The translations under genes and the position numbers were made by a program. A stretch of 64,000 nucleotides of DNA from Boswellia sacra. Taxonomy: Eukaryota > Streptophyta > Magnoliopsida > Sapindales > Burseraceae. Of the stretch, positions 1 through 64,000 are shown one piece after another (the stretch's first letter is position 1; the number at the start of each line of letters is the position of its first letter). The stretch covers positions 26,039 to 90,038 of the forward strand of contig SNVD02014114.1 in assembly GCA_013180625.2 (NCBI GenBank), in the 5' to 3' direction. The notes under the pieces are model-generated. The model did not search any database, had not been told where the DNA came from, and saw only the letters and a list, made by a program, of their open reading frames with translations.

Positions 1-3000
1 ACTACCATTGTGCTTTTAGTGTGCAAAAGCCCGACTGGTATAGGCTGTTCATTCATTATTGTGACCCTTTTTTTTTATTTTTATTTGTGTGAATTTGTTT
101 ATACGGGGTAAGATTTGATGCAGTGGTCTTTGCATCATGGGAAATCTTCACGTTTTATATGGCATTATATCTCTTTTCAGGTTACCTCGAGCTTTGGAAA
201 TGTGTTCACTAGAGCGTTCAATGCAGGGGCTTTGTTTTTATGTGTTCGACGAAAACACAGATTGGAAATTGAGAAGTAGAATACGACAGACATATTATTG
301 TGTGTTTTTTAGATTTTGTTTCGGGTTTAAAGAAAAAAATATTATGAAAACAACGTAAATTTATTTGATTTCATGATAAATATTTGATAAAATAACAAAA
401 TGATTAAAAATAAAGAGTAGTTTAAAATGTGTTCAAATATTGACACCGGAAAACTGTAGTATGTTTTGAAGGCTTTATGATTTTATTACGAATCATTTTC
501 GTATTATATTCAACTGTAGTTGGACATTATATAATTTCTGAGATATTAATATGCAAGTTTTGACATTTGATTTATCTAAGTAATCACTTTTTATGAAATA
601 CTGCTGTAATGATTGGGAAATCATCTAGAAGAAATCGTAGGTGGAGTACTCAGATGGCGAACTTAATTTTTAATGAGTATTCCAATAATTTAAGAAAACT
701 ATTGTGGTATCAATTGGAGAACGAGTCCAATCCGAACTAAGTTATTGTATGCAAGTGGGGAAATGAGTGCCTACAAAGAGTAACTAATTAAAGAGGAAGA
801 GGAGCAAGAATTGGATGCGAGGAAAAGCGACCTAAGAAGGCTAACACAATCGAGCAATTGTTAGATCACAAAATGAAATAAGGCAATAATTGGAAAGTCA
901 GTATCTCAATTATTTAATCCACTAACTTTTAGATCTAAATTAACTTCAGTTATTTCTTTTGCATATTTTATAACTTTCATATCGCAAAGTTTTAATCATT
1001 AATTTTTAAAATCTGAATTGTCATGGTTTGTGGTCATTGATAATTATCACGTCATCTGATTCATTTTATCTACCAAAAAATATGTAATTATAAATAATTA
1101 ATAATCCCCGCTCACTAATGTGGTGTCCTATTTGATCAATCCCTATATCCTTGCTTATAGGATCTCGTATCTACTACTAAGCTAAATGAAATGATGTTCA
1201 CGTTTGGATCCTTTATATTTCATAATATTGCTACATAATAAAGTTAGGATGCAAAGTTCGTATCTCAACTGATGTAATAAGTGACATGGTAATATCTTGT
1301 CATTTGTCGCATCACCAAGGGTAATTAATTTTTAATTTTTTCAATGTTTATCATTTATATGTGATTTATCTATCTATTGTCTTTCCCCTAAATTAAGGAT
1401 TTTCTTCCCTTTATCGTTATTAAATTAAAATTATTTAATAATTTAATTAAAGTGAATGATGTGGTTGGTCATAAGATATTATCATATAATTAGGCTAAGG
1501 TCGGGGCGAAATTTTTTGCCTAGACCATGGGGCTAGGGTTTGGGGTCGGAGACTCAAAAATTGAACCCATAATATGCTTGGATCTGAATAGGATTACGCA
1601 AAATTAAGTTCATATCCCTTTGTTGCCACTATTTTGCTATAACGTCTCAATTAAATTTAAGCCCATTATCCATTTTTCTAAGATAGCCCAACTGTCAAAT
1701 AGCCCAAGGCCCCAAGCCCAGCTCAACCCTTGCCTAAATTGGTCATTTGAATTTTGATGTCAACGAAATTGAAATTTTGGAAACCCCAATGTGTTTGTTT
1801 GTATTTTTAAAAAACAATTTTTTAAAAATGCACTCTTTGAAATGCATTCAAATCAATATTAGCAACATATCATTTTCAAAATTAAAAAAAAAATTAAAAC
1901 TATCTACACACAACATATTATTTCTAATTTTTTTTTTTAAAAAAACCTCCAAATACACAAACAAGCTCTAAATTCCTAATTGAATTTCGATGTCCATCTC
2001 TTCTCTTTGCTTTCCTCTACAGCCGCCTACATTGGTGCATGTTCTGATTGTTTCACTTTCCTAAAATAAATTGAATTTTGGTCATTTCTTTGTTTCTTTT
2101 GCACTTATGTTCTAGCTTTCTATCTCTCTTTAATTATCATTGGTTTCATAATATATAATCATCGATTCATTATCAACAACTTATCATTTGTCAAAAATAT
2201 CTCCAATTAAAAAAATTTTAAAAAAATTACAATGAAATGTTTATTAAAATAAACATAGGAAGTATAGATTAAAAAACCCAAATTAATAACAAAATTTTTA
2301 TTTTATTATATAAAATAACTAAAAAATAATTAAGAATTAAACTTTTTGTTGTGTCTCAACTTTACAACAATACTAAAAAGATGATTTTACCCTTTACAAA
2401 GCAAACCAATTACAAAAATACTTTATTTATGAAAAATCCAGAATATCCTTAACTGTTATGAGACTTCTGTCTGGGTTGTGGAGAGCTAGTCCATGTCACC
2501 TTGAAACCACCGATAGATTAGGAAGAGCTATGTTGTAGATATATGATAGCAAGCCGCATAAGGAAACAGATTGAGGCTTCTGGATGAGATGTAGCAGTGG
2601 CAACAAATAGCAAATATGAGAGATGGTAATACCGATTAGACTATAATAATGCTTATGGAATTGATTTGCTGAAATAATGGTTTGTATGTTACTATGTGGA
2701 TGTCGTTCTAGAGAAATAAAAAAATGACTATGATTGCCCATTTGATCTGAAATTCGAGGATAGCGATTTGAAAGTATTATGTAGATTGATGATGTGATTG
2801 AAATAGTTGGGACACAATTAATCATACAAAGGATAGAAATACATAATGGTTACGACCGATGACAACAAACTGTGTGATGATTTTATGCAGATTTTGAACA
2901 TAAATGACTATATTTAGACTGTACTTGATGAAAATCATGCTTGACAAGTGTTTTTGGATAGTGTTTTGATCATAAAAGACACGAACAATGTTGCATGTGG

Positions 3001-4400
3001 TCTCAATGATCAAAGAATGTGTTCGAGATATGGATTTAGATGTATGAGAGAATGAGGATGATTGTTGAGTATTAATGGGAATGTGTTTTTAGGCTCTGGC
3101 ATGTGTTCTTTATGATTTTATGAAATATGCATGAAAGCTTTATATGGCTAAAGTATAAGAATTACAATTGATGTCAACTAGAGTAAGGTATAAGATAAAA
3201 AGAGATAATGTTTGTAATTATCTCTAATTATCCTAATAAAATTATGAGATAAATGCTTAGGATAAAGTTTAAGGATATTTATCTAAGATAACTAATTAAA
3301 TAAACTATAAGGATAATTTTACGATAAATAATAAATAAAATATAAGGATAATTCTAGGATAAATCTAAGCAACTTTTACCATCTTTCCCTCACCCTTAAC
3401 CTCAAGTGTAATTTACCGAAACACCCCCTAAGTGGACCTTAGCTTTAACACGTTGGGCTGAATGAGCCTCATATTTCTTGTTTATGCCAACCAATTGAGC
3501 TGGATGCCATGCCCATGGACTTAGTACTAATTGTGCAGGTTTAGAGTTCAAATTTAGATTCAGCCTATGGGGCCTACGTAGGCTGAACCCATAGGGCTTG
3601 AGCCAAAATCGAGTATTAATATTGAACCCTCTAATTGGGTAGGCCATGCAGAATGTTGAGATGGGCCATGCAATTGCAAAGATGACTATCTGTATTTGAA
3701 TCTGGCTGATCATGTTTAGCTCTTTTGTCTTCCTGCAATAGTAAAGATTTTCACCTGATTATACATGCCTCAATTTTTGAGCTCCGATGATGATGCAGAT
3801 CTTCGTTTTTATTTTATGTCTAGTGCCTTGTCTGTAATTATTTGGAATAATGGGTTTTGACTTCTACATGCTTCTGAATTGGGCTAAGCTTGAATCAAGT
3901 TGCTAAATTTTTTATTTAGACTTGGCTTGAGTTTTCCGTTGGCTTCATGTTCTAAAGTCCGCCTGAGTTTTTTTTGGATGGGATGGGCTGAATTGAAGGC
4001 CTTTGTTTCTCTAGATCTATTTAAATAATTTCATATGGAGTTGGCCTTGCTTTGTGGGCTTTGCAAATGATAGGCATTGTTGAGAAGAATGCAAGGTTTA
4101 TAACCCTTTCCATGAGATTTAACCCGTTAAGCCTATTAAATTTGCTTCCCAATTTGACTTTAACTCTTCATATATCTCCTTCTTGAATTTGAATGTTCAA
4201 TTCCTCCTTGAATTTTGAACTTCCAACATGATTTTCCCTACGATTGTTACTCTCCCAAGAACACTTTAAATGCTACTTCATCCCAAATTTACTACACCTA
4301 TGAATTTCGAACTCAAAATCTATTTTTTTGCCTTTGTTGTTGAATCTGCTGTTGGTAAGAACTTTTAGTTTGTGCTTAGTCATGATTAATCTCTTGGTTC
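1..4400. other. AT-rich anonymous DNA, no supported gene
   Basis: I see no gene I can support here. Short open frames occur (for example 137-358 and 2496-3013), but none shows a recognisable domain, codon bias or start context. 1080-1480 and 3180-3370 are strongly AT-rich with near-repeated short words. 3400-4060 has several GGGCT-rich words of the sort found in degraded retroelements, but I could not assign it to a family. It shares no obvious sequence with the LTR elements further on. Confidence 0.5.
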
Positions 4401-4416
4401 TTATCTCTCAGATCAT

Positions 4417-5900
4417 TTGACTCTTCTATTGGCTTTGTGTTTTAGTGTTTTGAAGTTGTTTCGTTTTCAATCAATTTTGAATTTTATGAAACCTCTTTCT
4501 GTGAAACCCTTTCATGGTGAATCTGTAGACTATTCTCTGTGGCTGCATGAATTTTTTACTTCTTTACCAAATCTGTATGTGAAGCTTACTTCTCCCTTCA
4601 CTTTAGTTACTGGCAATAAATCTAAAATTCTTGGTGTCAAAGGCACAAAGTATACTATTTCTCATGCTCAGGGTAGCGCAAAAGCTCGTGGTCCTGATGT
4701 TTCTTCTTGTCCAAAAGCTTCTATTAGAGTAGTTAAGAAAGAAAAGACTACTTCTAAAAAGTCTATGGTTGGTTCCTCCAAAGGTAAGAAGATTAGAACT
4801 TCTGGAGCACCAATTTACAAGAGCTCACATTTGCAAAACTGTTATTCTTCAATAATCAGTTTTGAACATGTTAATCTCGGTGACCCTAATTTTGGGAAAT
4901 CTTCTTCTAAAGACAATTTTATATCCTCTTTTAAAGCTGAGAGTGGACATTAGATTACTCAAGTATGTTTCTATTATTTGTATACTATTTTTATTTGATT
5001 TTGCATTTGTTTTCATTGAAAAATGTTTGTAGGGCCAACTTGAGCATGCCATGTCTGAAGAAGACAAATAGGATACTAACAACGGAGCGTATGACAATGA
5101 TTTAGTTCTTAGGAGTCCTATAAAACAGAGGAAATTAAGACTACAAAAAGGAAAAGAGAAGCCCTTGAGGAAGAAGAATCTGAAACAAAGAAGGGTAAAT
5201 TTGCTGTTAAACTGAAGATTCCCAAGGTTTAAGTCACAAGTCCTCTAAAACTTTTCTCTGGTAAGTATTCTATATTGTCTTGTTTTCTATACTTGTATTA
5301 CTCCTCTGTAGGCTCTATTTGTAGCTCTTAGTATTGTTCAACAAACACTTGAGGAGTATTAGGCTTCTTATGAGGACAAAGATCCTGTTTATGTTCCTTT
5401 TGATATTATATATAAGCCTTTTGCTGTTAAGGCTCCTTTTCAAAGGCTGGATATTCTTGTTGACTTGATCCCCTTTTTGAACAGTTTTGAGAATAAATAT
5501 GCAAGTATTCTAGATGGATTTACTATTTCAAAGAGATGGAAAGAAATAGGAGTGACCCTTTTAGGTTGTGTTTTGAAAGGTATGGCTAGTATTTCATTTG
5601 ATAATTTGAGTTTTAGTGACTTACTTTCTTGGAGAGTTGTTGGTAAGGATTTGCTGCAGACACAATTAGATGTTGGTTTTCTTATAAGGTGTATTGGTGA
5701 GTTGGCCAAGGCCTTCTATGTACTACATCACAAGAATGACAAACTTCTTCAAGTAACCTCTCAGTTAAGTTCTGCTTAAAATAACCTTGTTGTCCTTTAG
5801 GCTCAATATACGGATTTGCAAAAGCAAATGGAGACTCTACAGAAGAAAATATTTGACCTAGAACAGGAGAACACTTCTTTGGCTACTTTGTATGCCTAGA
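4417..5900 (+). pseudogene. unrecognised multi-exon gene remnant with C-terminal coiled coil
   Basis: A chain of plus-strand coding-like segments: 4417-4953 (178 codons, lysine- and serine-rich in its second half), a lysine-rich stretch around 5035-5260 opened by a TTGTAG acceptor-like site, and 5310-5900, also after a CTGTAG acceptor-like site. The last segment reads as a globular stretch rich in Leu, Phe and Asp, followed at about 5815-5895 by a Glu/Gln/Leu-rich heptad-like coiled coil. In-frame stops interrupt it (for example near 5360, 5777 and 5800). I do not recognise the family. A remote relation to the C-terminal part of plant-mobile-domain proteins is possible, but I cannot demonstrate it. 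It looks decayed, with no promoter I can name. Confidence 0.3.
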
Positions 5901-6018
5901 TGTCTTGGTGATAGTCACTAAAGCTTGGAAAGGTTGTCGTGTTGATGATGGACTTTCTTAAATGCTTATGTTGCCTGATTTTTGCATTTTTGCTAGACAT
6001 TTTTGCTAGACATGTTTT

Positions 6019-6663
6019 TTGACTTCCGATCTTTCCAGATTGGAGTATACGAGGGTATGTGTTCTTCTTGATGCAAAGCGCCCTCCGATCCAGAACTTTG
6101 AGTTCAAGTGCAAACTCTCTCCTGAGCCCATCCAAATTGAAGTCGAATATGAGTGGATTCCAAAACGTTGCTCCAAATGTCGCAGGTTTGGTCACCGTTG
6201 TCCGGAATTGGCAAAGACTCCAGTCCAGGATAAGATTGAGGCTAGCACCTCTGATAGCACCCCTTCTGATGATGCCCCCTTGAATTCGGGTAAGGTTACG
6301 ACTGATGTCGCTGAGAGTTCCAAAGTTGTTGCTATTCCAGCAGATTCTTTTGTGCAAGTTGTGCCTCCTAAGGCTGCTACAGTTTTGAGCACAGAGTCAG
6401 TCTCAGAATCTGACTCTCTATCTCCTTTTGCGACCGACCAAGGTAAGCTTTTGGGTACTATCCATTACTCAACCAATCGCGAGGCATCTGTTTCGTCAGG
6501 GCGGATAAACACAGGACAACCTCTTGAGACTTCTTCCTCCCGTTTTGAGCTTTTGAATAGGCTGAGTGATGAGGACCAATCTGATAGGATTGATCATACT
6601 CATACGGACACCCCAGCTACCCCGGTAAAGAAGGGTAAGAAGAAGAAAAACAAGAACGGCTGA
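6019..6663 (+). CDS. LINE ORF1-type zinc-knuckle protein, C-terminal part
   Basis: 214-codon open frame. Residues 1-60 match in pattern the end of the DUF4283 domain and the adjoining zinc knuckle of plant L1 ORF1 proteins: a VxVLLDAxxPP segment, then EVEYEWIPKRCSKCRRFGH, where CxxC, His and a later Cys form the knuckle. The rest is a low-complexity Ser/Thr/Asp/Pro-rich linker, ending in a lysine-rich tail (KKGKKKKNK). ORF1 proteins bind LINE RNA and form the ribonucleoprotein for target-primed reverse transcription. The N-terminal half of DUF4283 is missing, so this is a truncated protein. The annotated ATG is simply the first Met in the surviving frame and need not be a true start. The frame has no internal stop, so the copy is not very old. 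Confidence 0.6.
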   Translation: MTSDLSRLEYTRVCVLLDAKRPPIQNFEFKCKLSPEPIQIEVEYEWIPKRCSKCRRFGHRCPELAKTPVQDKIEASTSDSTPSDDAPLNSGKVTTDVAESSKVVAIPADSFVQVVPPKAATVLSTESVSESDSLSPFATDQGKLLGTIHYSTNREASVSSGRINTGQPLETSSSRFELLNRLSDEDQSDRIDHTHTDTPATPVKKGKKKKNKNG

Positions 6664-6901
6664 AGCTCTTGTAATTTTATGATTTAAACCTTTCGTGGCC
6701 ATTTATCATTTATGTTGTTAAGGCCGTTTATGGCCTTTTTACTTTGTTTTAGGCCGCTTGTGGTCTATATTTTTTGATCTTTTGTTGGATTGTGTGTTTG
6801 GACTTTACGTCCTTCTTGTAATTCTTGGGGTATGCCCCTCGGATTTTTGTACATTTTAATTTTTTTGGATTTATATTACTAAGTAACTTTTCCAAAAAAA
6901 A
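6021..6901 (+). mobile_element. short LINE-derived insertion (ORF1 part plus 3' tail, no RT)
   Basis: The segment opens directly into an ORF1-type zinc-knuckle ORF, continues through a 3' UTR with plant L1-like text (repeated GGCCNNTTNTGG words, then ATATTACTAAGTAAC), and ends in nine A residues at 6894-6902. ATGTTTTT occurs just before the start (6012-6019) and again right after the A tail (6902-6909), which fits a target-site duplication. An ordinary L1 copy should have ORF2 (endonuclease/RT) before the 3' UTR. Its absence makes this an internally deleted or ORF1-only non-autonomous derivative. The 5' boundary is inferred from the repeat only. Confidence 0.5.
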
Positions 6902-7189
6902 ATGTTTTTGTTTTTTGGTGCTAAGATACTATTTTGCACTATATACTATTTTGAATTTTGTTTGGATTGGATAACTATTTTGAATCAAATATTAAGCAAT
7001 ATTTGACTTTATTATATCTTTAATTGCTTAAAATAATTAAAATGAAAAAGTGTGGACATCACTTATTAATTTTTTTTTGGTAAAGCTACTCAACAGAAAT
7101 AAAGTTTCAACCCCTTGCCATTAATAGGATTTGTTAGATCTTTTCCTTTTGTACCTATCAAAAGAAAATATTCGCTATCATAGGCTTTC

Positions 7190-8194
7190 TTAATAATGAA
7201 GGGGCTAACCCATGATGGAGAAAACTTTGAAGGAGGAAGCATGTTTTTTCTAACTATGAACAAGGCTTTTATTCTGCCAGAGCACATAACCATGACACTA
7301 TGTCAAAGCCTTTTTCAAGACTTAAGAGAACGCAAACAAGTCATAGGCATGTTTGGAGAATGGAGTCACCACCTAATTCTATGTTGGAAAAATGGATGAT
7401 GACAATCCAATCCCTTGCTTTGGGTCCTAAACTACTTCATTCATTTAGAGATGGTTCAGGAAGTTGGGTAAGAGCCTTCATCTCGCCCGGATATAAATCA
7501 AACCTTCATTAGGAAATACGAAATATGAATACCTATACTTTGTTATACAGTCCACTTAAATTATTCTCTTTATGCACACATTATTCATTTTATCTTCTTT
7601 AAGATATGTAAGGTAATTTTCAATTAAGGCAGTTATATATTCTTATATAGAACAAGGTGAGGAGAATAGATTACAATTCTTTGCAAAAATGGGGGATGGG
7701 GTTAGGATTACAATAATTGCTATTCAACAATAAACAAAATTCTACTTCTAAACAGTCTAAAACATAGCATTCCTTCATACATAGCATATTCATGCATATT
7801 AAACATTCAAGTTGAGACTCAATAACTAGTGAATTCCTCACACCACTCAATAACTAGTGAATTCCTCACACCATATGTGAGTCTATTAAATGTTTATCAA
7901 GTCTCTTCATGGCTTATTCATACATTCAAAGTGATAGTTCCTCACCATCAAATGTGTGTCTATTACCACTTCATGGCATCATATACTCATTCATTTATAC
8001 ATGCATTTATAATAAATCAATCAAAACAAAGCCATAAACTAAAATCATGGCACTTCTATCTAATTTGATAATTCTATTATAGTAATTCTACCTCGCATGG
8101 CAATTCTAGCCTATTCATAGTAAATTCTAAATATGTCTATTCTTGCCTGGACATGGCATTTCTAGCCTAATCAAATCAATAGTAAGATACCTAC
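7190..8194. repeat. dispersed repeat D, copy 1, left part
   Basis: This stretch matches 13760-14470 at many points, in the same order: CACTATGTCAAAGCCT, a GGAGAATGGAGTC(A/G)CCACCTAA word, GAATTCCTCA, and a CCTCACCATCAA segment. It is a second copy of an unidentified repeat, probably a degraded retroelement, with no protein I can recognise. The minus-strand family C element begins at 8195, immediately after it, and the D sequence appears to resume at 12918, so that element seems to have landed inside D. Confidence 0.45.
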
Positions 8195-9602
8195 TGAGTC
8201 TTCTAGCAAGTATACTAGTCGCATCAGTAATAAAGTGATGAATAAGATATCGTTCCCACGAGGATTGATTCTAATTGAATTTGTTATTCGAAAGAAACAA
8301 TAAACCAAATAAGGGGGGTTTTGTTGAATGATTAACTAAATGAAATAAGAATGCAAATTAAGAATAACAAAACAGAAGTTGATTTGAATGAAAGATCAAT
8401 TAGAAAAATCTGGTTAAGGGATCATTCTCTGCCACAAGATATGAATTTGCTAATTAATTGTAGAATTGTCATCTAATTACACCATTGAAATTATCAACCG
8501 TAGATAATAACAAGCTCTGTTATCCCAATCTTTCCTTACTTTGTTGTTAAATAAAACAGGCTCTTTATTTAATCTCTATCCATTAAACAACCTAGAACAA
8601 GCTCTCTAAATTTAATTCAATGGATGCATTACGATAAGAAAGATAGGTTGATCTAAGCAATAAACACACAAGCTCGGATTATTTAACTTAGGTTGTATTC
8701 TCCAATTGCAATCTCTGATCACAATTTTGCTACTAAGGATTAGAAATTCAAGACAATTACGGATCAAGATTTCTAGTCTAGCAATAGACAACAACCAGAT
8801 TATATTCAGTTGGCCATTCGAAATACAATCCAGCAAGCAATCATAAGCATTAGATATAGGAAAATACAAGCAAATTCAATTAGAGAATTGGATAACAACT
8901 TCTTGCACAATCAACTTACAAAAACCATATCAGGGGCTTTGAAATCACCCTCAACCAATTCAGATTCAGTTACACATGTTTAAGAACGTGGTAAATACAA
9001 TACAACATGGAGACATTCCAGAAAATGAAAGGGAAGGGAAAAACTTAGCAAATTTGATGTAATTCTCTTTGGATTGTAGTTCTTCCTCTTTCCAAGCTTC
9101 CTTTCTCCTTCAAGAACTCCAGGAGATGAAAGAATTCCAGAGCTGCAGCCTCTACCACCTTCTCCCCTATTTCCAGTTATGAAAATAAAACCCTAAAATG
9201 TGTTTAAATACTCTGCTACAGTAACGTGCTACAGTGTCCCGTATTATACATGCTACAGTGATGTGTGGAATTACATTTCTACACTTCTCACACTGTTTTG
9301 ATTACAACTTTCGGTACACTGAATGGATTCATAAACCGTAAATTTCTCCAAAAAGTAGACTTCGAGAGCTTTTCAACGGTATATTATATTTCATCGGGTT
9401 CATTGTATATCAATACAATTAAATCCGAGAAGATGGTTGACTAGCAGAGGTGAAAATGAAGGGTTTTACTCCATTTTTGTGCAAGTTGCTCCAAAACTCC
9501 TACAAACATCAAAACCACACAAAAACATAAAAATACCAAGGAATATAGCAAAGAAACATGGACGAATTGATATGAAAATGATATATAAATAGACACTTAT
9601 CA
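8195..9602 (-). repeat. family C 3' LTR (minus strand)
   Basis: About 1408 bp, reverse complement of the LTRs at 48507-49914 and 56316-57727. The U3 end (TGATAAGTGTC on its own strand) is at 9602. The outer end reads TGAGTCTTCTAGCAAG on the plus strand, slightly different from the GCATCA end of the plus-strand copies. A polypurine tract flanks its inner side. Confidence 0.85.
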
Positions 9603-9617
9603 AATTCCCCCACACTT
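9603..9617 (-). other. polypurine tract of family C element
   Basis: On the element strand the sequence directly before the 3' LTR is AAGTGTGGGGGAATT, the plus-strand primer site. The plus-strand copy has the same sequence at 56301-56315. Confidence 0.8.
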
Positions 9618-11580
9618 AGACTTTGCTAGTCCTCGAGCAACTACGACAATATGAAATAAAACTAAACCGAAACAGAATCAACAAAAAATTAAAACACACA
9701 AATGCTTCATCTTGCAAATAGGCCTCAAAGATTGTACTTAATTATAACCCAAGGAAAACTTCAAAATAATGCACTTGATCAAGAATTTCATCTCAAGGAT
9801 TAGTTTCGCTTCATTTCAATTCCTCAAGTGTGTGTGTGTAGAGCCATTCTCACCTAATCACTTGTAACCCGGATGAGTTTATGCATAAAAATGAATCATA
9901 TTTAATATTGAAGATGTGTGTATAAATGAACTCCATAGGCTTGCTTTTCAAGTCACTCTCCACTAATGTAGACATGCACAACACCAAGGATCAAGTAGGA
10001 CTTTATTAAGCTTGTAACGTTTGGCTTGGGTGAAGGTATGATAAAGGATAATAATTTGGCTCAAATCACCCAAAAACACATAAATCATTCAAGACTATGT
10101 AGAGCTCAACCCTATAACACAACTTCATTTCAATTCACCAGGTTACTCCCGCAAACTTATTTAGAACACTCAATCTTTTTTTTTTTTTTTGCAGAAAACA
10201 AAAGAAAACTACACCCCCACACTTTGTTGTTTCATTCTTTTTAAGAAAACTTAAGGGTATAGATCTCTTATTCTTCTTCTTTTGTTCTTTTTGTTCTTTT
10301 TTTGTTCTTTTTTTTTATTACACTTCCCCTCCCCCACACTTAAACAACACATTGTCCTCAATGTGTAAGTACGTGGACGATAAGTACAGATTGGCTTTTT
10401 TTTTCTTTTTTTTTTTTTATAAACACAATAGAACTCACTTGCATTGCTCATGACACATCCCAACCTCCTCTAACTTCCCAAAACCCGAACATAGCTCAAA
10501 ATTTAATTGTGAATGATCTACATGCTCATAGGTAAGGGATAAACTGTTTGGAACAAATTCATTTGAGGTTAGGAAATCTTTTAGTGAGTTAACAAAGAAA
10601 AAGGCTTACAGAGGCTCAAAGGGGTAACTAGGGATCAATTTCAGTCAAGGTTGGCTATTAAGGCTCAAACGGTCCAAAGATGGCCTAAATCATTTCCCCA
10701 ATGTTGCACAGTCTAGGATTTCGCCTCGAGTGACCATCAAACAAGTTCTAGAATTCATTGAAATCTGAAGAAACATTTAAATTACATAAACTTTCTCTAA
10801 GTGAACAAATAACTCAGTGATAATAGCTCAGTGCTCAATGTTGCGCAAGGAATCAAAAGCAAAGCGAAAACCAATAAACATTTCAAGCACACAGATCCAT
10901 GCATCATTTATCATTTTCCAAGAGTTATTCTTAATTCAATCATTATCTTATCATCGACCCACAAAATGCAAGAAAAGAGGTACGTGGCGTTGTTACACCT
11001 GAGTCAAGATTGTATATTTCAACAATCCTTAGGACCAGTAGCCCGCAGACTTAAGGTTTCCAGCCTATATACCTTTATTATGAAAGAACAAAACAAGAAA
11101 CAAGACACTTCAAACAACATGAAATAAACAAACTCCAGATTTATTTAGAGAGAATGCGTTTCAAGAGTTAAAGAAACCCCATATTCTGCCATTCTCAGGT
11201 TTTTCCACAATGTTTTTTTTTCGAATCGAAACTGATAAAGACAAAAAGACACAACAACTCTAAATTACACAAAACTAAACTTACTCATAAAATAACAAAG
11301 TCCAATAAGCCAGCAAACAAAAACAAGTCAATTAGAATGGGTCTAAAAAGTTTAGAAGTTAGACTCCTTATTCAGCCATTATGGATTGAAGAAATCCAGA
11401 ATGCGTTTCAAGAGAACTTGAACTTTTTAAGCCACCACTCTAAAAGCTAAGATTAGAAAATATTACCTGGGGTGAAAGAAATAACCTGAAAAAAAAACTC
11501 AAAAGAAATGACATGAAAAATCTCAAATAAACACACTAAAAAGAAAGTAAACAAAAACGAAGCAAACCAATAGATAGAGA
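9618..11580 (-). other. 3' untranslated region of family C element (no ORF)
   Basis: About 2 kb between LOG and the polypurine tract without a credible gene. It contains an 18-20 bp dyad around 10349-10368 (element strand ACATTGAGGACAATGT), followed on the element strand by a second purine run (GTGTGGGGGAGGGGAAGTG, 10321-10337), and several T/A homopolymer runs. The region is collinear with 54348-56300 of the other family C copy. Confidence 0.7.
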
Positions 11581-12231
11581 TTACAGATGGAGCGTTAAAT
11601 CCAGTCTACGCCTTTTATTGCCTTCTCCAAACCAATCTATCCGAGCCGTTGTTGGATCAGACGAATAGACGAATTCTTGTAGTTTGTCAATTAACTCCCC
11701 TGCAGTTGAAGCTGTAACCAGGATTTGCCTCGCCGACGGTGAGATGAAATTTTTTTCTACAGCTTGATCAAGAAAAGACAACAAACCATCAAAAAAATTA
11801 TTGACATTTAACAAACCAATGGGTTTCCGATGGATGTTTAGCTGTGCCCAAGAGGTGATTTGAAATATCTCCTCTAATGTACCATAACCACCGGGCAAAG
11901 CTATAAATGCATCGGACTTAACAACCATATGTGCAATACGCTCATGCATGCTAGAAACCTGTAACTCTTCCCCGATTGTGTTGCCTACGATATCTCGTAC
12001 AGCTAATGGTTTAGGGATAATGCCGAGAACTTTGCTCCCTCCTAGGGATGCAGCTGTTGACACACACCCCATTAACCCAAGACTACCCCCTCCATAAATC
12101 AAATGAATACCCCTCGCAGCTAACGTCCTACCAAGATCAAGAGCTGCTGTTGTAAACTCTCAATCTTTACCAAATTGCGATCCACAAAATACGCAAATAT
12201 TTTGGAATCGCCGAATTGGTGTTTTCTCCAT
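11581..12231 (-). pseudogene. LOG-like: retrotransposon-borne LOG cytokinin phosphoribohydrolase, nonsense copy
   Basis: LOG enzymes cleave the ribose 5'-phosphate from cytokinin nucleotides, releasing the active free base in one step. This 217-codon frame, without introns, carries the family landmarks: CVFCGS-like N-terminus, the GGGSLGLMG phosphate-binding loop, and the LOG signature PGGYGTLEE (PGGxGTxxE) with the catalytic Glu. The start is the ATG at 12231-12229, which aligns with the starts of all other copies. Codon 24 (12162-12160) is TGA where the plus-strand family C copy has a Gly codon, so the product would be cut near the N-terminus. The rest of the frame is open. The Lys that usually follows the substrate-binding Arg in plant LOGs is Ile here. 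It lies downstream of the NABP ORF stub and of the hairpin repeats, in the env-like position of Athila elements. Confidence 0.88.
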
Positions 12232-12394
12232 TGCTAAAAGTGCTCTAAACTTGTGTAAGACAATGATGTACGTTAGGTATTATGCGATTCAAGTGCAATA
12301 CAGGTTATAAAATGACATTTCAAAATATGCAGCATGGATATATAACACACGTAAAACTCTCAAATTTGACACATGGGGACATAATTTCGGTGGG

Positions 12395-12625
12395 GGTTGC
12401 TCGATACAGATTTATCCCCCCAAGATTTGAAAAAAATGAGATATGCTTTTGGCGGGGTTTGACAAAACCTACACACTTGTCTTCCACGTGAAGCATGGAA
12501 AATGGAGATACACTTTCGGCGGGGGTTGACAAAACCGCCACACTTGTCTCCCACGTGAAGCATGAAAAGTAGAGATATACTTTCGGTGGAGGTTGACAAA
12601 ACCTCCACACTTGTCTCCCACGTGT
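12395..12625 (-). repeat. tandem 67-bp hairpin repeats between NABP and LOG
   Basis: Three imperfect units, reverse complement of those at 53321-53520. Each contains a G-rich/C-rich inverted repeat around TTTTGTCAA, a CCGAAAG word, and a CACGTG (G-box-like) palindrome followed by GAGACAA or AAGACAA. The units differ from each other mostly in the arms of the inverted repeat. Confidence 0.8.
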
Positions 12626-12849
12626 ACTTATGCCATAGGGTAGTCATATGGTTTGTCAAAAAGAAAACTTGAAATTAAAACAAACAAAATCAACAAACAA
12701 CAACAACACAAAAGCAACATTGATAATCAGATCAAACGAAACAAGAAAAAAAATTCGACAACAACAACACACATTCAAATATACAAGTAGTTGTGATTGT
12801 GGCTCACATCTTCCTCTGGTTTTACGTCCAGTAACGGCTGAAACGCCTT

Positions 12850-12917
12850 CTATGAGTCGGGGATTTGCTTCCCATCCAGTTTTCTTATAAACTGGCAAAC
12901 AGGGTCATTTTTAGTCC
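12850..12917 (-). pseudogene. NABP-like ORF, last codons only
   Basis: Only about 22 terminal codons remain, ending in TAG at 12850-12852 and corresponding to 53012-53079 of the intact copy. The element is truncated here. The sequence after the stop (12780-12849) belongs to a block that is unusually well conserved between families A and C. Confidence 0.75.
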
Positions 12918-13360
12918 GATTTGTGATCCATAAAATTCTATGAAAACTAAACATTCGTATCTTCATGAAGGTATATGCCTCATCATCAGATTCTTTCTAA
13001 ATTAATTTTTGTAATTTTTCAAATTCATGTATCAGTTTTTAAAGCTTTCGGTCGATTTTTTCTTAACTCTCTTCTTTTTTCTTCCAAGGGCATTTTTGTC
13101 ATTTTCTTTATTCATCATTCATCAATGAGGTTCAAAAATCCAATATCTATAGATTGCCCCCACTTTGAAGAAGTTTGTGAGACAAAAAAATCGACAAAGT
13201 ACTCTTACTTCGTCTTTCCTCGTCTCATCTCGGCATCTTTAGCTTCATCTGCATTCTATCAGAGTTCTTCAACATCTACTCTCCTCTTCAATACTTGCCA
13301 AGAAGTATGCCCACTTAAGGGCTGGTGTTCCCACTCAAGGGCTTTTTAGTATTTTCTAAT
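12918..13360. repeat. dispersed repeat D, copy 1, right part
   Basis: Matches 15310-15780 in order: TATCATCAGATTC(T/C)TT, a GTCAGTTTT word, GGGCATTTT, then a CCCCCACTTTGAAGAAGTTTG-like segment paralleling CCCTCTAGTTTGGAGAGGTTTG, and GTACTCT(T/C)ACTT. With 7190-8194 it forms one D copy split by the family C insertion. No protein is recognised. Confidence 0.4.
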
Positions 13361-13656
13361 GCATAAAATGTACTCTTCTAGTGCCAACAAATGCATTCTT
13401 CTAATGCATGTAATGCATCATTATGATGCATGATGTGCATTCTTCTAGTACGAGCAAATGCATGTTTCTAATGCATGAAATGCATCCTTACGATGCATGA
13501 TATGCACTCTTCTAATATGGACAAATGCATTCTTCTAATGTATGGAATTCATCCTTATGATGTATGATGCAAACTCCTCTAGTGTGCACAAATGCATTCT
13601 TCTAATGCATGAAATGTATCCTTATGATATGTGATATGCACTTTTCTCATACAGAC
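13361..13656. repeat. 67-bp ATGCAT-rich tandem array
   Basis: Four units of exactly 67 bp (13389-13656), preceded by a partial one (13361-13388). Each unit begins AAATGCAT, contains several ATGCAT palindromes and ends in an ACTCTTCTAAT-like run. Units differ by a few substitutions. It is a minisatellite inside the repeat D region. Confidence 0.8.
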
Positions 13657-13675
13657 AAATGCATTTATGAACGGG

Positions 13676-15790
13676 GTTTTCATCCTACCAAAGCGTTTGC
13701 AACCATGACACTGTGTCAAAGCCTCTTTTGAAACTTAAGTGAACACAAACGAGTATGAATAGGGCTTTCATGCTATCAGAGTGTTTGCGACCACGATACT
13801 ATGTCAAAGCCTCTTTCAAAACTTAAGGGAACACAAACAAGCCATGGGCACATCTGGAGAATAGAGTCGCCACCTAATTTTTCAATTGGGAATGAATGGG
13901 GGCAGATTTCCCTTTTTATCTTTGTTAAACATGTGAGGTGATTATTCAATCAATAGTAATTATAAATATCATCCATAGAAAGAGGGAGGAGAATATATTA
14001 CATTTTTGTCAAACATGGGGGAAGGGGAAGAGGATTACATTGCTTTATAAATGTTTCAAATAAAATATTGTATACATTCGTATACATTCAATAATTGACT
14101 TGAAACTCAATAGATGATGAATTCCTCATCACCATGTGTGAGTTTATCCAACGTCTATTAAGCTTCTATATAACAACATATTCATTTAATGTAGTATTCT
14201 AAGTAATGGTCCCTCACCATCAATGTGAGTCTGCCATCACTTTATGGAATCATACAATAATACTTCTAATCATGGTATGTTCAAAATAGAAAAATCAATC
14301 ATCCTACAAAGCCATAATCTAGTATCATGACATTCTAGCCTAGATTTGATAAATTCTATCATGGCATTCTACCTATTACAATTCTAGCATTATCCATATA
14401 TGGAATAATGGCACTTCTATCCTAAGCATGACAATCATGGCATAGCAACCTAATTCAATCAATCAACATCGATCATAGCCACTCTGGCTCAAACAAGACA
14501 TCCAAGGGCAAAACAATAATGCTTGCCTATTCTGTGCTATTTCCTAGCATATTTCAAAACAAATATAAGTTTTCCTAGCATGATTCTAATCATGTACTCC
14601 TAAGCATGTTTTTAAGCATTCACAAAATAAATTCCTTAACATGATTCTAATAAAGAAGGAAAAGTAGACTTACCTTGACACGCTTATCCATCTCGTAAAA
14701 TAAATATGGGTTAGAACAGTTCATAATAACCCTAGCATGCTTCTAAGCATAAATTTAAATCCTAATTATGCTTATTCTAAGCTTAAAATAACCTAAACAT
14801 GCTTAACTCTAAGCAAGAAAAATAAAAGAGAAAATAAGAGAGAGAAGAGAAATCTGCTTTCATGACATATCCTTTCTGGGTTTAGAACAATATAAAACGC
14901 CTGAGAAACTTTAGATTAGAAAAGACTTCTTGAATTCTCGAGCGTGTCTTTAAAAGAAAGAAAAGAGAATAATTAAGAAAGAAAAGAGAGTAATTCAAAG
15001 TTCGGTGTGTTTTAACAAGTGAGCCGAAGGGGGTTACATAGGTGGGGTTGGATTTGAAAGAAGGAAGCAAATTCTAAAAAAAGGAAGGTTTTAAAAGAAA
15101 TTTTTCAAAATTACAAAAAGAATAGCTGAGTAATTGTCAGACAGCTGGCCGACCATCACGAAATAGTTGAGTGGCTGTTTGATGGTCGGGCAGCTATTTT
15201 GTACTGTCAGGCAGCTGTTTGACAGTCGATCGACTATTCTTTCTTTAGCCGTTCCTATTTTGCCATCTTCAGTGCAATCCCTTTATATCTTTGGCTGTTC
15301 GATCGTACATAACTTTTGAAATTTAACTCCAATTTATGATTCGCAAATTTTTACAAAAACTAGACATCCATACGCAATGGTATATGACTTATCATCAGAT
15401 TCCTTGTGGATCAATTTCTATGCCTTTTTGAAGTCATATGTCAGTTTTCAAGACCCTCTATCAATTCTTTCTCACCTTTCTTTTCTTGGTCTTTAAGGGC
15501 ATTTTGATTTTTTTTGTTTTTGGCCCTATATCCACCTTAATTTTTCATCGAGCCTAGAAAATTTAGTGTCTACAACTTACCCTCTAGTTTGGAGAGGTTT
15601 GTGAGACACAAAAGTCGATAAAGTACTCTCACTTTGTCTTTCCTTTTTCCCTCTTAACATCTTCATTTTCATCTTCATTCCATCAATCTCTTCGTCATTT
15701 CTTTCTCCTCTTCTATTCCTACAAAAGGTGCACCTATTCAAGTGTTGAGGTGTCCATTCAAGGTCTAGTGTGGTCATCTAAAAATGGATG
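13676..15790. repeat. dispersed repeat D, copy 2
   Basis: Begins with an 83-86 bp tandem duplication (13676-13758 and 13759-13845) of a CATGACACT(G/A)TGTCAAAGCCTC segment. It continues with text paralleling 7255-8190 and then 12918-13350. The middle (14500-15290) has no counterpart in copy 1 and includes AGCTG/CAGCTG and GGTCGG inverted words at 15125-15240. No coding region is recognised. The shape (conserved non-coding blocks, small tandem arrays, nearby PMD gene) suggests a large retroelement carrying a PMD gene, which is an inference. Confidence 0.4.
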
Positions 15791-16130
15791 TGTCTATTCA
15801 AAGGCTAATGTGCCCATCTGAGGATGGATGTGCTTATTCAAAGGCTAATGTGCCCATCTGAGGGCGTATGTGCCCATTCAAGGGCTAGAAGGCATCCTTA
15901 TGATGCTATAATAAAACATCCCTCAGTGCACCAACTTCTTAGGGTTTTTAACACTCTTTAGTACACCTACTTCTTAGGATTTTCAACACTCTTTAGTGCA
16001 CCTCTTCTTAAGGCTTGTGCCTATTCTTCGGTGTACAATACTCTCTGGTGCACCTCTTTTAAGGGCTTATGCCTGTTTTAAGGGATTAAAAACACTCTTA
16101 AGTGCACCTATTTCTTAGGGTTTCCTTCTA
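15790..16130. repeat. two short degenerate tandem arrays
   Basis: 15790-15890: just over two 40-bp units built on TATTCAAAGGCTAATGTGCC. 15930-16130: four or five degenerate copies of an ACACTC(T/C)TTAGTGCACCTA(C/T)TTCTTAGG unit. No ORF. Confidence 0.6.
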
Positions 16131-16746
16131 TTGCATACGTACTGGGAAAACATTCTCTCATGCATGGCATCGCAATCTTTAGACCTTCCAATTCTTTATT
16201 CCTTCATCTAATATCCTTCGTACTTTCTATGACTTCTTTAGTTGGGTTTCATGCCTGTCTTCTAAGTATTCTTCAAGCTTATTTAATTTGCTTTAGATTT
16301 CGTATTTAATGGATTCCATGATGAAGTACTATTGCTTTTATTTTCAGTTCCTTCTAATCCACTAGGGAAATTCATCACGTTTCTGGTATTTCTCGTTCTC
16401 AACTTCTTTTACACTCATTGTACTTTTCACCAGGGAATTCTTATTATATTGTTGATTCTTCAATTCTTTGGGGATGTTTTTTTCAAATGTTCTTGCAAGT
16501 TCCTACAAAATGTTAAACATCCTAATGATTTCAAATTAATTCAAAATTTAGCTCATATCGTATGTTTTCAACAGCTCTGATTTCTAGTATCTCAAGGAAT
16601 TCTTTCCTCATGTGTATTGTTTAAGGATTTTATTCGATTGATACTATCCTTTCTTTGTGAGTTGCTAAATGTTGACATGGCTGGGTGCTTATCATCGAGA
16701 TGCTTCAAAGATCCTATTGAGGTTTGAAAGTTGGCATAAAAGTTTG
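16131..16746. other. AT-rich stretch without a recognised gene
   Basis: Open frame 16332-16580 exists on the plus strand but is T-rich, resembles no family I know, and has no neighbours that support it. I see nothing else here. Confidence 0.4.
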
Positions 16747-16755
16747 TCCTTCAAT

Positions 16756-17073
16756 TTTCCTCTTTTCTCTATTTTCTTCTTTCTCTTTTTCTTTCTCTTC
16801 TTTCTTTTTCTTTTGTTTCCTTTCTCTTTTCTTTTTGTTTCTTTTCTTTCTCTTTTCTTTCTCTTTTCCTTCTATTCTTTCTCTTTCTTTTCTTTCCTCT
16901 CTCTCTCTCTCTCTCTCTTCTTTTTCTTTCTTTTCTTTTCTCTTTTCTTTTCTTTGTCTTTTCTTTTTCCTTTTTTTCTTTCTACTTTTTCCTTTTTTCC
17001 TTTTTTTCTTTTCTTTTTTTTTCTTTTTTCTTTCTTTTTTTTCTCTTCTTTTCCTTCTTTCCTTTCTGTCCCT
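16756..17073 (+). repeat. long polypyrimidine (T/C) tract
   Basis: More than 300 bp made almost only of T and C, mainly TTTTC/CTTTC words with a (CT)n run at 16898-16920. Two overlapping Phe/Ser/Leu-only frames result and are artefacts of composition. Such tracts arise by slippage and can form triplex DNA. Confidence 0.9.
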
Positions 17074-17439
17074 TATTATAGTGACAGTTAGCTAGTCATC
17101 AAAAAGTTGCCTCTCTGATTGACAGTCACTCGACGGTCAGTCAATAGTCGGCCGATAGTTTGACTACTGTCCAGCGATCAAGGACTTGCATAAAGTTCTT
17201 TCCTCTTTCATTTGCTTCATTTGCGCGTGACTTTTTCCTTTTTCATCCAATTCACTTCTAGTTTTCTCCTTCGTAGTCCTCTTGACTTTTTCTTTCTACT
17301 GGCGGGTCATCCAGTTCATCTAGACTTCAATGAGAGCAATCCGGTCTAGAAATCAATGTTAAAGGGTCTTTCCAAGGATCAAGAGGTGCTGGTTGTTTAC
17401 GATGTGGTTTCCCACGTAATCAACATGGTATGTTTTTTA

Positions 17440-18222
17440 TCCTTTTCCCTTTCTTTAGAATTTTTTGTGCATGTATTCATGTTAAGATTTTAATTTCTTG
17501 CTTTACGACTATCATGAGAATAGGATGTGCGGTCATTTTCTGGAGCCCATTGGCTTCTACGAATTCATCACGTGTCTTCCACATACTCCTCGACACACCG
17601 AATGTTGGGCGTTGGCCGCCTTGTGTGAGAGGTGGATGGACATGACCCATACATTTCATCTTTCGATTGGCGAGATAACTATCACGCCTTTGGACATTGC
17701 TGCATTGACTGGCCTTCAATGTTGTGGAGAGGTCATTCCTGTTGAGACATGTATTGCAGAGTAGAGGGATCAACAGAATTTGATTCGATAGCTTTTAGGA
17801 TGTGACGTGAAGGTTAAGAGCAACATCACTATCCAATATGCTCCATTGTATGAATATTGGAAACAGAGATCCAACCTGACTTTAGTCGAGGTGGACTAGT
17901 ATGCTCGTAGCTTCATTGGCTACCTACTTGGTACGACCCTATTTACCAATGCATTGAACAGTACTGCTTTGAATTTACTTCCTGCCCTCTAGGATCTCGA
18001 TTGAATGAGGGATATTGACTAGGGTCATGTTGCTTTTGGTCAGCTATATTTTGGTTTTGATCGAGCTTGTTGAGGCATTGCTAGGATCGTTAGATTTGCT
18101 CCACTTTTTGAGGTAACTTCTCTCTTTCTTACACCTTCGTGTTTAGTTTGAATGAATTTCAATTTTGATTCTGTTCCATTCATGATAGATGTGGACATAT
18201 GAGTTAGGCATTCCACTATCCG
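17440..18222 (+). pseudogene. plant mobile domain (PMD, MAIN-like) gene fragment
   Basis: Residues of the frame 17498-17764 show the PMD N-terminal pattern: FYEFITCLPHTPRH, then WALAALCERWMDMTHTFHL followed by IGEITITPLDIAALTGL. Further PMD-like text continues after a stop at 17762 (a YARSFIGYLLGTTLF segment near 17899-17943 and a WGHVAFGQLYFGFDRA segment near 18019-18066). Multiple in-frame stops disrupt it. PMD proteins are plant-specific and occur both as host genes (MAIN/MAIL) and inside transposons. At 18223 the fragment is cut by the LTR of the minus-strand family A element, and its C-terminal part is not found on the other side of that composite at 40418. Confidence 0.75.
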
Positions 18223-19592
18223 TTACACATCTGAAAAAGGATTGTCTCCCAAGTATAGGAGTGTCGAAGTAATAAACCCGGTGAGACCGGGGTCGATCCA
18301 CGAGGAAGGAGATTTTAGCACTACAAATTATATGCTAAGCAAATATGATATAATTGATTCAAAGATATGACGAGATAATATCAACAATAGATAAGAATAA
18401 TTAAAATGCGCAAGTAAAAGGAATTAACACAATAATAATAATGAAAGCTAAGGTTAGGGGATCCGCCCTTGATATTTCGAATAAGGATAATTAACCCATT
18501 TTAGTTATATGAATTATATTTGTTTCATTACCAATATTTATACCACTTCTTGTAAATGGGTTCAAGCATCCAATGTGCCAATCACATATGTCTACAACAA
18601 ATCAAGGTTCCTAACTAGATTCGTGTCGGTAAGGAAGAACCATACATCATCTAGAAAGGATCCAAGCATTTGATGTGCCAAGGATTGTCGACAATGGATC
18701 AAGACCTCCACTTTACGAGTGGTGTCAAGATTGATTAAGAAATTAAATATAAATCATATTGAATAAACATTATAAGATTAAGATTATTAAGCACATATTA
18801 AGGGTTAGAGAATCCTTATTCTCATATCAAGGGTTTCACCCTTTCACCTTAGCAAAAGAGAAATTAGAAGAACATTATAATAGAAAGAAAATAAAATGCA
18901 AGAAAAAGGAAATTCATTAATAACATAAACACACAAAACACAATACAAGATCCTAGCCAAAGCCAAAATGTTCCAGCCAAGGCCAAGATGCCCTAATGGG
19001 TCACAAGGCACCTCTATTTATAGATACATCCAGGGGCAAACTTGTCAAATTACAAGGGCATAATTGTCAAATATTAGTTGTAAATATCTTTGACAATTGG
19101 GATCATTAGGCACCGACTTTGACCATCAATTTTGACATCGAAATGTTGTGAATTTTAATCACACGTCTTCATGAAAGTTGTAGATATTTCTCTCAGCTTT
19201 CTAGAACATATTGATTTGCACAATTTGGATACATATTTTGAGAGATACGGTTCAAATACTGAAGCTTGGTCAGACTGGGCCGAGACTGTAGATGGGTTCA
19301 CTTCAAGCCCAGTTTTGGACCACTAAGAGCCCGAATTTGATGATACTTGTGAAATGCAATCTTGTAGACAATTGAATTAGCTTTCCAAAACATTAAGAAT
19401 TGTACCATTCTGATCTATAAATAGAGAGTTATACCCATTTTACCGAACCTGTAACAAAACCAAAATTAAGAAGAAGTTAATTCCAAAGATGCAAATGCTA
19501 CAAATATGCTTAAGTTGAGGAATTTAATGACACTATTAATGCAATATGATGAACTAAACTCTTATTAAACATGCATATTTAAGTGTTCATCA
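18223..19592 (-). repeat. family A 3' LTR (minus strand)
   Basis: Reverse complement of the family A LTR (AAGTGTTCATCA at the 19592 end equals TGATGAACACTT on the element strand). At 1370 bp it is about 160 bp shorter than other family A LTRs (1529-1532 bp). The block with CCACCTATTTCCATGG text near the end is missing. The outer terminus is mutated (TTACACATCTG where the others give TGACACATCCG). Confidence 0.88.
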
Positions 19593-19602
19593 CACCCCCC
19601 AA
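19593..19602 (-). other. polypurine tract of family A element
   Basis: Element-strand TTGGGGGGTG directly before the 3' LTR, the same as at 38876-38885 and 48489-48498. Confidence 0.8.
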
Positions 19603-19897
19603 CTAGCTTATTGCTAGTCCCTAGCAATTAAAGCGTTATTATTTAGAAGTGATTTATAGAATTTTACATCCAAGGTGGTCATTATTACACTCTCCTTGAT
19701 TTTATCCAAATAAACAAACTCTCAACCAATTATTATTATTATTATTTTTTTTTATGACTCATGTACCCTTCGGTCAAGATATCTATAAACCTTCTTTTTG
19801 TGCTCAGTCAACACATGACTATGGGGCTTATTAGAAAGAAGCCATATCGGTTCTAATATTTGTTAAGGCTAACAACCTTAGGTAAGGGCATTTATTC

Positions 19898-19941
<44 letters not shown>

Positions 19942-21006
19942 GAATAAATTATATTTTTTTTCTCTTCTTCTTTTTTTTTGAAGGAATGCATCTTTAACTC
20001 ATGTAGCGAGCCTTAGGCTAATGACTCCCAGACCAGTTGGCCTTAGGGAATTAGGTGTTAAGACACCCCTTCGAGCTTAACGACTCGGGTTGCCGATGCT
20101 TTATTTTTGCTTAGAAACTTATGGATAGTGCAATGTTCAATCCCATTAAGCTTTCTCCTTAATCCATGTAGCGAGCTTTGGGCCAATAACTCCCAAACCA
20201 GTTGGTCTTAGGGTATTAGGTGTTGAGGCACCCCTCGGGCTTAATTGCTCGAATTAAGGAGGCTACGAGACCAAACTTATCCACAATTGCTCTCTTCTTT
20301 TTTTTTTTTCTTTTTTTTCACTTTTTTTTTCACTTTTTTTCTTCTTCTTTTTTTTCTTTTAACTTTCCCCTTCCTTTGTGTTGTTATTCTAAACAAAATA
20401 AAAGAACTCAAATATTACAACATTTCACTTTGCCACCCACAATCATGCATCAAGGTATGTGTGTGTGTGAAGAAAGGTTCATGAATACTTGCTTAACGAG
20501 TACATAAGCACACAGTTTATTAAATGATAATGTTATGAGAGTTCATAGATTTGAATAATTCAAAGTGAAATGAATAAGTCCTCCTTATTATAAAATTCAA
20601 AAATCAAGACTAAATAATATCAGGTTAGCTAAAATAAGTTCACAAAATCAAAATAAAATGACAAATTGGTTAGAATGGGTTTCAAGAGTTCAAACTGGTC
20701 CTCCCTACTCTGCCATTCCTGACCCAGAATGCATCTCAGGAGGATTTGAACTCCTTACACCGCACTCTGAATCTAATTACTAACTCGTTTTTTTTTTGCA
20801 AGAAAAAAGAAAATTCAAGACACACTTATGTCTACTATCCTTCCCCCCAACCAAAAAAAATATTGTCCTCAATGTTTAAATGCAGAGAGATCAAGTATAG
20901 GAGACATTACGTGAAGCTTCTGTTATTCAAGAGAGATGACCTGAAAGACTCATAAAATAACATGCTAAAAATAAAATAAAATAAAATAAAGGATAAGAGA
21001 AAAAAA
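19603..21006 (-). other. 3' untranslated region of family A element
   Basis: No gene. Contains an (AT)20 microsatellite at 19900-19939, poly-T runs at 20290-20360, the ACATTGAGGACAATGT-type dyad (about 20862-20876), an internal purine run next to it (20839-20850), and the conserved TCTTGAGACGCATTCTGG-like motif with flanking inverted repeat around 20680-20770. Collinear with 37550-38875. Confidence 0.75.
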
Positions 21007-21657
21007 TTACAAACGGAGATTCAAATGCAATTTGCACCTTTTGTTTTGCCCTCCTGCCCAATTAATTTGAGTACTAGCTGGGTCAGGTTCATACTTAACT
21101 TCTTGTAATTTGTCAAGTAACTCACCAACAGAAGTGGCAGAAACAAGGATCTTTCTCACTGAATGAGGTATAAAATTTTGTTCCACAGCTGCATCAACAA
21201 AACTTATCAAAGGATCAAAGAAATTTTTGACATTCAACAAACCTATGAGTTTTTTATGGAGATTCAGTTGGGCCCAAGAGGTAATTTGAAAAATTTCTTC
21301 AAGAGTGCCAAAGCCACCTGGTAAAGCAATAAAGGCATCTGAATTGATGAGCATATGTGCCATGCGTTCATCCATAGAGGAGACCTGTAACTCCTTCCCA
21401 ACCGTTTTTCCAACAATACTTTCTACAGCCAAAGCTTTAGGAATAACTCCTAAAACCTGAGTACCTCCTACATATGCAGCTGTTGACACACAACCCATTA
21501 ACCCGAGGCTACCTCCCCCATAAACCACATGAATCTTTCTTTCAGCCAGTAGCCTAACAAGATAATTCGCTACTTTTACGAACTCTTCACTTTTACCTGG
21601 TCGAGATCCACAGAATACACATATCCTTTGGATTCGACGTTTTGAAGTTCCCTCCAT
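21007..21657 (-). CDS. LOG-like: retrotransposon-borne LOG cytokinin phosphoribohydrolase, intact
   Basis: Full 216-aa open frame without introns, close to the usual length of plant LOG proteins. Domain order: RICVFCGSRPG near residue 10-20, GGGSLGLMGC around 46-56 (nucleotide-phosphate loop), a VIPKAL strand, the DERM segment with the substrate-binding Arg, PGGFGTLEE around 114-122 with the catalytic Glu, and a WAQLNLHKKLIGLLN core that follows the family. Known role: hydrolyses cytokinin riboside 5'-monophosphate to free cytokinin base plus ribose 5-phosphate in the cytosol. The usual Lys after the Arg is Met, and His before ER is Asp in this copy only. ATG at 21657 is supported by alignment with three other copies. 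A TATTTAT word (TATA-like on the element strand) sits about 50 bp upstream. It is about 92% identical to the 36899 copy by hand alignment (17 residue differences). Confidence 0.92.
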   Translation of the reverse strand: MEGTSKRRIQRICVFCGSRPGKSEEFVKVANYLVRLLAERKIHVVYGGGSLGLMGCVSTAAYVGGTQVLGVIPKALAVESIVGKTVGKELQVSSMDERMAHMLINSDAFIALPGGFGTLEEIFQITSWAQLNLHKKLIGLLNVKNFFDPLISFVDAAVEQNFIPHSVRKILVSATSVGELLDKLQEVKYEPDPASTQINWAGGQNKRCKLHLNLRL

Positions 21658-21706
21658 GTCTAAGTAACTCTCTAACTATGTGTGAAGAAGAGAACAAGAT
21701 ATGTGG

Positions 21707-21713
21707 TATTTAT
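21707..21713 (-). promoter_or_regulatory. possible TATA box of an internal LOG promoter
   Basis: Element-strand ATAAATA within CACTCCATAAATACC, about 50 nt upstream of the LOG ATG. The same sequence lies at 36844-36850 before the other intact LOG. The spacing would give a 5' leader of some 20-25 nt. This is inference only; the LTR promoter could serve instead. Confidence 0.35.
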
Positions 21714-21972
21714 GGAGTGCAAAAAGTTATGCTAGTGATGATATCTATCTAGGTAACTCGATTGTTTATTGAAAAAGTTGACAATAATGCATAAAAATTC
21801 AAAAGATGATGAAATAAGACACCATAAGTCAAACAAAAGATACAAATTAAAAAATGACAGCTATGAGGTATTAAAATTCAAAAATGATGGCACGCATGCA
21901 TATGTACATGTATTTGTGACTGTGGCTCACATCTTCCTCTGGTTTTACGTCCAGAAACGGCTTAAACACCTT

Positions 21973-22519
21973 CTATGAGTTGGGATATGCTTCCCATCCA
22001 GTTTTCTTATAAACTGGCAAACAGGGTCGTTTTGAGTCAGATTCCCAAGACTATAGCGTTCCTGCTCATCTCGGAATTGTGTCCACAAATTAAAATTTCA
22101 CGCTGCACAAGTCCACAAGACTGCGTCTCAAGAGTCACTCGGATATCATCCAAAGACTCCCTACTCAGTCCATTCTTGATGAACTGTAACTTATCCTCTC
22201 GATTATTAGACAAATATCCCAAGGAGCGGCAACGTTGGTTACAAGTCCATCTTGCACATTTGGGACAAACTTGTAACCTTTTCGCTCTTCGCTTTTTGGC
22301 GTAAGAGCTTTTTCCCATACCTGGCATGTGAGAAACAAGATTATCTGAAAATTCATAAGCAAATCGAACCTTGGCTTCAATTAACCATCTTACTTCAACA
22401 GCCATACCCTTACACATCAACATCCTTAGTCTTTCTGCACGAGCTTTGTAAATTTTGAGCAAATCATTTGGAGGAAGAGAGGGAAAATGGTTGTGCAGAT
22501 TTGAGAGAATGGTGTCCAT
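21973..22519 (-). pseudogene. NABP-like basic four-Cys finger protein, family A, two 1-nt deletions near the C-terminus
   Basis: Open for 160 codons from the ATG at 22519, then out of frame. Features: a Leu/Phe-rich helical N-terminus, a VRWLIEAKVRF segment, then KSSYAKKRRAKRL (strongly basic) leading directly into C-x2-C-x4-C-x3-C (VCPKCARWTCNQRC), and a NREDKLQFIKNGLS segment. The basic patch plus Cys finger is the arrangement of the cysteine-rich nucleic-acid-binding proteins of carlaviruses and relatives (Pfam Viral_NABP), which suppress RNA silencing or act in the nucleus. The assignment is by pattern, not by search. Relative to the family C copy, one nucleotide is missing near 22092 and another near 21983, so the last 20 or so residues are altered. 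It lies between integrase and LOG on the same strand. Confidence 0.6.
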
Positions 22520-22579
22520 GCGAGAAAAGAAAGGAAAATGAATGCAAGGTGAGCAACAGTTTTTAGGGAACTGAGAAAC

Positions 22580-22625
22580 CGACTTTAAAAGTCACAGAGT
22601 ACCGTATCCGCCACGTGACCGGGAA
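22580..22625 (-). promoter_or_regulatory. structured leader upstream of NABP-like ORF
   Basis: Element-strand GGTCACGTGGCGGATACGG and following bases contain ACGG-x4-CCGT and GACTTTTAAAGTC, two perfect inverted repeats back to back. The same leader occurs at 30301-30348, 35922-35965, 45200-45245 and 46881-46922. Confidence 0.5.
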
Positions 22626-22634
22626 AATCAATCC

Positions 22635-23718
22635 TTAAAAAGGATCAATTAAAGCAATGGACTCTTCGTTTTGGTCAAAATTTTCAAAGAATGATTTTAA
22701 CCGTTGTCCATTAACTTTAAACACATTACCATTCTTTGGGTTCCCAATTTCAACGGCTCCATGAGGGAAAACATTTTTAACAATGAAAGGCCCAGTCCAA
22801 CGAGACCGAAGTTTACCAGGAAACAAATGCAATCTTGAATCATACAAAAGAACTTTTTGGGAAGGTTCAAAATATTTTCTAACAATGGATTTGTCATGAA
22901 AAACCTTCATTTTTTCTTTGTATATTTTAGAATTTTCATAAGCCTCATTCCTGATTTCTTCAAGTTCACTCAGTTGGAGTTTACGTAACTTGCAAGCATC
23001 ATTCAAGTTTGTGTTAAATGTTTTAATGGCCTAATAAGCTTTATGCTCAATTTTCACAGGCAAGTGACAAGTTTTTTCATAAACTAATCTATAAGGAGAC
23101 ATTCCTAATGATGTTTTGAAAGCAGTTCGGTAAGCCCAAAGTGCATCATTAAGTCTTAAAGACTAATGTTTACGATTTGGGTTAACCGTTTTTTCTAATA
23201 TCTGTTTTATCTCCCTATTAGCTAATTCAACTTGTCCACTTATTTGTGGTGATAAGGTGTAGAAATTTTATGGGTTATTCCATATTTCTTCATTAAAGTT
23301 TCAAATGGTTTGTTGCAAAAATGTGTACCCCCATCACTAATAATGGCTCGAGGAATTCCAAATCTACTCAAGATATTCTCCTTCAAGAATTTGACAACTG
23401 TTTTGTGATCATTGTTTCGACATGGAATTGCCTCGACCCATTTTGAAATATAGTCTACTGCAACAAGGATGTACACAAAACCAAATGACGGTGGAAAGGG
23501 TCCCATAAAATCAATACCCCAACAGTCAAAGATTTCAACGACAAGAATGGGATTCAACGGCATCATGTTTCTTTTTGAAATAGATCCCAATTTTTGACAA
23601 TTTTCGCACGTTTTGCAAAATGCATGTGCATCTTTAAATAAGGTGGGCTAATAAAATCCACATTGTAAGATCTTAGCAGCTGTTTTTCTAGATGAAAAAT
23701 GTCCTCCACATGCTTGAA
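22635..23718 (-). pseudogene. Ty3/gypsy integrase (Athila-like), N-terminally truncated, with stops
   Basis: Catalytic core recognised from the [13 protein letters not shown] segment (first Asp), the ISDGGTHF segment (second Asp), and LANREIKQ (Glu), followed by the C-terminal [18 protein letters not shown] segment (GPY/F module) and the ALIDPF end. The protein inserts retrotransposon cDNA into the genome. Stops and frameshifts interrupt it near 23238, 23163 and 23030. The zinc-binding HHCC region ends at the inversion breakpoint (about 23718), where the match to the family is lost. Confidence 0.85.
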
Positions 23719-23734
23719 GGGGACAACCGTTCGC

Positions 23735-25215
23735 AACAAAATGATCAAAACCAACGAAGAACCCTCGGAGACTACATGAATCCGGTAAGGACTAGTGCAC
23801 CATCTTGTGTAGTTTCTCCTCCAGATTCAATCCATTTCAATTTCAAACCAAGTTTTGTTCGACTTCTACCCACTTTCATGGCCTTGACATGGAGAACCCA
23901 TATTCGCACTTAAAACTCTTTGAAGAGGTATGTAGCTCCTACACTGACCCAAATTGTAGCATAAACACCATTAGATTAAAGCTTTTTTCTTTTTCTTTAA
24001 AAGATAAAGCTAGAACATGGCTACAAAATTTGAGGTCGAATTCCATCAGTTCATGGGATGAGATGAAACAACAATTTTTGAAAAAATCTTTTCCTACCCA
24101 TAGAACAAATTCTAGAAATTTTTGATTTCTCTCAAAGACAAGGGGAAACCCTTTACCAATGTTGGGATAGGTATAAGAAACTACTTAATACCTGTCCTCA
24201 CCATGGTTTTGAAACTTGGAGAATAGTTGCACACTTCTATGAAGGGTTAACACCTCAAGATAGGCAACTAGTAGAATTAATGTGTAAAGGAGAATTTAAA
24301 GAAAAAGACCCTGAGGAAGCACTTGACTTCCTAGATTCCTTAGCAGAGAAGGCACAAAATTGGGACACTGCTGGCACCTATGAGGTACCAAGCAAGGCCC
24401 AAACCTCGACATCCAATAGAGGTATTTACAACCTTAGGGAAGACCATGACCTTCAAGCCAAATATGCATCCCTAGCTAGAAAAGTCGAGGCTTTAGAAAT
24501 GAAAAAGAGTGGTCAATTGAATTCTATTCAAGAAAATGTCTGTAACATTTGTGATGACAATGACCATTCTACTGATAATTGCCCAACTTTGCCTGCCTTT
24601 AGGGAATGTCTCCATGAAGAAGCCAATGCCTTGAACACTTTCAAAAGGCCAAATCACAATCCATATTCACAAACCTACAATCCTGGTTGGAGAAATCATC
24701 CAAATCTTAGTTGGAGAAATAATAATCATGCACAATCTTCACAAGCTCCTTTTCAAACACAACAAAAATTTCAAAATTCTCATGATCATGCATATGCTCC
24801 TCCTCCTAGGAATGACCTTGAAGAAACATTACATTCATTCATTATAAAGCAAGAGACTTTCCATAGTCAAACTACTCAAACATTAGCAAATTTGTCAGAA
24901 ATTCTTGCAAAATTTGCATCTACATTTAGCATCCAAGAGAAGGGAAAATTTCCTTCTCAAACATTGCAAAACCCCAAAGATCAATCTAACGCAAATGCAG
25001 GGAGTTCAAGTAACCATTATTTTGACCAAGCCAAGTCAGTCATGACCCTTCGCAATGGTAAGGTCATTGAAAAACACATTCCTGACCCTTGTGAGAAAGA
25101 AGAAGAATCGATCTCTAAAGAGGAAGAGGTTGCCAGGAAGAGGTTACCAAACCAACACCTAGCGAAGAGGAAACCAAATCCTCATCTGTGCCTCCATTTC
25201 CTCAAGCATTAGCCA
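23735..25215 (+). pseudogene. Athila-like Gag (family A), frameshifted
   Basis: Retrotransposon Gag, the capsid/nucleocapsid precursor. Recognised by an RTLGDYMNPVR start region, a SLKDKARTWLQNLRSNSISSW segment, the CWDRY-like segment (here CWDRYKK) and HHGFETW, then a zinc knuckle C-x2-C-x4-H-x4-C (CNICDDNDHSTDNC, about 24544-24585), and the VMTLRNGKVIE tail typical of this lineage. Frames change near 23880 (after LLPTF) and 24120, so no single product is made. The usual upstream leader is missing because of the inversion breakpoint. Confidence 0.85.
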
Positions 25216-25219
25216 CACA

Positions 25220-25850
25220 AAAGAAGCCAACTCACAATTCTGAAATCTTTAAAATTTTCAAACAGGTAAAGGTCAACATTCCCTTGCTTGATGTGATCAA
25301 ACAGATACCTTCTTATGCAAAATTTTTGAAAGACTTGTGCACTGTGAAAAGAAAAATAAATGTGAAAAAGAAGGCCTTCCTAGCCGAGCAAGTAAGTGCT
25401 ATTTTTCAAAATAATAATACAGTGAAATATAAGGATCCAGGTTGTCCTACAATTTCATGTGTTATTGGAGACCATAAAATTGAACAAGCTTTACTTGATC
25501 TTGGAGCTAGTGTGAATTTGCTTCCATACTCGTTTTTTCAAAAACTCAATCTAGGTGAGTTAAAACCAACTTCTGTGACTCTTTTGCTTGCTGATAGATC
25601 AATTAAAGTACCAAGAGGAATAGCAAAAGATGTGTTAGTTTAAGTCGATAAATTCATTTACCCAGTGGATTTTATCGTCTTGGACACACAACCAGTGGAA
25701 GTAAGCAATTCAATTCCTGTTATTTTAGGGCGTCCATTTCTAGCTACCTCTAATGCTTTGATTAATTGTAGGAATGGAGTCATGAAGCTATCATTTGGGA
25801 ACATGACAATGGAACTTAATGTTTTCAATGTGCAAACAACCAAATGAAGA
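25220..25850 (+). pseudogene. Athila-like aspartic protease, one stop
   Basis: The conserved VNIPLLDVIKQIPSYAKFLK segment leads to the active-site loop LLDLGASVNLLPYSF (DLGAS, the Athila form of D-S/T-G-A). The frame then reads to a TAA near 25642 and resumes with VILGRPFLATSNALI, the ILGRPF hallmark. The protease cleaves the Gag-Pol polyprotein. Apart from the single nonsense codon the domain looks complete. Confidence 0.85.
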
Positions 25851-26595
25851 AGAAGATGAAATTGATGAAGCTAATGTAATTGAATCTATTGTGGAAGATC
25901 ACATCCAAAAAGGGAGTTCTTCTGACCCTTTGGAAACTTGTTTAGTGAATTCGTTAGAATCAAGTATGGAACTAGAACATGATCTTTCTAATATGTGTTC
26001 TTTACTGGATTGTGCACAAGTGTTGGAAAAAGGCTCAAAATCAAGATTTGAAGAATTAGGGCAAATGAATGAAAGCAAGGAAGAGGAAGCTCCCAAGTTA
26101 GAATTGAAGCCCTTACCTGAAGGACTGAAATATGCATATCTTGGGGAGAATCAGACATATCCGGTGGTAATTTCTTCATCCCTCACATGCGAGCAACAAG
26201 GTAAGTTGATAGAAGTGCTTAAAAGGCATAAAAATGCAATTGGGTGGACTTTAAAAGATATAAAAGGCATTAACCCTTTAATTTGCACACATAGAATACA
26301 TTTAGAGGAAAATGCCAAAACATCTCAACAACCTCAAAGGAGATTAAATCCACACATGAAAGAGGTCATTAGGGCTGAAGTTCTCAAACTACTTGATGTG
26401 GGAACTATCTATCCTATTTCTGATAGTAAGTGGGTAAGCCCTACACAAGTAGTACCTAAAAAATCTGGCATTACAGTAGTGAAAAATGAAAAGGGTGAAT
26501 TATTGCCAACTCGTGTCTCATCTAGTTGGAGGATGTGCATTGATCATAGAAAATTAAATGCTGTCACTAGAAAAGACCATTTTCCCTTACCCTTC
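25851..26595 (+). pseudogene. reverse transcriptase, N-terminal part
   Basis: Acidic linker, then ELKPLPEGLKYAYLGEN (the start of the RT region in Athila pol), GWTLKDIKGINP, RRLNPHMKEVIRAEVLKL, and RMCIDHRKLNAVTRKDHFPL. The frame is open up to the insertion point, where the nested element begins after PLPF. RT copies element RNA into DNA. The domain continues at 33538 after the insertion. Confidence 0.88.
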
Positions 26596-28124
26596 TGATG
26601 AACACTTAAATATGCATGTTTAATAAGAGTTTAGTTCATCATATTGTATTAATAGTGTCATTAAATTCCTCAACTTAAGCATATTTGTAGTATTTGCATC
26701 TTTGGAATTAATTCCTCTTAATTTTGGTTTTGTTATAGGTTCAGTAAAATGGGCATAACTCTCTATTTATAGATTAGAATGGTGCAATTCTTAATGTTTT
26801 GGAAATCTGATTCAATTGTCTACAAGGTTGCATTTCACAAGCATCATCAAATTCGGCCTCTTAGTGGACCAAAATTGGGCTTGAAGTGAACCTATCTACA
26901 GTCTCGGCCCAGTCTGACCAGGCCTTAGTATTTGGACCGTATCTCTCAAAATATGTATCCAAATTGTGCAAATAAATATGTTATAGAAAGCTGAGAGAAA
27001 TATCTACAACTTTTATGAAGACATGTGATTAAAATTCACAACATTTCAGATGTCAAAATTGATGGTCAAATTCGGTGCCTAATGATCCCAATTGTCAAAG
27101 ATATTTACAACTAATATTTGACAATTATGCCCTTGTAATTTGACAAGTTTGCCCCTGGATGTATCTATAAATAGAGGTGCCTTGTGACCCATTAGGGCAT
27201 CTTGGCCTTGGCTGGAACATTTTGGCTTTGGCTAGGATCTTGTATTGTGTTTTGTGTGTTTATGTTATTAATGAATTTCCTTTTTCTTGCATTTTATTTT
27301 CTTTCTATTATAATGTTCTTCTAATTTCTCTTTTGCTAAGGTGAAAGGGTGAAACCCTTGATATGAGAATAAGGATTCTCTAACCCTTAATATGTGCTTA
27401 ATAATCTTAATCTTATAATGTTTATTCAATATGATTTATATTTAATTTCTTAATCAATCTTGACACCACTCGTAAAGTGGAGGTCTTGATCCATTGTCGA
27501 CAATCCTTGGCACATCAAATGCTTGGATCCTTTCTAGATGATGTATGGTTCTTCCTTACCGACACGAATCTAGTTAGGAACCTTGATTTGTTGTAGACAT
27601 ATGGTGATTGGCACATTGGATGCTTGAACCCATTTACAAGAAGTGGTATAAATATTGGTAATGAAACAAATATAATTCATATAACTAAAATGGGTTAATT
27701 ATCCTTATTTGAAATATCAAGGGCGGATCCCCTAACCTTAGCCTTCATTGTTATTGTGTTAATTCCTCTTGTATTTTAATTATTCTATTGTTTATGAACT
27801 TTTTATTTTATTTACTATGGTAGGTTCTACCACCTTATGAAATTGTTCTTTAATTTACTATGGTTGGTTATACCACCTATTTCCATGGATGGTTTTACCT
27901 CCTCTTGCTTTTTGTTTTATATTTGAATGGTCGGTAATACCACCTACCATCTTACATACTTGTTGATATTATCATGTCACCTCTTTGAATCATCCATATC
28001 ACATTTGTTTAGCTTAAAATTTGTAACGCTTAAATTCCCTTCCTCGTGGATCGACCCCGGTCTCACCGGGTTTATTACTTCGACACTCCTATACTTGGGA
28101 GACAATCCTTTTTCGGATGTGTCA
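26596..28124 (+). repeat. family A 5' LTR of nested element
   Basis: 1529 bp, TGATGAACAC at the start and GATGTGTCA at the end. Contains TATCTATAAATAGAGG (27166-27177, TATA box) and transcript-like text downstream. Confidence 0.92.
27168..27176 (+). promoter_or_regulatory. LTR promoter TATA box
   Basis: TATAAATAG in a GC-richer context, present at the same place in every family A LTR (for example 32580, 39450, 43820 and 58294). It is the likely core promoter for the genomic RNA. Confidence 0.6.
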
Positions 28125-28130
28125 AGTTTT

Positions 28131-28148
28131 TGGCGCCGTTGCCGGGGA
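28131..28148 (+). other. primer-binding site (tRNA-Asp)
   Basis: TGGCGCCGTTGCCGGGGA follows the 5' LTR after six bases. It is complementary to the 3' end of plant tRNA-Asp(GUC), the primer typically used by Athila elements. Confidence 0.88.
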
Positions 28149-28352
28149 AGGTAAAATTTGGCGTAAAAAAATTGTAAGTATTTTCTTTTCCCATTTCTAT
28201 TGCATATGTTCATCTCTTCTCTCCCCATTTCTATTTTTATTTCTTTTTTCTTGCATGTGTTCATCTTTTCTTCCTCACTGCATTAGTTGGTAGAATTGTT
28301 AGGAGTCACTCATCTTCTTTAAAAACATGCTCAAACCCAATTGAGAACATAA

Positions 28353-30047
28353 ATGGATTGCATGAATCTTATGAGAACTTGTGCACAATCTTGCATAGTC
28401 TTCCCTCATGATGCAACATATTTCGACCATGAATCGGATTTCATTCAATTCTTACCTCACTTTCATGGCCTAGATGTTGAAAACCCATTTTTGCACTTGA
28501 GAGAATTTAAAGAGTTTTGCAACACTTATAGTGACCTAAATTGTAGCATAAACATCTTTAGATTAAAGCTTTTTCCTTTTTCTCTAAAAGATAAAGCTAA
28601 GACATGGCTACAAAATCTTAGGTCAAGATCCATTAGCTCATGGGATGAATTGCAACAACAATTTCTTAAAGAATTCTTTCCTCCCTATAGAACAAATTCT
28701 CTCAAAAATCAAATCATCAATTTCACTCAAAAACAAGGAGAGACATTTTATCAATGTTGGGATAGGTATAAAGCATTGCTTAATACTTGTCCTCATCATG
28801 GTTTGGAAACATGGGAACTAGTTCTAATTTTCTATGAAGGTCCTACACATCAAGCTAGGCAAATGGTAGAATTAATGTGTAATGGACAATTTGAAAATAA
28901 AGACCCTGATGAAGCCATGGATTTCCTAGACTTACTAGCGAAAAATGCCCAAAATTGGAACAATGTTGGCACCTATGAGGTACCAAGAACGTCTAGTAGA
29001 GGCATATATAACTTTAGGGAGAATCATGATCTACATGTTAAATTTAGATCCCTAGCTAGGAAAGTCGAGGACTTAGAAATGTGGTATATGCAAGAAATTG
29101 TCTGTCAAACTTGTAATTCTAGTGATCATCCTACGGATGATTGCCCAATTGTGTCTACCTTTAGGAAAAGTCTCCATGACCAAACCAATGTTTTAAACAC
29201 TTTCCAAAGGTCAAATCCTAATCCTTACTCACAAAATTTTGGATGGAAAAATCACTTGAATTTTGATTGGAGGAATGATAATAATGCACAATCTTACCAA
29301 CCTTCCTTTCAATCATGTCAAATTTTCAAAAAACTCATGATCATGCATCTTATAAGGATCTTGAAGAAACATGGAATTCATTCATTGCAAGCAAGAGGCT
29401 TTTAATAGTCAAGTTGCTCAAACTATGGCAAACTTGAATGATGCTCTTGAAAAACTTGCATTTGCATTTAGTACTCATGAGAAAGGTGTGTTTCCATCTC
29501 AACTTGAGCCAAACCTCATCAATCCACATGTGAGTAATCCAAGTAGCCAACATCTTCTCGAAGATTCGGTAAGTGCTATTCTCGAAGATTCGGTAAGTGC
29601 TCTTCATGATGGTAAGGTTGATCAAGAACATATTCCTAACCCTTATGAGAAAGATGATGAATCAATCCTAAAGGGTAAGGAAGAGGTTAATCAACTACAC
29701 CTAACAAAGAAAAGACCGAATCCTCACTTATGCATCATGCAAAGGAATTTAACCAAAATTTTGATATTAATGAATTTTTCGAGCATGATGAAAATGAGGA
29801 AGCTAATAGGACAAAAACTAACGTGGAAGACTATATCCAAAATGAGAATTTTTCAACTCCTTTGGAAATCAGGTTAACTAGTTCTTTTGAACCAAGTATG
29901 CAACTAGTGCCCATTGCTTCTAAAGAATATTCATTGCTTGATTTTGTACAGGTGAAGGAGATTAAGAGTTGGGAGCCATGGTTCGAAAAAAGGCAGGAAG
30001 AAACATCCACACTCAATAATGCATGCTTTAAGGACAAACAAACTTAG
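28353..30047 (+). pseudogene. Gag plus linker of the gag-only element, frameshifted
   Basis: Gag recognised by LPHFHGLDVENPF, LKDKAKTWLQNLRSRSISSW, the CWDRYKALLNTCPHHGLETW segment and a zinc knuckle CQTCNSSDHPTDDC. Frames change near 29345-29400 and 29720. After Gag the protease is skipped: the frame runs straight into the acidic linker that normally precedes RT (VEDYIQNEN-like segment, then FVQVKEIKSWEPWFEKRQ) and stops before any RT motif. The same Gag-linker fusion, still open, is found at 45328-46770, so the protease-RT-integrase deletion is inherited and is not a private lesion. Confidence 0.82.
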
Positions 30048-30300
30048 ATAGTGGTAATCTCTTTCATTCTCACAAATAAAGGAAAAAGAAAGGTACCACC
30101 TCAATGGCATATTTTTGACCGTGGTAAATCATTTTCGAAGAGATTCCTCTTTTTGCATGTCTTTATAATGATTGATCAAATTTTATCCATCTATGCCATA
30201 TTTTCATTTTTATTTTTATTCTTGATTTTTACTATCATTTCTAGTTTGTTTTTATTTTATTTTGTGTGCGTTTATTTTAGTTGTGTGTTTTTATTTTATT
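30048..30300 (+). other. T-rich spacer after Gag-linker ORF
   Basis: No gene. A T-rich filler replaces RT, RNase H and integrase between the linker ORF and the structured NABP leader. Confidence 0.6.
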
Positions 30301-30410
30301 TCCCGGTCAAGTGGCGGATACGGTATTCCGTGACTTTTAAAGTCGGTTTTTTTTCCTAAAAACTGTTGCTCACCTTGCATCCATTTTCTTTTCTTCTCTC
30401 TCATTTTCTT
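30301..30410 (+). promoter_or_regulatory. structured leader of the deleted NABP ORF
   Basis: TCCCGGTCAAGTGGCGGATA followed by CGGTATTCCG and GACTTTTAAAGTC inverted repeats, as at the other family A copies. It is retained although the ORF it precedes has been deleted. Confidence 0.5.
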
Positions 30411-30494
30411 CATAGTCTTGGGAATTTGACTCAAAACGACCCTGTTTGCCAGTTTATAAGAAAACTGGATGGGAAGCATATCCCCAACTCATAG
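30411..30494 (+). pseudogene. NABP-like ORF remnant after internal deletion
   Basis: Sequence jumps from just before the NABP start codon (TTTTCTTCA) to TAGTCTTGGG near the C-terminus, a deletion of about 460 bp, and ends with the conserved block and TAG at 30492-30494. The identical junction occurs at 45313-45327 and 46992-47006. Confidence 0.7.
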
Positions 30495-31890
30495 AAGGTG
30501 TTTAAGCCGTTTCTGGACGTAAAACCAGAGGAAGATGTGAGCCACAGTCACAACTACCTATACACATGCATTTGTGCCATCAATTTTAAATTTCTTATCT
30601 TTTATTTTATTTGTAGCATTTTATTTTATGAGTCTTTCAGGTCATCTCTCTTGAATAACAGAAGCTTCAGGTAATGTCCCCTATACTTTATCTCTCTACA
30701 TTTAAACATTGAGGACAATGTTTGATTTGGTTGGGGGGGAAGGATAGTAGACATAAGTGTGTCTTGAAATTTTATTTTTTTCTTGCAAAAAAAAAAGCGA
30801 GTTAGTAATTAGATTCAAAGTGCGGTGTAAGGAGTTCAAATCCTCTTGAGACGCATTCTGGGTCAGGAATGGCAGAGTAAAGAGGACCAATTTGAACTCT
30901 TGAAACCCATTCTAACCAATTTGTCATTTTGATTTTGTAAACTCATTTTAGCTAACTTGATATTATTTAGTCTTGATTTTTGAATTTTATAACAAGGAGG
31001 TCTTATTTATTTCACTTTGAATTATTCAAATCTATGAACTCTCACAACCTTATCATTTAAAAATTGTGTGCTTATGTACTCATTAAGCAAGTATTCATGA
31101 ACATTTCTTCGCACACACACACATACCTTGATGCATGATTGTGGATGGCAAAATGAAATGTTGTAATATTTGAGTTCTTTTGTTTTGTTTAGGATAACAA
31201 CACAAAGGAAGGGGAAAGTTAAAAAAAAAAGAAAAAAGAAGAAAAAAATAGCAATTGTGGATAAAGTTTGGTCTCGTAGCCTCCTTAATTCGAGCAATTA
31301 AGCCTGAGGGGTGCCTTAACACCTAATACCCTAGGACCAACTGGTTTGGGAGCTATTGGCCCAAAGCTCGCTACATGGATTAAGGAGAAAGCTTAATGGG
31401 ATTGAACATTGCACTATCCATAAGTTTCTAAGCAAAAAATAAAGCATCGGCAACCCGAGTCGTTAAGCTCGAAGGGGTGTCTTAACACCTAATGCCCTAA
31501 GGCCAACTGGTCTGGGAGCCATTAGCCTAAGACTCGCTACATGGGTTAAAGATGCATTCTTTCAACAAAAAAAAAAAACACATATATATATAAAATAAAT
31601 GAATGCCCCCTACCTAAAGTTGTTAGCCTAAACAAATATTAGAACCGATATGGCTTCTTTCTAATAAGCCCCATAGTCATGTGTTGACTGAGCACAAAAA
31701 GGAGGTTTATTGATATCTTGACTGAAGGGTACATGAGTCATAAAAAAATAATAATAATAATAATTGGTTGAGAGTTTGTTTATTTGGATAAAATCAAGGA
31801 AAATGCAATAATGGCCACCTTGGATGTAAAATTCTATAAATCACTTCTAAATAATAACGCTTTAATTGCTAGGGACTAGCAATAAGATAG
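30495..31890 (+). other. 3' untranslated region of gag-only element (LOG deleted)
   Basis: After the conserved block the sequence passes directly to the post-LOG region (CATTTTATTTTATGAGTC), so LOG is missing. It holds the ACATTGAGGACAATGT dyad at about 30714-30722, an adjacent purine run, the conserved TTGAGACGCATTCTGG motif at 30846-30863, and A-rich runs. Confidence 0.7.
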
Positions 31891-31900
31891 TTTGGGGGTG
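31891..31900 (+). other. polypurine tract
   Basis: TTTGGGGGTG directly before the 3' LTR. Confidence 0.75.
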
Positions 31901-33537
<1,637 letters not shown>

Positions 33538-34085
33538 CCTTCCTTGACCAAATTCCCCTACTACTGCTTTCTTGATGGATACTCAGGCTACTATCAAATT
33601 CCCATTGCACTTGAAGACCAAGAAAAGACCACGTTCACGTGCCCCTTTGGCACTTTTGCATTTAGGAGAATGCCTTTTGGACTTTGTAATGCTTCAGCTA
33701 CTTTTCAAAGATGCATGCTAAGCATTTTTAGTGATATGGTCGAGCATTGTTTAGAAGTTTTCATGGATGATCTAACTGTCTTTGGAAACTCTTTTGATAA
33801 TTGTTTTGAAAACTTAGAAAAAGTCCTAAAAAGGTGTGTAGAAAAAGGTCTTATTTTGAATTGGGAAAAATGTCATTATATGGTCACTTCGGGAATTGTT
33901 TTAGGTCATGTGGTGTCTTCTAAAGGAATTGAAGTGGACAAAGCAAAAGTGGAATTAATTTCCCATCTGCCTCTACCAAAAACACTTAAAGAGGTTCGTT
34001 CATTTTTAGGGCATGTTGGATTTTATAGGAGGTTCATAAGAAATTTTAGTGCTATATCTAAACCTCTTGTAACCTCTTAATAAAA
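33538..34085 (+). pseudogene. reverse transcriptase, catalytic part (continuation)
   Basis: Resumes after the nested insertion with CCTTC. A few codons are missing and the frame shifts before YYCFLDGYSGYYQIP. The catalytic stretch follows: FTCPFGTFAFRRMPFGLCNA, then VFMDDLTVFG with the two catalytic Asp (FMDD form), and the thumb/connection text EVRSFLGHVGFYRRFIRNF. The frame ends at 34078-34080. Confidence 0.88.
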
Positions 34086-34555
34086 GATACTTCCTTTGAA
34101 TGGACTAAGAATGTCAAAATACCTTTGATACATTAATTGGACTTTTAACAACTGCTCCAATTATGCAATCTCCTGATTGGTCATTGCCTTTTGAATTGAT
34201 GTATGATGCAAGCGACTATGCAGTTGGTGCTGTCTTAGGACAAAGAAAAGAAGGTAAGCCTTATGTGATATACTATGCAAGTAGGACTTTAAATGATGCA
34301 CAAATGAATTACACAACAACTAAAAAAAAAACTACTTGCAGTAGTATTTGCATTGGACAAATTTCGATCTTATTTAATTGGCTCTCCAACAATTGTTTAC
34401 ACTGACATGCAGCTGTGAGATATTTAATGACTAAACAGGATGTAAAACCTAGATTGATACGGTGGATCTTATTGCTCCAAGAATTTAACATCATAATAAA
34501 GGATAAGAAAGGAGCTGAAAATGTCATTGCTGATCATCTTTCAAGACTAACGACA
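34086..34555 (+). pseudogene. RNase H domain, frameshifted
   Basis: FELMYDASDYAVGAVLGQR (first catalytic Asp region) and YYASRTLNDAQMNYTTTKK are typical of Ty3/gypsy RNase H. The frame is lost in an A-run at 34321-34330 and recovered at 34415 with KPRLIRWILLLQEFN and a terminal ADHLSRL. RNase H degrades the RNA strand during cDNA synthesis. Confidence 0.85.
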
Positions 34556-35907
34556 GAGACATTAATTGAAACTTCACCTATCAATGATTCTTTTCCTGAT
34601 GAATTTTTATTTTCCGTTGCTACTGTACCTTGGTTTGCTAACATTGTAAATTTTCTTGCGACAGGAAAAATGCCACCTCATTGGAATGCTCAAGACAAAA
34701 GAAAATTTTTAAACGAGGTGAAAATTTTTTATTGCGATGACCCATATCTATTCAAATATTGTCCAGACCAAATAATGAGAAGATGCATACCCGACAGTGA
34801 GGTAAGTAGTGTCATTAACTTTTGTCATTCTGAAGCATGTGGAGGACATTTTTCATCTAGAAAAACAGCTGCTAAGATCTTACAATGTGGATTTTATTGC
34901 CCACCTTATTTAAAGATGCACATGCATTTTGCAAAACGTGTGAAAATTGTCACAAATTGGGATCCATTTCAAAAAGAAACGTGATGCCTTTGAATCTCAT
35001 TCTTGTTGTTGAAATCTTTGACTATTGGGGTATTGATTTTATGGGACCCTTTCCACCATCATTTGTGTGTTTGTGTACATCCTTGTTGCAGTAGACTATG
35101 TTTCAAAATGGTCCGAGGCATTCCATTCGAACAATGATCCAAAAAAACTATTTTCCAATTCTTGAAGAGAATAACTTACCTTAGATTTGGAATTCCTCGT
35201 GCATTATTATGATGGGTGTACACATTTTTGTAAAACCTTTGAAACCTTAATGAATCAATATGGAATAACCCATACCATTTCTAACAGCCTTATCACCCAC
35301 AACAAGTGGACAAGTTGAATTAGCTAATTAGGGAGATAAAACAGGATCCTAGAAAAAAACGTTAACCACGAAAATCGTAAGATTGGTCTTTATCAAGACT
35401 TAGTGATGCACTTTGGCTACCGAACTGCTTTAACCTCATTGGAATTTCTCCTTATATACTAGTTTATGGAAACCTGTCCTTACGCGTGGAAATGAAGCAT
35501 AAAGCTTATTGGGCCATTAAAACATTCAACCCAAATTTGAATGATGCTTGCAAGTTACGTAAACTCCAACTGAGTGAACTTGAAGAAATCAGGAATGAGG
35601 CTTATGAAAATTCTAAAATCTACAAAGAAAAATGAAGGTTTTTCATGACAAATCCATTGTTAGAAAATCTTTTGAACCTTCACAAAAAGTTCTTTTGTAT
35701 GATTCAATATTGCATTTGTTTCCTGGTAAACTTCGGTCTCGTTGGACTGGGCCTTTTATTGTCAAAAATGTTTTCTCTCATGGAGCAGTTGAAATTGAGA
35801 ACCCAAAGAATGGTAATGTGTTTAAAGTTAATGGACAACGGTTAAAACCATTCTTTGAAAATTTTGCCCAAAACGAAGAGTCCCTTGCTTTAATCGATCC
35901 TTTTTAA
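34556..35907 (+). pseudogene. integrase, several frameshifts
   Basis: HHCC zinc region (CHSEACGGHF, then [12 protein letters not shown] in another frame), a [11 protein letters not shown] segment with the first catalytic Asp, and a strongly degraded middle (35090-35600). The C-terminal module at 35632-35907 is open ([15 protein letters not shown], then the ALIDPF end). It is more damaged than the minus-strand copy in the core but keeps the N-terminal part that copy lacks. Confidence 0.85.
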
Positions 35908-35921
35908 GGATTGATTTTTCC

Positions 35922-36034
35922 CGGTCAAGTGGCGAATACGGTACTCCGTGACATTTAAAGTCGGTTTTTCAGTTCCCTAAAAACTGTTGCTCACCTTGCA
36001 TCCATCTTCTTTTCTTCTCTGTCATTTTCTTCAC
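35922..36034 (+). promoter_or_regulatory. structured leader upstream of NABP-like ORF
   Basis: TCCCGGTCAAGTGGCGAATA followed by the ACGG-TACT-CCGT hairpin and a GAC(A/T)TTTAAAGTC dyad, then CTAAAAACTGTTGCTCACC up to the ORF start. It begins 15 bp after the integrase stop. Confidence 0.5.
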
Positions 36035-36581
36035 ATGGATCCCATATCTCAGTCAACTTGCACAAACATTCCCTCTCTTTTCCTCAAAATGATTTGCTTG
36101 AAAATTTATAACGCTCGGTAGAAAGACTAAGGTTGTTGATCGTAACGCTTTCCTGCTGATTTAAGATGGTTAATTGAAGCCAAGGTTCGATTCTCTTGTG
36201 AGTTTTCAGATAATCTTGTTTCCCATATGCCAGTTTTGGGAAAAAGCTCTTATGCCAAAAAGCGAAGAGCGAAAAGGTTACAAGTTTGTCCCAGATGTGC
36301 AAGATGGACTTGTAACCAGCGTTGCCGCTCCTTGGAATATTTGTCTAACAATTGAGAGGATAAACTACAGTTCATCAAGAATGGACTGAGTAAGGAGTCT
36401 TTGGATGATATCCGAACGACTCTTGAGACGCATCTTGTGGACTTGTGCAGCGTGAAATTTTTAATTTGTGGACACAATTCCGAGATGAGCAGGAACGCTA
36501 TAGTCTTGGGAATCTGACTCAAAACGACCTGTTTGCCAGTTTATAAGAAAACTGGATAGGAAGCATATCCCCAACTCATAG
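36035..36581 (+). pseudogene. NABP-like ORF, degraded copy
   Basis: Collinear with the minus-strand copy at 21973-22519, starting at ATG 36035 and ending at TAG 36579-36581. Several indels and stops disrupt the first third, but the basic patch (a KKRRAKRL-like run near 36257-36280) and the Cys finger remain recognisable in shifted frames. It lies between integrase and LOG. The damage contrasts with the open LOG 318 bp downstream. Confidence 0.65.
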
Positions 36582-36843
36582 AAGGTGTTTAAGCCGTTTC
36601 TGGACGTAAAACCAGAGGAAGATTTGAGCCACATTCACAACTACCTGTACATATGCATGCGTGCCATCATTTTTGAATTTGTAATACCATCATTTGCTGT
36701 CATTTTGAATTTTTTATCTTTTGTTTGACTTTGGTGTCTTATTTCATCATCTTTTGACCTTTTCTATGCATTATTGTCATATTTTCAAAAAGCAACCGAG
36801 CTACCTATTTAGATGTCATCATTAGCATACCTTTTTGCACTCC

Positions 36844-36850
36844 ATAAATA
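36844..36850 (+). promoter_or_regulatory. possible TATA box of an internal LOG promoter
   Basis: ATAAATA in CACTCCATAAATACC, 49 nt before the LOG ATG, identical to the minus-strand copy. Inference only. Confidence 0.35.
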
Positions 36851-36898
36851 CCAATCTCTTGTTCTCTTCTTCACACATAGTTAGAGAGTTGCATAGAC

Positions 36899-37549
36899 AT
36901 GGAGGGAACTTCACAACGTCGAATCCAAAGGATATGTGTATTCTGCGGATCTCGACCGGGTAAAAGTGAGGAGTTTGTAGAAGTAGCAAACTATCTTGGT
37001 AGGCTACTGGCTGAAAGAAAGATTCATGTGGTTTATGGAGGAGGTAGCCTCGGGTTAATGGGTTGCGTATCAACAGCTGCACATGTAGGAGGTAGTCAAG
37101 TTTTAGGAGTTATTCCTAAAGCTTTGGCTATAGAAAGCATTGTTGGAAAAACAGTTGGGAAGGAGTTACAAGTCTCCTCTATGCATGAACGCATGGCACA
37201 TATGCTCATCAATTCAGATGCCTTTATTGCTTTACCAGGTGGCTTTGGCACTCTTGAAGAAATTTTTCAAATTGCCTCTTGGGCCCAACTGAATCTCCAT
37301 CAAAAACCCATAGGTTTGTTGAATGTTAACAATTTCTTTGATCCTTTAATAAGTTTTGTTGATGCAGCTGTAGAACAAAATTTTATCCCACATTGGGCGA
37401 GAAAGATCCTTGTTTCTGCCACTTCTGCTGGTGAGTTACTTGACAAATTACAAGAAGTTGAGTATGAACCTGACCCAGCTAGTACTCAAATTAATTGGGC
37501 AGGAGGGCAAAACAAAAAGTGCAAATTGGATTTGAATCTCCGTTTGTAA
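36899..37549 (+). CDS. LOG-like: retrotransposon-borne LOG cytokinin phosphoribohydrolase, intact
   Basis: 216-aa open frame, no introns, same length and landmarks as the 21007 copy: RICVFCGSRPG, VVYGGGSLGLMGCVSTAA, QVSSMHERM (substrate-site Arg kept, following Lys replaced by Met), PGGFGTLEE with catalytic Glu, and WAQLNLHQKPIGLLN. LOG releases active cytokinin from its riboside monophosphate. Host plant LOG genes typically have several introns; their absence here means capture of a spliced RNA. Against the 21007 copy I count about 18 synonymous and 17 replacement codons, far fewer replacements than neutral drift predicts. It sits in the env-like position, downstream of NABP. The ATG is supported by alignment of four copies. 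Confidence 0.93.
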   Translation: MEGTSQRRIQRICVFCGSRPGKSEEFVEVANYLGRLLAERKIHVVYGGGSLGLMGCVSTAAHVGGSQVLGVIPKALAIESIVGKTVGKELQVSSMHERMAHMLINSDAFIALPGGFGTLEEIFQIASWAQLNLHQKPIGLLNVNNFFDPLISFVDAAVEQNFIPHWARKILVSATSAGELLDKLQEVEYEPDPASTQINWAGGQNKKCKLDLNLRL

Positions 37550-38875
37550 TTTTTTTGTGTCTTTTTTATTTTATTTTAGCATGTTATTTTATGAGTCTTT
37601 CAGGTCATCTCTCTTGAATAACAGAAGCTTCAGGTAATGTCTCCTATACTTTATCTCTCTACATTTAAACATTGAGGACAATGTTTCATTTGGTTGGGGG
37701 GGAAGGATAGTAGACATAAGTGTGTCTTGAAATTTTATTTTTTCTTGCAAAAAAAAAAAAAAAGCGAGTTAGTAATTAGATTCAGAGTGCGGTGTAAGGA
37801 GTTCAAATCCTCTTGAGACGCATTCTGGGTCAGGAATGGCAGAGTATGGAGGGTCAGTTTGAACTCTTGAAACCCATTCTAACCAATTTGTCATTTTATT
37901 TTGATCTTATGAACTCATTTTAGCTAACTTGATATTATTTAGACTTGATTTTTGAATTTTATAACAAGGAAGTCTTATTCATTTCACTTTGAATCATTCA
38001 AATCTATGAACTCTCACAACCTTATCATTTAATAAATTGTGTGCTCATGTGCTCATTAAGCAAGTATCTATGAATCTTTCTTCACACACACACATACCTT
38101 GATGCATGATTGTGGGTGGCGAAAAGAAATGTTGTAATATTTGAGTTCTTTTGTTTTGTTTAGGATAACAACACAAAGGAAAGGGAAAGTTTAAAAAAAA
38201 AAAAAGAAAAAAAAAGTGAAAAAAAAAAGAAAAAAAAAAGAGAAAGCAATTGTGGATAAGTTTGGTCTCGTAGCCTCCTTAATTCGAGCAATTAAGCCCG
38301 AGGGGTGCCTCAACACCTAATACCCTAAGACCAACTGGTTTGGGAGCTATTGGCCCAAAGCTCGCTACATGGATTAAGGAGAAAGCTTAATGGGATCGAA
38401 CATTGCACTATCCACAAGTTCTAAGTAAAAATAAAGCATCCGCAACCCGAGTCGTTAAGCTCGTAGGGGTGTCTTAACACCTAGTGCCCTAAGGCCAACT
38501 GGTCTGGGAGTCATTAGCCTAAGGCTCGCTACATGGGTTAAAGATGCATTCTTTCAAAAAAAAAAAAAAAGAAAAAAATGTATAAAATGAATGAATATCC
38601 CCTACCTTAAGGTTGTTAGCCTTAACAAATACTAGAACCGATATGGCTTATTTCTAATAAGCCCCATAGTCATGTGTCAACTGAGCACAAAAGAAGGTTT
38701 GTGGATATCTTGACTGAAGGGTACATGAGTCATATAAAAAAAAAAAAATCAGTTGAGAGTTTGTTTATTTGGATAAAATCAAGGAGAGTGCAATAATGAC
38801 CACCTTGGATGTAAAATTCTATAAATCACTTCTAAATAATAACGCTTTAATTGCTAGGGACTAGCAATAAGCTAG
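37550..38875 (+). other. 3' untranslated region of family A element
   Basis: No gene. Same blocks as 19603-21006: the ACATTGAGGACAATGT dyad (37669-37685), a purine run (37694-37706), the TTGAGACGCATTCTGG motif (37813-37829) inside a GAGTTCAAA...TTTGAACTC inverted repeat, and A-rich runs around 38190-38240. Confidence 0.75.
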
Positions 38876-38885
38876 TTGGGGGGTG
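38876..38885 (+). other. polypurine tract
   Basis: TTGGGGGGTG directly before the 3' LTR. Confidence 0.8.
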
Positions 38886-40417
38886 TGATGAACACTTAAA
38901 TATGCATGTTTAATAAGAGTTTAGTTCATCATATTGCATTAATAGTGTCATTAAATTCCTCAACTTAAGCATATTTGTAGCATTTGCATCTTTGGAATTA
39001 ATTTCTCTTAATTTTGGTTTTGTTACAGGTTCGGTAAAATGGGCATAACTCTCTATTTATAGATCAGAATGGTGCAATTCTTAATGTTTTGGAAAGCTGA
39101 TTTAATTGTCTACAAGATTGCATTTCACAAGCATCATCAAATTCGGGCTCTTAGTGGACCAAAATTGGGCTTGAAGTGAACCCATCTACAGTCTCGGTCC
39201 AGTCTGACCAGGCCTCAGTATTTGGACCGTATCTCTCAAAATACGTATCCAAATTGTGCAAATCAATATGTTCTAGAAAGCTGAGAGAAATATCTACAAC
39301 TTTCATGAAGACATGTGATTAAAATTCACAATATTTCGATGTCAAAATCGATGGTCAAAGTCGGTGCCTAATGATCCCAATTGTCAAAGATATTTACAAC
39401 TAATATTTGACAATTATGCCCTTGTAATTTGACAAGTTTGTCCCTGGATGTATCTATAAATAGAGGTGCCTTGTGACCCATTAGGGCATCTTGGCCTTGG
39501 CTGGAACATTTTGGCTTTGGCTAGGATCTTGTATTGTGTTTTGTGTGTTTATGTTATTAATGAATTTCCTTTTTCTTGCATTTTATTTTCTTTCTATTAT
39601 AATGTTCTTCTAATTTCTCTTTTGCTAAGGTGAAAGGGTGAAACCCTTGATATGAGAATAAGGATTCTCTAACCCTTAATATGTGCTTAATAATCTTAAT
39701 CTTATAATGTTTATTCAATATGATTTATATTTAATTTCTTAATCAATCTTGACACCACTCGTAAAGTGGAGGTCTTGATCCATTGTCGACAATCCTTGGC
39801 ACATCAAATGCTTGGATCCTTTCTAGATGATGTATGGTTCTTCCTTACCGACACGAATCTAGTTAGGAACCTTGATTTGTTGTAGACATATGGTGATTGG
39901 CACATTGGATGCTTGAACCCATTTACAAGAAGTGGTATAAATATTGGTAATGAAACAAATATAATTCATATAACTAAAATGGGTTAATTATCCTTATTTG
40001 AAATATCAAGGGCGGATCCCCTAACCTTAGCCTTCATTGTTATTGTGTTAATTCCTCTTGTATTTTAATTATTCTATTGTTTATGAACTTTTTATTTTAT
40101 TTACTATGGTAGGTTCTACCACCTTATGAAATTGTTCTTTAATTTACTATGGTTGGTTATACCACCTATTTCCATGGATGGTTTTACCTCCTCTTGCCTT
40201 TTGTTTTATATTTGAATGGTCGGTAATACCACCTACCACCTTTACATATTTGTTGAGATTATCTTATCATTTCTTTCAATTATTCATATCATATTTGCTT
40301 AACTTATAATTTGTAACGCTAAAATCTCCTTCCTCGTAGGATCGACCCCGGTCTCACCGGGTTTTATTACTTCGACACTCCTATACTTGGGAGACAATCC
40401 TATTTTCGGATGTGTCA
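38886..40417 (+). repeat. family A 3' LTR
   Basis: 1532 bp, TGATGAACAC start and GATGTGTCA end. The sequence switches at 40418 into the TCGAGTGTCGG-rich end of a Mutator-like element. Confidence 0.9.
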
Positions 40418-41010
40418 GAGGTAGACGATGGTCGAGTGTCGGATATGTCGAGATGTGTCAGATATCTGACACTCGACCATCGGATGAAAGTGAAAACAAT
40501 TTTGTCGAGTGTCGGATACATCATTCAAAGAATCCAACACTCGACAAAATTGATTTCACTTTCATCCGACATGTCGAGTGTTGGCTATCCGACACATCTC
40601 GAGTGTCGGATGAAAAATCTGATATTGTAATATCTCTCTTCAATGATGTATTTGACACTCGAATCTGACTCTCGACAAAATTGTTTTCACACATGTCGGA
40701 TGAACAATTTTGTCGTGTGTCGAATGCAAAATCTGAAGAGTTTACGAATCCGACACTCAACAAAATGGTTTTCACTTTCATCCGACATGTCGAGTGTCGG
40801 CTATCCGACACATCTCGAAACTCTTCGATGATGTATCCGACACTCGACAAAATTGTTTTCACTTTCATCCGACACTCGACTGGTCCGATGAAAGTGAAAA
40901 CAATTTTGTCGAGTGTTAGATTCAGGTGTCGGATACATCTTCCGAGGAGTTTACAAGATTCGACAGTTTTGTCGAGCCTTGTCAAGTGTATCGAGCGTTT
41001 AGACAATTTG
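40418..41010. repeat. MULE left subterminal repeats
   Basis: Dense direct and inverted copies of TCGAGTGTCGGAT, often joined to GAAAGTGAAAACAATTTTGT, form several palindromes (for example around 40432-40482, 40560-40610 and 40840-40920). The same words recur at 63005-63260. Confidence 0.75.
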
Positions 41011-41076
41011 CATGTTTTAACCTTGTTTTTTGGCCTTTCTGCATCATATATAACTATAACGGATTTTGTTTTGTAG

Positions 41077-43184
41077 GTTGAAGCAAATGGCAAGTGAATT
41101 TGGACTGTCCTTCACCCTGAAGACACCGTATGATGAGCACTACCATGCGGTGATCACAAACTTGGCAAGTGTGGACTGTACACAATGGTTTCATGCATAT
41201 TTGAGTGCGAGGCAACAAGACATGTTTCGTAATACATGTTTTAGGTTTCTTCTAGACATTCTGGAGCTGTCCTTTCCATCTCAGTTGATGTACAATGTGC
41301 TTCTGTGGGAGGTCAACACAGTGGGCTACGATGAAGAGATGTGGTTCCTTATTGAAGGTAAAAATATAGTTCTGAACTACAATGCAGTTAACAAATAAAA
41401 TTTCTTTTTTGAGCATATGGTATTTGTAGTTATTTCTTTGTTACCATTACTAGTATCTTATATTTTTTTTTCTTCTTTGCAGTAAGACTGATTTGTTTTT
41501 CTGCCCACGAGTTTGGTTTGATTACCGGATTGACCTTTGTTTCCACCGTGCCACCAATACCGACTGTCTTGAATCCTTGCCCTTTGTTGGATACGTACTT
41601 TGATGGCGAGGACATGGAGCTCAAGGAATTTTATGCGAGACTTCGCAAATTGAATGTCTCAGCTATGCTAGACGAGGATGTTGTGATGCTGGCCTTGTAC
41701 TACGTGCTGGAGCATTTTTCATGGCACGAATCGATGCTGAATTGTCTCCCGTGTGTGGTTGAATTTTGTCAACACGCTAGATGACTTTAACAATTATCCA
41801 TGGGGATCGATGTCTTTTGATAAGACATTTAAAGGAATGAAAAACACTTTGGCCGGGAGGTTAGAAAAGTACAAGAAGCGAGCCGAAGCGAAGACAGGCC
41901 AGGTAGAGAGATATAACTTAGAAGGGTGCCCCTACGCTATCCAGGTACATACTGCAAAACAAGTGTGTTGGCATGTTTTTTATTTTCTTTGGCGCACAAA
42001 TTTAAATACATAGTGTCACTAAATAAACCCTTATGTTATTAAGGTTTGGTTGTACGAGGCCATGCCGTACATTAGCGAGACAAATGGGTGAGTGGGCAAG
42101 GACTTGGAGGGGAGGATACCGCGCTTGTTGAAGTGGGAGACAAAGAAGGCCCCGTTGGAGGACATCGTCAAATGTGATGTTCTGCTGGTTAGGAGGCAGG
42201 TATGTAAGGTTCCCCTATCTTACGAACTTTTCCTGTTTTAGATCACAGCGAATCACTATTTAATTTTATCGAATCACTGTTTAATTTGATGGATTATTTG
42301 TTGACGCAGGCTCGTCCACTCATCTTTTTATAGCCATCTGATGCGGAGCGGAGGACATAGTGGTATCTTAGGTTCGCTTAAGTAGTTGGCATCCGGAAAG
42401 GTACATATGTAGCCTGAGCGACATCTGTGGATGCTCTTTTAATGCCCGATGAGAGGATTGAGCCACTTCCGACAAAGCATCCATCAGCTCCACCTCCTGT
42501 TGGTCAGAGTTCCCTTATTCAACCTGATATGGGGCCAGCCAGAGACACAGCCGATCCTACGAGTGCTCCACCTCCTGCTGGTTAGAGTTTCCCTATTATA
42601 CCTGAGGTGGGGCTAGCTAGAGCCACATCCAGTCTTGCAGGTGAACGTGTACGGTCTCCATCGCCTGCTTCCCCCCCTGTACATCCAGCACACAGTCATG
42701 AGGATCCTTTCGAAACTCATCCCCTTGGACATAGTCCCATCGATAGTCCTGATGTGGGGCCAGACATGGACAGAGCCTTTTCCCCCAGTAGTCCTGCGCC
42801 TACCAGCTTTGACAACTATGGTCCTGGAGGCGATTCGATTCTTTCGTCGGGTCGCGCGACCGCCTATCGTGACGGTTCCCCCCTGTACACGATGTCCCTT
42901 CAAGCTCGAATGTAAGTATTGAGAATTCAGATTCGTATACTTATCCGTTTACAATTCTGGTTGGTTGGTTTGTCATGCTGATCATGAATAATGCTATATA
43001 GGTGCAGCCAGTCCATGATGGGTTTGAGAGCACAGTTCTGCGTGAGCTTGCAGGACTTCAAGAGCATATGACACTGTTACAGAGGGAGACGCTAATGTTA
43101 CGGGGGGAGAACAAGGAAATACAGGGGGAGATAGTTCGTCTATGTAATGTTGTTGTTACTGGGTGGCCATTTTGGATATGCTAA
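41077..43184 (+). pseudogene. DUF1985-type MULE gene (N-terminal part of a Ulp1 fusion)
   Basis: Spliced gene. Exon 41077-41357 (FRFLLDILELSFPSQL and the VLLWEV segment), intron 41358-41482 (GTAAAA...TTTGCAG), exon 41483-41944 (the LICFSAHEFGLITGL segment is the DUF1985 hallmark), exon 42044-42199 (VWLYEAMPYI, then RIPRLLKWETKKAPLED), exon from 42310. Then follow a Pro/Ser-rich linker (42607-42900) and a coiled coil with Glu/Leu heptads (43002-43181). Damage includes a frameshift near 41750 and TGG-to-TAG or similar stops near 42090, 42332 and 42358. The product's role in the transposon is unknown. The gene is cut at 43251 by the LTR of a family A element, and its protease end reappears at 59254. 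Confidence 0.75.
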
Positions 43185-43251
43185 CACGGTACGTTGCACG
43201 AGTTTGTACACTGATTTAGTGCTTTCCATGATGTCACCCCGCTTAACCTGA

Positions 43252-44533
43252 TGATGAACACTTAAATATGTATGTTTAATAAGAGCTTAGTTCATCATAT
43301 TGCATTAATAGTGTCATTAAATTCCTCAACTTAAGCATATTTGTAGTCTTTGCATCTTTGGAATTAATTTTCTCTTAATTTTGGTTTTGTTATAGGTTCG
43401 GTAAAATGGGCATAACTCTCTATTTATAGATCAGAATGGTGCAATTCTTAATGTTTTGGAAAGCTGATTCAATTGTCTACAAGATTGCATTTCACAAGCA
43501 TCATCAAATTCGGGCTCTTAGTGGACCAAAATTGGGCTTGAAGTGAACCCATCTACAGTCTCGGCCCAATCTGACCAGGCCTCAGTATTTGGACCGTATC
43601 TCTCAAAATACGTATCCAAATTGTGCAAATCAATATGTTCTAGAAAGCTGAGAGAAATATCTACAACTTTCATGAAGATATGTGATTAAAATTCTCAACA
43701 TTTCAATGTCAAAATTGATGGTCAAAGTCGGTGCCTAATGATCCCAATTGTCAAAGATATTTACAACTAATATTTGACAATTATGCCCTTGTAATTTGAC
43801 AAGTTTGCCCCTGGATGTATCTATAAATAGAGGTGCCTTGTGACCCATTAGGGCATCTTGGCCTTGGCTGGAACATTTTGGCTTTGGCTAGGATCTTGTA
43901 TTGTGTTTTGTGTGTTTATGTTATTAATGAATTTCCTTTTTCTTGCATTTTATTTTCTTTCTATTATAATGTTCTTCTAATTTCTCTTTTGCTAAGGTGA
44001 AAGGGTGAAACCCTTGATATGAGAATAAGGATTCTCTAACCCTTAATATGTGCTTAATAATCTTAATCTTATAATGTTTATTCAATATGATTTATATTTA
44101 ATTTCTTAATCAATCTTGACACCACTCGTAAAGTGGAGGTCTTGATCCATTGTCGACAATCCTTGGCACATCAAATGCTTGGATCCTTTCTAGATGATGT
44201 ATGGTTCTTCCTTACCGACACGAATCTAGTTAGGAACCTTGATTTGTTGTAGACATATGATGATTGGCACATTGGATGCTTGAACCCATTTACAAGAAGT
44301 GGTATAAATATTGGTAATGAAACAAATATAATTCATATAACTAAAATGGGTTAATTATCCTTATTTGAAATATCAAGGGCGGATCCCCTAACCTTAGCCT
44401 TCATTGTTATTGTGTTAATTCCTCTTGTATTTTAATTATTCTATTGTTTATGAACTTTTTATTTTATTTACTATGGTAGGTTCTACCACCTTATGAAATT
44501 GTTCTTTAATTTACTATGGTTGGTTATACCACC
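43252..44533 (+). repeat. family A 5' LTR, 3' end truncated
   Basis: Matches family A LTRs from TGATGAACAC to GTTATACCACCT (44533), then departs. About 245 bp of the LTR end is missing. Confidence 0.9.
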
Positions 44534-44555
44534 TTAGGGTATTTTATTTAATTTA

Positions 44556-45064
44556 CATGTTCTTAACCCTTATGAGAAATATAATGAATCAATCCCAAAG
44601 GGTAAGGAAGAGGTTAATAAATCTATACCTAACAAGGAAAAGACCAAATCCTCATTTATGCCCTCATGTCATCATGCAAAGGAACTTAACCAACATTTTG
44701 ACATCAATGAATTTTTTGAGCATGATGAAAATGAGAAAGCTAATAGGACTAAAACTAATGTGGAAGACTATATCCAAATGAGAATTTTTCAAAAATCAGG
44801 TTAACCAATTCATTTGAACCAAGTGTACAATTAGAACTAATTGCTTTTAAAGAATTTTTACTTGATTTTGTACAGGTGAAGGAGTCATGTTTTGAAAAAA
44901 GGCAGGAAGAAACATCCACAATCAAGAATGCGTGCCTCAAGGACAAACAAACTCAATCAGTGGTAATCTCTTCCATTCTCACAAATAAAGGAAAAAGAGA
45001 GGTACCACCTCAATGGCACATTTTTGACCGTGGTAAATTACTTTCGAAGAGATTCCTCTTTTGA
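44556..45064 (+). pseudogene. Gag-linker tail, duplicated fragment
   Basis: Matches 46220-46740: Glu/Lys-rich Gag tail, then the acidic linker and the NKGKREVPPQWHIFDRGK segment. Small deletions (for example near 44780 and 44900) shift the frame. It is an extra, out-of-place copy of the end of Gag. Confidence 0.7.
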
Positions 45065-45198
45065 CCTTTTTTCACGATTAACCAAATTTTATCCATTTGT
45101 GCCATATTTTCATTTTTATTCTTGATTTTTGCTATCATTTCTAGTTTGTTCTTATTTTATTTTATGTGCTTTTATTTTATTTCTGTGTTTGCATTTTG

Positions 45199-45327
45199 TT
45201 TCCCGGTCAAGTGGTGGATACGGTACTCCGTGAATTTTAAAGTCGGTTTTTTAGTTCTTTAAAAACTGTTGATCACCTTGCATCCATTTTCTTTTCTTCT
45301 CTCTTATTTTCTTCATAGTCTTGGGCA
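45199..45327 (+). promoter_or_regulatory. NABP leader, misplaced copy joined to gag
   Basis: TTCCCGGTCAAGTGGTGGATA, the hairpin words and the NABP deletion junction CTTCATAGTCTTGGG. This joins directly to Gag coding sequence (CAAATCATCAATTTCACTC) at 45327/45328. Confidence 0.55.
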
Positions 45328-46770
45328 AATCATCAATTTCACTCAAAAACAAGGAGAGACCTTTTACCAATGTTGGGATAGGTATAAAGCATTGCTTAAT
45401 ACTTGTCCTCATCATGGTTTTGAAACATGGGAACTAGTTTTAATTTTCTATGAAGCTCTAACACATCAAGCTAGGCAAATGATAGAATTATTGTGTGATG
45501 GACAATTTGAAGATAAATACCCAGATGAAGCCATGGATTTCCTAGACTTACTAGCGAAAAATGCCCAAAATTGGAATAATGTTGACACCTATGAGGTGCC
45601 AAGAACATCTAGTAGAGGCATTTATAACTTTAGGGAGAATCATGATCTTCATGCTAAATTTACATCCCTAGCTAGAAAAGTCGAGGATTTAGAAATGTGG
45701 TCTATGCAAGAAATTGTTTGTCACACTTGTAATTCTAGTGATCATCCAACGAATGATTGTCCAAAGGTGCCTACCTTTAGAAAAAGTCTCCATGACCAAA
45801 CCAATGTTTTAAACACTTTCCAAAGGTCAAATCCTAATCCTTACTCACAAAATTTTGGATGGAAAAATCACTTGAATTTTGATTGGAGGAATGATAATCA
45901 TGCACAATCTTACCAACCTCCCTTTCAATCATGTCAAAAATTTCAAAAATCTTATGATCATGCATCTTATGAGGATCTTGAAGAAACATTGAATTCATTC
46001 ATTGCAAAGCAAGAGGCTTTTAATAGTCAAACTGCTCAAACTATGGCGAACTTGAACGATACTCTTGAAAAGCTTGCATTTGCACTTAGTCCTCATGAGA
46101 AAGGTGAGTTTCCATCTCAACTAGAGACAAACTCCATCAATCCACATGTGAGTAATCCAAGGGGCCAACATCTAGACGAAGATTCGGTAAGTACTCTTCA
46201 CGATGGTAAGGTTTATAAGGAACATATTCTTAACCCTTATGAGAAAGATGATGAATCAATCTCAAGGGGTAAGGAAGAGATTAATAAACCTACACCTAAC
46301 AAGGAAGATATCGAATCCTCACTTATGCCCTCATGTCATCATGTAAAGGAACACAACCAAAATTTTGACAATAATGAATTTTTCAAGCATGATGAATGTG
46401 AGGAAGCTAATAAGATTAACGTGGAAGACTATATCCAAAATGAGAATTTGTCAAGTCCTTCAGAAATTGGGTTAACTAGTTCATTTGAAGCAAATATGCA
46501 ACTAGTGCCCATTGCTTCTAAAGAATTTTCATTGCTTGATTTTGTACAGGTGAAAGAGATTAAGAGTTGGGAGCCACGCTTTGAAAAAAGGCAGGAAGAA
46601 ACATCCACACTCAAGAATGCATGCCTCAAGGACAGACAAACTCAATTAGTGGTAATCTTTTCCATTCTTACAAATAAAGGAAAAAGAAAGGTACCACCTC
46701 AATGGCATATTTTTGATCGTGGTAAATTACTTTCGAAGATATTTCTATTTTGCCCTTTTAATCAAATTTT
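45328..46770 (+). CDS. Gag-linker polyprotein of gag-only family A element, N-truncated but open
   Basis: Part of an open frame of 549 codons that also reads through leader-derived codons at its start. The Gag part contains CWDRYKALLNTCPHHGFETW, an intact zinc knuckle CHTCNSSDHPTNDC (C-x2-C-x4-H-x4-C) and a Gln/Asn-rich stretch. It continues without a stop through the acidic linker to VPPQWHIFDRGKLLSK. Protease and RT are absent by deletion, not by a stop. The first 120 or so residues of Gag are missing because of the rearrangement at 45327, and the true initiator is not present. Such Gag could package its own RNA but would need enzymes from a relative. Confidence 0.7.
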
Positions 46771-46877
46771 ATTCGTTTGTGCCATATTTTCATTTTCATT
46801 TTTATTTTTATTCTTGATTTTTGCTATCATTTCTAGTTTGTTTTTATTTTATATGTTAGTGTGTGTTTGTCTTTTAT

Positions 46878-47075
46878 TTTTCGGTCAAGTGGTAGATATG
46901 GTACTCCATAGCTTTTAAAGTCGGTTTTTCAGTTTCATAAAAACTGTTGCTCACCTTGCATTCATTTTCTTTTCTTTTCCCTCATTTTCTTCATAGTCTT
47001 GGGAATCTGACTCAAAATGACCCTATTTGACAGTTTATAAGAAAATTGGATGGGAAGCATATCCCCAACTCATAG
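46878..47075 (+). pseudogene. NABP leader plus deleted NABP ORF remnant
   Basis: Structured leader (46881-46922), then the same deletion junction as at 30411 and the C-terminal block ending in TAG (47073-47075). Confidence 0.65.
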
Positions 47076-48488
47076 AAGGTGTTTAAGCTGTTTCTAGACG
47101 TAAAACCAGAGGAAGATGTGAGCCACAGTCACAACTACCTATACACATGCATGTGTGCCATCAATTTTAAATTTCTTGTCTTTTATTTTATTTGTAGCAT
47201 TTTATTCTATAAGTCCAGGTCGTCTTTCCTGAATAAAGAAGCTTCAGGTAATGTCTCCTATACTTTATCTCTCTACATTTAAACATTGAGGACAATGTTT
47301 CATTTGGTTGGGGGGGAAGGATAGTAGACATAAGTATGTCTTTAATTTTCTTTTGCTTGCAAAAAAAAAAAGCGAGTTAGTAATTAGATTTAGAGTGCGG
47401 TGTAAGGAGTTCAAATCCTCTTGAGACGCATTCTGGGTCAGGAATGGCAGAGTATGGAGGGCCAATTTGAACTCTTGAAACCCATTCTAACCAATTTGTC
47501 ATTTTATTTTGATCTTATGAACTCATTTTAGCTAACTTGATATTATTTAGTCTTGATTTTTGAATTTTATAACAAGGAGGTCTTATTCATTTCACTTTGA
47601 ATTATTCAAATCTATGAACTCTCACAACCTTATCATTTAAAAATTGTGTGCTTATGTACTCATTAAGCAAGTATTCATGAACCTTTCTTCACACACACAC
47701 ACATACCTTGATGCATGATTGTGGATGGCAAAATGAAATGTTGTAATATTGAGTTCTTTTGTTTTGTTTAGGATAACAACACAAAGGAAGGGGAAAGTTA
47801 AAAAAAAAAGTCAAAAAAAAAGTAAAAAAAAAGAAGAAGAGAGCAATTGTGGATAAGTTTGGTCTCGTAGCCTCCTTAATTCGAGCAATTAAGCCTGAGG
47901 GGTACCTCAACACCTAATACCCTAAGACCAACTGGTTTGGGAGCTATTGGCCCAAAGCTCGCTACATGGATTAAGGAGAAAGCTTAATGGGATTGAACAT
48001 TGCACTATCCACAAGTTTCTAAGCAAAAATAAAGCATCGGCAACCCGAGTCGTTAAGCTCGAAGGGGTGTCTTAACACCTAATGCCCTAAGGCCAACTGG
48101 TCTGGGAGTCATTAGCCTAAGGCTCGCTACATGGGTTAAAGATGCATTCCTTAAAAAAAAAAAAGAAAAAAAATATATATATAATGAATAAATGCCCCTT
48201 ACCTAAAGTTGTTAGCCTTAACAAATATTAGAACCGATATGTCTTCTTTCTAATAAGCCCCATAGTCATGTGTTGATTGAGCACAAAAAGGAGGTTTACT
48301 GATATCTTGACTGAAGGGTACATGAGTCATAAAAAAAATAATAAAAAAATAATAATAATAATTGGTTGAGAGTTTGTTTATTTGGATAAAATCAAGGAGA
48401 GTGCAATAATGACCACCTTGGATGTAAAATTCTATAAATCACTTCTAAATAATAACGCTTTAATTGCTAGGGACTAGCAATAAGCTAG
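47076..48488 (+). other. 3' untranslated region, LOG deleted
   Basis: As at 30495-31890: conserved post-NABP block, no LOG, ACATTGAGGACAATGT dyad (47282-47299), purine run, TTGAGACGCATTCTGG motif (47421-47437). Confidence 0.7.
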
Positions 48489-48498
48489 TTGGGGGGTG
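48489..48498 (+). other. polypurine tract
   Basis: TTGGGGGGTG, followed by the first eight bases of the 3' LTR (TGATGAAT). Confidence 0.8.
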
Positions 48499-48506
48499 TG
48501 ATGAAT
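48499..48506 (+). repeat. first 8 bp of split family A 3' LTR
   Basis: TGATGAAT. The remainder lies at 57733-59253, beyond the family C element and its duplicated TGAAC. TGAAT (48502-48506) and TGAAC (57728-57732) are the target-site duplication with one later substitution. Confidence 0.88.
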
Positions 48507-49914
48507 TGATAGGTGTCTATTTATGTATTACTTTTATATCAATTCGTCCATGTTTCTTTGCTATATTCCTTGGTATTTTTATGTTTTTGTGTGGTTTTGA
48601 TGTTTGTAGGAGTTTTGGAGCAACTTGCACAAAAATGGAGTAAAACCCTTCATTTTCACCTCTGCTAGTCAGTGATCTTCTCGGATTTAATTGTATTGAT
48701 ATACAATGAACCCGATGACATGTTATATACCGTTGGAAAGCTCTCGAAGTCTATTTTCTGGAGAAATTTACGGTTTATAAATCCATTCAGTGTACCAAAA
48801 GTTGTAATCAAAACAGTGTGAGAAGTATAGAAATATAATTCCACAAATCACTGTAGCATGTATAATACGGGACACTGTAGCAGGTCACTGTAGCAGAGTA
48901 TTTAAACACATTTTAGGGTTTTATTTTCATAACTTGAAGAGGGGAGAACGTGGTGGAGGCTTCAGCTCTGGAATTCTTTCATCTCTTGGAGTTCTTGAAG
49001 GAGAAAGGAAGCTTGGAAAGAGGAAGAACTACAATCCAAAGAGAATTACATCAAATTTGCTAAGTTTTTCCCTTCCCTTTCATTTTCTGGAATGTCTCCA
49101 TGTTGTATTGTATTTACCACGTTCTTAAACATGTGTAACTGAATCTGAATTGGTTGAGGGTGATTTCAAAGCCCCTGATATGGTTTTTGTAAGTTGATTG
49201 TGCAAGAAGTTGTTATCCAATTCTCTAATTGAAGTTGCTTGTATTTTCCCATATTTAATGCTTATGATTGCTTGCTGATTGTATTTGGGTGGCCAACTGA
49301 ATATAATCTGGTTGTTGTCTATTGCTAGACTAGAAATCTTGATCCGTAATTGTCTTGAATTTCTAATCCTTAGTAGCAAAATTGTGATCAGAGATTGCAA
49401 TTGGAGAATACAACCTAAGTTAAATAATCCGAGCTTGTGTGTTTATTGCTTAGATCAACCTATCTTTCTTATCATAATGCATCCATTGAATTAAATTTAG
49501 AGAGCTTGTTCTAAGTTGTTTAATGGATAGAGATTAAATAAAGAGCCTGTTTTATTTAACAACAAAGTAAGGAAAGATTGGGATAACAGAGCTTGTTGTT
49601 ATCTACGGTTGATAATTTCAATGCTGTAATTGGATGACAATTCTACGATTAATTCGCAAATCCATATCTTGTGGTAGAGAAGGATCCCTTAACCAGCTTT
49701 CTCTCATTGATTTTTCATTCGAATTAACTTTCTGTTTTGTTATTCTTCCTTTGCATTATTATTTCACTTAGTTAATCAATCAACAAAACCCCCCATTTAC
49801 TCTATTTTGCTTTCGAATAACAAATTTAATTAGAATCAATCCTCGTGGGAACGATATCTACTTATCACTTTATTACTTGTGCGACTAGTATACTTGCTAG
49901 TTTCGAACGCATCA
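48507..49914 (+). repeat. family C 5' LTR
   Basis: TGATAGGTGTC start, GCATCA end, followed after six bases by the PBS. 1408 bp. Contains CTGTAGCA words repeated at about 48850-48900. Confidence 0.92.
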
Positions 49915-49920
49915 AGTTTT

Positions 49921-49938
49921 TGGCGCCGTTACCGGGGA
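49921..49938 (+). other. primer-binding site (tRNA-Asp, one mismatch)
   Basis: TGGCGCCGTTACCGGGGA; one base differs from the family A site (TGGCGCCGTTGCCGGGGA). Confidence 0.82.
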
Positions 49939-49991
49939 TTGATTTTCTAATCGATTTGTTATTTTGTTTTCATTGTTGATTCATATTTTCT

Positions 49992-52049
49992 TTGTTTTTC
50001 TTTTCTGATTGTTTGTGTTTAGACAACATGGCAGTAAACTTCTATCAATTCAGTAGCGGATTTGAGCCACAAGTACCATGGAGAGTAAATGAGGTGAGCA
50101 CTCCGAACATTGAACAACAACTTTATAAGCTAACCTCTCTTGTGGAAAACATGGTTGTAGGAGATATGCAAAAATCTTATGAATGTGGGGTATATTCTAC
50201 GATGGAGCATCCAATCGACATATATCCAACTTTACAAGAAGAATATATGGAACAAGCCAATACCATGGGTGGATTTCCAGGACAAACAAGGCAATGGTAT
50301 GATCCTTTCTCTAACACTTACAATGCTGGATGGGAAGATCACCATAATTTCAGTTACTGGAATCATCAACCAATCACTCAAAATGTGATACCAAATCGGC
50401 CACAAGGTTTCAATCAACCTAGAGTGCAGCAACCACTTCAAATGCAACCACCACCAATGCCACATCCAGCACCGCAACCAGCTTCACAAAACTCAGGTAT
50501 GTCTCTCCAGGATATTGTTAATGCACTTGCCACTAACACAATGCAATTCCAGCAGGAAACTGGGGCAAGTATCCAAAACCTCGCAAATCAAATGGGACAA
50601 TTGGCTACTAGCATGAGCAAATTCGAGGGCCAAGGCTCAAAAGAATTATCTTGTCAAACGGTCATCAATCCAAGAGAGAATTATTGTGCGATAACTTTGC
50701 AAAATGAAGAGCAAGTAGATGTCCTACCAAAGAAATCACAAACTGATGAAGGAGATGACACCACTTCCATCATGAACAAAACACTGACTTCTCAGGTAAA
50801 TCTTATAACTCCCATTCCTTCATATGTTTCTCCTCCACTTTTTCCTTATAGATTTGCAAAATCGAAGAAGGAGGAACAAGAACAAGAAATCCTGGAAACT
50901 TCTCACAAAATCGAGGTAAATATACCACTTCTGGATGCTATCGAGCAAGTACCTCATTATACAAAATGTCTCAAGGAGTTATGCACCAGCAAAAGAAAGT
51001 TAAAAAGAAATGAGAAAGTAAGTGTGGGGGAAGATGTTTCAGCTGTATTGCAAAGGAAAATTCCTCCAAAGTACAAAGATCCAGGTACGTTCACCATGCC
51101 ATGCACCATTGGTAAAACCAAGTTTGAAAGAGTTATGTTAGATTTAGAAGCATCTATTAACATCATGCCATATTCTATTTATGCTTCTTTAAATCTTGGA
51201 CCTTTTACGGAAATTGGTATTACCATTCAAATTACTGATCGTTTTAATGCTTATACCAAAAGAGTTGTGGAAGATGTGCTTGTGCAGGTGAATCAATTGA
51301 TTTTCCCAGCAGACTGTTATGTTCTTGAAATAGAGGATGAGACATCTCCTAATCCAACACTGATTCTTATAGAGAGACCATTCTCGAAAACTGCTAGAAC
51401 CAAGATTGATGTTCATGATGACACTCTCACCATAGTGTTTGATGGCAAGGTGATCCGTTTCAATATTTTTGAGGCAATGAGGTGCCCTAGTGACTTATAT
51501 TCTGTTTTTGTAGTTGACGTTCCTGATTCTCTGCCACAACAATGTTTTGAGTTAACTTGCAAAAATGGATTGGATGTAGCTATTAGTGAGCACATAGGGA
51601 CAGAAAATTCTAAGGAATCAAGAATTTTGATACAAGTGTCTAAAGAAGTGAAGGAAGCTCTGGCAAGCTTAGATGAGACTATAGCCATAACCATAAGCAG
51701 GTATGATGTTTCGTATTTTGAATTGTCTTTATCTAATGAGAAACTTTTTCATTCTGTGATGAAGGCCAATACCGTGGAGCTTAAGTCACTTCCAGATCAT
51801 TTGAATCATGGATTCTTGGGCGAGAATGGTACTTTGCCAATTATAATAGAAATGGGCCTTGCACCAGTACAAGAAGTGAAACTCGTCCAAGTACTTAGAG
51901 ATCACAAAACGACTATTAGGTGGACAAGTGCTCACATCCAAGGCCCAGCCATATGCGTGCACCATTTCTTGTGGAAAGAAGGGTCCAAGCCCACTAGAGA
52001 AGCACAGCAGAGATTGGACCCTGCCATGATGGAACCAACGTCGGGCTGA
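49992..52049 (+). CDS. Gag-protease-derived ORF of family C, capsid part missing
   Basis: 685 codons, open. The usual Gag capsid region of some 300 residues is absent; the frame begins (MAVNFYQF at the ATG in 50029-50031, or upstream Met) just before the zinc-knuckle region. That knuckle is broken: Cys-x2-Tyr-x4-His-x4-Tyr, two of three Cys replaced by Tyr. A Gln/Pro-rich stretch follows, then the protease region with VNIPLLDAIEQVPHYTKCLK and an active-site loop reading LDLEASINIMPYS. Gly of the DLGAS motif is Glu here, which should inactivate it. It ends after the GLAPVQEVKLVQVLRDHK start of RT. The open length suggests low age or a retained structural role. Confidence 0.8.
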   Translation: MFFFSDCLCLDNMAVNFYQFSSGFEPQVPWRVNEVSTPNIEQQLYKLTSLVENMVVGDMQKSYECGVYSTMEHPIDIYPTLQEEYMEQANTMGGFPGQTRQWYDPFSNTYNAGWEDHHNFSYWNHQPITQNVIPNRPQGFNQPRVQQPLQMQPPPMPHPAPQPASQNSGMSLQDIVNALATNTMQFQQETGASIQNLANQMGQLATSMSKFEGQGSKELSCQTVINPRENYCAITLQNEEQVDVLPKKSQTDEGDDTTSIMNKTLTSQVNLITPIPSYVSPPLFPYRFAKSKKEEQEQEILETSHKIEVNIPLLDAIEQVPHYTKCLKELCTSKRKLKRNEKVSVGEDVSAVLQRKIPPKYKDPGTFTMPCTIGKTKFERVMLDLEASINIMPYSIYASLNLGPFTEIGITIQITDRFNAYTKRVVEDVLVQVNQLIFPADCYVLEIEDETSPNPTLILIERPFSKTARTKIDVHDDTLTIVFDGKVIRFNIFEAMRCPSDLYSVFVVDVPDSLPQQCFELTCKNGLDVAISEHIGTENSKESRILIQVSKEVKEALASLDETIAITISRYDVSYFELSLSNEKLFHSVMKANTVELKSLPDHLNHGFLGENGTLPIIIEMGLAPVQEVKLVQVLRDHKTTIRWTSAHIQGPAICVHHFLWKEGSKPTREAQQRLDPAMMEPTSG

Positions 52050-52227
52050 GGATGTTAAACCAAGCGCTTATTGGGAGGCAACCCAATGTTTTTGAAAAAT
52101 AAATAAAAAGAAAAGAAAAGAAAAATAAAATAAGGTAATAATGATCAATTTTGTGTCTCGAGGAGATTCCATTCGTAGGCCATCAAATTGACCAGGTTTT
52201 ATCTCTCCTTGCCATCTGTCTTATTCG

Positions 52228-52275
<48 letters not shown>

Positions 52276-52400
52276 CTTGTTCTTTACTTTTGTTTGCTAT
52301 TCTGTTGTTACTCTTTTATATGTCTTTAGTTTCGTTTCTACTCTTTTCTTTTCATTTCTTTTGTTTAATTTGATTATTCGTACTTTGTGTTCATTTGTGC
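52050..52400 (+). other. junction region replacing RT to integrase
   Basis: AGCGCTTATTGGGAGGCAAC (52059-52078), a motif common just after the coding region of Athila-type elements, is followed by A-rich DNA, a (TA)n run (52233-52265) and T-rich DNA. No gene. Confidence 0.6.
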
Positions 52401-52406
52401 AACAGC

Positions 52407-52500
52407 TTGAGGAAACACCGAAACAAGAATTGAAGCCATTGCTTGAAGGTTTGAAGTGTGCATATCTTGGAGAAGAACAGACTCAATCTCATTATCGGTA
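52407..52500 (+). pseudogene. second fragment of the pre-RT linker
   Basis: Encodes KQELKPLLEGLKCAYLGEEQ, matching ELKPLPEGLKYAYLGEN at the start of RT in the 25851 copy. It sits directly upstream of the NABP ORF, so the pol deletion was followed by a joining of pre-RT sequence to the NABP leader. Confidence 0.65.
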
Positions 52501-52524
52501 ATATCTCCCCTTTTCTTCTCTTCA

Positions 52525-53079
52525 ATGGATGCCGATATCATTTTGTCGAACTTTCGTAAATATTTTCCTTCACTTCCTCAAAATGCTGTGTTTAAAATTT
52601 ATAAAGTACGGATGACTAGACTTTGGGCATTGATGCTCCTAAATGTGCTTGCTGATATCCGATGGCTTATCGAAGCCAAGGTGAGATTGTCCGGTGAGCC
52701 GGACATTAATCTCGCAAAATACATGCCTGGTCTAGCAAAAAGCTACTACGCCAAGAGGCGAAGAGCGAAAAGGTTACAAGTATGTTATAAATGTGCTAGA
52801 TGGAATTGTAACCAGACTTGTCGTTCATTAGGTTTTGCGTCCAGGAATAGAGAAGATAAACTTTCATTTATTAAGAATGGTTTGAGTAATAAGTCGCTGG
52901 ATAATGTTTTATTAACTCTCGAGTCACATTCTTGTGGACTTGTTCAGCGTGAATTGCTTAATCTATGGACACAATTTCGTGATGAATTGCAGTGTTATAG
53001 TCTAGGGACTCTGACTAAAAACGACCCTGTTTGCCAGTTTATAAGAAAACTGGATGGGAAGCAAATCCCCGCCTCATAG
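52525..53079 (+). CDS. NABP-like basic four-Cys finger protein, intact (family C)
   Basis: 184 codons, the only undamaged copy in the window. N-terminal 75 residues: helical, with ILSNFRKYFPSLPQNAVFKI and ADIRWLIEAKVRL. Residues about 75-105: SYYAKRRRAKRLQVCYKC leading into ARWNCNQTC, i.e. a basic run followed by C-x2-C-x4-C-x3-C. C-terminal part: NREDKLSFIKNGLS, a CGLVQRELLNLW helix, and a DPVCQFIRKLDGK tail. The basic run plus Cys finger plus FIKNGLS order is the layout I associate with the cysteine-rich nucleic-acid-binding proteins of carlaviruses and relatives; the N-terminal extension is longer. Likely an RNA/DNA-binding, possibly silencing-suppressing or nuclear protein (inference). 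The ATG at 52525 is preferred because it matches the family A start. LOG follows 618 bp downstream. Confidence 0.65.
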   Translation: MDADIILSNFRKYFPSLPQNAVFKIYKVRMTRLWALMLLNVLADIRWLIEAKVRLSGEPDINLAKYMPGLAKSYYAKRRRAKRLQVCYKCARWNCNQTCRSLGFASRNREDKLSFIKNGLSNKSLDNVLLTLESHSCGLVQRELLNLWTQFRDELQCYSLGTLTKNDPVCQFIRKLDGKQIPAS

Positions 53080-53140
53080 AAGGCGTTTCAGCCGTTACTG
53101 GACGTAAAACCAGAGGAAGATGTGAGCCACAATCACAACT
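53010..53140 (+). other. block hyperconserved between families, spanning the NABP stop
   Basis: About 120 bp differing at roughly 8 positions from family A copies, while surrounding coding sequence differs at about a quarter to a third of positions. Contains CCAGTTT-x6-AAACTGG and CTGG-ACGTAAAA-CCAG inverted repeats on either side of the TAG. Also found at 12780-12917 (-), 21915-22030 (-), 30430-30555, 36515-36640 and 47010-47135. Confidence 0.6.
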
Positions 53141-53320
53141 ACTTGTATATTTGAATGTGTGTTGTTGTGTCGAATTTTATTTCTTTCTTGTTTCGTTTGA
53201 TCTGATTATCAATGTTGTTTTTGTGTTGTTGCTGTTTGTTGATTTTGTTTGTTTTAATTTCAAGTTTTCTTTTTGACAAACCATATGACTACCCCATGTC
53301 GTAGGCACACGTGGAGATGA

Positions 53321-53520
53321 GTGTGGAGGTTTTGTCAACCTCCACCGAAAGTGTATCTCTATTTTTTATGCTTCACGTGGGAGACAAGTGTGGGGGTTTT
53401 GTCAACCCCCGCCGAAAGTGTATCTCCATTTTCCATGCTTCACGTGGGAGACAATTGTGTAGGTTTTGTCAAACCTCGCCGAAAGCATATCTCATTTTTT
53501 CAAATCTTGGGGCGATAAAT
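53321..53520 (+). repeat. tandem 67-bp hairpin repeats between NABP and LOG
   Basis: Units 53321-53387, 53388-53454 and a diverging third from 53455. Each holds an inverted repeat: GGAGGTT-TTGTC-AACCTCC, GGGGGTT-TTGTC-AACCCCC and AGGTTT-TGTC-AAACCT. Arm changes are matched on the other side. Each of the first two ends with CACGTGGGAGACAA. Confidence 0.85.
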
Positions 53521-53697
53521 CTGCATCGAGCAACTCCCACCGAAATTATGTCCCCAGGTGTCAAATTTGAGAGTTTTACGTGTGTATATATCCATGCTGC
53601 ATATTTTGAAATGTCATTTTATAACCTGTCTTGCACTTGAATCGCATAATACCTAACGTACATCATTGTCTTACACAAGTTTAGAGCACTTGTAGAA

Positions 53698-54347
53698 ATG
53701 GAGAAAACCCCAATTCGGCGATTCCGCAATATATGCGTATTTTGCGGATCGCAATTTGGTAAAGATGGAGAGTTTACCACAACAGCTCTTGATCTTGGTA
53801 GGACATTAGCTGCGAGGGGTATTAATTTGATTTATGGAGGGGTAGTCTTGGGTTAATGGGATGTGTGTCAACAGCTGCATCCCTAGGAGGGAGCAAAGTT
53901 CTCGGCATTATCCCTAAACCATTAGCTGTACTAGATATCGTAGGCAACACAATCGGGGAAGAGTTACAGGTCTCTAGTATGCATGAGCGTATTGCACATA
54001 TGGTTGTTAAGTCCGATGCATTTATAGCTTTGCCGGGTGGTTATGGTACATTAGAGGATATATTTCAAATCACCTCTTGGGCACAGCTAAACATCCATCG
54101 GAAACCCATTGGTTTGTTAAATGTTAATAATTTTTTTGATGGTTTGTTGTCCTTTCTTGATCAGGCTGTAGAAAAAAATTTCATCTCACCGTCAGCAAGG
54201 CAAATGCTGGTTACAGCTTCAACTGCAGGAGAGTTAATTGACAAACTACAAGACTTCGTCTATTCACCTGATCCAACAATGGCTCGGATAAATTGGTTTG
54301 GAGAAGGCAACAAAAGGCGTCAACTGGATTTAACCCTCCATCTGTAA
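53698..54347 (+). pseudogene. LOG-like: retrotransposon-borne LOG, single-base frameshift (family C)
   Basis: Intronless LOG of the same layout: ICVFCGSQFGK, GGGSLGLMG-type loop, SSMHERI (Arg kept, Lys replaced by Ile), PGGYGTLEDIF with the last acidic residue Asp-adjacent variant (E-D), and WAQLNIHRKPIGLLN. One G is missing from the G run at 53839-53842 relative to the 11581 copy, which shifts the frame at the phosphate-binding loop. The remaining 163 codons (53856-54347) are open. It is about two-thirds identical to the family A LOGs. ATG 53698 aligns with all other starts. The family C copies carry different single lesions, so their common ancestor was intact. Confidence 0.88.
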
Positions 54348-56300
54348 TCTCTATTTGCTGGTTTGCTTCGTTTTTGTTTGCTTTTCTTTTTAGTGTGTTT
54401 ATTTGAGATTTTTCATGTCGTTTCTTTTGAGCTTTTTCAGGTTATTTCTTTCGTCCCAGGTAATATTTTCTAATCTCGGTTTTTTAGAGTGGTGGCTTAA
54501 AAAGTTCAAGTTCTCTTGAAATGCATTCTGGATCTCTTCAATCCCTAATGGCTGAATAAGGAGGCTAACTTCTAAACTTTGTAGACCTATTCTAACTAAC
54601 TTGTTTTTGTTTGCTGACTTGTTGAACTTTGTTATTTTATGAGTGAGTTTAGTTTTGCGTAATTTAGAGTTGTTATGTGTTTTTATCTTTATCAGTTTTG
54701 ATTTAAAAAAAACAGTTGTGGAAAAACCTGAGAATGGCAGAATATGGGGTTTCTTTAACCCTTGAAACGCATTCTCTCTAATTAAATCTGTAGTTTGTTT
54801 ATTTCATGTTATTTGAAGTGTCTTGTTTCTTGTTTTGTTCTTTCATAATAAAGGTATATAGGCTGGAAACCTTAAGTCTGCGGGCTACTGGTCCTAATGA
54901 GTGTTGAAATATACAATCTTGACTCAGGTGTAACAACGCCACGTACCTCTTTTCTTGCATTTTGTGGGTCGATGATAAGATAAAGATTGAATTAAGAATA
55001 ACTCTTGGAAAATGATAAATGATGCATGGATCTGTGTGCTTGAAATGTTTATTGGTTTTCGCTTTGCTTTTGATTCCTTGCGCAACATTGAGCACTGAGC
55101 TATTATCACTGAGTTATTTGTTCACTTAGAGAAAGTTTATGTAATTTAAATGTTTCTTCAGATTCAATGAATTCTAGAACTTGTTTGATGGTCACTCGAG
55201 GCGAAATCCTAGACTGTGCAACATTGGGGAAATGATTTAGCCATCTTTGGACCGTTTGAGCCTTAATAGCCAACCTTGACTGAAATTGATCCCTAGTTAC
55301 CCCTTTGAGCCTTTGTAAGCCTTTTTCTTTGTTAACTCACTAAAAGATTTCCTACCTCAAATGAATTTATTCCAAACAGTTTATCCCTTACCTATGAGCA
55401 TGTAGATCGTTCACAATTAAATTTTGATCTATGTTCTGGTTTTGGGAAGTTAGAGGAGGTTGGGATGTGTCATGAGCAATACAAGTGAGTTCTATTGTGT
55501 TTAAATAAAAAAAAGAAAAACAGAAAAAAAAACAATCTGTACTTATCGTCCACGTACTTACACATTGAGGACAATGTGTTGTTTAAGTGTGGGGGAGGGG
55601 AAGTGTAATATAAAAAAAAAAAGAAAAAAAAAGAGAACAAAAGAAGAAGAATAAGAGATCTATACCCTTAAGTGTTCTTAAAAGAATGAAACAACAAAGT
55701 GTGGGGGTGTAGTTTTCTTTTGTTTTCTGCAAAAAAAAAAAAAAGATTGAGTGTTCTAAATAAGTTTTGGGGAGTAACCTGGTGAATTGAAATGAAGTTG
55801 TGTTATAGGGTTGAGCTCTACATAGTCTTGAATGATTTATGTGTTTGTGGGTGATTTGAGCCAAATTATTATCCTTTATCATACATTCACCCAAGCCAAA
55901 CGTTAGCTTAATAAAGCCCTACTTGATCCTTAGTGTTGTGCTTGTCTACATTAGTGGAGAGTGACTTGAAAAGCAAGCCTATGGAGTTCATTTATACACA
56001 CATCTTCAATATTAAATATGATTTCATTTTTATGCATAAACTCATCCGGGTTACAAGTGATTAGGTGAGAATGGCTCTACACACACACACTTGAGGGATT
56101 GAAGTGAAGCGAAACTAATATTTGAGATAAAATTGTTGATCAAGTGCATTATTTTGAAGTTTTCCTTGGGTTATAATTAAGTACAATCTTTGAGCCCTAT
56201 TTGCAAGTTGAAGCATTTGTGTGTTTTAATTTTTCTTTGATTCTGTTTCGGTTTAGTTTTGTTTCGTATCATTTTAGTTGCTCGAGGACTAGCAAAGTCT
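54348..56300 (+). other. 3' untranslated region of family C element
   Basis: No gene. Contains two TTGAAA(T/C)GCATTCT motifs (about 54516-54534 and 54761-54777) related to the family A motif, the ACACATTGAGGACAATGTGT dyad (55560-55579), the purine run GTGTGGGGGAGGGGAAGTG (55588-55606) and A-rich runs. Confidence 0.7.
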
Positions 56301-56315
56301 AAGTGTGGGGGAATT
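56301..56315 (+). other. polypurine tract
   Basis: AAGTGTGGGGGAATT directly before the 3' LTR. Confidence 0.85.
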
Positions 56316-57727
56316 TGATAGGTGTCTATTTATGTATTACTTTTATATCAATTCGTCCATTTTTCTTTGCTATATTCCTTGGTATTTTTATGTTTTTGTG
56401 TGGTTTTAATGTTTGTAGGAGTTTTGGAGCAACTTGCACAAAAATGGAGTAAAACCCTTCATTTTCACCTCTGCTAGTCAGTGATCTTCTCGGATTTAAT
56501 TGTATTGATATACAATGAACCCGATGACATGTTCTATACCGTTGGAAAGCTCTCGAAGTCTATTTTCTGGAGAAATTTACGGTTTATACATCCATTCAGT
56601 GTACCAAAAGTTGTAATCAAAACAGTGTGAGAAGTATAGAAATGTAATTCCACAAATCACTGTAGCATGTATAATACGGGACACTGTAGCAGGTTACTGT
56701 AGCAGAGTATTTAAACACATTTTAGGTTTTTATTTTGATAACTTGAAGAGGGGAGAACGTGGTGGAGGCTGCAGCTCTGGAATTCTTTCATCTCCTGGAG
56801 TTCTTGAAGGAGAAAGGAAACTTGGAAAGAGGAAGAACTACAATCCAAAGAGAATTACATCAAATTTGCTAAGTTTTTCCCTTCCCTTTCATTTTCTGGA
56901 ATGTCTCCATGTTGTATTGTATTTACCACGTTCTTAAACATTGTAACTGAATCTGAATTGGTTGAGGGTGATTTCAAAGCCCCTGATATGGTTTTTGTAA
57001 GTTGATTGTGTAAGGAATTGTTATCCCATTCTCTAATTGAAGTTGCTTGTATTTTCCCATGTTTAATGCTTATGATTGCTTGCTGGATTGTATTTGGGTG
57101 GCCAACTGAATATAATCTGGATTTTGTCTATTGCTAGACTAGTAATCTTGATCCGTAATTGTCTTGAATTTCTAATCCTTAGTAGCAAAATTGTGATCAG
57201 AGATTGCAATTGGAGAATACAACCCAAGTTAAATAATCCGAGCTTGTGTGTTTATTGCTTAGATCAACCTATCTTTCTTATCGTAATGCATCCATTGATT
57301 TAAATTTAGAGAGCTTGTTCTAGGTTGTTTAATGGATAGAGATTAAATAAAGAGCCTGTTTTATTTAACACCAAAGTAAGGAAAGATTGGGATAACAGAG
57401 CTTGTTGTTATCTACGGTTGGTAATTTCAATGGTGTAATTAGATGACAATTCTACAATTAATTCGCAAATCCATATCTTGTGGTAGAGAAGGATCCCTTA
57501 ACCAGCTTTCTCCCATTGATTTTTCATTCAAATTTACTTTCCGTTTTGTTATTCTTTACTTGCATTCTTATTTCATTTAGTAAAGCATTCAACAAAAATC
57601 CCCCCCTGTTTAGTTTATTGTTGCTGGAAATAACAAATTCAATTAGAATCAATCCTCGTGGGAACGATATCTAATTATCACTTTATTACTTGTGCGACTA
57701 GTATACTTGCTAGTTTCGAACGCATCA
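56316..57727 (+). repeat. family C 3' LTR
   Basis: 1412 bp, near-identical to the 5' LTR of the same element. Confidence 0.92.
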
Positions 57728-57732
57728 TGAAC

Positions 57733-59253
57733 ACTTAAATATGCATATTTAATAAGAGTTCAATTCATCATATTGCATTAATAGTGTCATTAAATTCCTC
57801 AACTTAAGCATATTTGTAGTATTTGCATCTTTAGAATTAATTTCTCTTAATTTTGGTTTTGTTGCAGGTTCGGTAAAATGGGCATAACTTTCTATTTATA
57901 GATCAGAATGGTGCAAATCTTAATGTTTTGGAAATCTGATTCAATTATCTACAAGATTGCATTTCACAAGTATCATCAAATTCGGGCTCTTAGTGGACCA
58001 AAATTGGGCTTGAAGTGAACCCATCTACAGTCTCGGTCCAGTCTGACCAGGCCTCTATATTTGGACTGTATCTCTCAAAATACGTATCCCAATTGCACAA
58101 ATCAATATGTTCTAGAAAGCTGAGAGAAATATCTACAACTTTCATGAAGACATGTGATTAAAATTCTCAATATTTCAATGTCAAAATTGATGGTCAAAGT
58201 CGGTGCCTAATGATCCCAATTGTCAAAGATATTTACAACTAATATTTGACCATTATGCCCTGGTAATTTGACAAGTTTGCCCCTGGATGTATCTATAAAT
58301 AGAGGTGCCTTGTGACCCATTAGGGCATCTTGGCCTTTGCTGGAACATTTTGGCTTTGGCTAGGATCTTGTATTGTGTTTTGTGTGTTTATGTTATTAAT
58401 GAATTTCCTTTTTCTTGCATTTTATTTTCTTTCTATTATAATGTTCTTTTAATTTCTCTTTTGCTAAGGTGAAAGGGTAAAACCCTTGATATGAGAATAA
58501 GGATTCTCTAACCCTTAATATGTGCTTAATAATCTCAATCTTATAATGCTTATTCAATATGATTTATATTTAATTTCTTAATCAATCTTGACACCACTCG
58601 TAAAGTGGAGGTCTTGATCCATTGTCGACAATCCTTGGCACATTAAATGCTTGGATCCTTTCTAGATGTCGTATGGTTATTCCTTACCGACAAGAATCTA
58701 GTTAGGAACCTTGATTTGTTGTAGACATATGGTGATTGGCACATGGGATGCTTGAACCCATTTACAAGACGTGGTATAAATATTGGTAATGAAACAAATA
58801 TAATTCATATAACTAAAATGGGTTAATTATCCTTATTTGAAATATCAAGGGCGGATCCCCTAACCTTAGCCTTCATTTTTATTGTGTTAATTACTCTTGT
58901 ACTTTAATTATTCTATTGTTTATGAACTTTTTATTTTATTTACTATGGTAGGTTCTACCACCTTATGAAATTGTTCTTTAATTTACTATGGTTGGTTATA
59001 CCACCTATTTCCATGGATGGTTTTACCTCCTCTTGCTTTTTGTTTTATATTTGAATGGTCGGTAATACCACCTACCATCTTACATATTTATTGATATTAT
59101 CTTGTTATTTCTTGAATTATTCATATCATATTTGCTTATCTTATAATTTGTAACGCTAAAATCCCCTTCCTCGTGGATCGACCTCGGTCTCACCGGGTTT
59201 TATTACTTCGACACTCCTATACTTGGGAGGCAATCCTATTTTCGGATGTGTCA
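57733..59253 (+). repeat. family A 3' LTR, main part
   Basis: Continues from 48506 across the family C insertion; total 1529 bp, the normal family A length. It ends GATGTGTCA at 59253, after which the MULE gene resumes. Confidence 0.9.
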
Positions 59254-59447
59254 GGTGTCAATGGCTGTTTATGGTCGTCCTGACTACCTTGCAACCTCAT
59301 TCGAAATTGAGTGCATCGAGGATTCGTCACAGGTGCCACAGCAGGAGGCTGGGGGAAGAGAATGCGGTGTGTACTGTTTGAGGTATATTGAGTTCCTAGC
59401 CGGGGGCGTTCCACTGACAGCCATTAAGGCATTCACAAAGGATGTCT
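59254..59447 (+). pseudogene. Ulp1-type cysteine protease, C-terminal part
   Basis: The segment GRECGVYCLRYIEFLAGGVP carries the catalytic Cys (ECGVYC, parallel to DCGVF in SUMO proteases), with a Gln-containing stretch before it. Ulp1-like C48 peptidases cleave SUMO-type conjugates, and copies in MULEs are common in plants. The catalytic His and Asp, expected about 100 residues upstream, are missing between 43184 and 59254. A stop follows (59447). It was once continuous with the DUF1985 gene. Confidence 0.75.
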
Positions 59448-59449
59448 AG

Positions 59450-60120
59450 CGACAAAGTGGCGGTACAGCTTTAGGCGTATCGCATTGTTCGATAGGTGGA
59501 GGGAGTCTTAGTTGTCATAGGACCTGCCCAGGTTGCGGCCACCACAGGCCATGTCAATGTCGTTTCAGCGGATGTTGAGCCGCAGCCCAGCACGACGCCT
59601 TATCGATTTCGTGTCATGCATATAATTTGTATAGTTACGCATTTTTGTGGATATGTAGTTTGTTGATATTTACACATTTTTGTATAGTGTCATATTTTGT
59701 TTAGTAGCACATGTTTTCCATGAATAGGGATTTGAAAACTTGTAGATACATTTTTTCTCGGATGTAATGGTACATACGTGGACATATACGTGTACATTTA
59801 TACATGAATGGTTTAGGCACAATACTTTCTATGTTTTATATATTGACGAAGCACATAAATTCGTGTCTCATACATGAAGGCTAAATACTTATACAAGAAT
59901 GTTTTATACCTTAAAATGTGTATAAGATAAAATAAACAATTAGAGATAAATATGGTCAGGCCAACATATCTCGTTCAAAGAAGTGAAGTGAAGCTGAAAT
60001 TTATTGAACTTAAATTACCTCATATTTTTGTGGTGGTTGATTATGGAATGCAACATAGATTAAAAAACCCCTTACATACATTTGGTAGACATCATCTCCT
60101 GTCATAAAGTGGAACTGGGT
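59450..60120. other. intergenic part of MULE
   Basis: Spacer between the convergent Ulp1 and transposase genes. TATGTTTTATATATTG-type AT-rich DNA, no gene recognised. Confidence 0.5.
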
Positions 60121-60121
60121 T

Positions 60122-62915
60122 TCAGCAAGTTTGACGATTGTGCCCAGAACTCCCACATTGCCCGTAAATTCGAGACGAGCTAGACTCACCGACGGAAGGG
60201 ATTCGATTCCTCTGAAGATGACCGCCTGGTCTCCTCATGACTGGCGGTAGAACCACTTTGTTGTGAACCTCCTCAGGAACCACCCAATCCTCACTAACTC
60301 CAACAGGAACAACTGGTGGAGCATATGCATGTAGTAATGTTTCAGTCGTATACCAATGCGCACAATAATCATGGCACGTCAGTAGATTCATACGTTTACA
60401 AACAGCTAATACATGTGCACATGGAAGCTGGTCAAGATCAAATACTCGGCATGTGCATGTACAAGCGTGCATGTCAACGATGCTAACACGGTCGTTGCCT
60501 CTAACCTCATACATAGTAAGAGAGATACCACTAACCCTCATATGTTCTCCCTCCTTTAAACGCTTCTTCATCAACTTGTTAGCCCACGACAAGAGATGTA
60601 ATTTTGAGTTAGCAAATAATTATCGACGCTCATAGAACCATTGCTGCAAGTTGACTCGGTAATAATCTGCTAACAATGTCACCGGGAGGAATCGATGGTG
60701 TCACAAGCGGCTATTCATCGACTCAGCTATATTTGTTGTCATGATGTTATACCGTTGACCATGAAACTGTGAACGTGCCCATTTCTCGACTCCAATCTCT
60801 CGAAGATAAGCTGTTACTGCTGGCATATATGATTCAATTTGTCGCATATGATAGTTGAAATCAACACAGTGATATGTCCTTACAGCTCAAAAGTATATCT
60901 CTAACAATGTATTGTCCTTGAAAGTTGCATTCAAGTTACCCTTCAGATGATGAGTGCACAATTCATGCAGTGCATGAGGGAAAACTGCTATAGTAGATAG
61001 TTCAATGCTCTGATGACGGTCAGAAATGAAAACAAGATCTCGGACATTTTGTACAACATGATCACGCAACTGTCTCATGAACTAGGTCTAGGAGTCATCA
61101 TTTTCAGAATGCCCAACTCCAAATGCCAAGGGATATATTTGCTTATTTCCATTCATACAAGAAGCCAAAAACATTGCACCTTTATATTTCCCTTTCAAAA
61201 AAAGAACCATCAACTGCGATAACTAGCCTAATTGATGATGCAAATCCAGCAATAAAGGCCGCAATACTCATGTAAAAGTATCTAAAATGGTTGTTGTCAT
61301 CGGTTTCTAAAGAAGTTTTGGTCCCCAGGTTTGCTTTCTCAATCATGTACATGTACTAGGGGAGTAGTGTGAATGACTCCTCATGAGATCCGTGAAGTTC
61401 TTGCAAAGCTGCCTCCTTTACCCTCGATGTCTTGTTGTATGTGATATTAACACCTAATGACTCATGAACATCAGACATAATTTCCTTTGGACGATATATT
61501 CTCAATGCCTTAACGAATTTGCTCTTAATATGTTTGCCAATGACATGTGCAGTTGCCTGTTTGTGATTTGGGTGAAGTTCGGCTCCGGAGCATGTGTGAT
61601 GGTTCTTATACTTTTTTACTTGGAAGAAATGTGAATCGACTACCTTTGTGGCACGTAAATGCCATTTACAAGATTTAGCATGGCAGACAACCTCAAACCT
61701 TATTTCATTGGAGTTCCTCACTTTAAATTGAAAGTTCCGTCTTAGTGTCAAATTCGATAACTTCTCACGAAGCTCCGTTTTGCTGTTAAACATCCGTCCA
61801 ACCCCAATCTCAATCCCATCAACTAGAAACAAGGAAGCATCATCGCCATCTGTGGATGATAAATGTACAATAGGTGGCATCCACCTGAATGTGTTAGCCC
61901 GATCACTGTCATTCTCAGAGCCTAAATTCGCTTCTTCATGTCTACGATTTGCATCCACTCTCGGCTCATTATTCGACACCGGATCTTGCTAATGTCTGTA
62001 TACTAGTGCGGAGTGAATTAGAGAAGGAACGGTAAACGACACATCCTAGTTCACATAATTCAAGATCTCCGTCTGTTCATCATTATCAAAATGCGAACCG
62101 TCTACATCCTGGCCATCAACAATAAAATCATCCAAACCCTCAACATCATTCTCAGTACGAATAGTGCAATCATCATTGTCATCGTCAACATGCTCACTAA
62201 CATCATCACTACCATCATCATTATCTTCGTAATCTTCATCACCACCATCGTCATCATTAACATCATCACTAGCATAACTAACATCAATATTACCTAAACT
62301 CTCAAACTCTCTAATGCTATCAAGATGACGTACCAATCTCGATGGCATCGACGGGGGCACCCCTTCTTCATTTTCAACTAAGATCTCACCTGACTCATGC
62401 CCTACATGCTTTGAATACTGCTCAAACTCAATGCAAATGTCATCATTCAATTGTGGTTGTGCACAAACAGGAGTGGACTCCCTTAATTGGTTGCTTCCAG
62501 TTGCTGAGCGTAACATAGAGGGATGACAAGATCTTTGTCGCCGACGTACTGCATCGGATCCTGACCTCTGTTTTCGCTTCTCCCTATCTTCAACTTTGAT
62601 AATTAATGGTGTATACAACTGTTGATCCTCCAAACAATGTTGTATAAAAAAACAAACATCGTGGTCAGTCTCAATAGGAGTCGGCATTGGCGGAAGACCC
62701 TTAAAACCAAATTGAACCTCTAAACTGATGTTATGCTTGCGAAGATCCCAACCCATTCCAGTACTAATACAGTCAACCAACTCATTCTAGGTAGCAGACC
62801 TACAAATTATCAATGGATTCGCCCTCCCACCGGTGTATAAATAGCCACCATTTTCTTGCATAATCCAAGAACCATTGTATATAATAAGTATGCGTAAAGT
62901 TTCCATATCCTGCAT
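60122..62915 (-). pseudogene. MuDR-type MULE transposase
   Basis: On the minus strand: N-terminal region from ATG 62915 (MQDMETLRILIIYNGSW, PB1-like start), a stop near 62787, an Asp/Glu-rich linker (62046-62780), the MuDR DNA-binding region (61979-61356: MFNSKTELREKLSNLTLRRNF followed by CHAKSCKWHLRATK, then HTCSG), the DDE core (AVDGSF near 61200, LVFISDRHQS near 61010, HELCTHHLKGN near 60940), and the SWIM zinc finger CTCRVFDLDQLPCAHVLAV (about 60430-60480), ending in a CGSSGHNRQTC knuckle. MULE transposases cut and paste elements with long terminal inverted repeats. Several stops, including two TGG-to-TAG changes near 61080, and frameshifts inactivate it. It is convergent with the Ulp1 gene. 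Confidence 0.85.
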
Positions 62916-62989
62916 GATAAAGACATATCGTAAGTCTGTGGACAAAAAATCATCACAAAATGGCTTACAAAAAGGCACAAAAATGACAT

Positions 62990-63260
62990 TTCTGCCTAAA
63001 CGCTCGACGAAACTCGACGAAAAAACTTGACACTCGACACTCGACAACCATCTCAACACGCGACGCACGATGATCGACGCTCGACTAATGCGACACACAT
63101 ATACTCGACACACGAACTCGACGAAATTTACATTCGACACTTGTCACGTTCAGCACTCCACTCGACGCACTATCACGACACTCGATCCTAGACTCGACAC
63201 AACCCCTAGACAGTCGACATGACCATCCGACATGTCGAGTGTCCATCCGACACAACCCCG
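62990..63260. repeat. MULE right subterminal repeats
   Basis: Many TCGACACTCGAC / CTCGACGAAA words and ATCCGACATGTCGAGTGTCC (63225-63244), the counterpart of 40418-41010 in inverted arrangement. Probably also the transposase promoter region. Confidence 0.75.
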
Positions 63261-63299
63261 CGACTCTCAATGTAGCTCGACAAATCTCTACTTCTTCCC

Positions 63300-64000
63300 C
63301 GTCAACTGCGATACCAGATTTTCTCACAACGAATTCTAATTTCCAGCAAATGTTGATAAAAACCGCACTATCTTTAACCTTACTTTACATACATATCTCC
63401 TATTTTAAGCTACATCATGCGGTTGACAGTTACAGAAACAATAAATAACCAAAACATTACAACCTACTGAAATTTTCAAGCTATTTAGCGAGAGAATAAC
63501 GAAAGTTTTTCTTACCTTGTTACTCAGCTTCAGTTGTTGAAAGTTGTTTCGGACAGTGATGTGTATGAGGAGTGACTGGTTTCTTTGTTTCATTTACTTC
63601 TTTTTTTTTCTAAATTCAATTATATAAGGGTAAGGGTATTTGAGTCTTTTTGTCAAGAAAGTTTCTGGCATAAAAATTTTTCAGAATGGGTCCAAATTTC
63701 ATCATGGGTCCCTAATTGTGTCCATTTCTTCAATTTTTCCTTAATTTTATTTTTTTGTCAATTGTTTGGATCGAGTAGAAAAAGGTTTCATGATTAAATT
63801 TTCTTATCACTTGCAATACAGTGCCTTCTTGGGCCGTCACGAGATAAAGAATATCAAGAATAGTAGGCTACAAAAAGTGATAGCAAATCACGTTAAAAAA
63901 AGTGTATCTTCTACAATAAAAATAATAATTAAACTACCGTGAAATAGTTAATTTAACATAATTTTTGAGATGATTTAATGAGTATTATGATAAAAATACA
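63300..64000. other. anonymous flank
   Basis: AT-rich DNA with no gene I can support. The outer terminus of the MULE may lie here, but I found no clear end or duplication. Confidence 0.4.

Follow-up and report, generated by a model that had tools for sequence, protein, structure and literature searches.

LOG-family genes as accessory cargo of Athila-like Ty3/gypsy retrotransposons in Boswellia sacra

Cellular genes taken up by plant retrotransposons are regarded as rare, and their use is mostly unknown. Athila-like elements with similarity to LOGL4 were reportedly described by Steinbauerova et al. in 2011 (Genetica 139:1543). According to a later account that cites this study (PMC9289625), a LOG (“YgdH”) domain is known in Gypsy elements of Citrus sinensis, C. 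clementina, and Populus trichocarpa, i.e., the LOG cargo itself, for which our first-pass annotation knew of no precedent, is not new. The same account places an m6A RNA demethylase domain in orchid Ty3/gypsy elements, likewise a cellular enzyme domain present as an extra gene, with a different enzyme and in a different host group.

Here, we analyzed a window of 64,000 nucleotides from one Boswellia sacra contig, in which four LOG genes lie within elements of two LTR families (A and C). As far as that description goes, the Citrus and Populus elements are alike in being gypsy LTR retrotransposons with an extra LOG-family domain; it mentions neither an NABP (nucleic-acid-binding protein) neighbor nor selection, and says nothing of changes to the active site, exchange of a module, or derivatives without LOG (PMC9289625). 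What the present locus adds is a single LOG clade under purifying selection, with an altered pocket, an NABP-LOG module, and LOG-less derivatives. This provides evidence for a captured gene that is selected as part of the element, has a virus-type gene as its traveling companion, and has lost pocket residues retained by the standard LOG enzymes examined, and it turns the question of whether extra ORFs serve the retrotransposon into a directly testable one. On balance, we lean modestly toward an account that combines one capture, an NABP-LOG exchange, selection, a retained fold, and an altered pocket.

Elements and LOG genes in the window

The elements display the features of Ty3/gypsy LTR retrotransposons, i.e., LTRs, target-site duplications, and gag (PF03732) followed by pol in the RT-RNase H-INT order (RVT_1, rve), with RNase H as a weak partial match below cut-off. 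LTR termini are TGATGAACAC...GTGTCA in family A and TGATAGGTG...GCATCA in family C, and both families carry LOG, as first annotated. An Athila-lineage primer site, TGGCGCCGTT(G/A)CCGGGG, lies 3′ of the 5′ LTR at 28131-28147 (A2) and 49921-49937 (C1); we take it to be of the tRNA-Asp type, an Athila trait. None of the four gag ORFs scanned matched the Pfam ATHILA families.

Four elements belong to family A. A1 (+ strand) is split by A2 into a 5′ part (23775..26595) with gag, protease, and the RT start, and a 3′ part (33538..38885) with RT (RVT_1 match, 1.6e-22), RNase H, INT, NABP, LOG, and the 3′ region, where the Integrase_H2C2 and RNase H matches are weak and below cut-offs; its 3′ LTR follows (38886..40418, +). 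A2 (26596..33537, +), flanked by a CCTTC target-site duplication (26591-26595 and 33538-33542, 5/5 matching), consists of two LTRs and gag, with most of NABP and LOG absent, and a search of it for RT or RNase H found no match. A3 comprises a left part (43252..48505, +) with a 5′ LTR, gag, and an NABP tail, and a 3′ LTR (57728..59254, +). A4 (18225..23737, −) has a 3′ LTR with an internal deletion, the 3′ region, LOG, NABP, and an INT piece (rve match of 3e-18 at 23249-23647), and lacks its 5′ part. Transposition with a dead pol was considered and dropped, as no clear disabling lesions were common to the INT sequences of A1 and A4 (judged by eye).

In family C, C1 (48507..57727, +) sits at the point where the 3′ LTR of A3 begins, with a TGAAT/TGAAC target-site duplication (4/5). 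It comprises two LTRs (3.8% divergence), the primer site, a gag-PR ORF (49992-52049), NABP, and LOG, with no match to RT, RNase H, or INT. C2 (8203..12919, −), 94.7% identical to C1 over 4731 alignment columns, retains a 3′ LTR (8203-9602), the 3′ region, LOG, and an NABP tail, without a 5′ part.

The presence of four LOG genes was confirmed: all match PF03641 (E from 1.4e-35 to 2.6e-39) and exceed the TIGR00730 cut-off, and these profile scores exclude chance. The genes had been described as intronless and of the same length; none has an intron and three measure 651 bp from ATG to stop, the fourth 650, but only two of the ORFs are intact. The latter are the 216-aa genes L3 in A1 (36899..37549, +; PF03641 2.4e-38, TIGR00730 3.6e-50) and L2 in A4 (21007..21657, −). 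The other two each carry a single lesion near the start: L1 of C2 (11581..12231, −; open part 11581-12102) is interrupted by an in-frame stop at codon 24, and L4 of C1 (53698..54347, +; open part 53856-54347) has a single-base deletion. As annotated, every gene shares the orientation of its element, with INT and/or NABP sequence on the 5′ side and an LTR on the 3′ side; in C2, the NABP tail is the sole such sequence 5′ of LOG. PADLOC defence models gave no matches for the two intact LOGs, and viral contigs searched for LOG and for NABP yielded no relatives (3 and 2 pattern matches, respectively, none confirmed).

Selection on LOG and LOG-less copies

LOG dN/dS was 0.24 (0.12-0.48) for A1/A4 and 0.18 (0.07-0.43) for C1/C2, within-family comparisons that rest on 36 and 22 substitutions only, and 0.13-0.18 between families A and C, at dS >1. 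In the two within-family pairs, the non-synonymous share was below that of simulated neutral evolution (P 0.004 and 0.0008). These patterns support purifying selection on LOG as an element gene within both window families. The first-pass view of LOG as an accessory gene is also upheld, and LOG fills the env-like position together with NABP. Between A1 and A4, the 651 LOG sites contain no indel vs 46 in 4523 other sites (19 in INT, 6 in NABP), a zero that is unsurprising at the LTR indel rate (P 0.11). Nucleotide divergence between C1 and C2 is alike in LOG (4.9%) and its flanks (4.0-5.3%). We set aside the A1/A4 NABP dN/dS of 0.65 because the alignment crosses a frameshift, and likewise the RNase H/INT value of 0.60, which comes from a short stretch of 58 codons and has wide bounds.

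Both A2 and A3 are without LOG and have identical deletion junctions, as judged by eye from a single alignment, which argues that LOG is not needed in cis. Since these deletion derivatives still spread, the LOG protein would work in trans or be optional. Dispensability in cis is also what one would expect of a passenger caught by chance and bringing no benefit, with an apparent constraint arising from small counts, recent common ancestry, or gene conversion; two of the four copies are indeed broken, and the substitutions are few. However, dN/dS stays below 1 in both within-family pairs and across families, where dS exceeds 1, and A1/A4 LOG is free of indels while INT and NABP are not, so that we judge a mere passenger to be unlikely. 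In the account we prefer, the LOG protein would be maintained by purifying selection as a gene of the element.

Origin of LOG and its NABP neighbor

Host LOG genes normally have introns. The four element LOGs form one clade adjoining AtLOG3 and AtLOG8 (SH-aLRT 99), so that a single origin holds as far as it is testable here. From the single clade and the missing introns, we infer that a spliced plant LOG transcript would have entered an Athila-type Ty3/gypsy element once, and would then have become an accessory gene 3′ of integrase, adjoining a carlavirus-type NABP. One unusual host LOG might also have been captured twice. Separate host LOG retrocopies inserted locally into unrelated elements would equally lack introns, but they would not be expected to form one clade, to occupy an identical position next to the same NABP neighbor in families A and C, or to have common replacements at Lys100, Glu125 (CgLOG numbering), and Gly132 (L3 numbering); we consider this scenario extremely improbable and discarded it on those grounds.

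The NABP ORF of A4 (22037..22519, −) encodes a 160-aa, Cys-rich protein of the carlavirus nucleic-acid-binding type (PF01623 2.1e-6, PF05515 1.5e-5, both above cut-offs). That of C1 (52456..53079, +), 207 aa as called, is above cut-off for PF05515 (2.2e-8) and just below it for PF01623, and its likeness to the A4 protein starts near residue 20 (~52513, tblastn). A1 retains a frameshifted remnant (36035..36578, +), found by tblastn with the A4 and C1 proteins. Both ORFs thus resemble the carlavirus proteins (PF01623/PF05515) in passing the PF05515 cut-off, and differ from them in residing inside an LTR retrotransposon. The A4 protein had no matches in the PDB (E up to 1), and NABP none in PHROGs.

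The order NABP then LOG is common to both families. Between A and C, dS is similar across NABP-LOG (1.2-1.6), and gag-PR identity is 37-44%. Close 5′ of NABP in C1, at a chimeric junction, lies an A-like pre-RT fragment (52406..52498, +), with 20/25 residues identical to A1 26083-26157 and 9/19 to C1’s own pre-RT. This fragment and the far lower gag-PR identity suggest that the NABP-LOG module was exchanged between element families; with gag-PR dS saturated, a single fragment of 25 residues carries most of the case for exchange. Specifically, the module would have passed later between families whose gag-PR sequences differ greatly, and the C1 junction makes template switching the probable route. 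A capture predating the split of A and C, as initially proposed, therefore becomes one possibility only, since the A-like fragment and low gag-PR identity favor the later exchange.

Fold and active site of the element LOGs

An AlphaFold model of L3, built with a 40-row LOG alignment, reached a pLDDT of 85, with AtLOG3 (2a33) as its best PDB match; a single-sequence fold (pLDDT 41) was left unused. The element LOGs combine a Lysine_decarbox/TIGR00730 profile match with a Rossmann fold, the fold being predicted for L3 only. AtLOG3 (At2g37210, PDB 2a33) and AtLOG8 (At5g11950, PDB 1ydh) are 50% and 48% identical to the element LOG and alike in fold and catalytic motif; unlike them, the element LOGs are without Lys100, Glu125, and introns. 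The PGGxGTxxE phosphate loop and catalytic Arg99 are kept in L1-L4, and catalytic Glu122 in L1, L2, and L3 (Asp in L4). Three of the copies thus have both catalytic residues, along with the phosphate loop and the predicted LOG fold.

The adenine/prenyl pocket departs from that of type I LOGs: across L1-L4, the Lys100 equivalent is I/M/M/I and the Glu125 equivalent Q/Q/Q/Q (CgLOG numbering), while Lys and Glu occur in 82/82 reference LOGs, a set with two plant LOGs only and in which the genome scan is represented by the best 80 of at least 581 relatives (at least 593 stretches), all 80 bacterial. Among these 80, 27 carry a search pattern leaving residue 100 free, and all 27 have Lys; under the other pattern, this residue could be Lys or Met, and residue 125 lay outside both. 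In L2, the His97 equivalent is also changed (Asp). The loss of Lys100 and Glu125 might be older than the capture. An Ala-to-Ser change at position 58 was dropped as specific to element LOGs, AtLOG3 and AtLOG8 having Ser too.

The first-pass annotation proposed that these elements make a growth hormone. As an ordinary cytokinin-activating enzyme, LOG would supply local iP/tZ and favor dividing, germ-lineage cells where transposition is heritable, a role compatible with the fold predicted for L3, the catalytic residues kept, and purifying selection. It is at odds with the loss of two residues invariant in the references, with the further loss of His97 in L2, and with the spread of LOG-less derivatives. 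In addition, CgLOGII Lys156Ala, at the lysine equivalent to Lys100, is reported to have fully lost phosphoribohydrolase activity, tested on AMP (PMC5379747). Given this result and the replaced residues, cytokinin release becomes doubtful: the hormone claim is weakened, the element LOGs may no longer produce cytokinin, and we regard the ordinary enzyme as rather unlikely. LOG residues nonetheless predict activity poorly, since CgLOGII, a distant type II LOG, kept activity with Ala at three prenyl-site residues (PMC5379747), and wheat LOGs sharing conserved pocket residues yielded differing products (PMC11593424).

A changed nucleotide substrate is the reading we favor, unproven as it is from sequence. 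The likeliest case, which we put at about even odds, is that the element LOG still binds or cleaves a purine-nucleotide-like ligand, yet not iPRMP in the standard way. More tentatively, and with considerable doubt on our side, a captured hormone enzyme may have turned into a nucleotide-handling element protein, its prenyl-adenine pocket residues lost and its fold and catalysis kept. Its gene would be under selection and would pass between element families together with a carlavirus-like NABP gene, the two forming a portable 3′ module that perhaps counters host silencing or nucleotide-based defence signals. Against the NCBIfam equivalog CtkRMPhLog, from a library built for bacteria and archaea, element LOGs score 80-112 (cut-off 300). 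Their only PHROGs match is DprA-like, which we take for a remote Rossmann relative.

Nested elements and their LOG genes

The window holds nested LTR retrotransposons, six of which could be told apart: A1–A4 of family A (LTR TGATGAACAC...GTGTCA) and C1 and C2 of family C (LTR TGATAGGTG...GCATCA). On the reverse strand, C2 (8203–12919) and A4 (18225–23737) both miss their 5' part. On the forward strand, A1 (23775–40418) includes gag, protease, RT, RNase H, INT, NABP (a carlavirus-type nucleic-acid-binding protein gene), LOG, and a 3' LTR; it is interrupted by A2 (26596–33537), whose 5-bp target duplication is perfect. A3 (43252–59254) is likewise split by C1 (48507–57727), whose two LTRs are 3.8% apart and whose target duplication matches at 4/5 positions. 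No 5' LTR of A1 was seen in a self-comparison of the window. Gag, RT, and the integrase core were backed by Pfam matches, and RNase H by a weak partial match only. After the 5' LTR of A2 (28131–28147) and C1 (49921–49937) lies a primer site, TGGCGCCGTT(G/A)CCGGGG, of the tRNA-Asp type that Athila elements use.

In their LTRs (38886–40075 vs 18394–19592), A1 and A4 are 1.9% apart, against 5.5 to 11.7% in their internal parts, so that family A LTRs seem to have been homogenised or recombined among themselves. The A2 3' LTR is broken by a 113-bp near-pure T tract (32102–32214), and MuDR-type (MULE) transposase remnants with SWIM and DBD_Tnp_Mut domains lie on the reverse strand (60122–60592 and 61356–61979).

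The four element LOG genes reported in the first-pass annotation are real and mostly as described, all matching PF03641 and TIGR00730 in profile searches. L2 (in A4) and L3 (in A1) are intact at 216 aa each; L1 (in C2) carries one in-frame stop and L4 (in C1) one single-base deletion. A structure model of L3, built with a 40-row LOG alignment (pLDDT 85), had AtLOG3 and AtLOG8 as best PDB matches (50% and 48% identity, respectively). The leader 5' of the LOG ATG is partly conserved in all copies, and a CATAAATA box stands ~50 bp 5' of the LOG start in A1 (36843–36850), with an equivalent site in A4; box and leader might constitute a candidate private promoter.

The claim that such cargo is undescribed was not borne out. 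The abstract of Steinbauerova et al. 2011 reportedly mentions LOGL4-like ORFs in Athila-like elements. PMC9289625 describes the YgdH domain, a member of the LOG family, in Gypsy consensus sequences from Citrus sinensis and C. clementina and, when no filter was applied, from Populus trichocarpa, a result said there to agree with Steinbauerova et al. 2011. A term search found neither “YgdH” nor “cytokinin” in the available text of review PMC7264820 or survey PMC6317226, and searching titles and abstract starts, with subscription journals mostly uncovered, yielded no other paper on LOG in retrotransposons, LOG pocket change, or NABP in retrotransposons, which is weak evidence of absence. LOG cargo in retrotransposons is already known in kind; what this analysis adds is an altered pocket in a gene under selection, NABP as its partner, a sign that the module was exchanged, and derivatives without LOG.

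Pocket residues and selection on LOG

In CgLOG, according to PMC4979012, catalysis is proposed to depend on Arg99 and Glu122. The adenine site is made up of Met96, Lys100, and Glu121; the proposed prenyl site, which is the same in AtLOG3, OsLOG, and CpLOG, comprises Met96, His97, Lys100, Glu125, and Trp129. Ala at the AMP-site residues, except Ser19, almost completely removed activity. For CgLOGII, PMC5379747 reports that AMP activity was abolished by Ala at Arg155, Lys156, Thr175, or Glu178, and that Ala at three prenyl-site residues did not abolish activity. Lys156 follows the catalytic Arg, a position from which it can be equated with CgLOG Lys100.

Lys100 and Glu125 are present in both Arabidopsis LOGs and in 80/80 bacterial relatives (best 80 of at least 581). 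In the element LOGs, residue 100 is Ile (L1, L4) or Met (L2, L3) and residue 125 is always Gln; all four retain Met96, Arg99, and Trp129, three retain His97, and three Glu122. Since wheat LOGs with the same conserved residues have different products (PMC11593424), activity cannot be read from residues alone. The hormone-making mechanism suggested in the first-pass annotation would need proof, and we favor the as yet unproven reading that element LOG acts on a changed nucleotide ligand.

The dN/dS of LOG was 0.24 (0.12–0.48) for A1/A4, 0.18 (0.07–0.43; 163 codons) for C1/C2, and 0.13–0.18 between families. Non-synonymous shares were below those simulated under neutrality (observed transition bias, stops disallowed, 4000 runs each) for both A1/A4 (P 0.004) and C1/C2 (P 0.0008). 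Between A1 and A4, LOG had 0 indels in 651 sites vs 46 in 4523 elsewhere (INT 19, NABP 6, spacer 6, 3' region 11, LTR 4; conditional P 0.002), a zero that is unsurprising at the LTR's indel rate alone (P 0.11). C1/C2 nucleotide divergence was 4.9% in LOG, no lower than in its flanks (4.0–5.3%). The simplest reading is that LOG was constrained during its time as an element gene.

Partner, origin, and probable loss of LOG

NABP adjoins LOG in both families, at 22037–22519 (A4), 36035–36578 (A1), and 52456–53079 (C1). Carlaviral NABP proteins are often silencing suppressors, and silencing suppression by NABP, as in such viral proteins, would suit a retrotransposon. The C1 and C2 NABP-LOG spacers hold a 67-bp tandem repeat of 2.9 copies (53308–53500 and 12432–12624); no array of this type is among the tandem repeats listed for A1 or A4.

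In an 86-row tree (4 element, 2 Arabidopsis, and 80 bacterial LOGs, the best 80 of at least 581), element LOGs formed one clade (SH-aLRT 99) on a long stem, next to AtLOG3+AtLOG8 (support 94), within a plant-and-element clade (support 99). Because the host's own LOG genes were left out, this is consistent with, and not proof of, a single capture by the elements. Between families, dS was 1.2–1.3 for NABP and 1.3–1.6 for LOG, whereas gag-PR was 37–44% identical with saturated dS (finite bootstraps 120/200 and 134/200). A fragment close 5' of the C1 NABP shares 20/25 residues with A1 pre-RT, vs 9/19 with C1's own. We infer that elements with divergent gag have exchanged the NABP-LOG module, probably via recombination in reverse transcription.

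A2 and A3 have two internal junctions in common (alignment inspected by eye); both miss most of NABP, as well as LOG with part of its spacer. Because A1, A4, and the C elements have LOG at the same place, loss is the simplest reading of this state. LOG-less A2 and A3 stand at two sites, which shows that the LOG-less form spread and that LOG is not required in cis.
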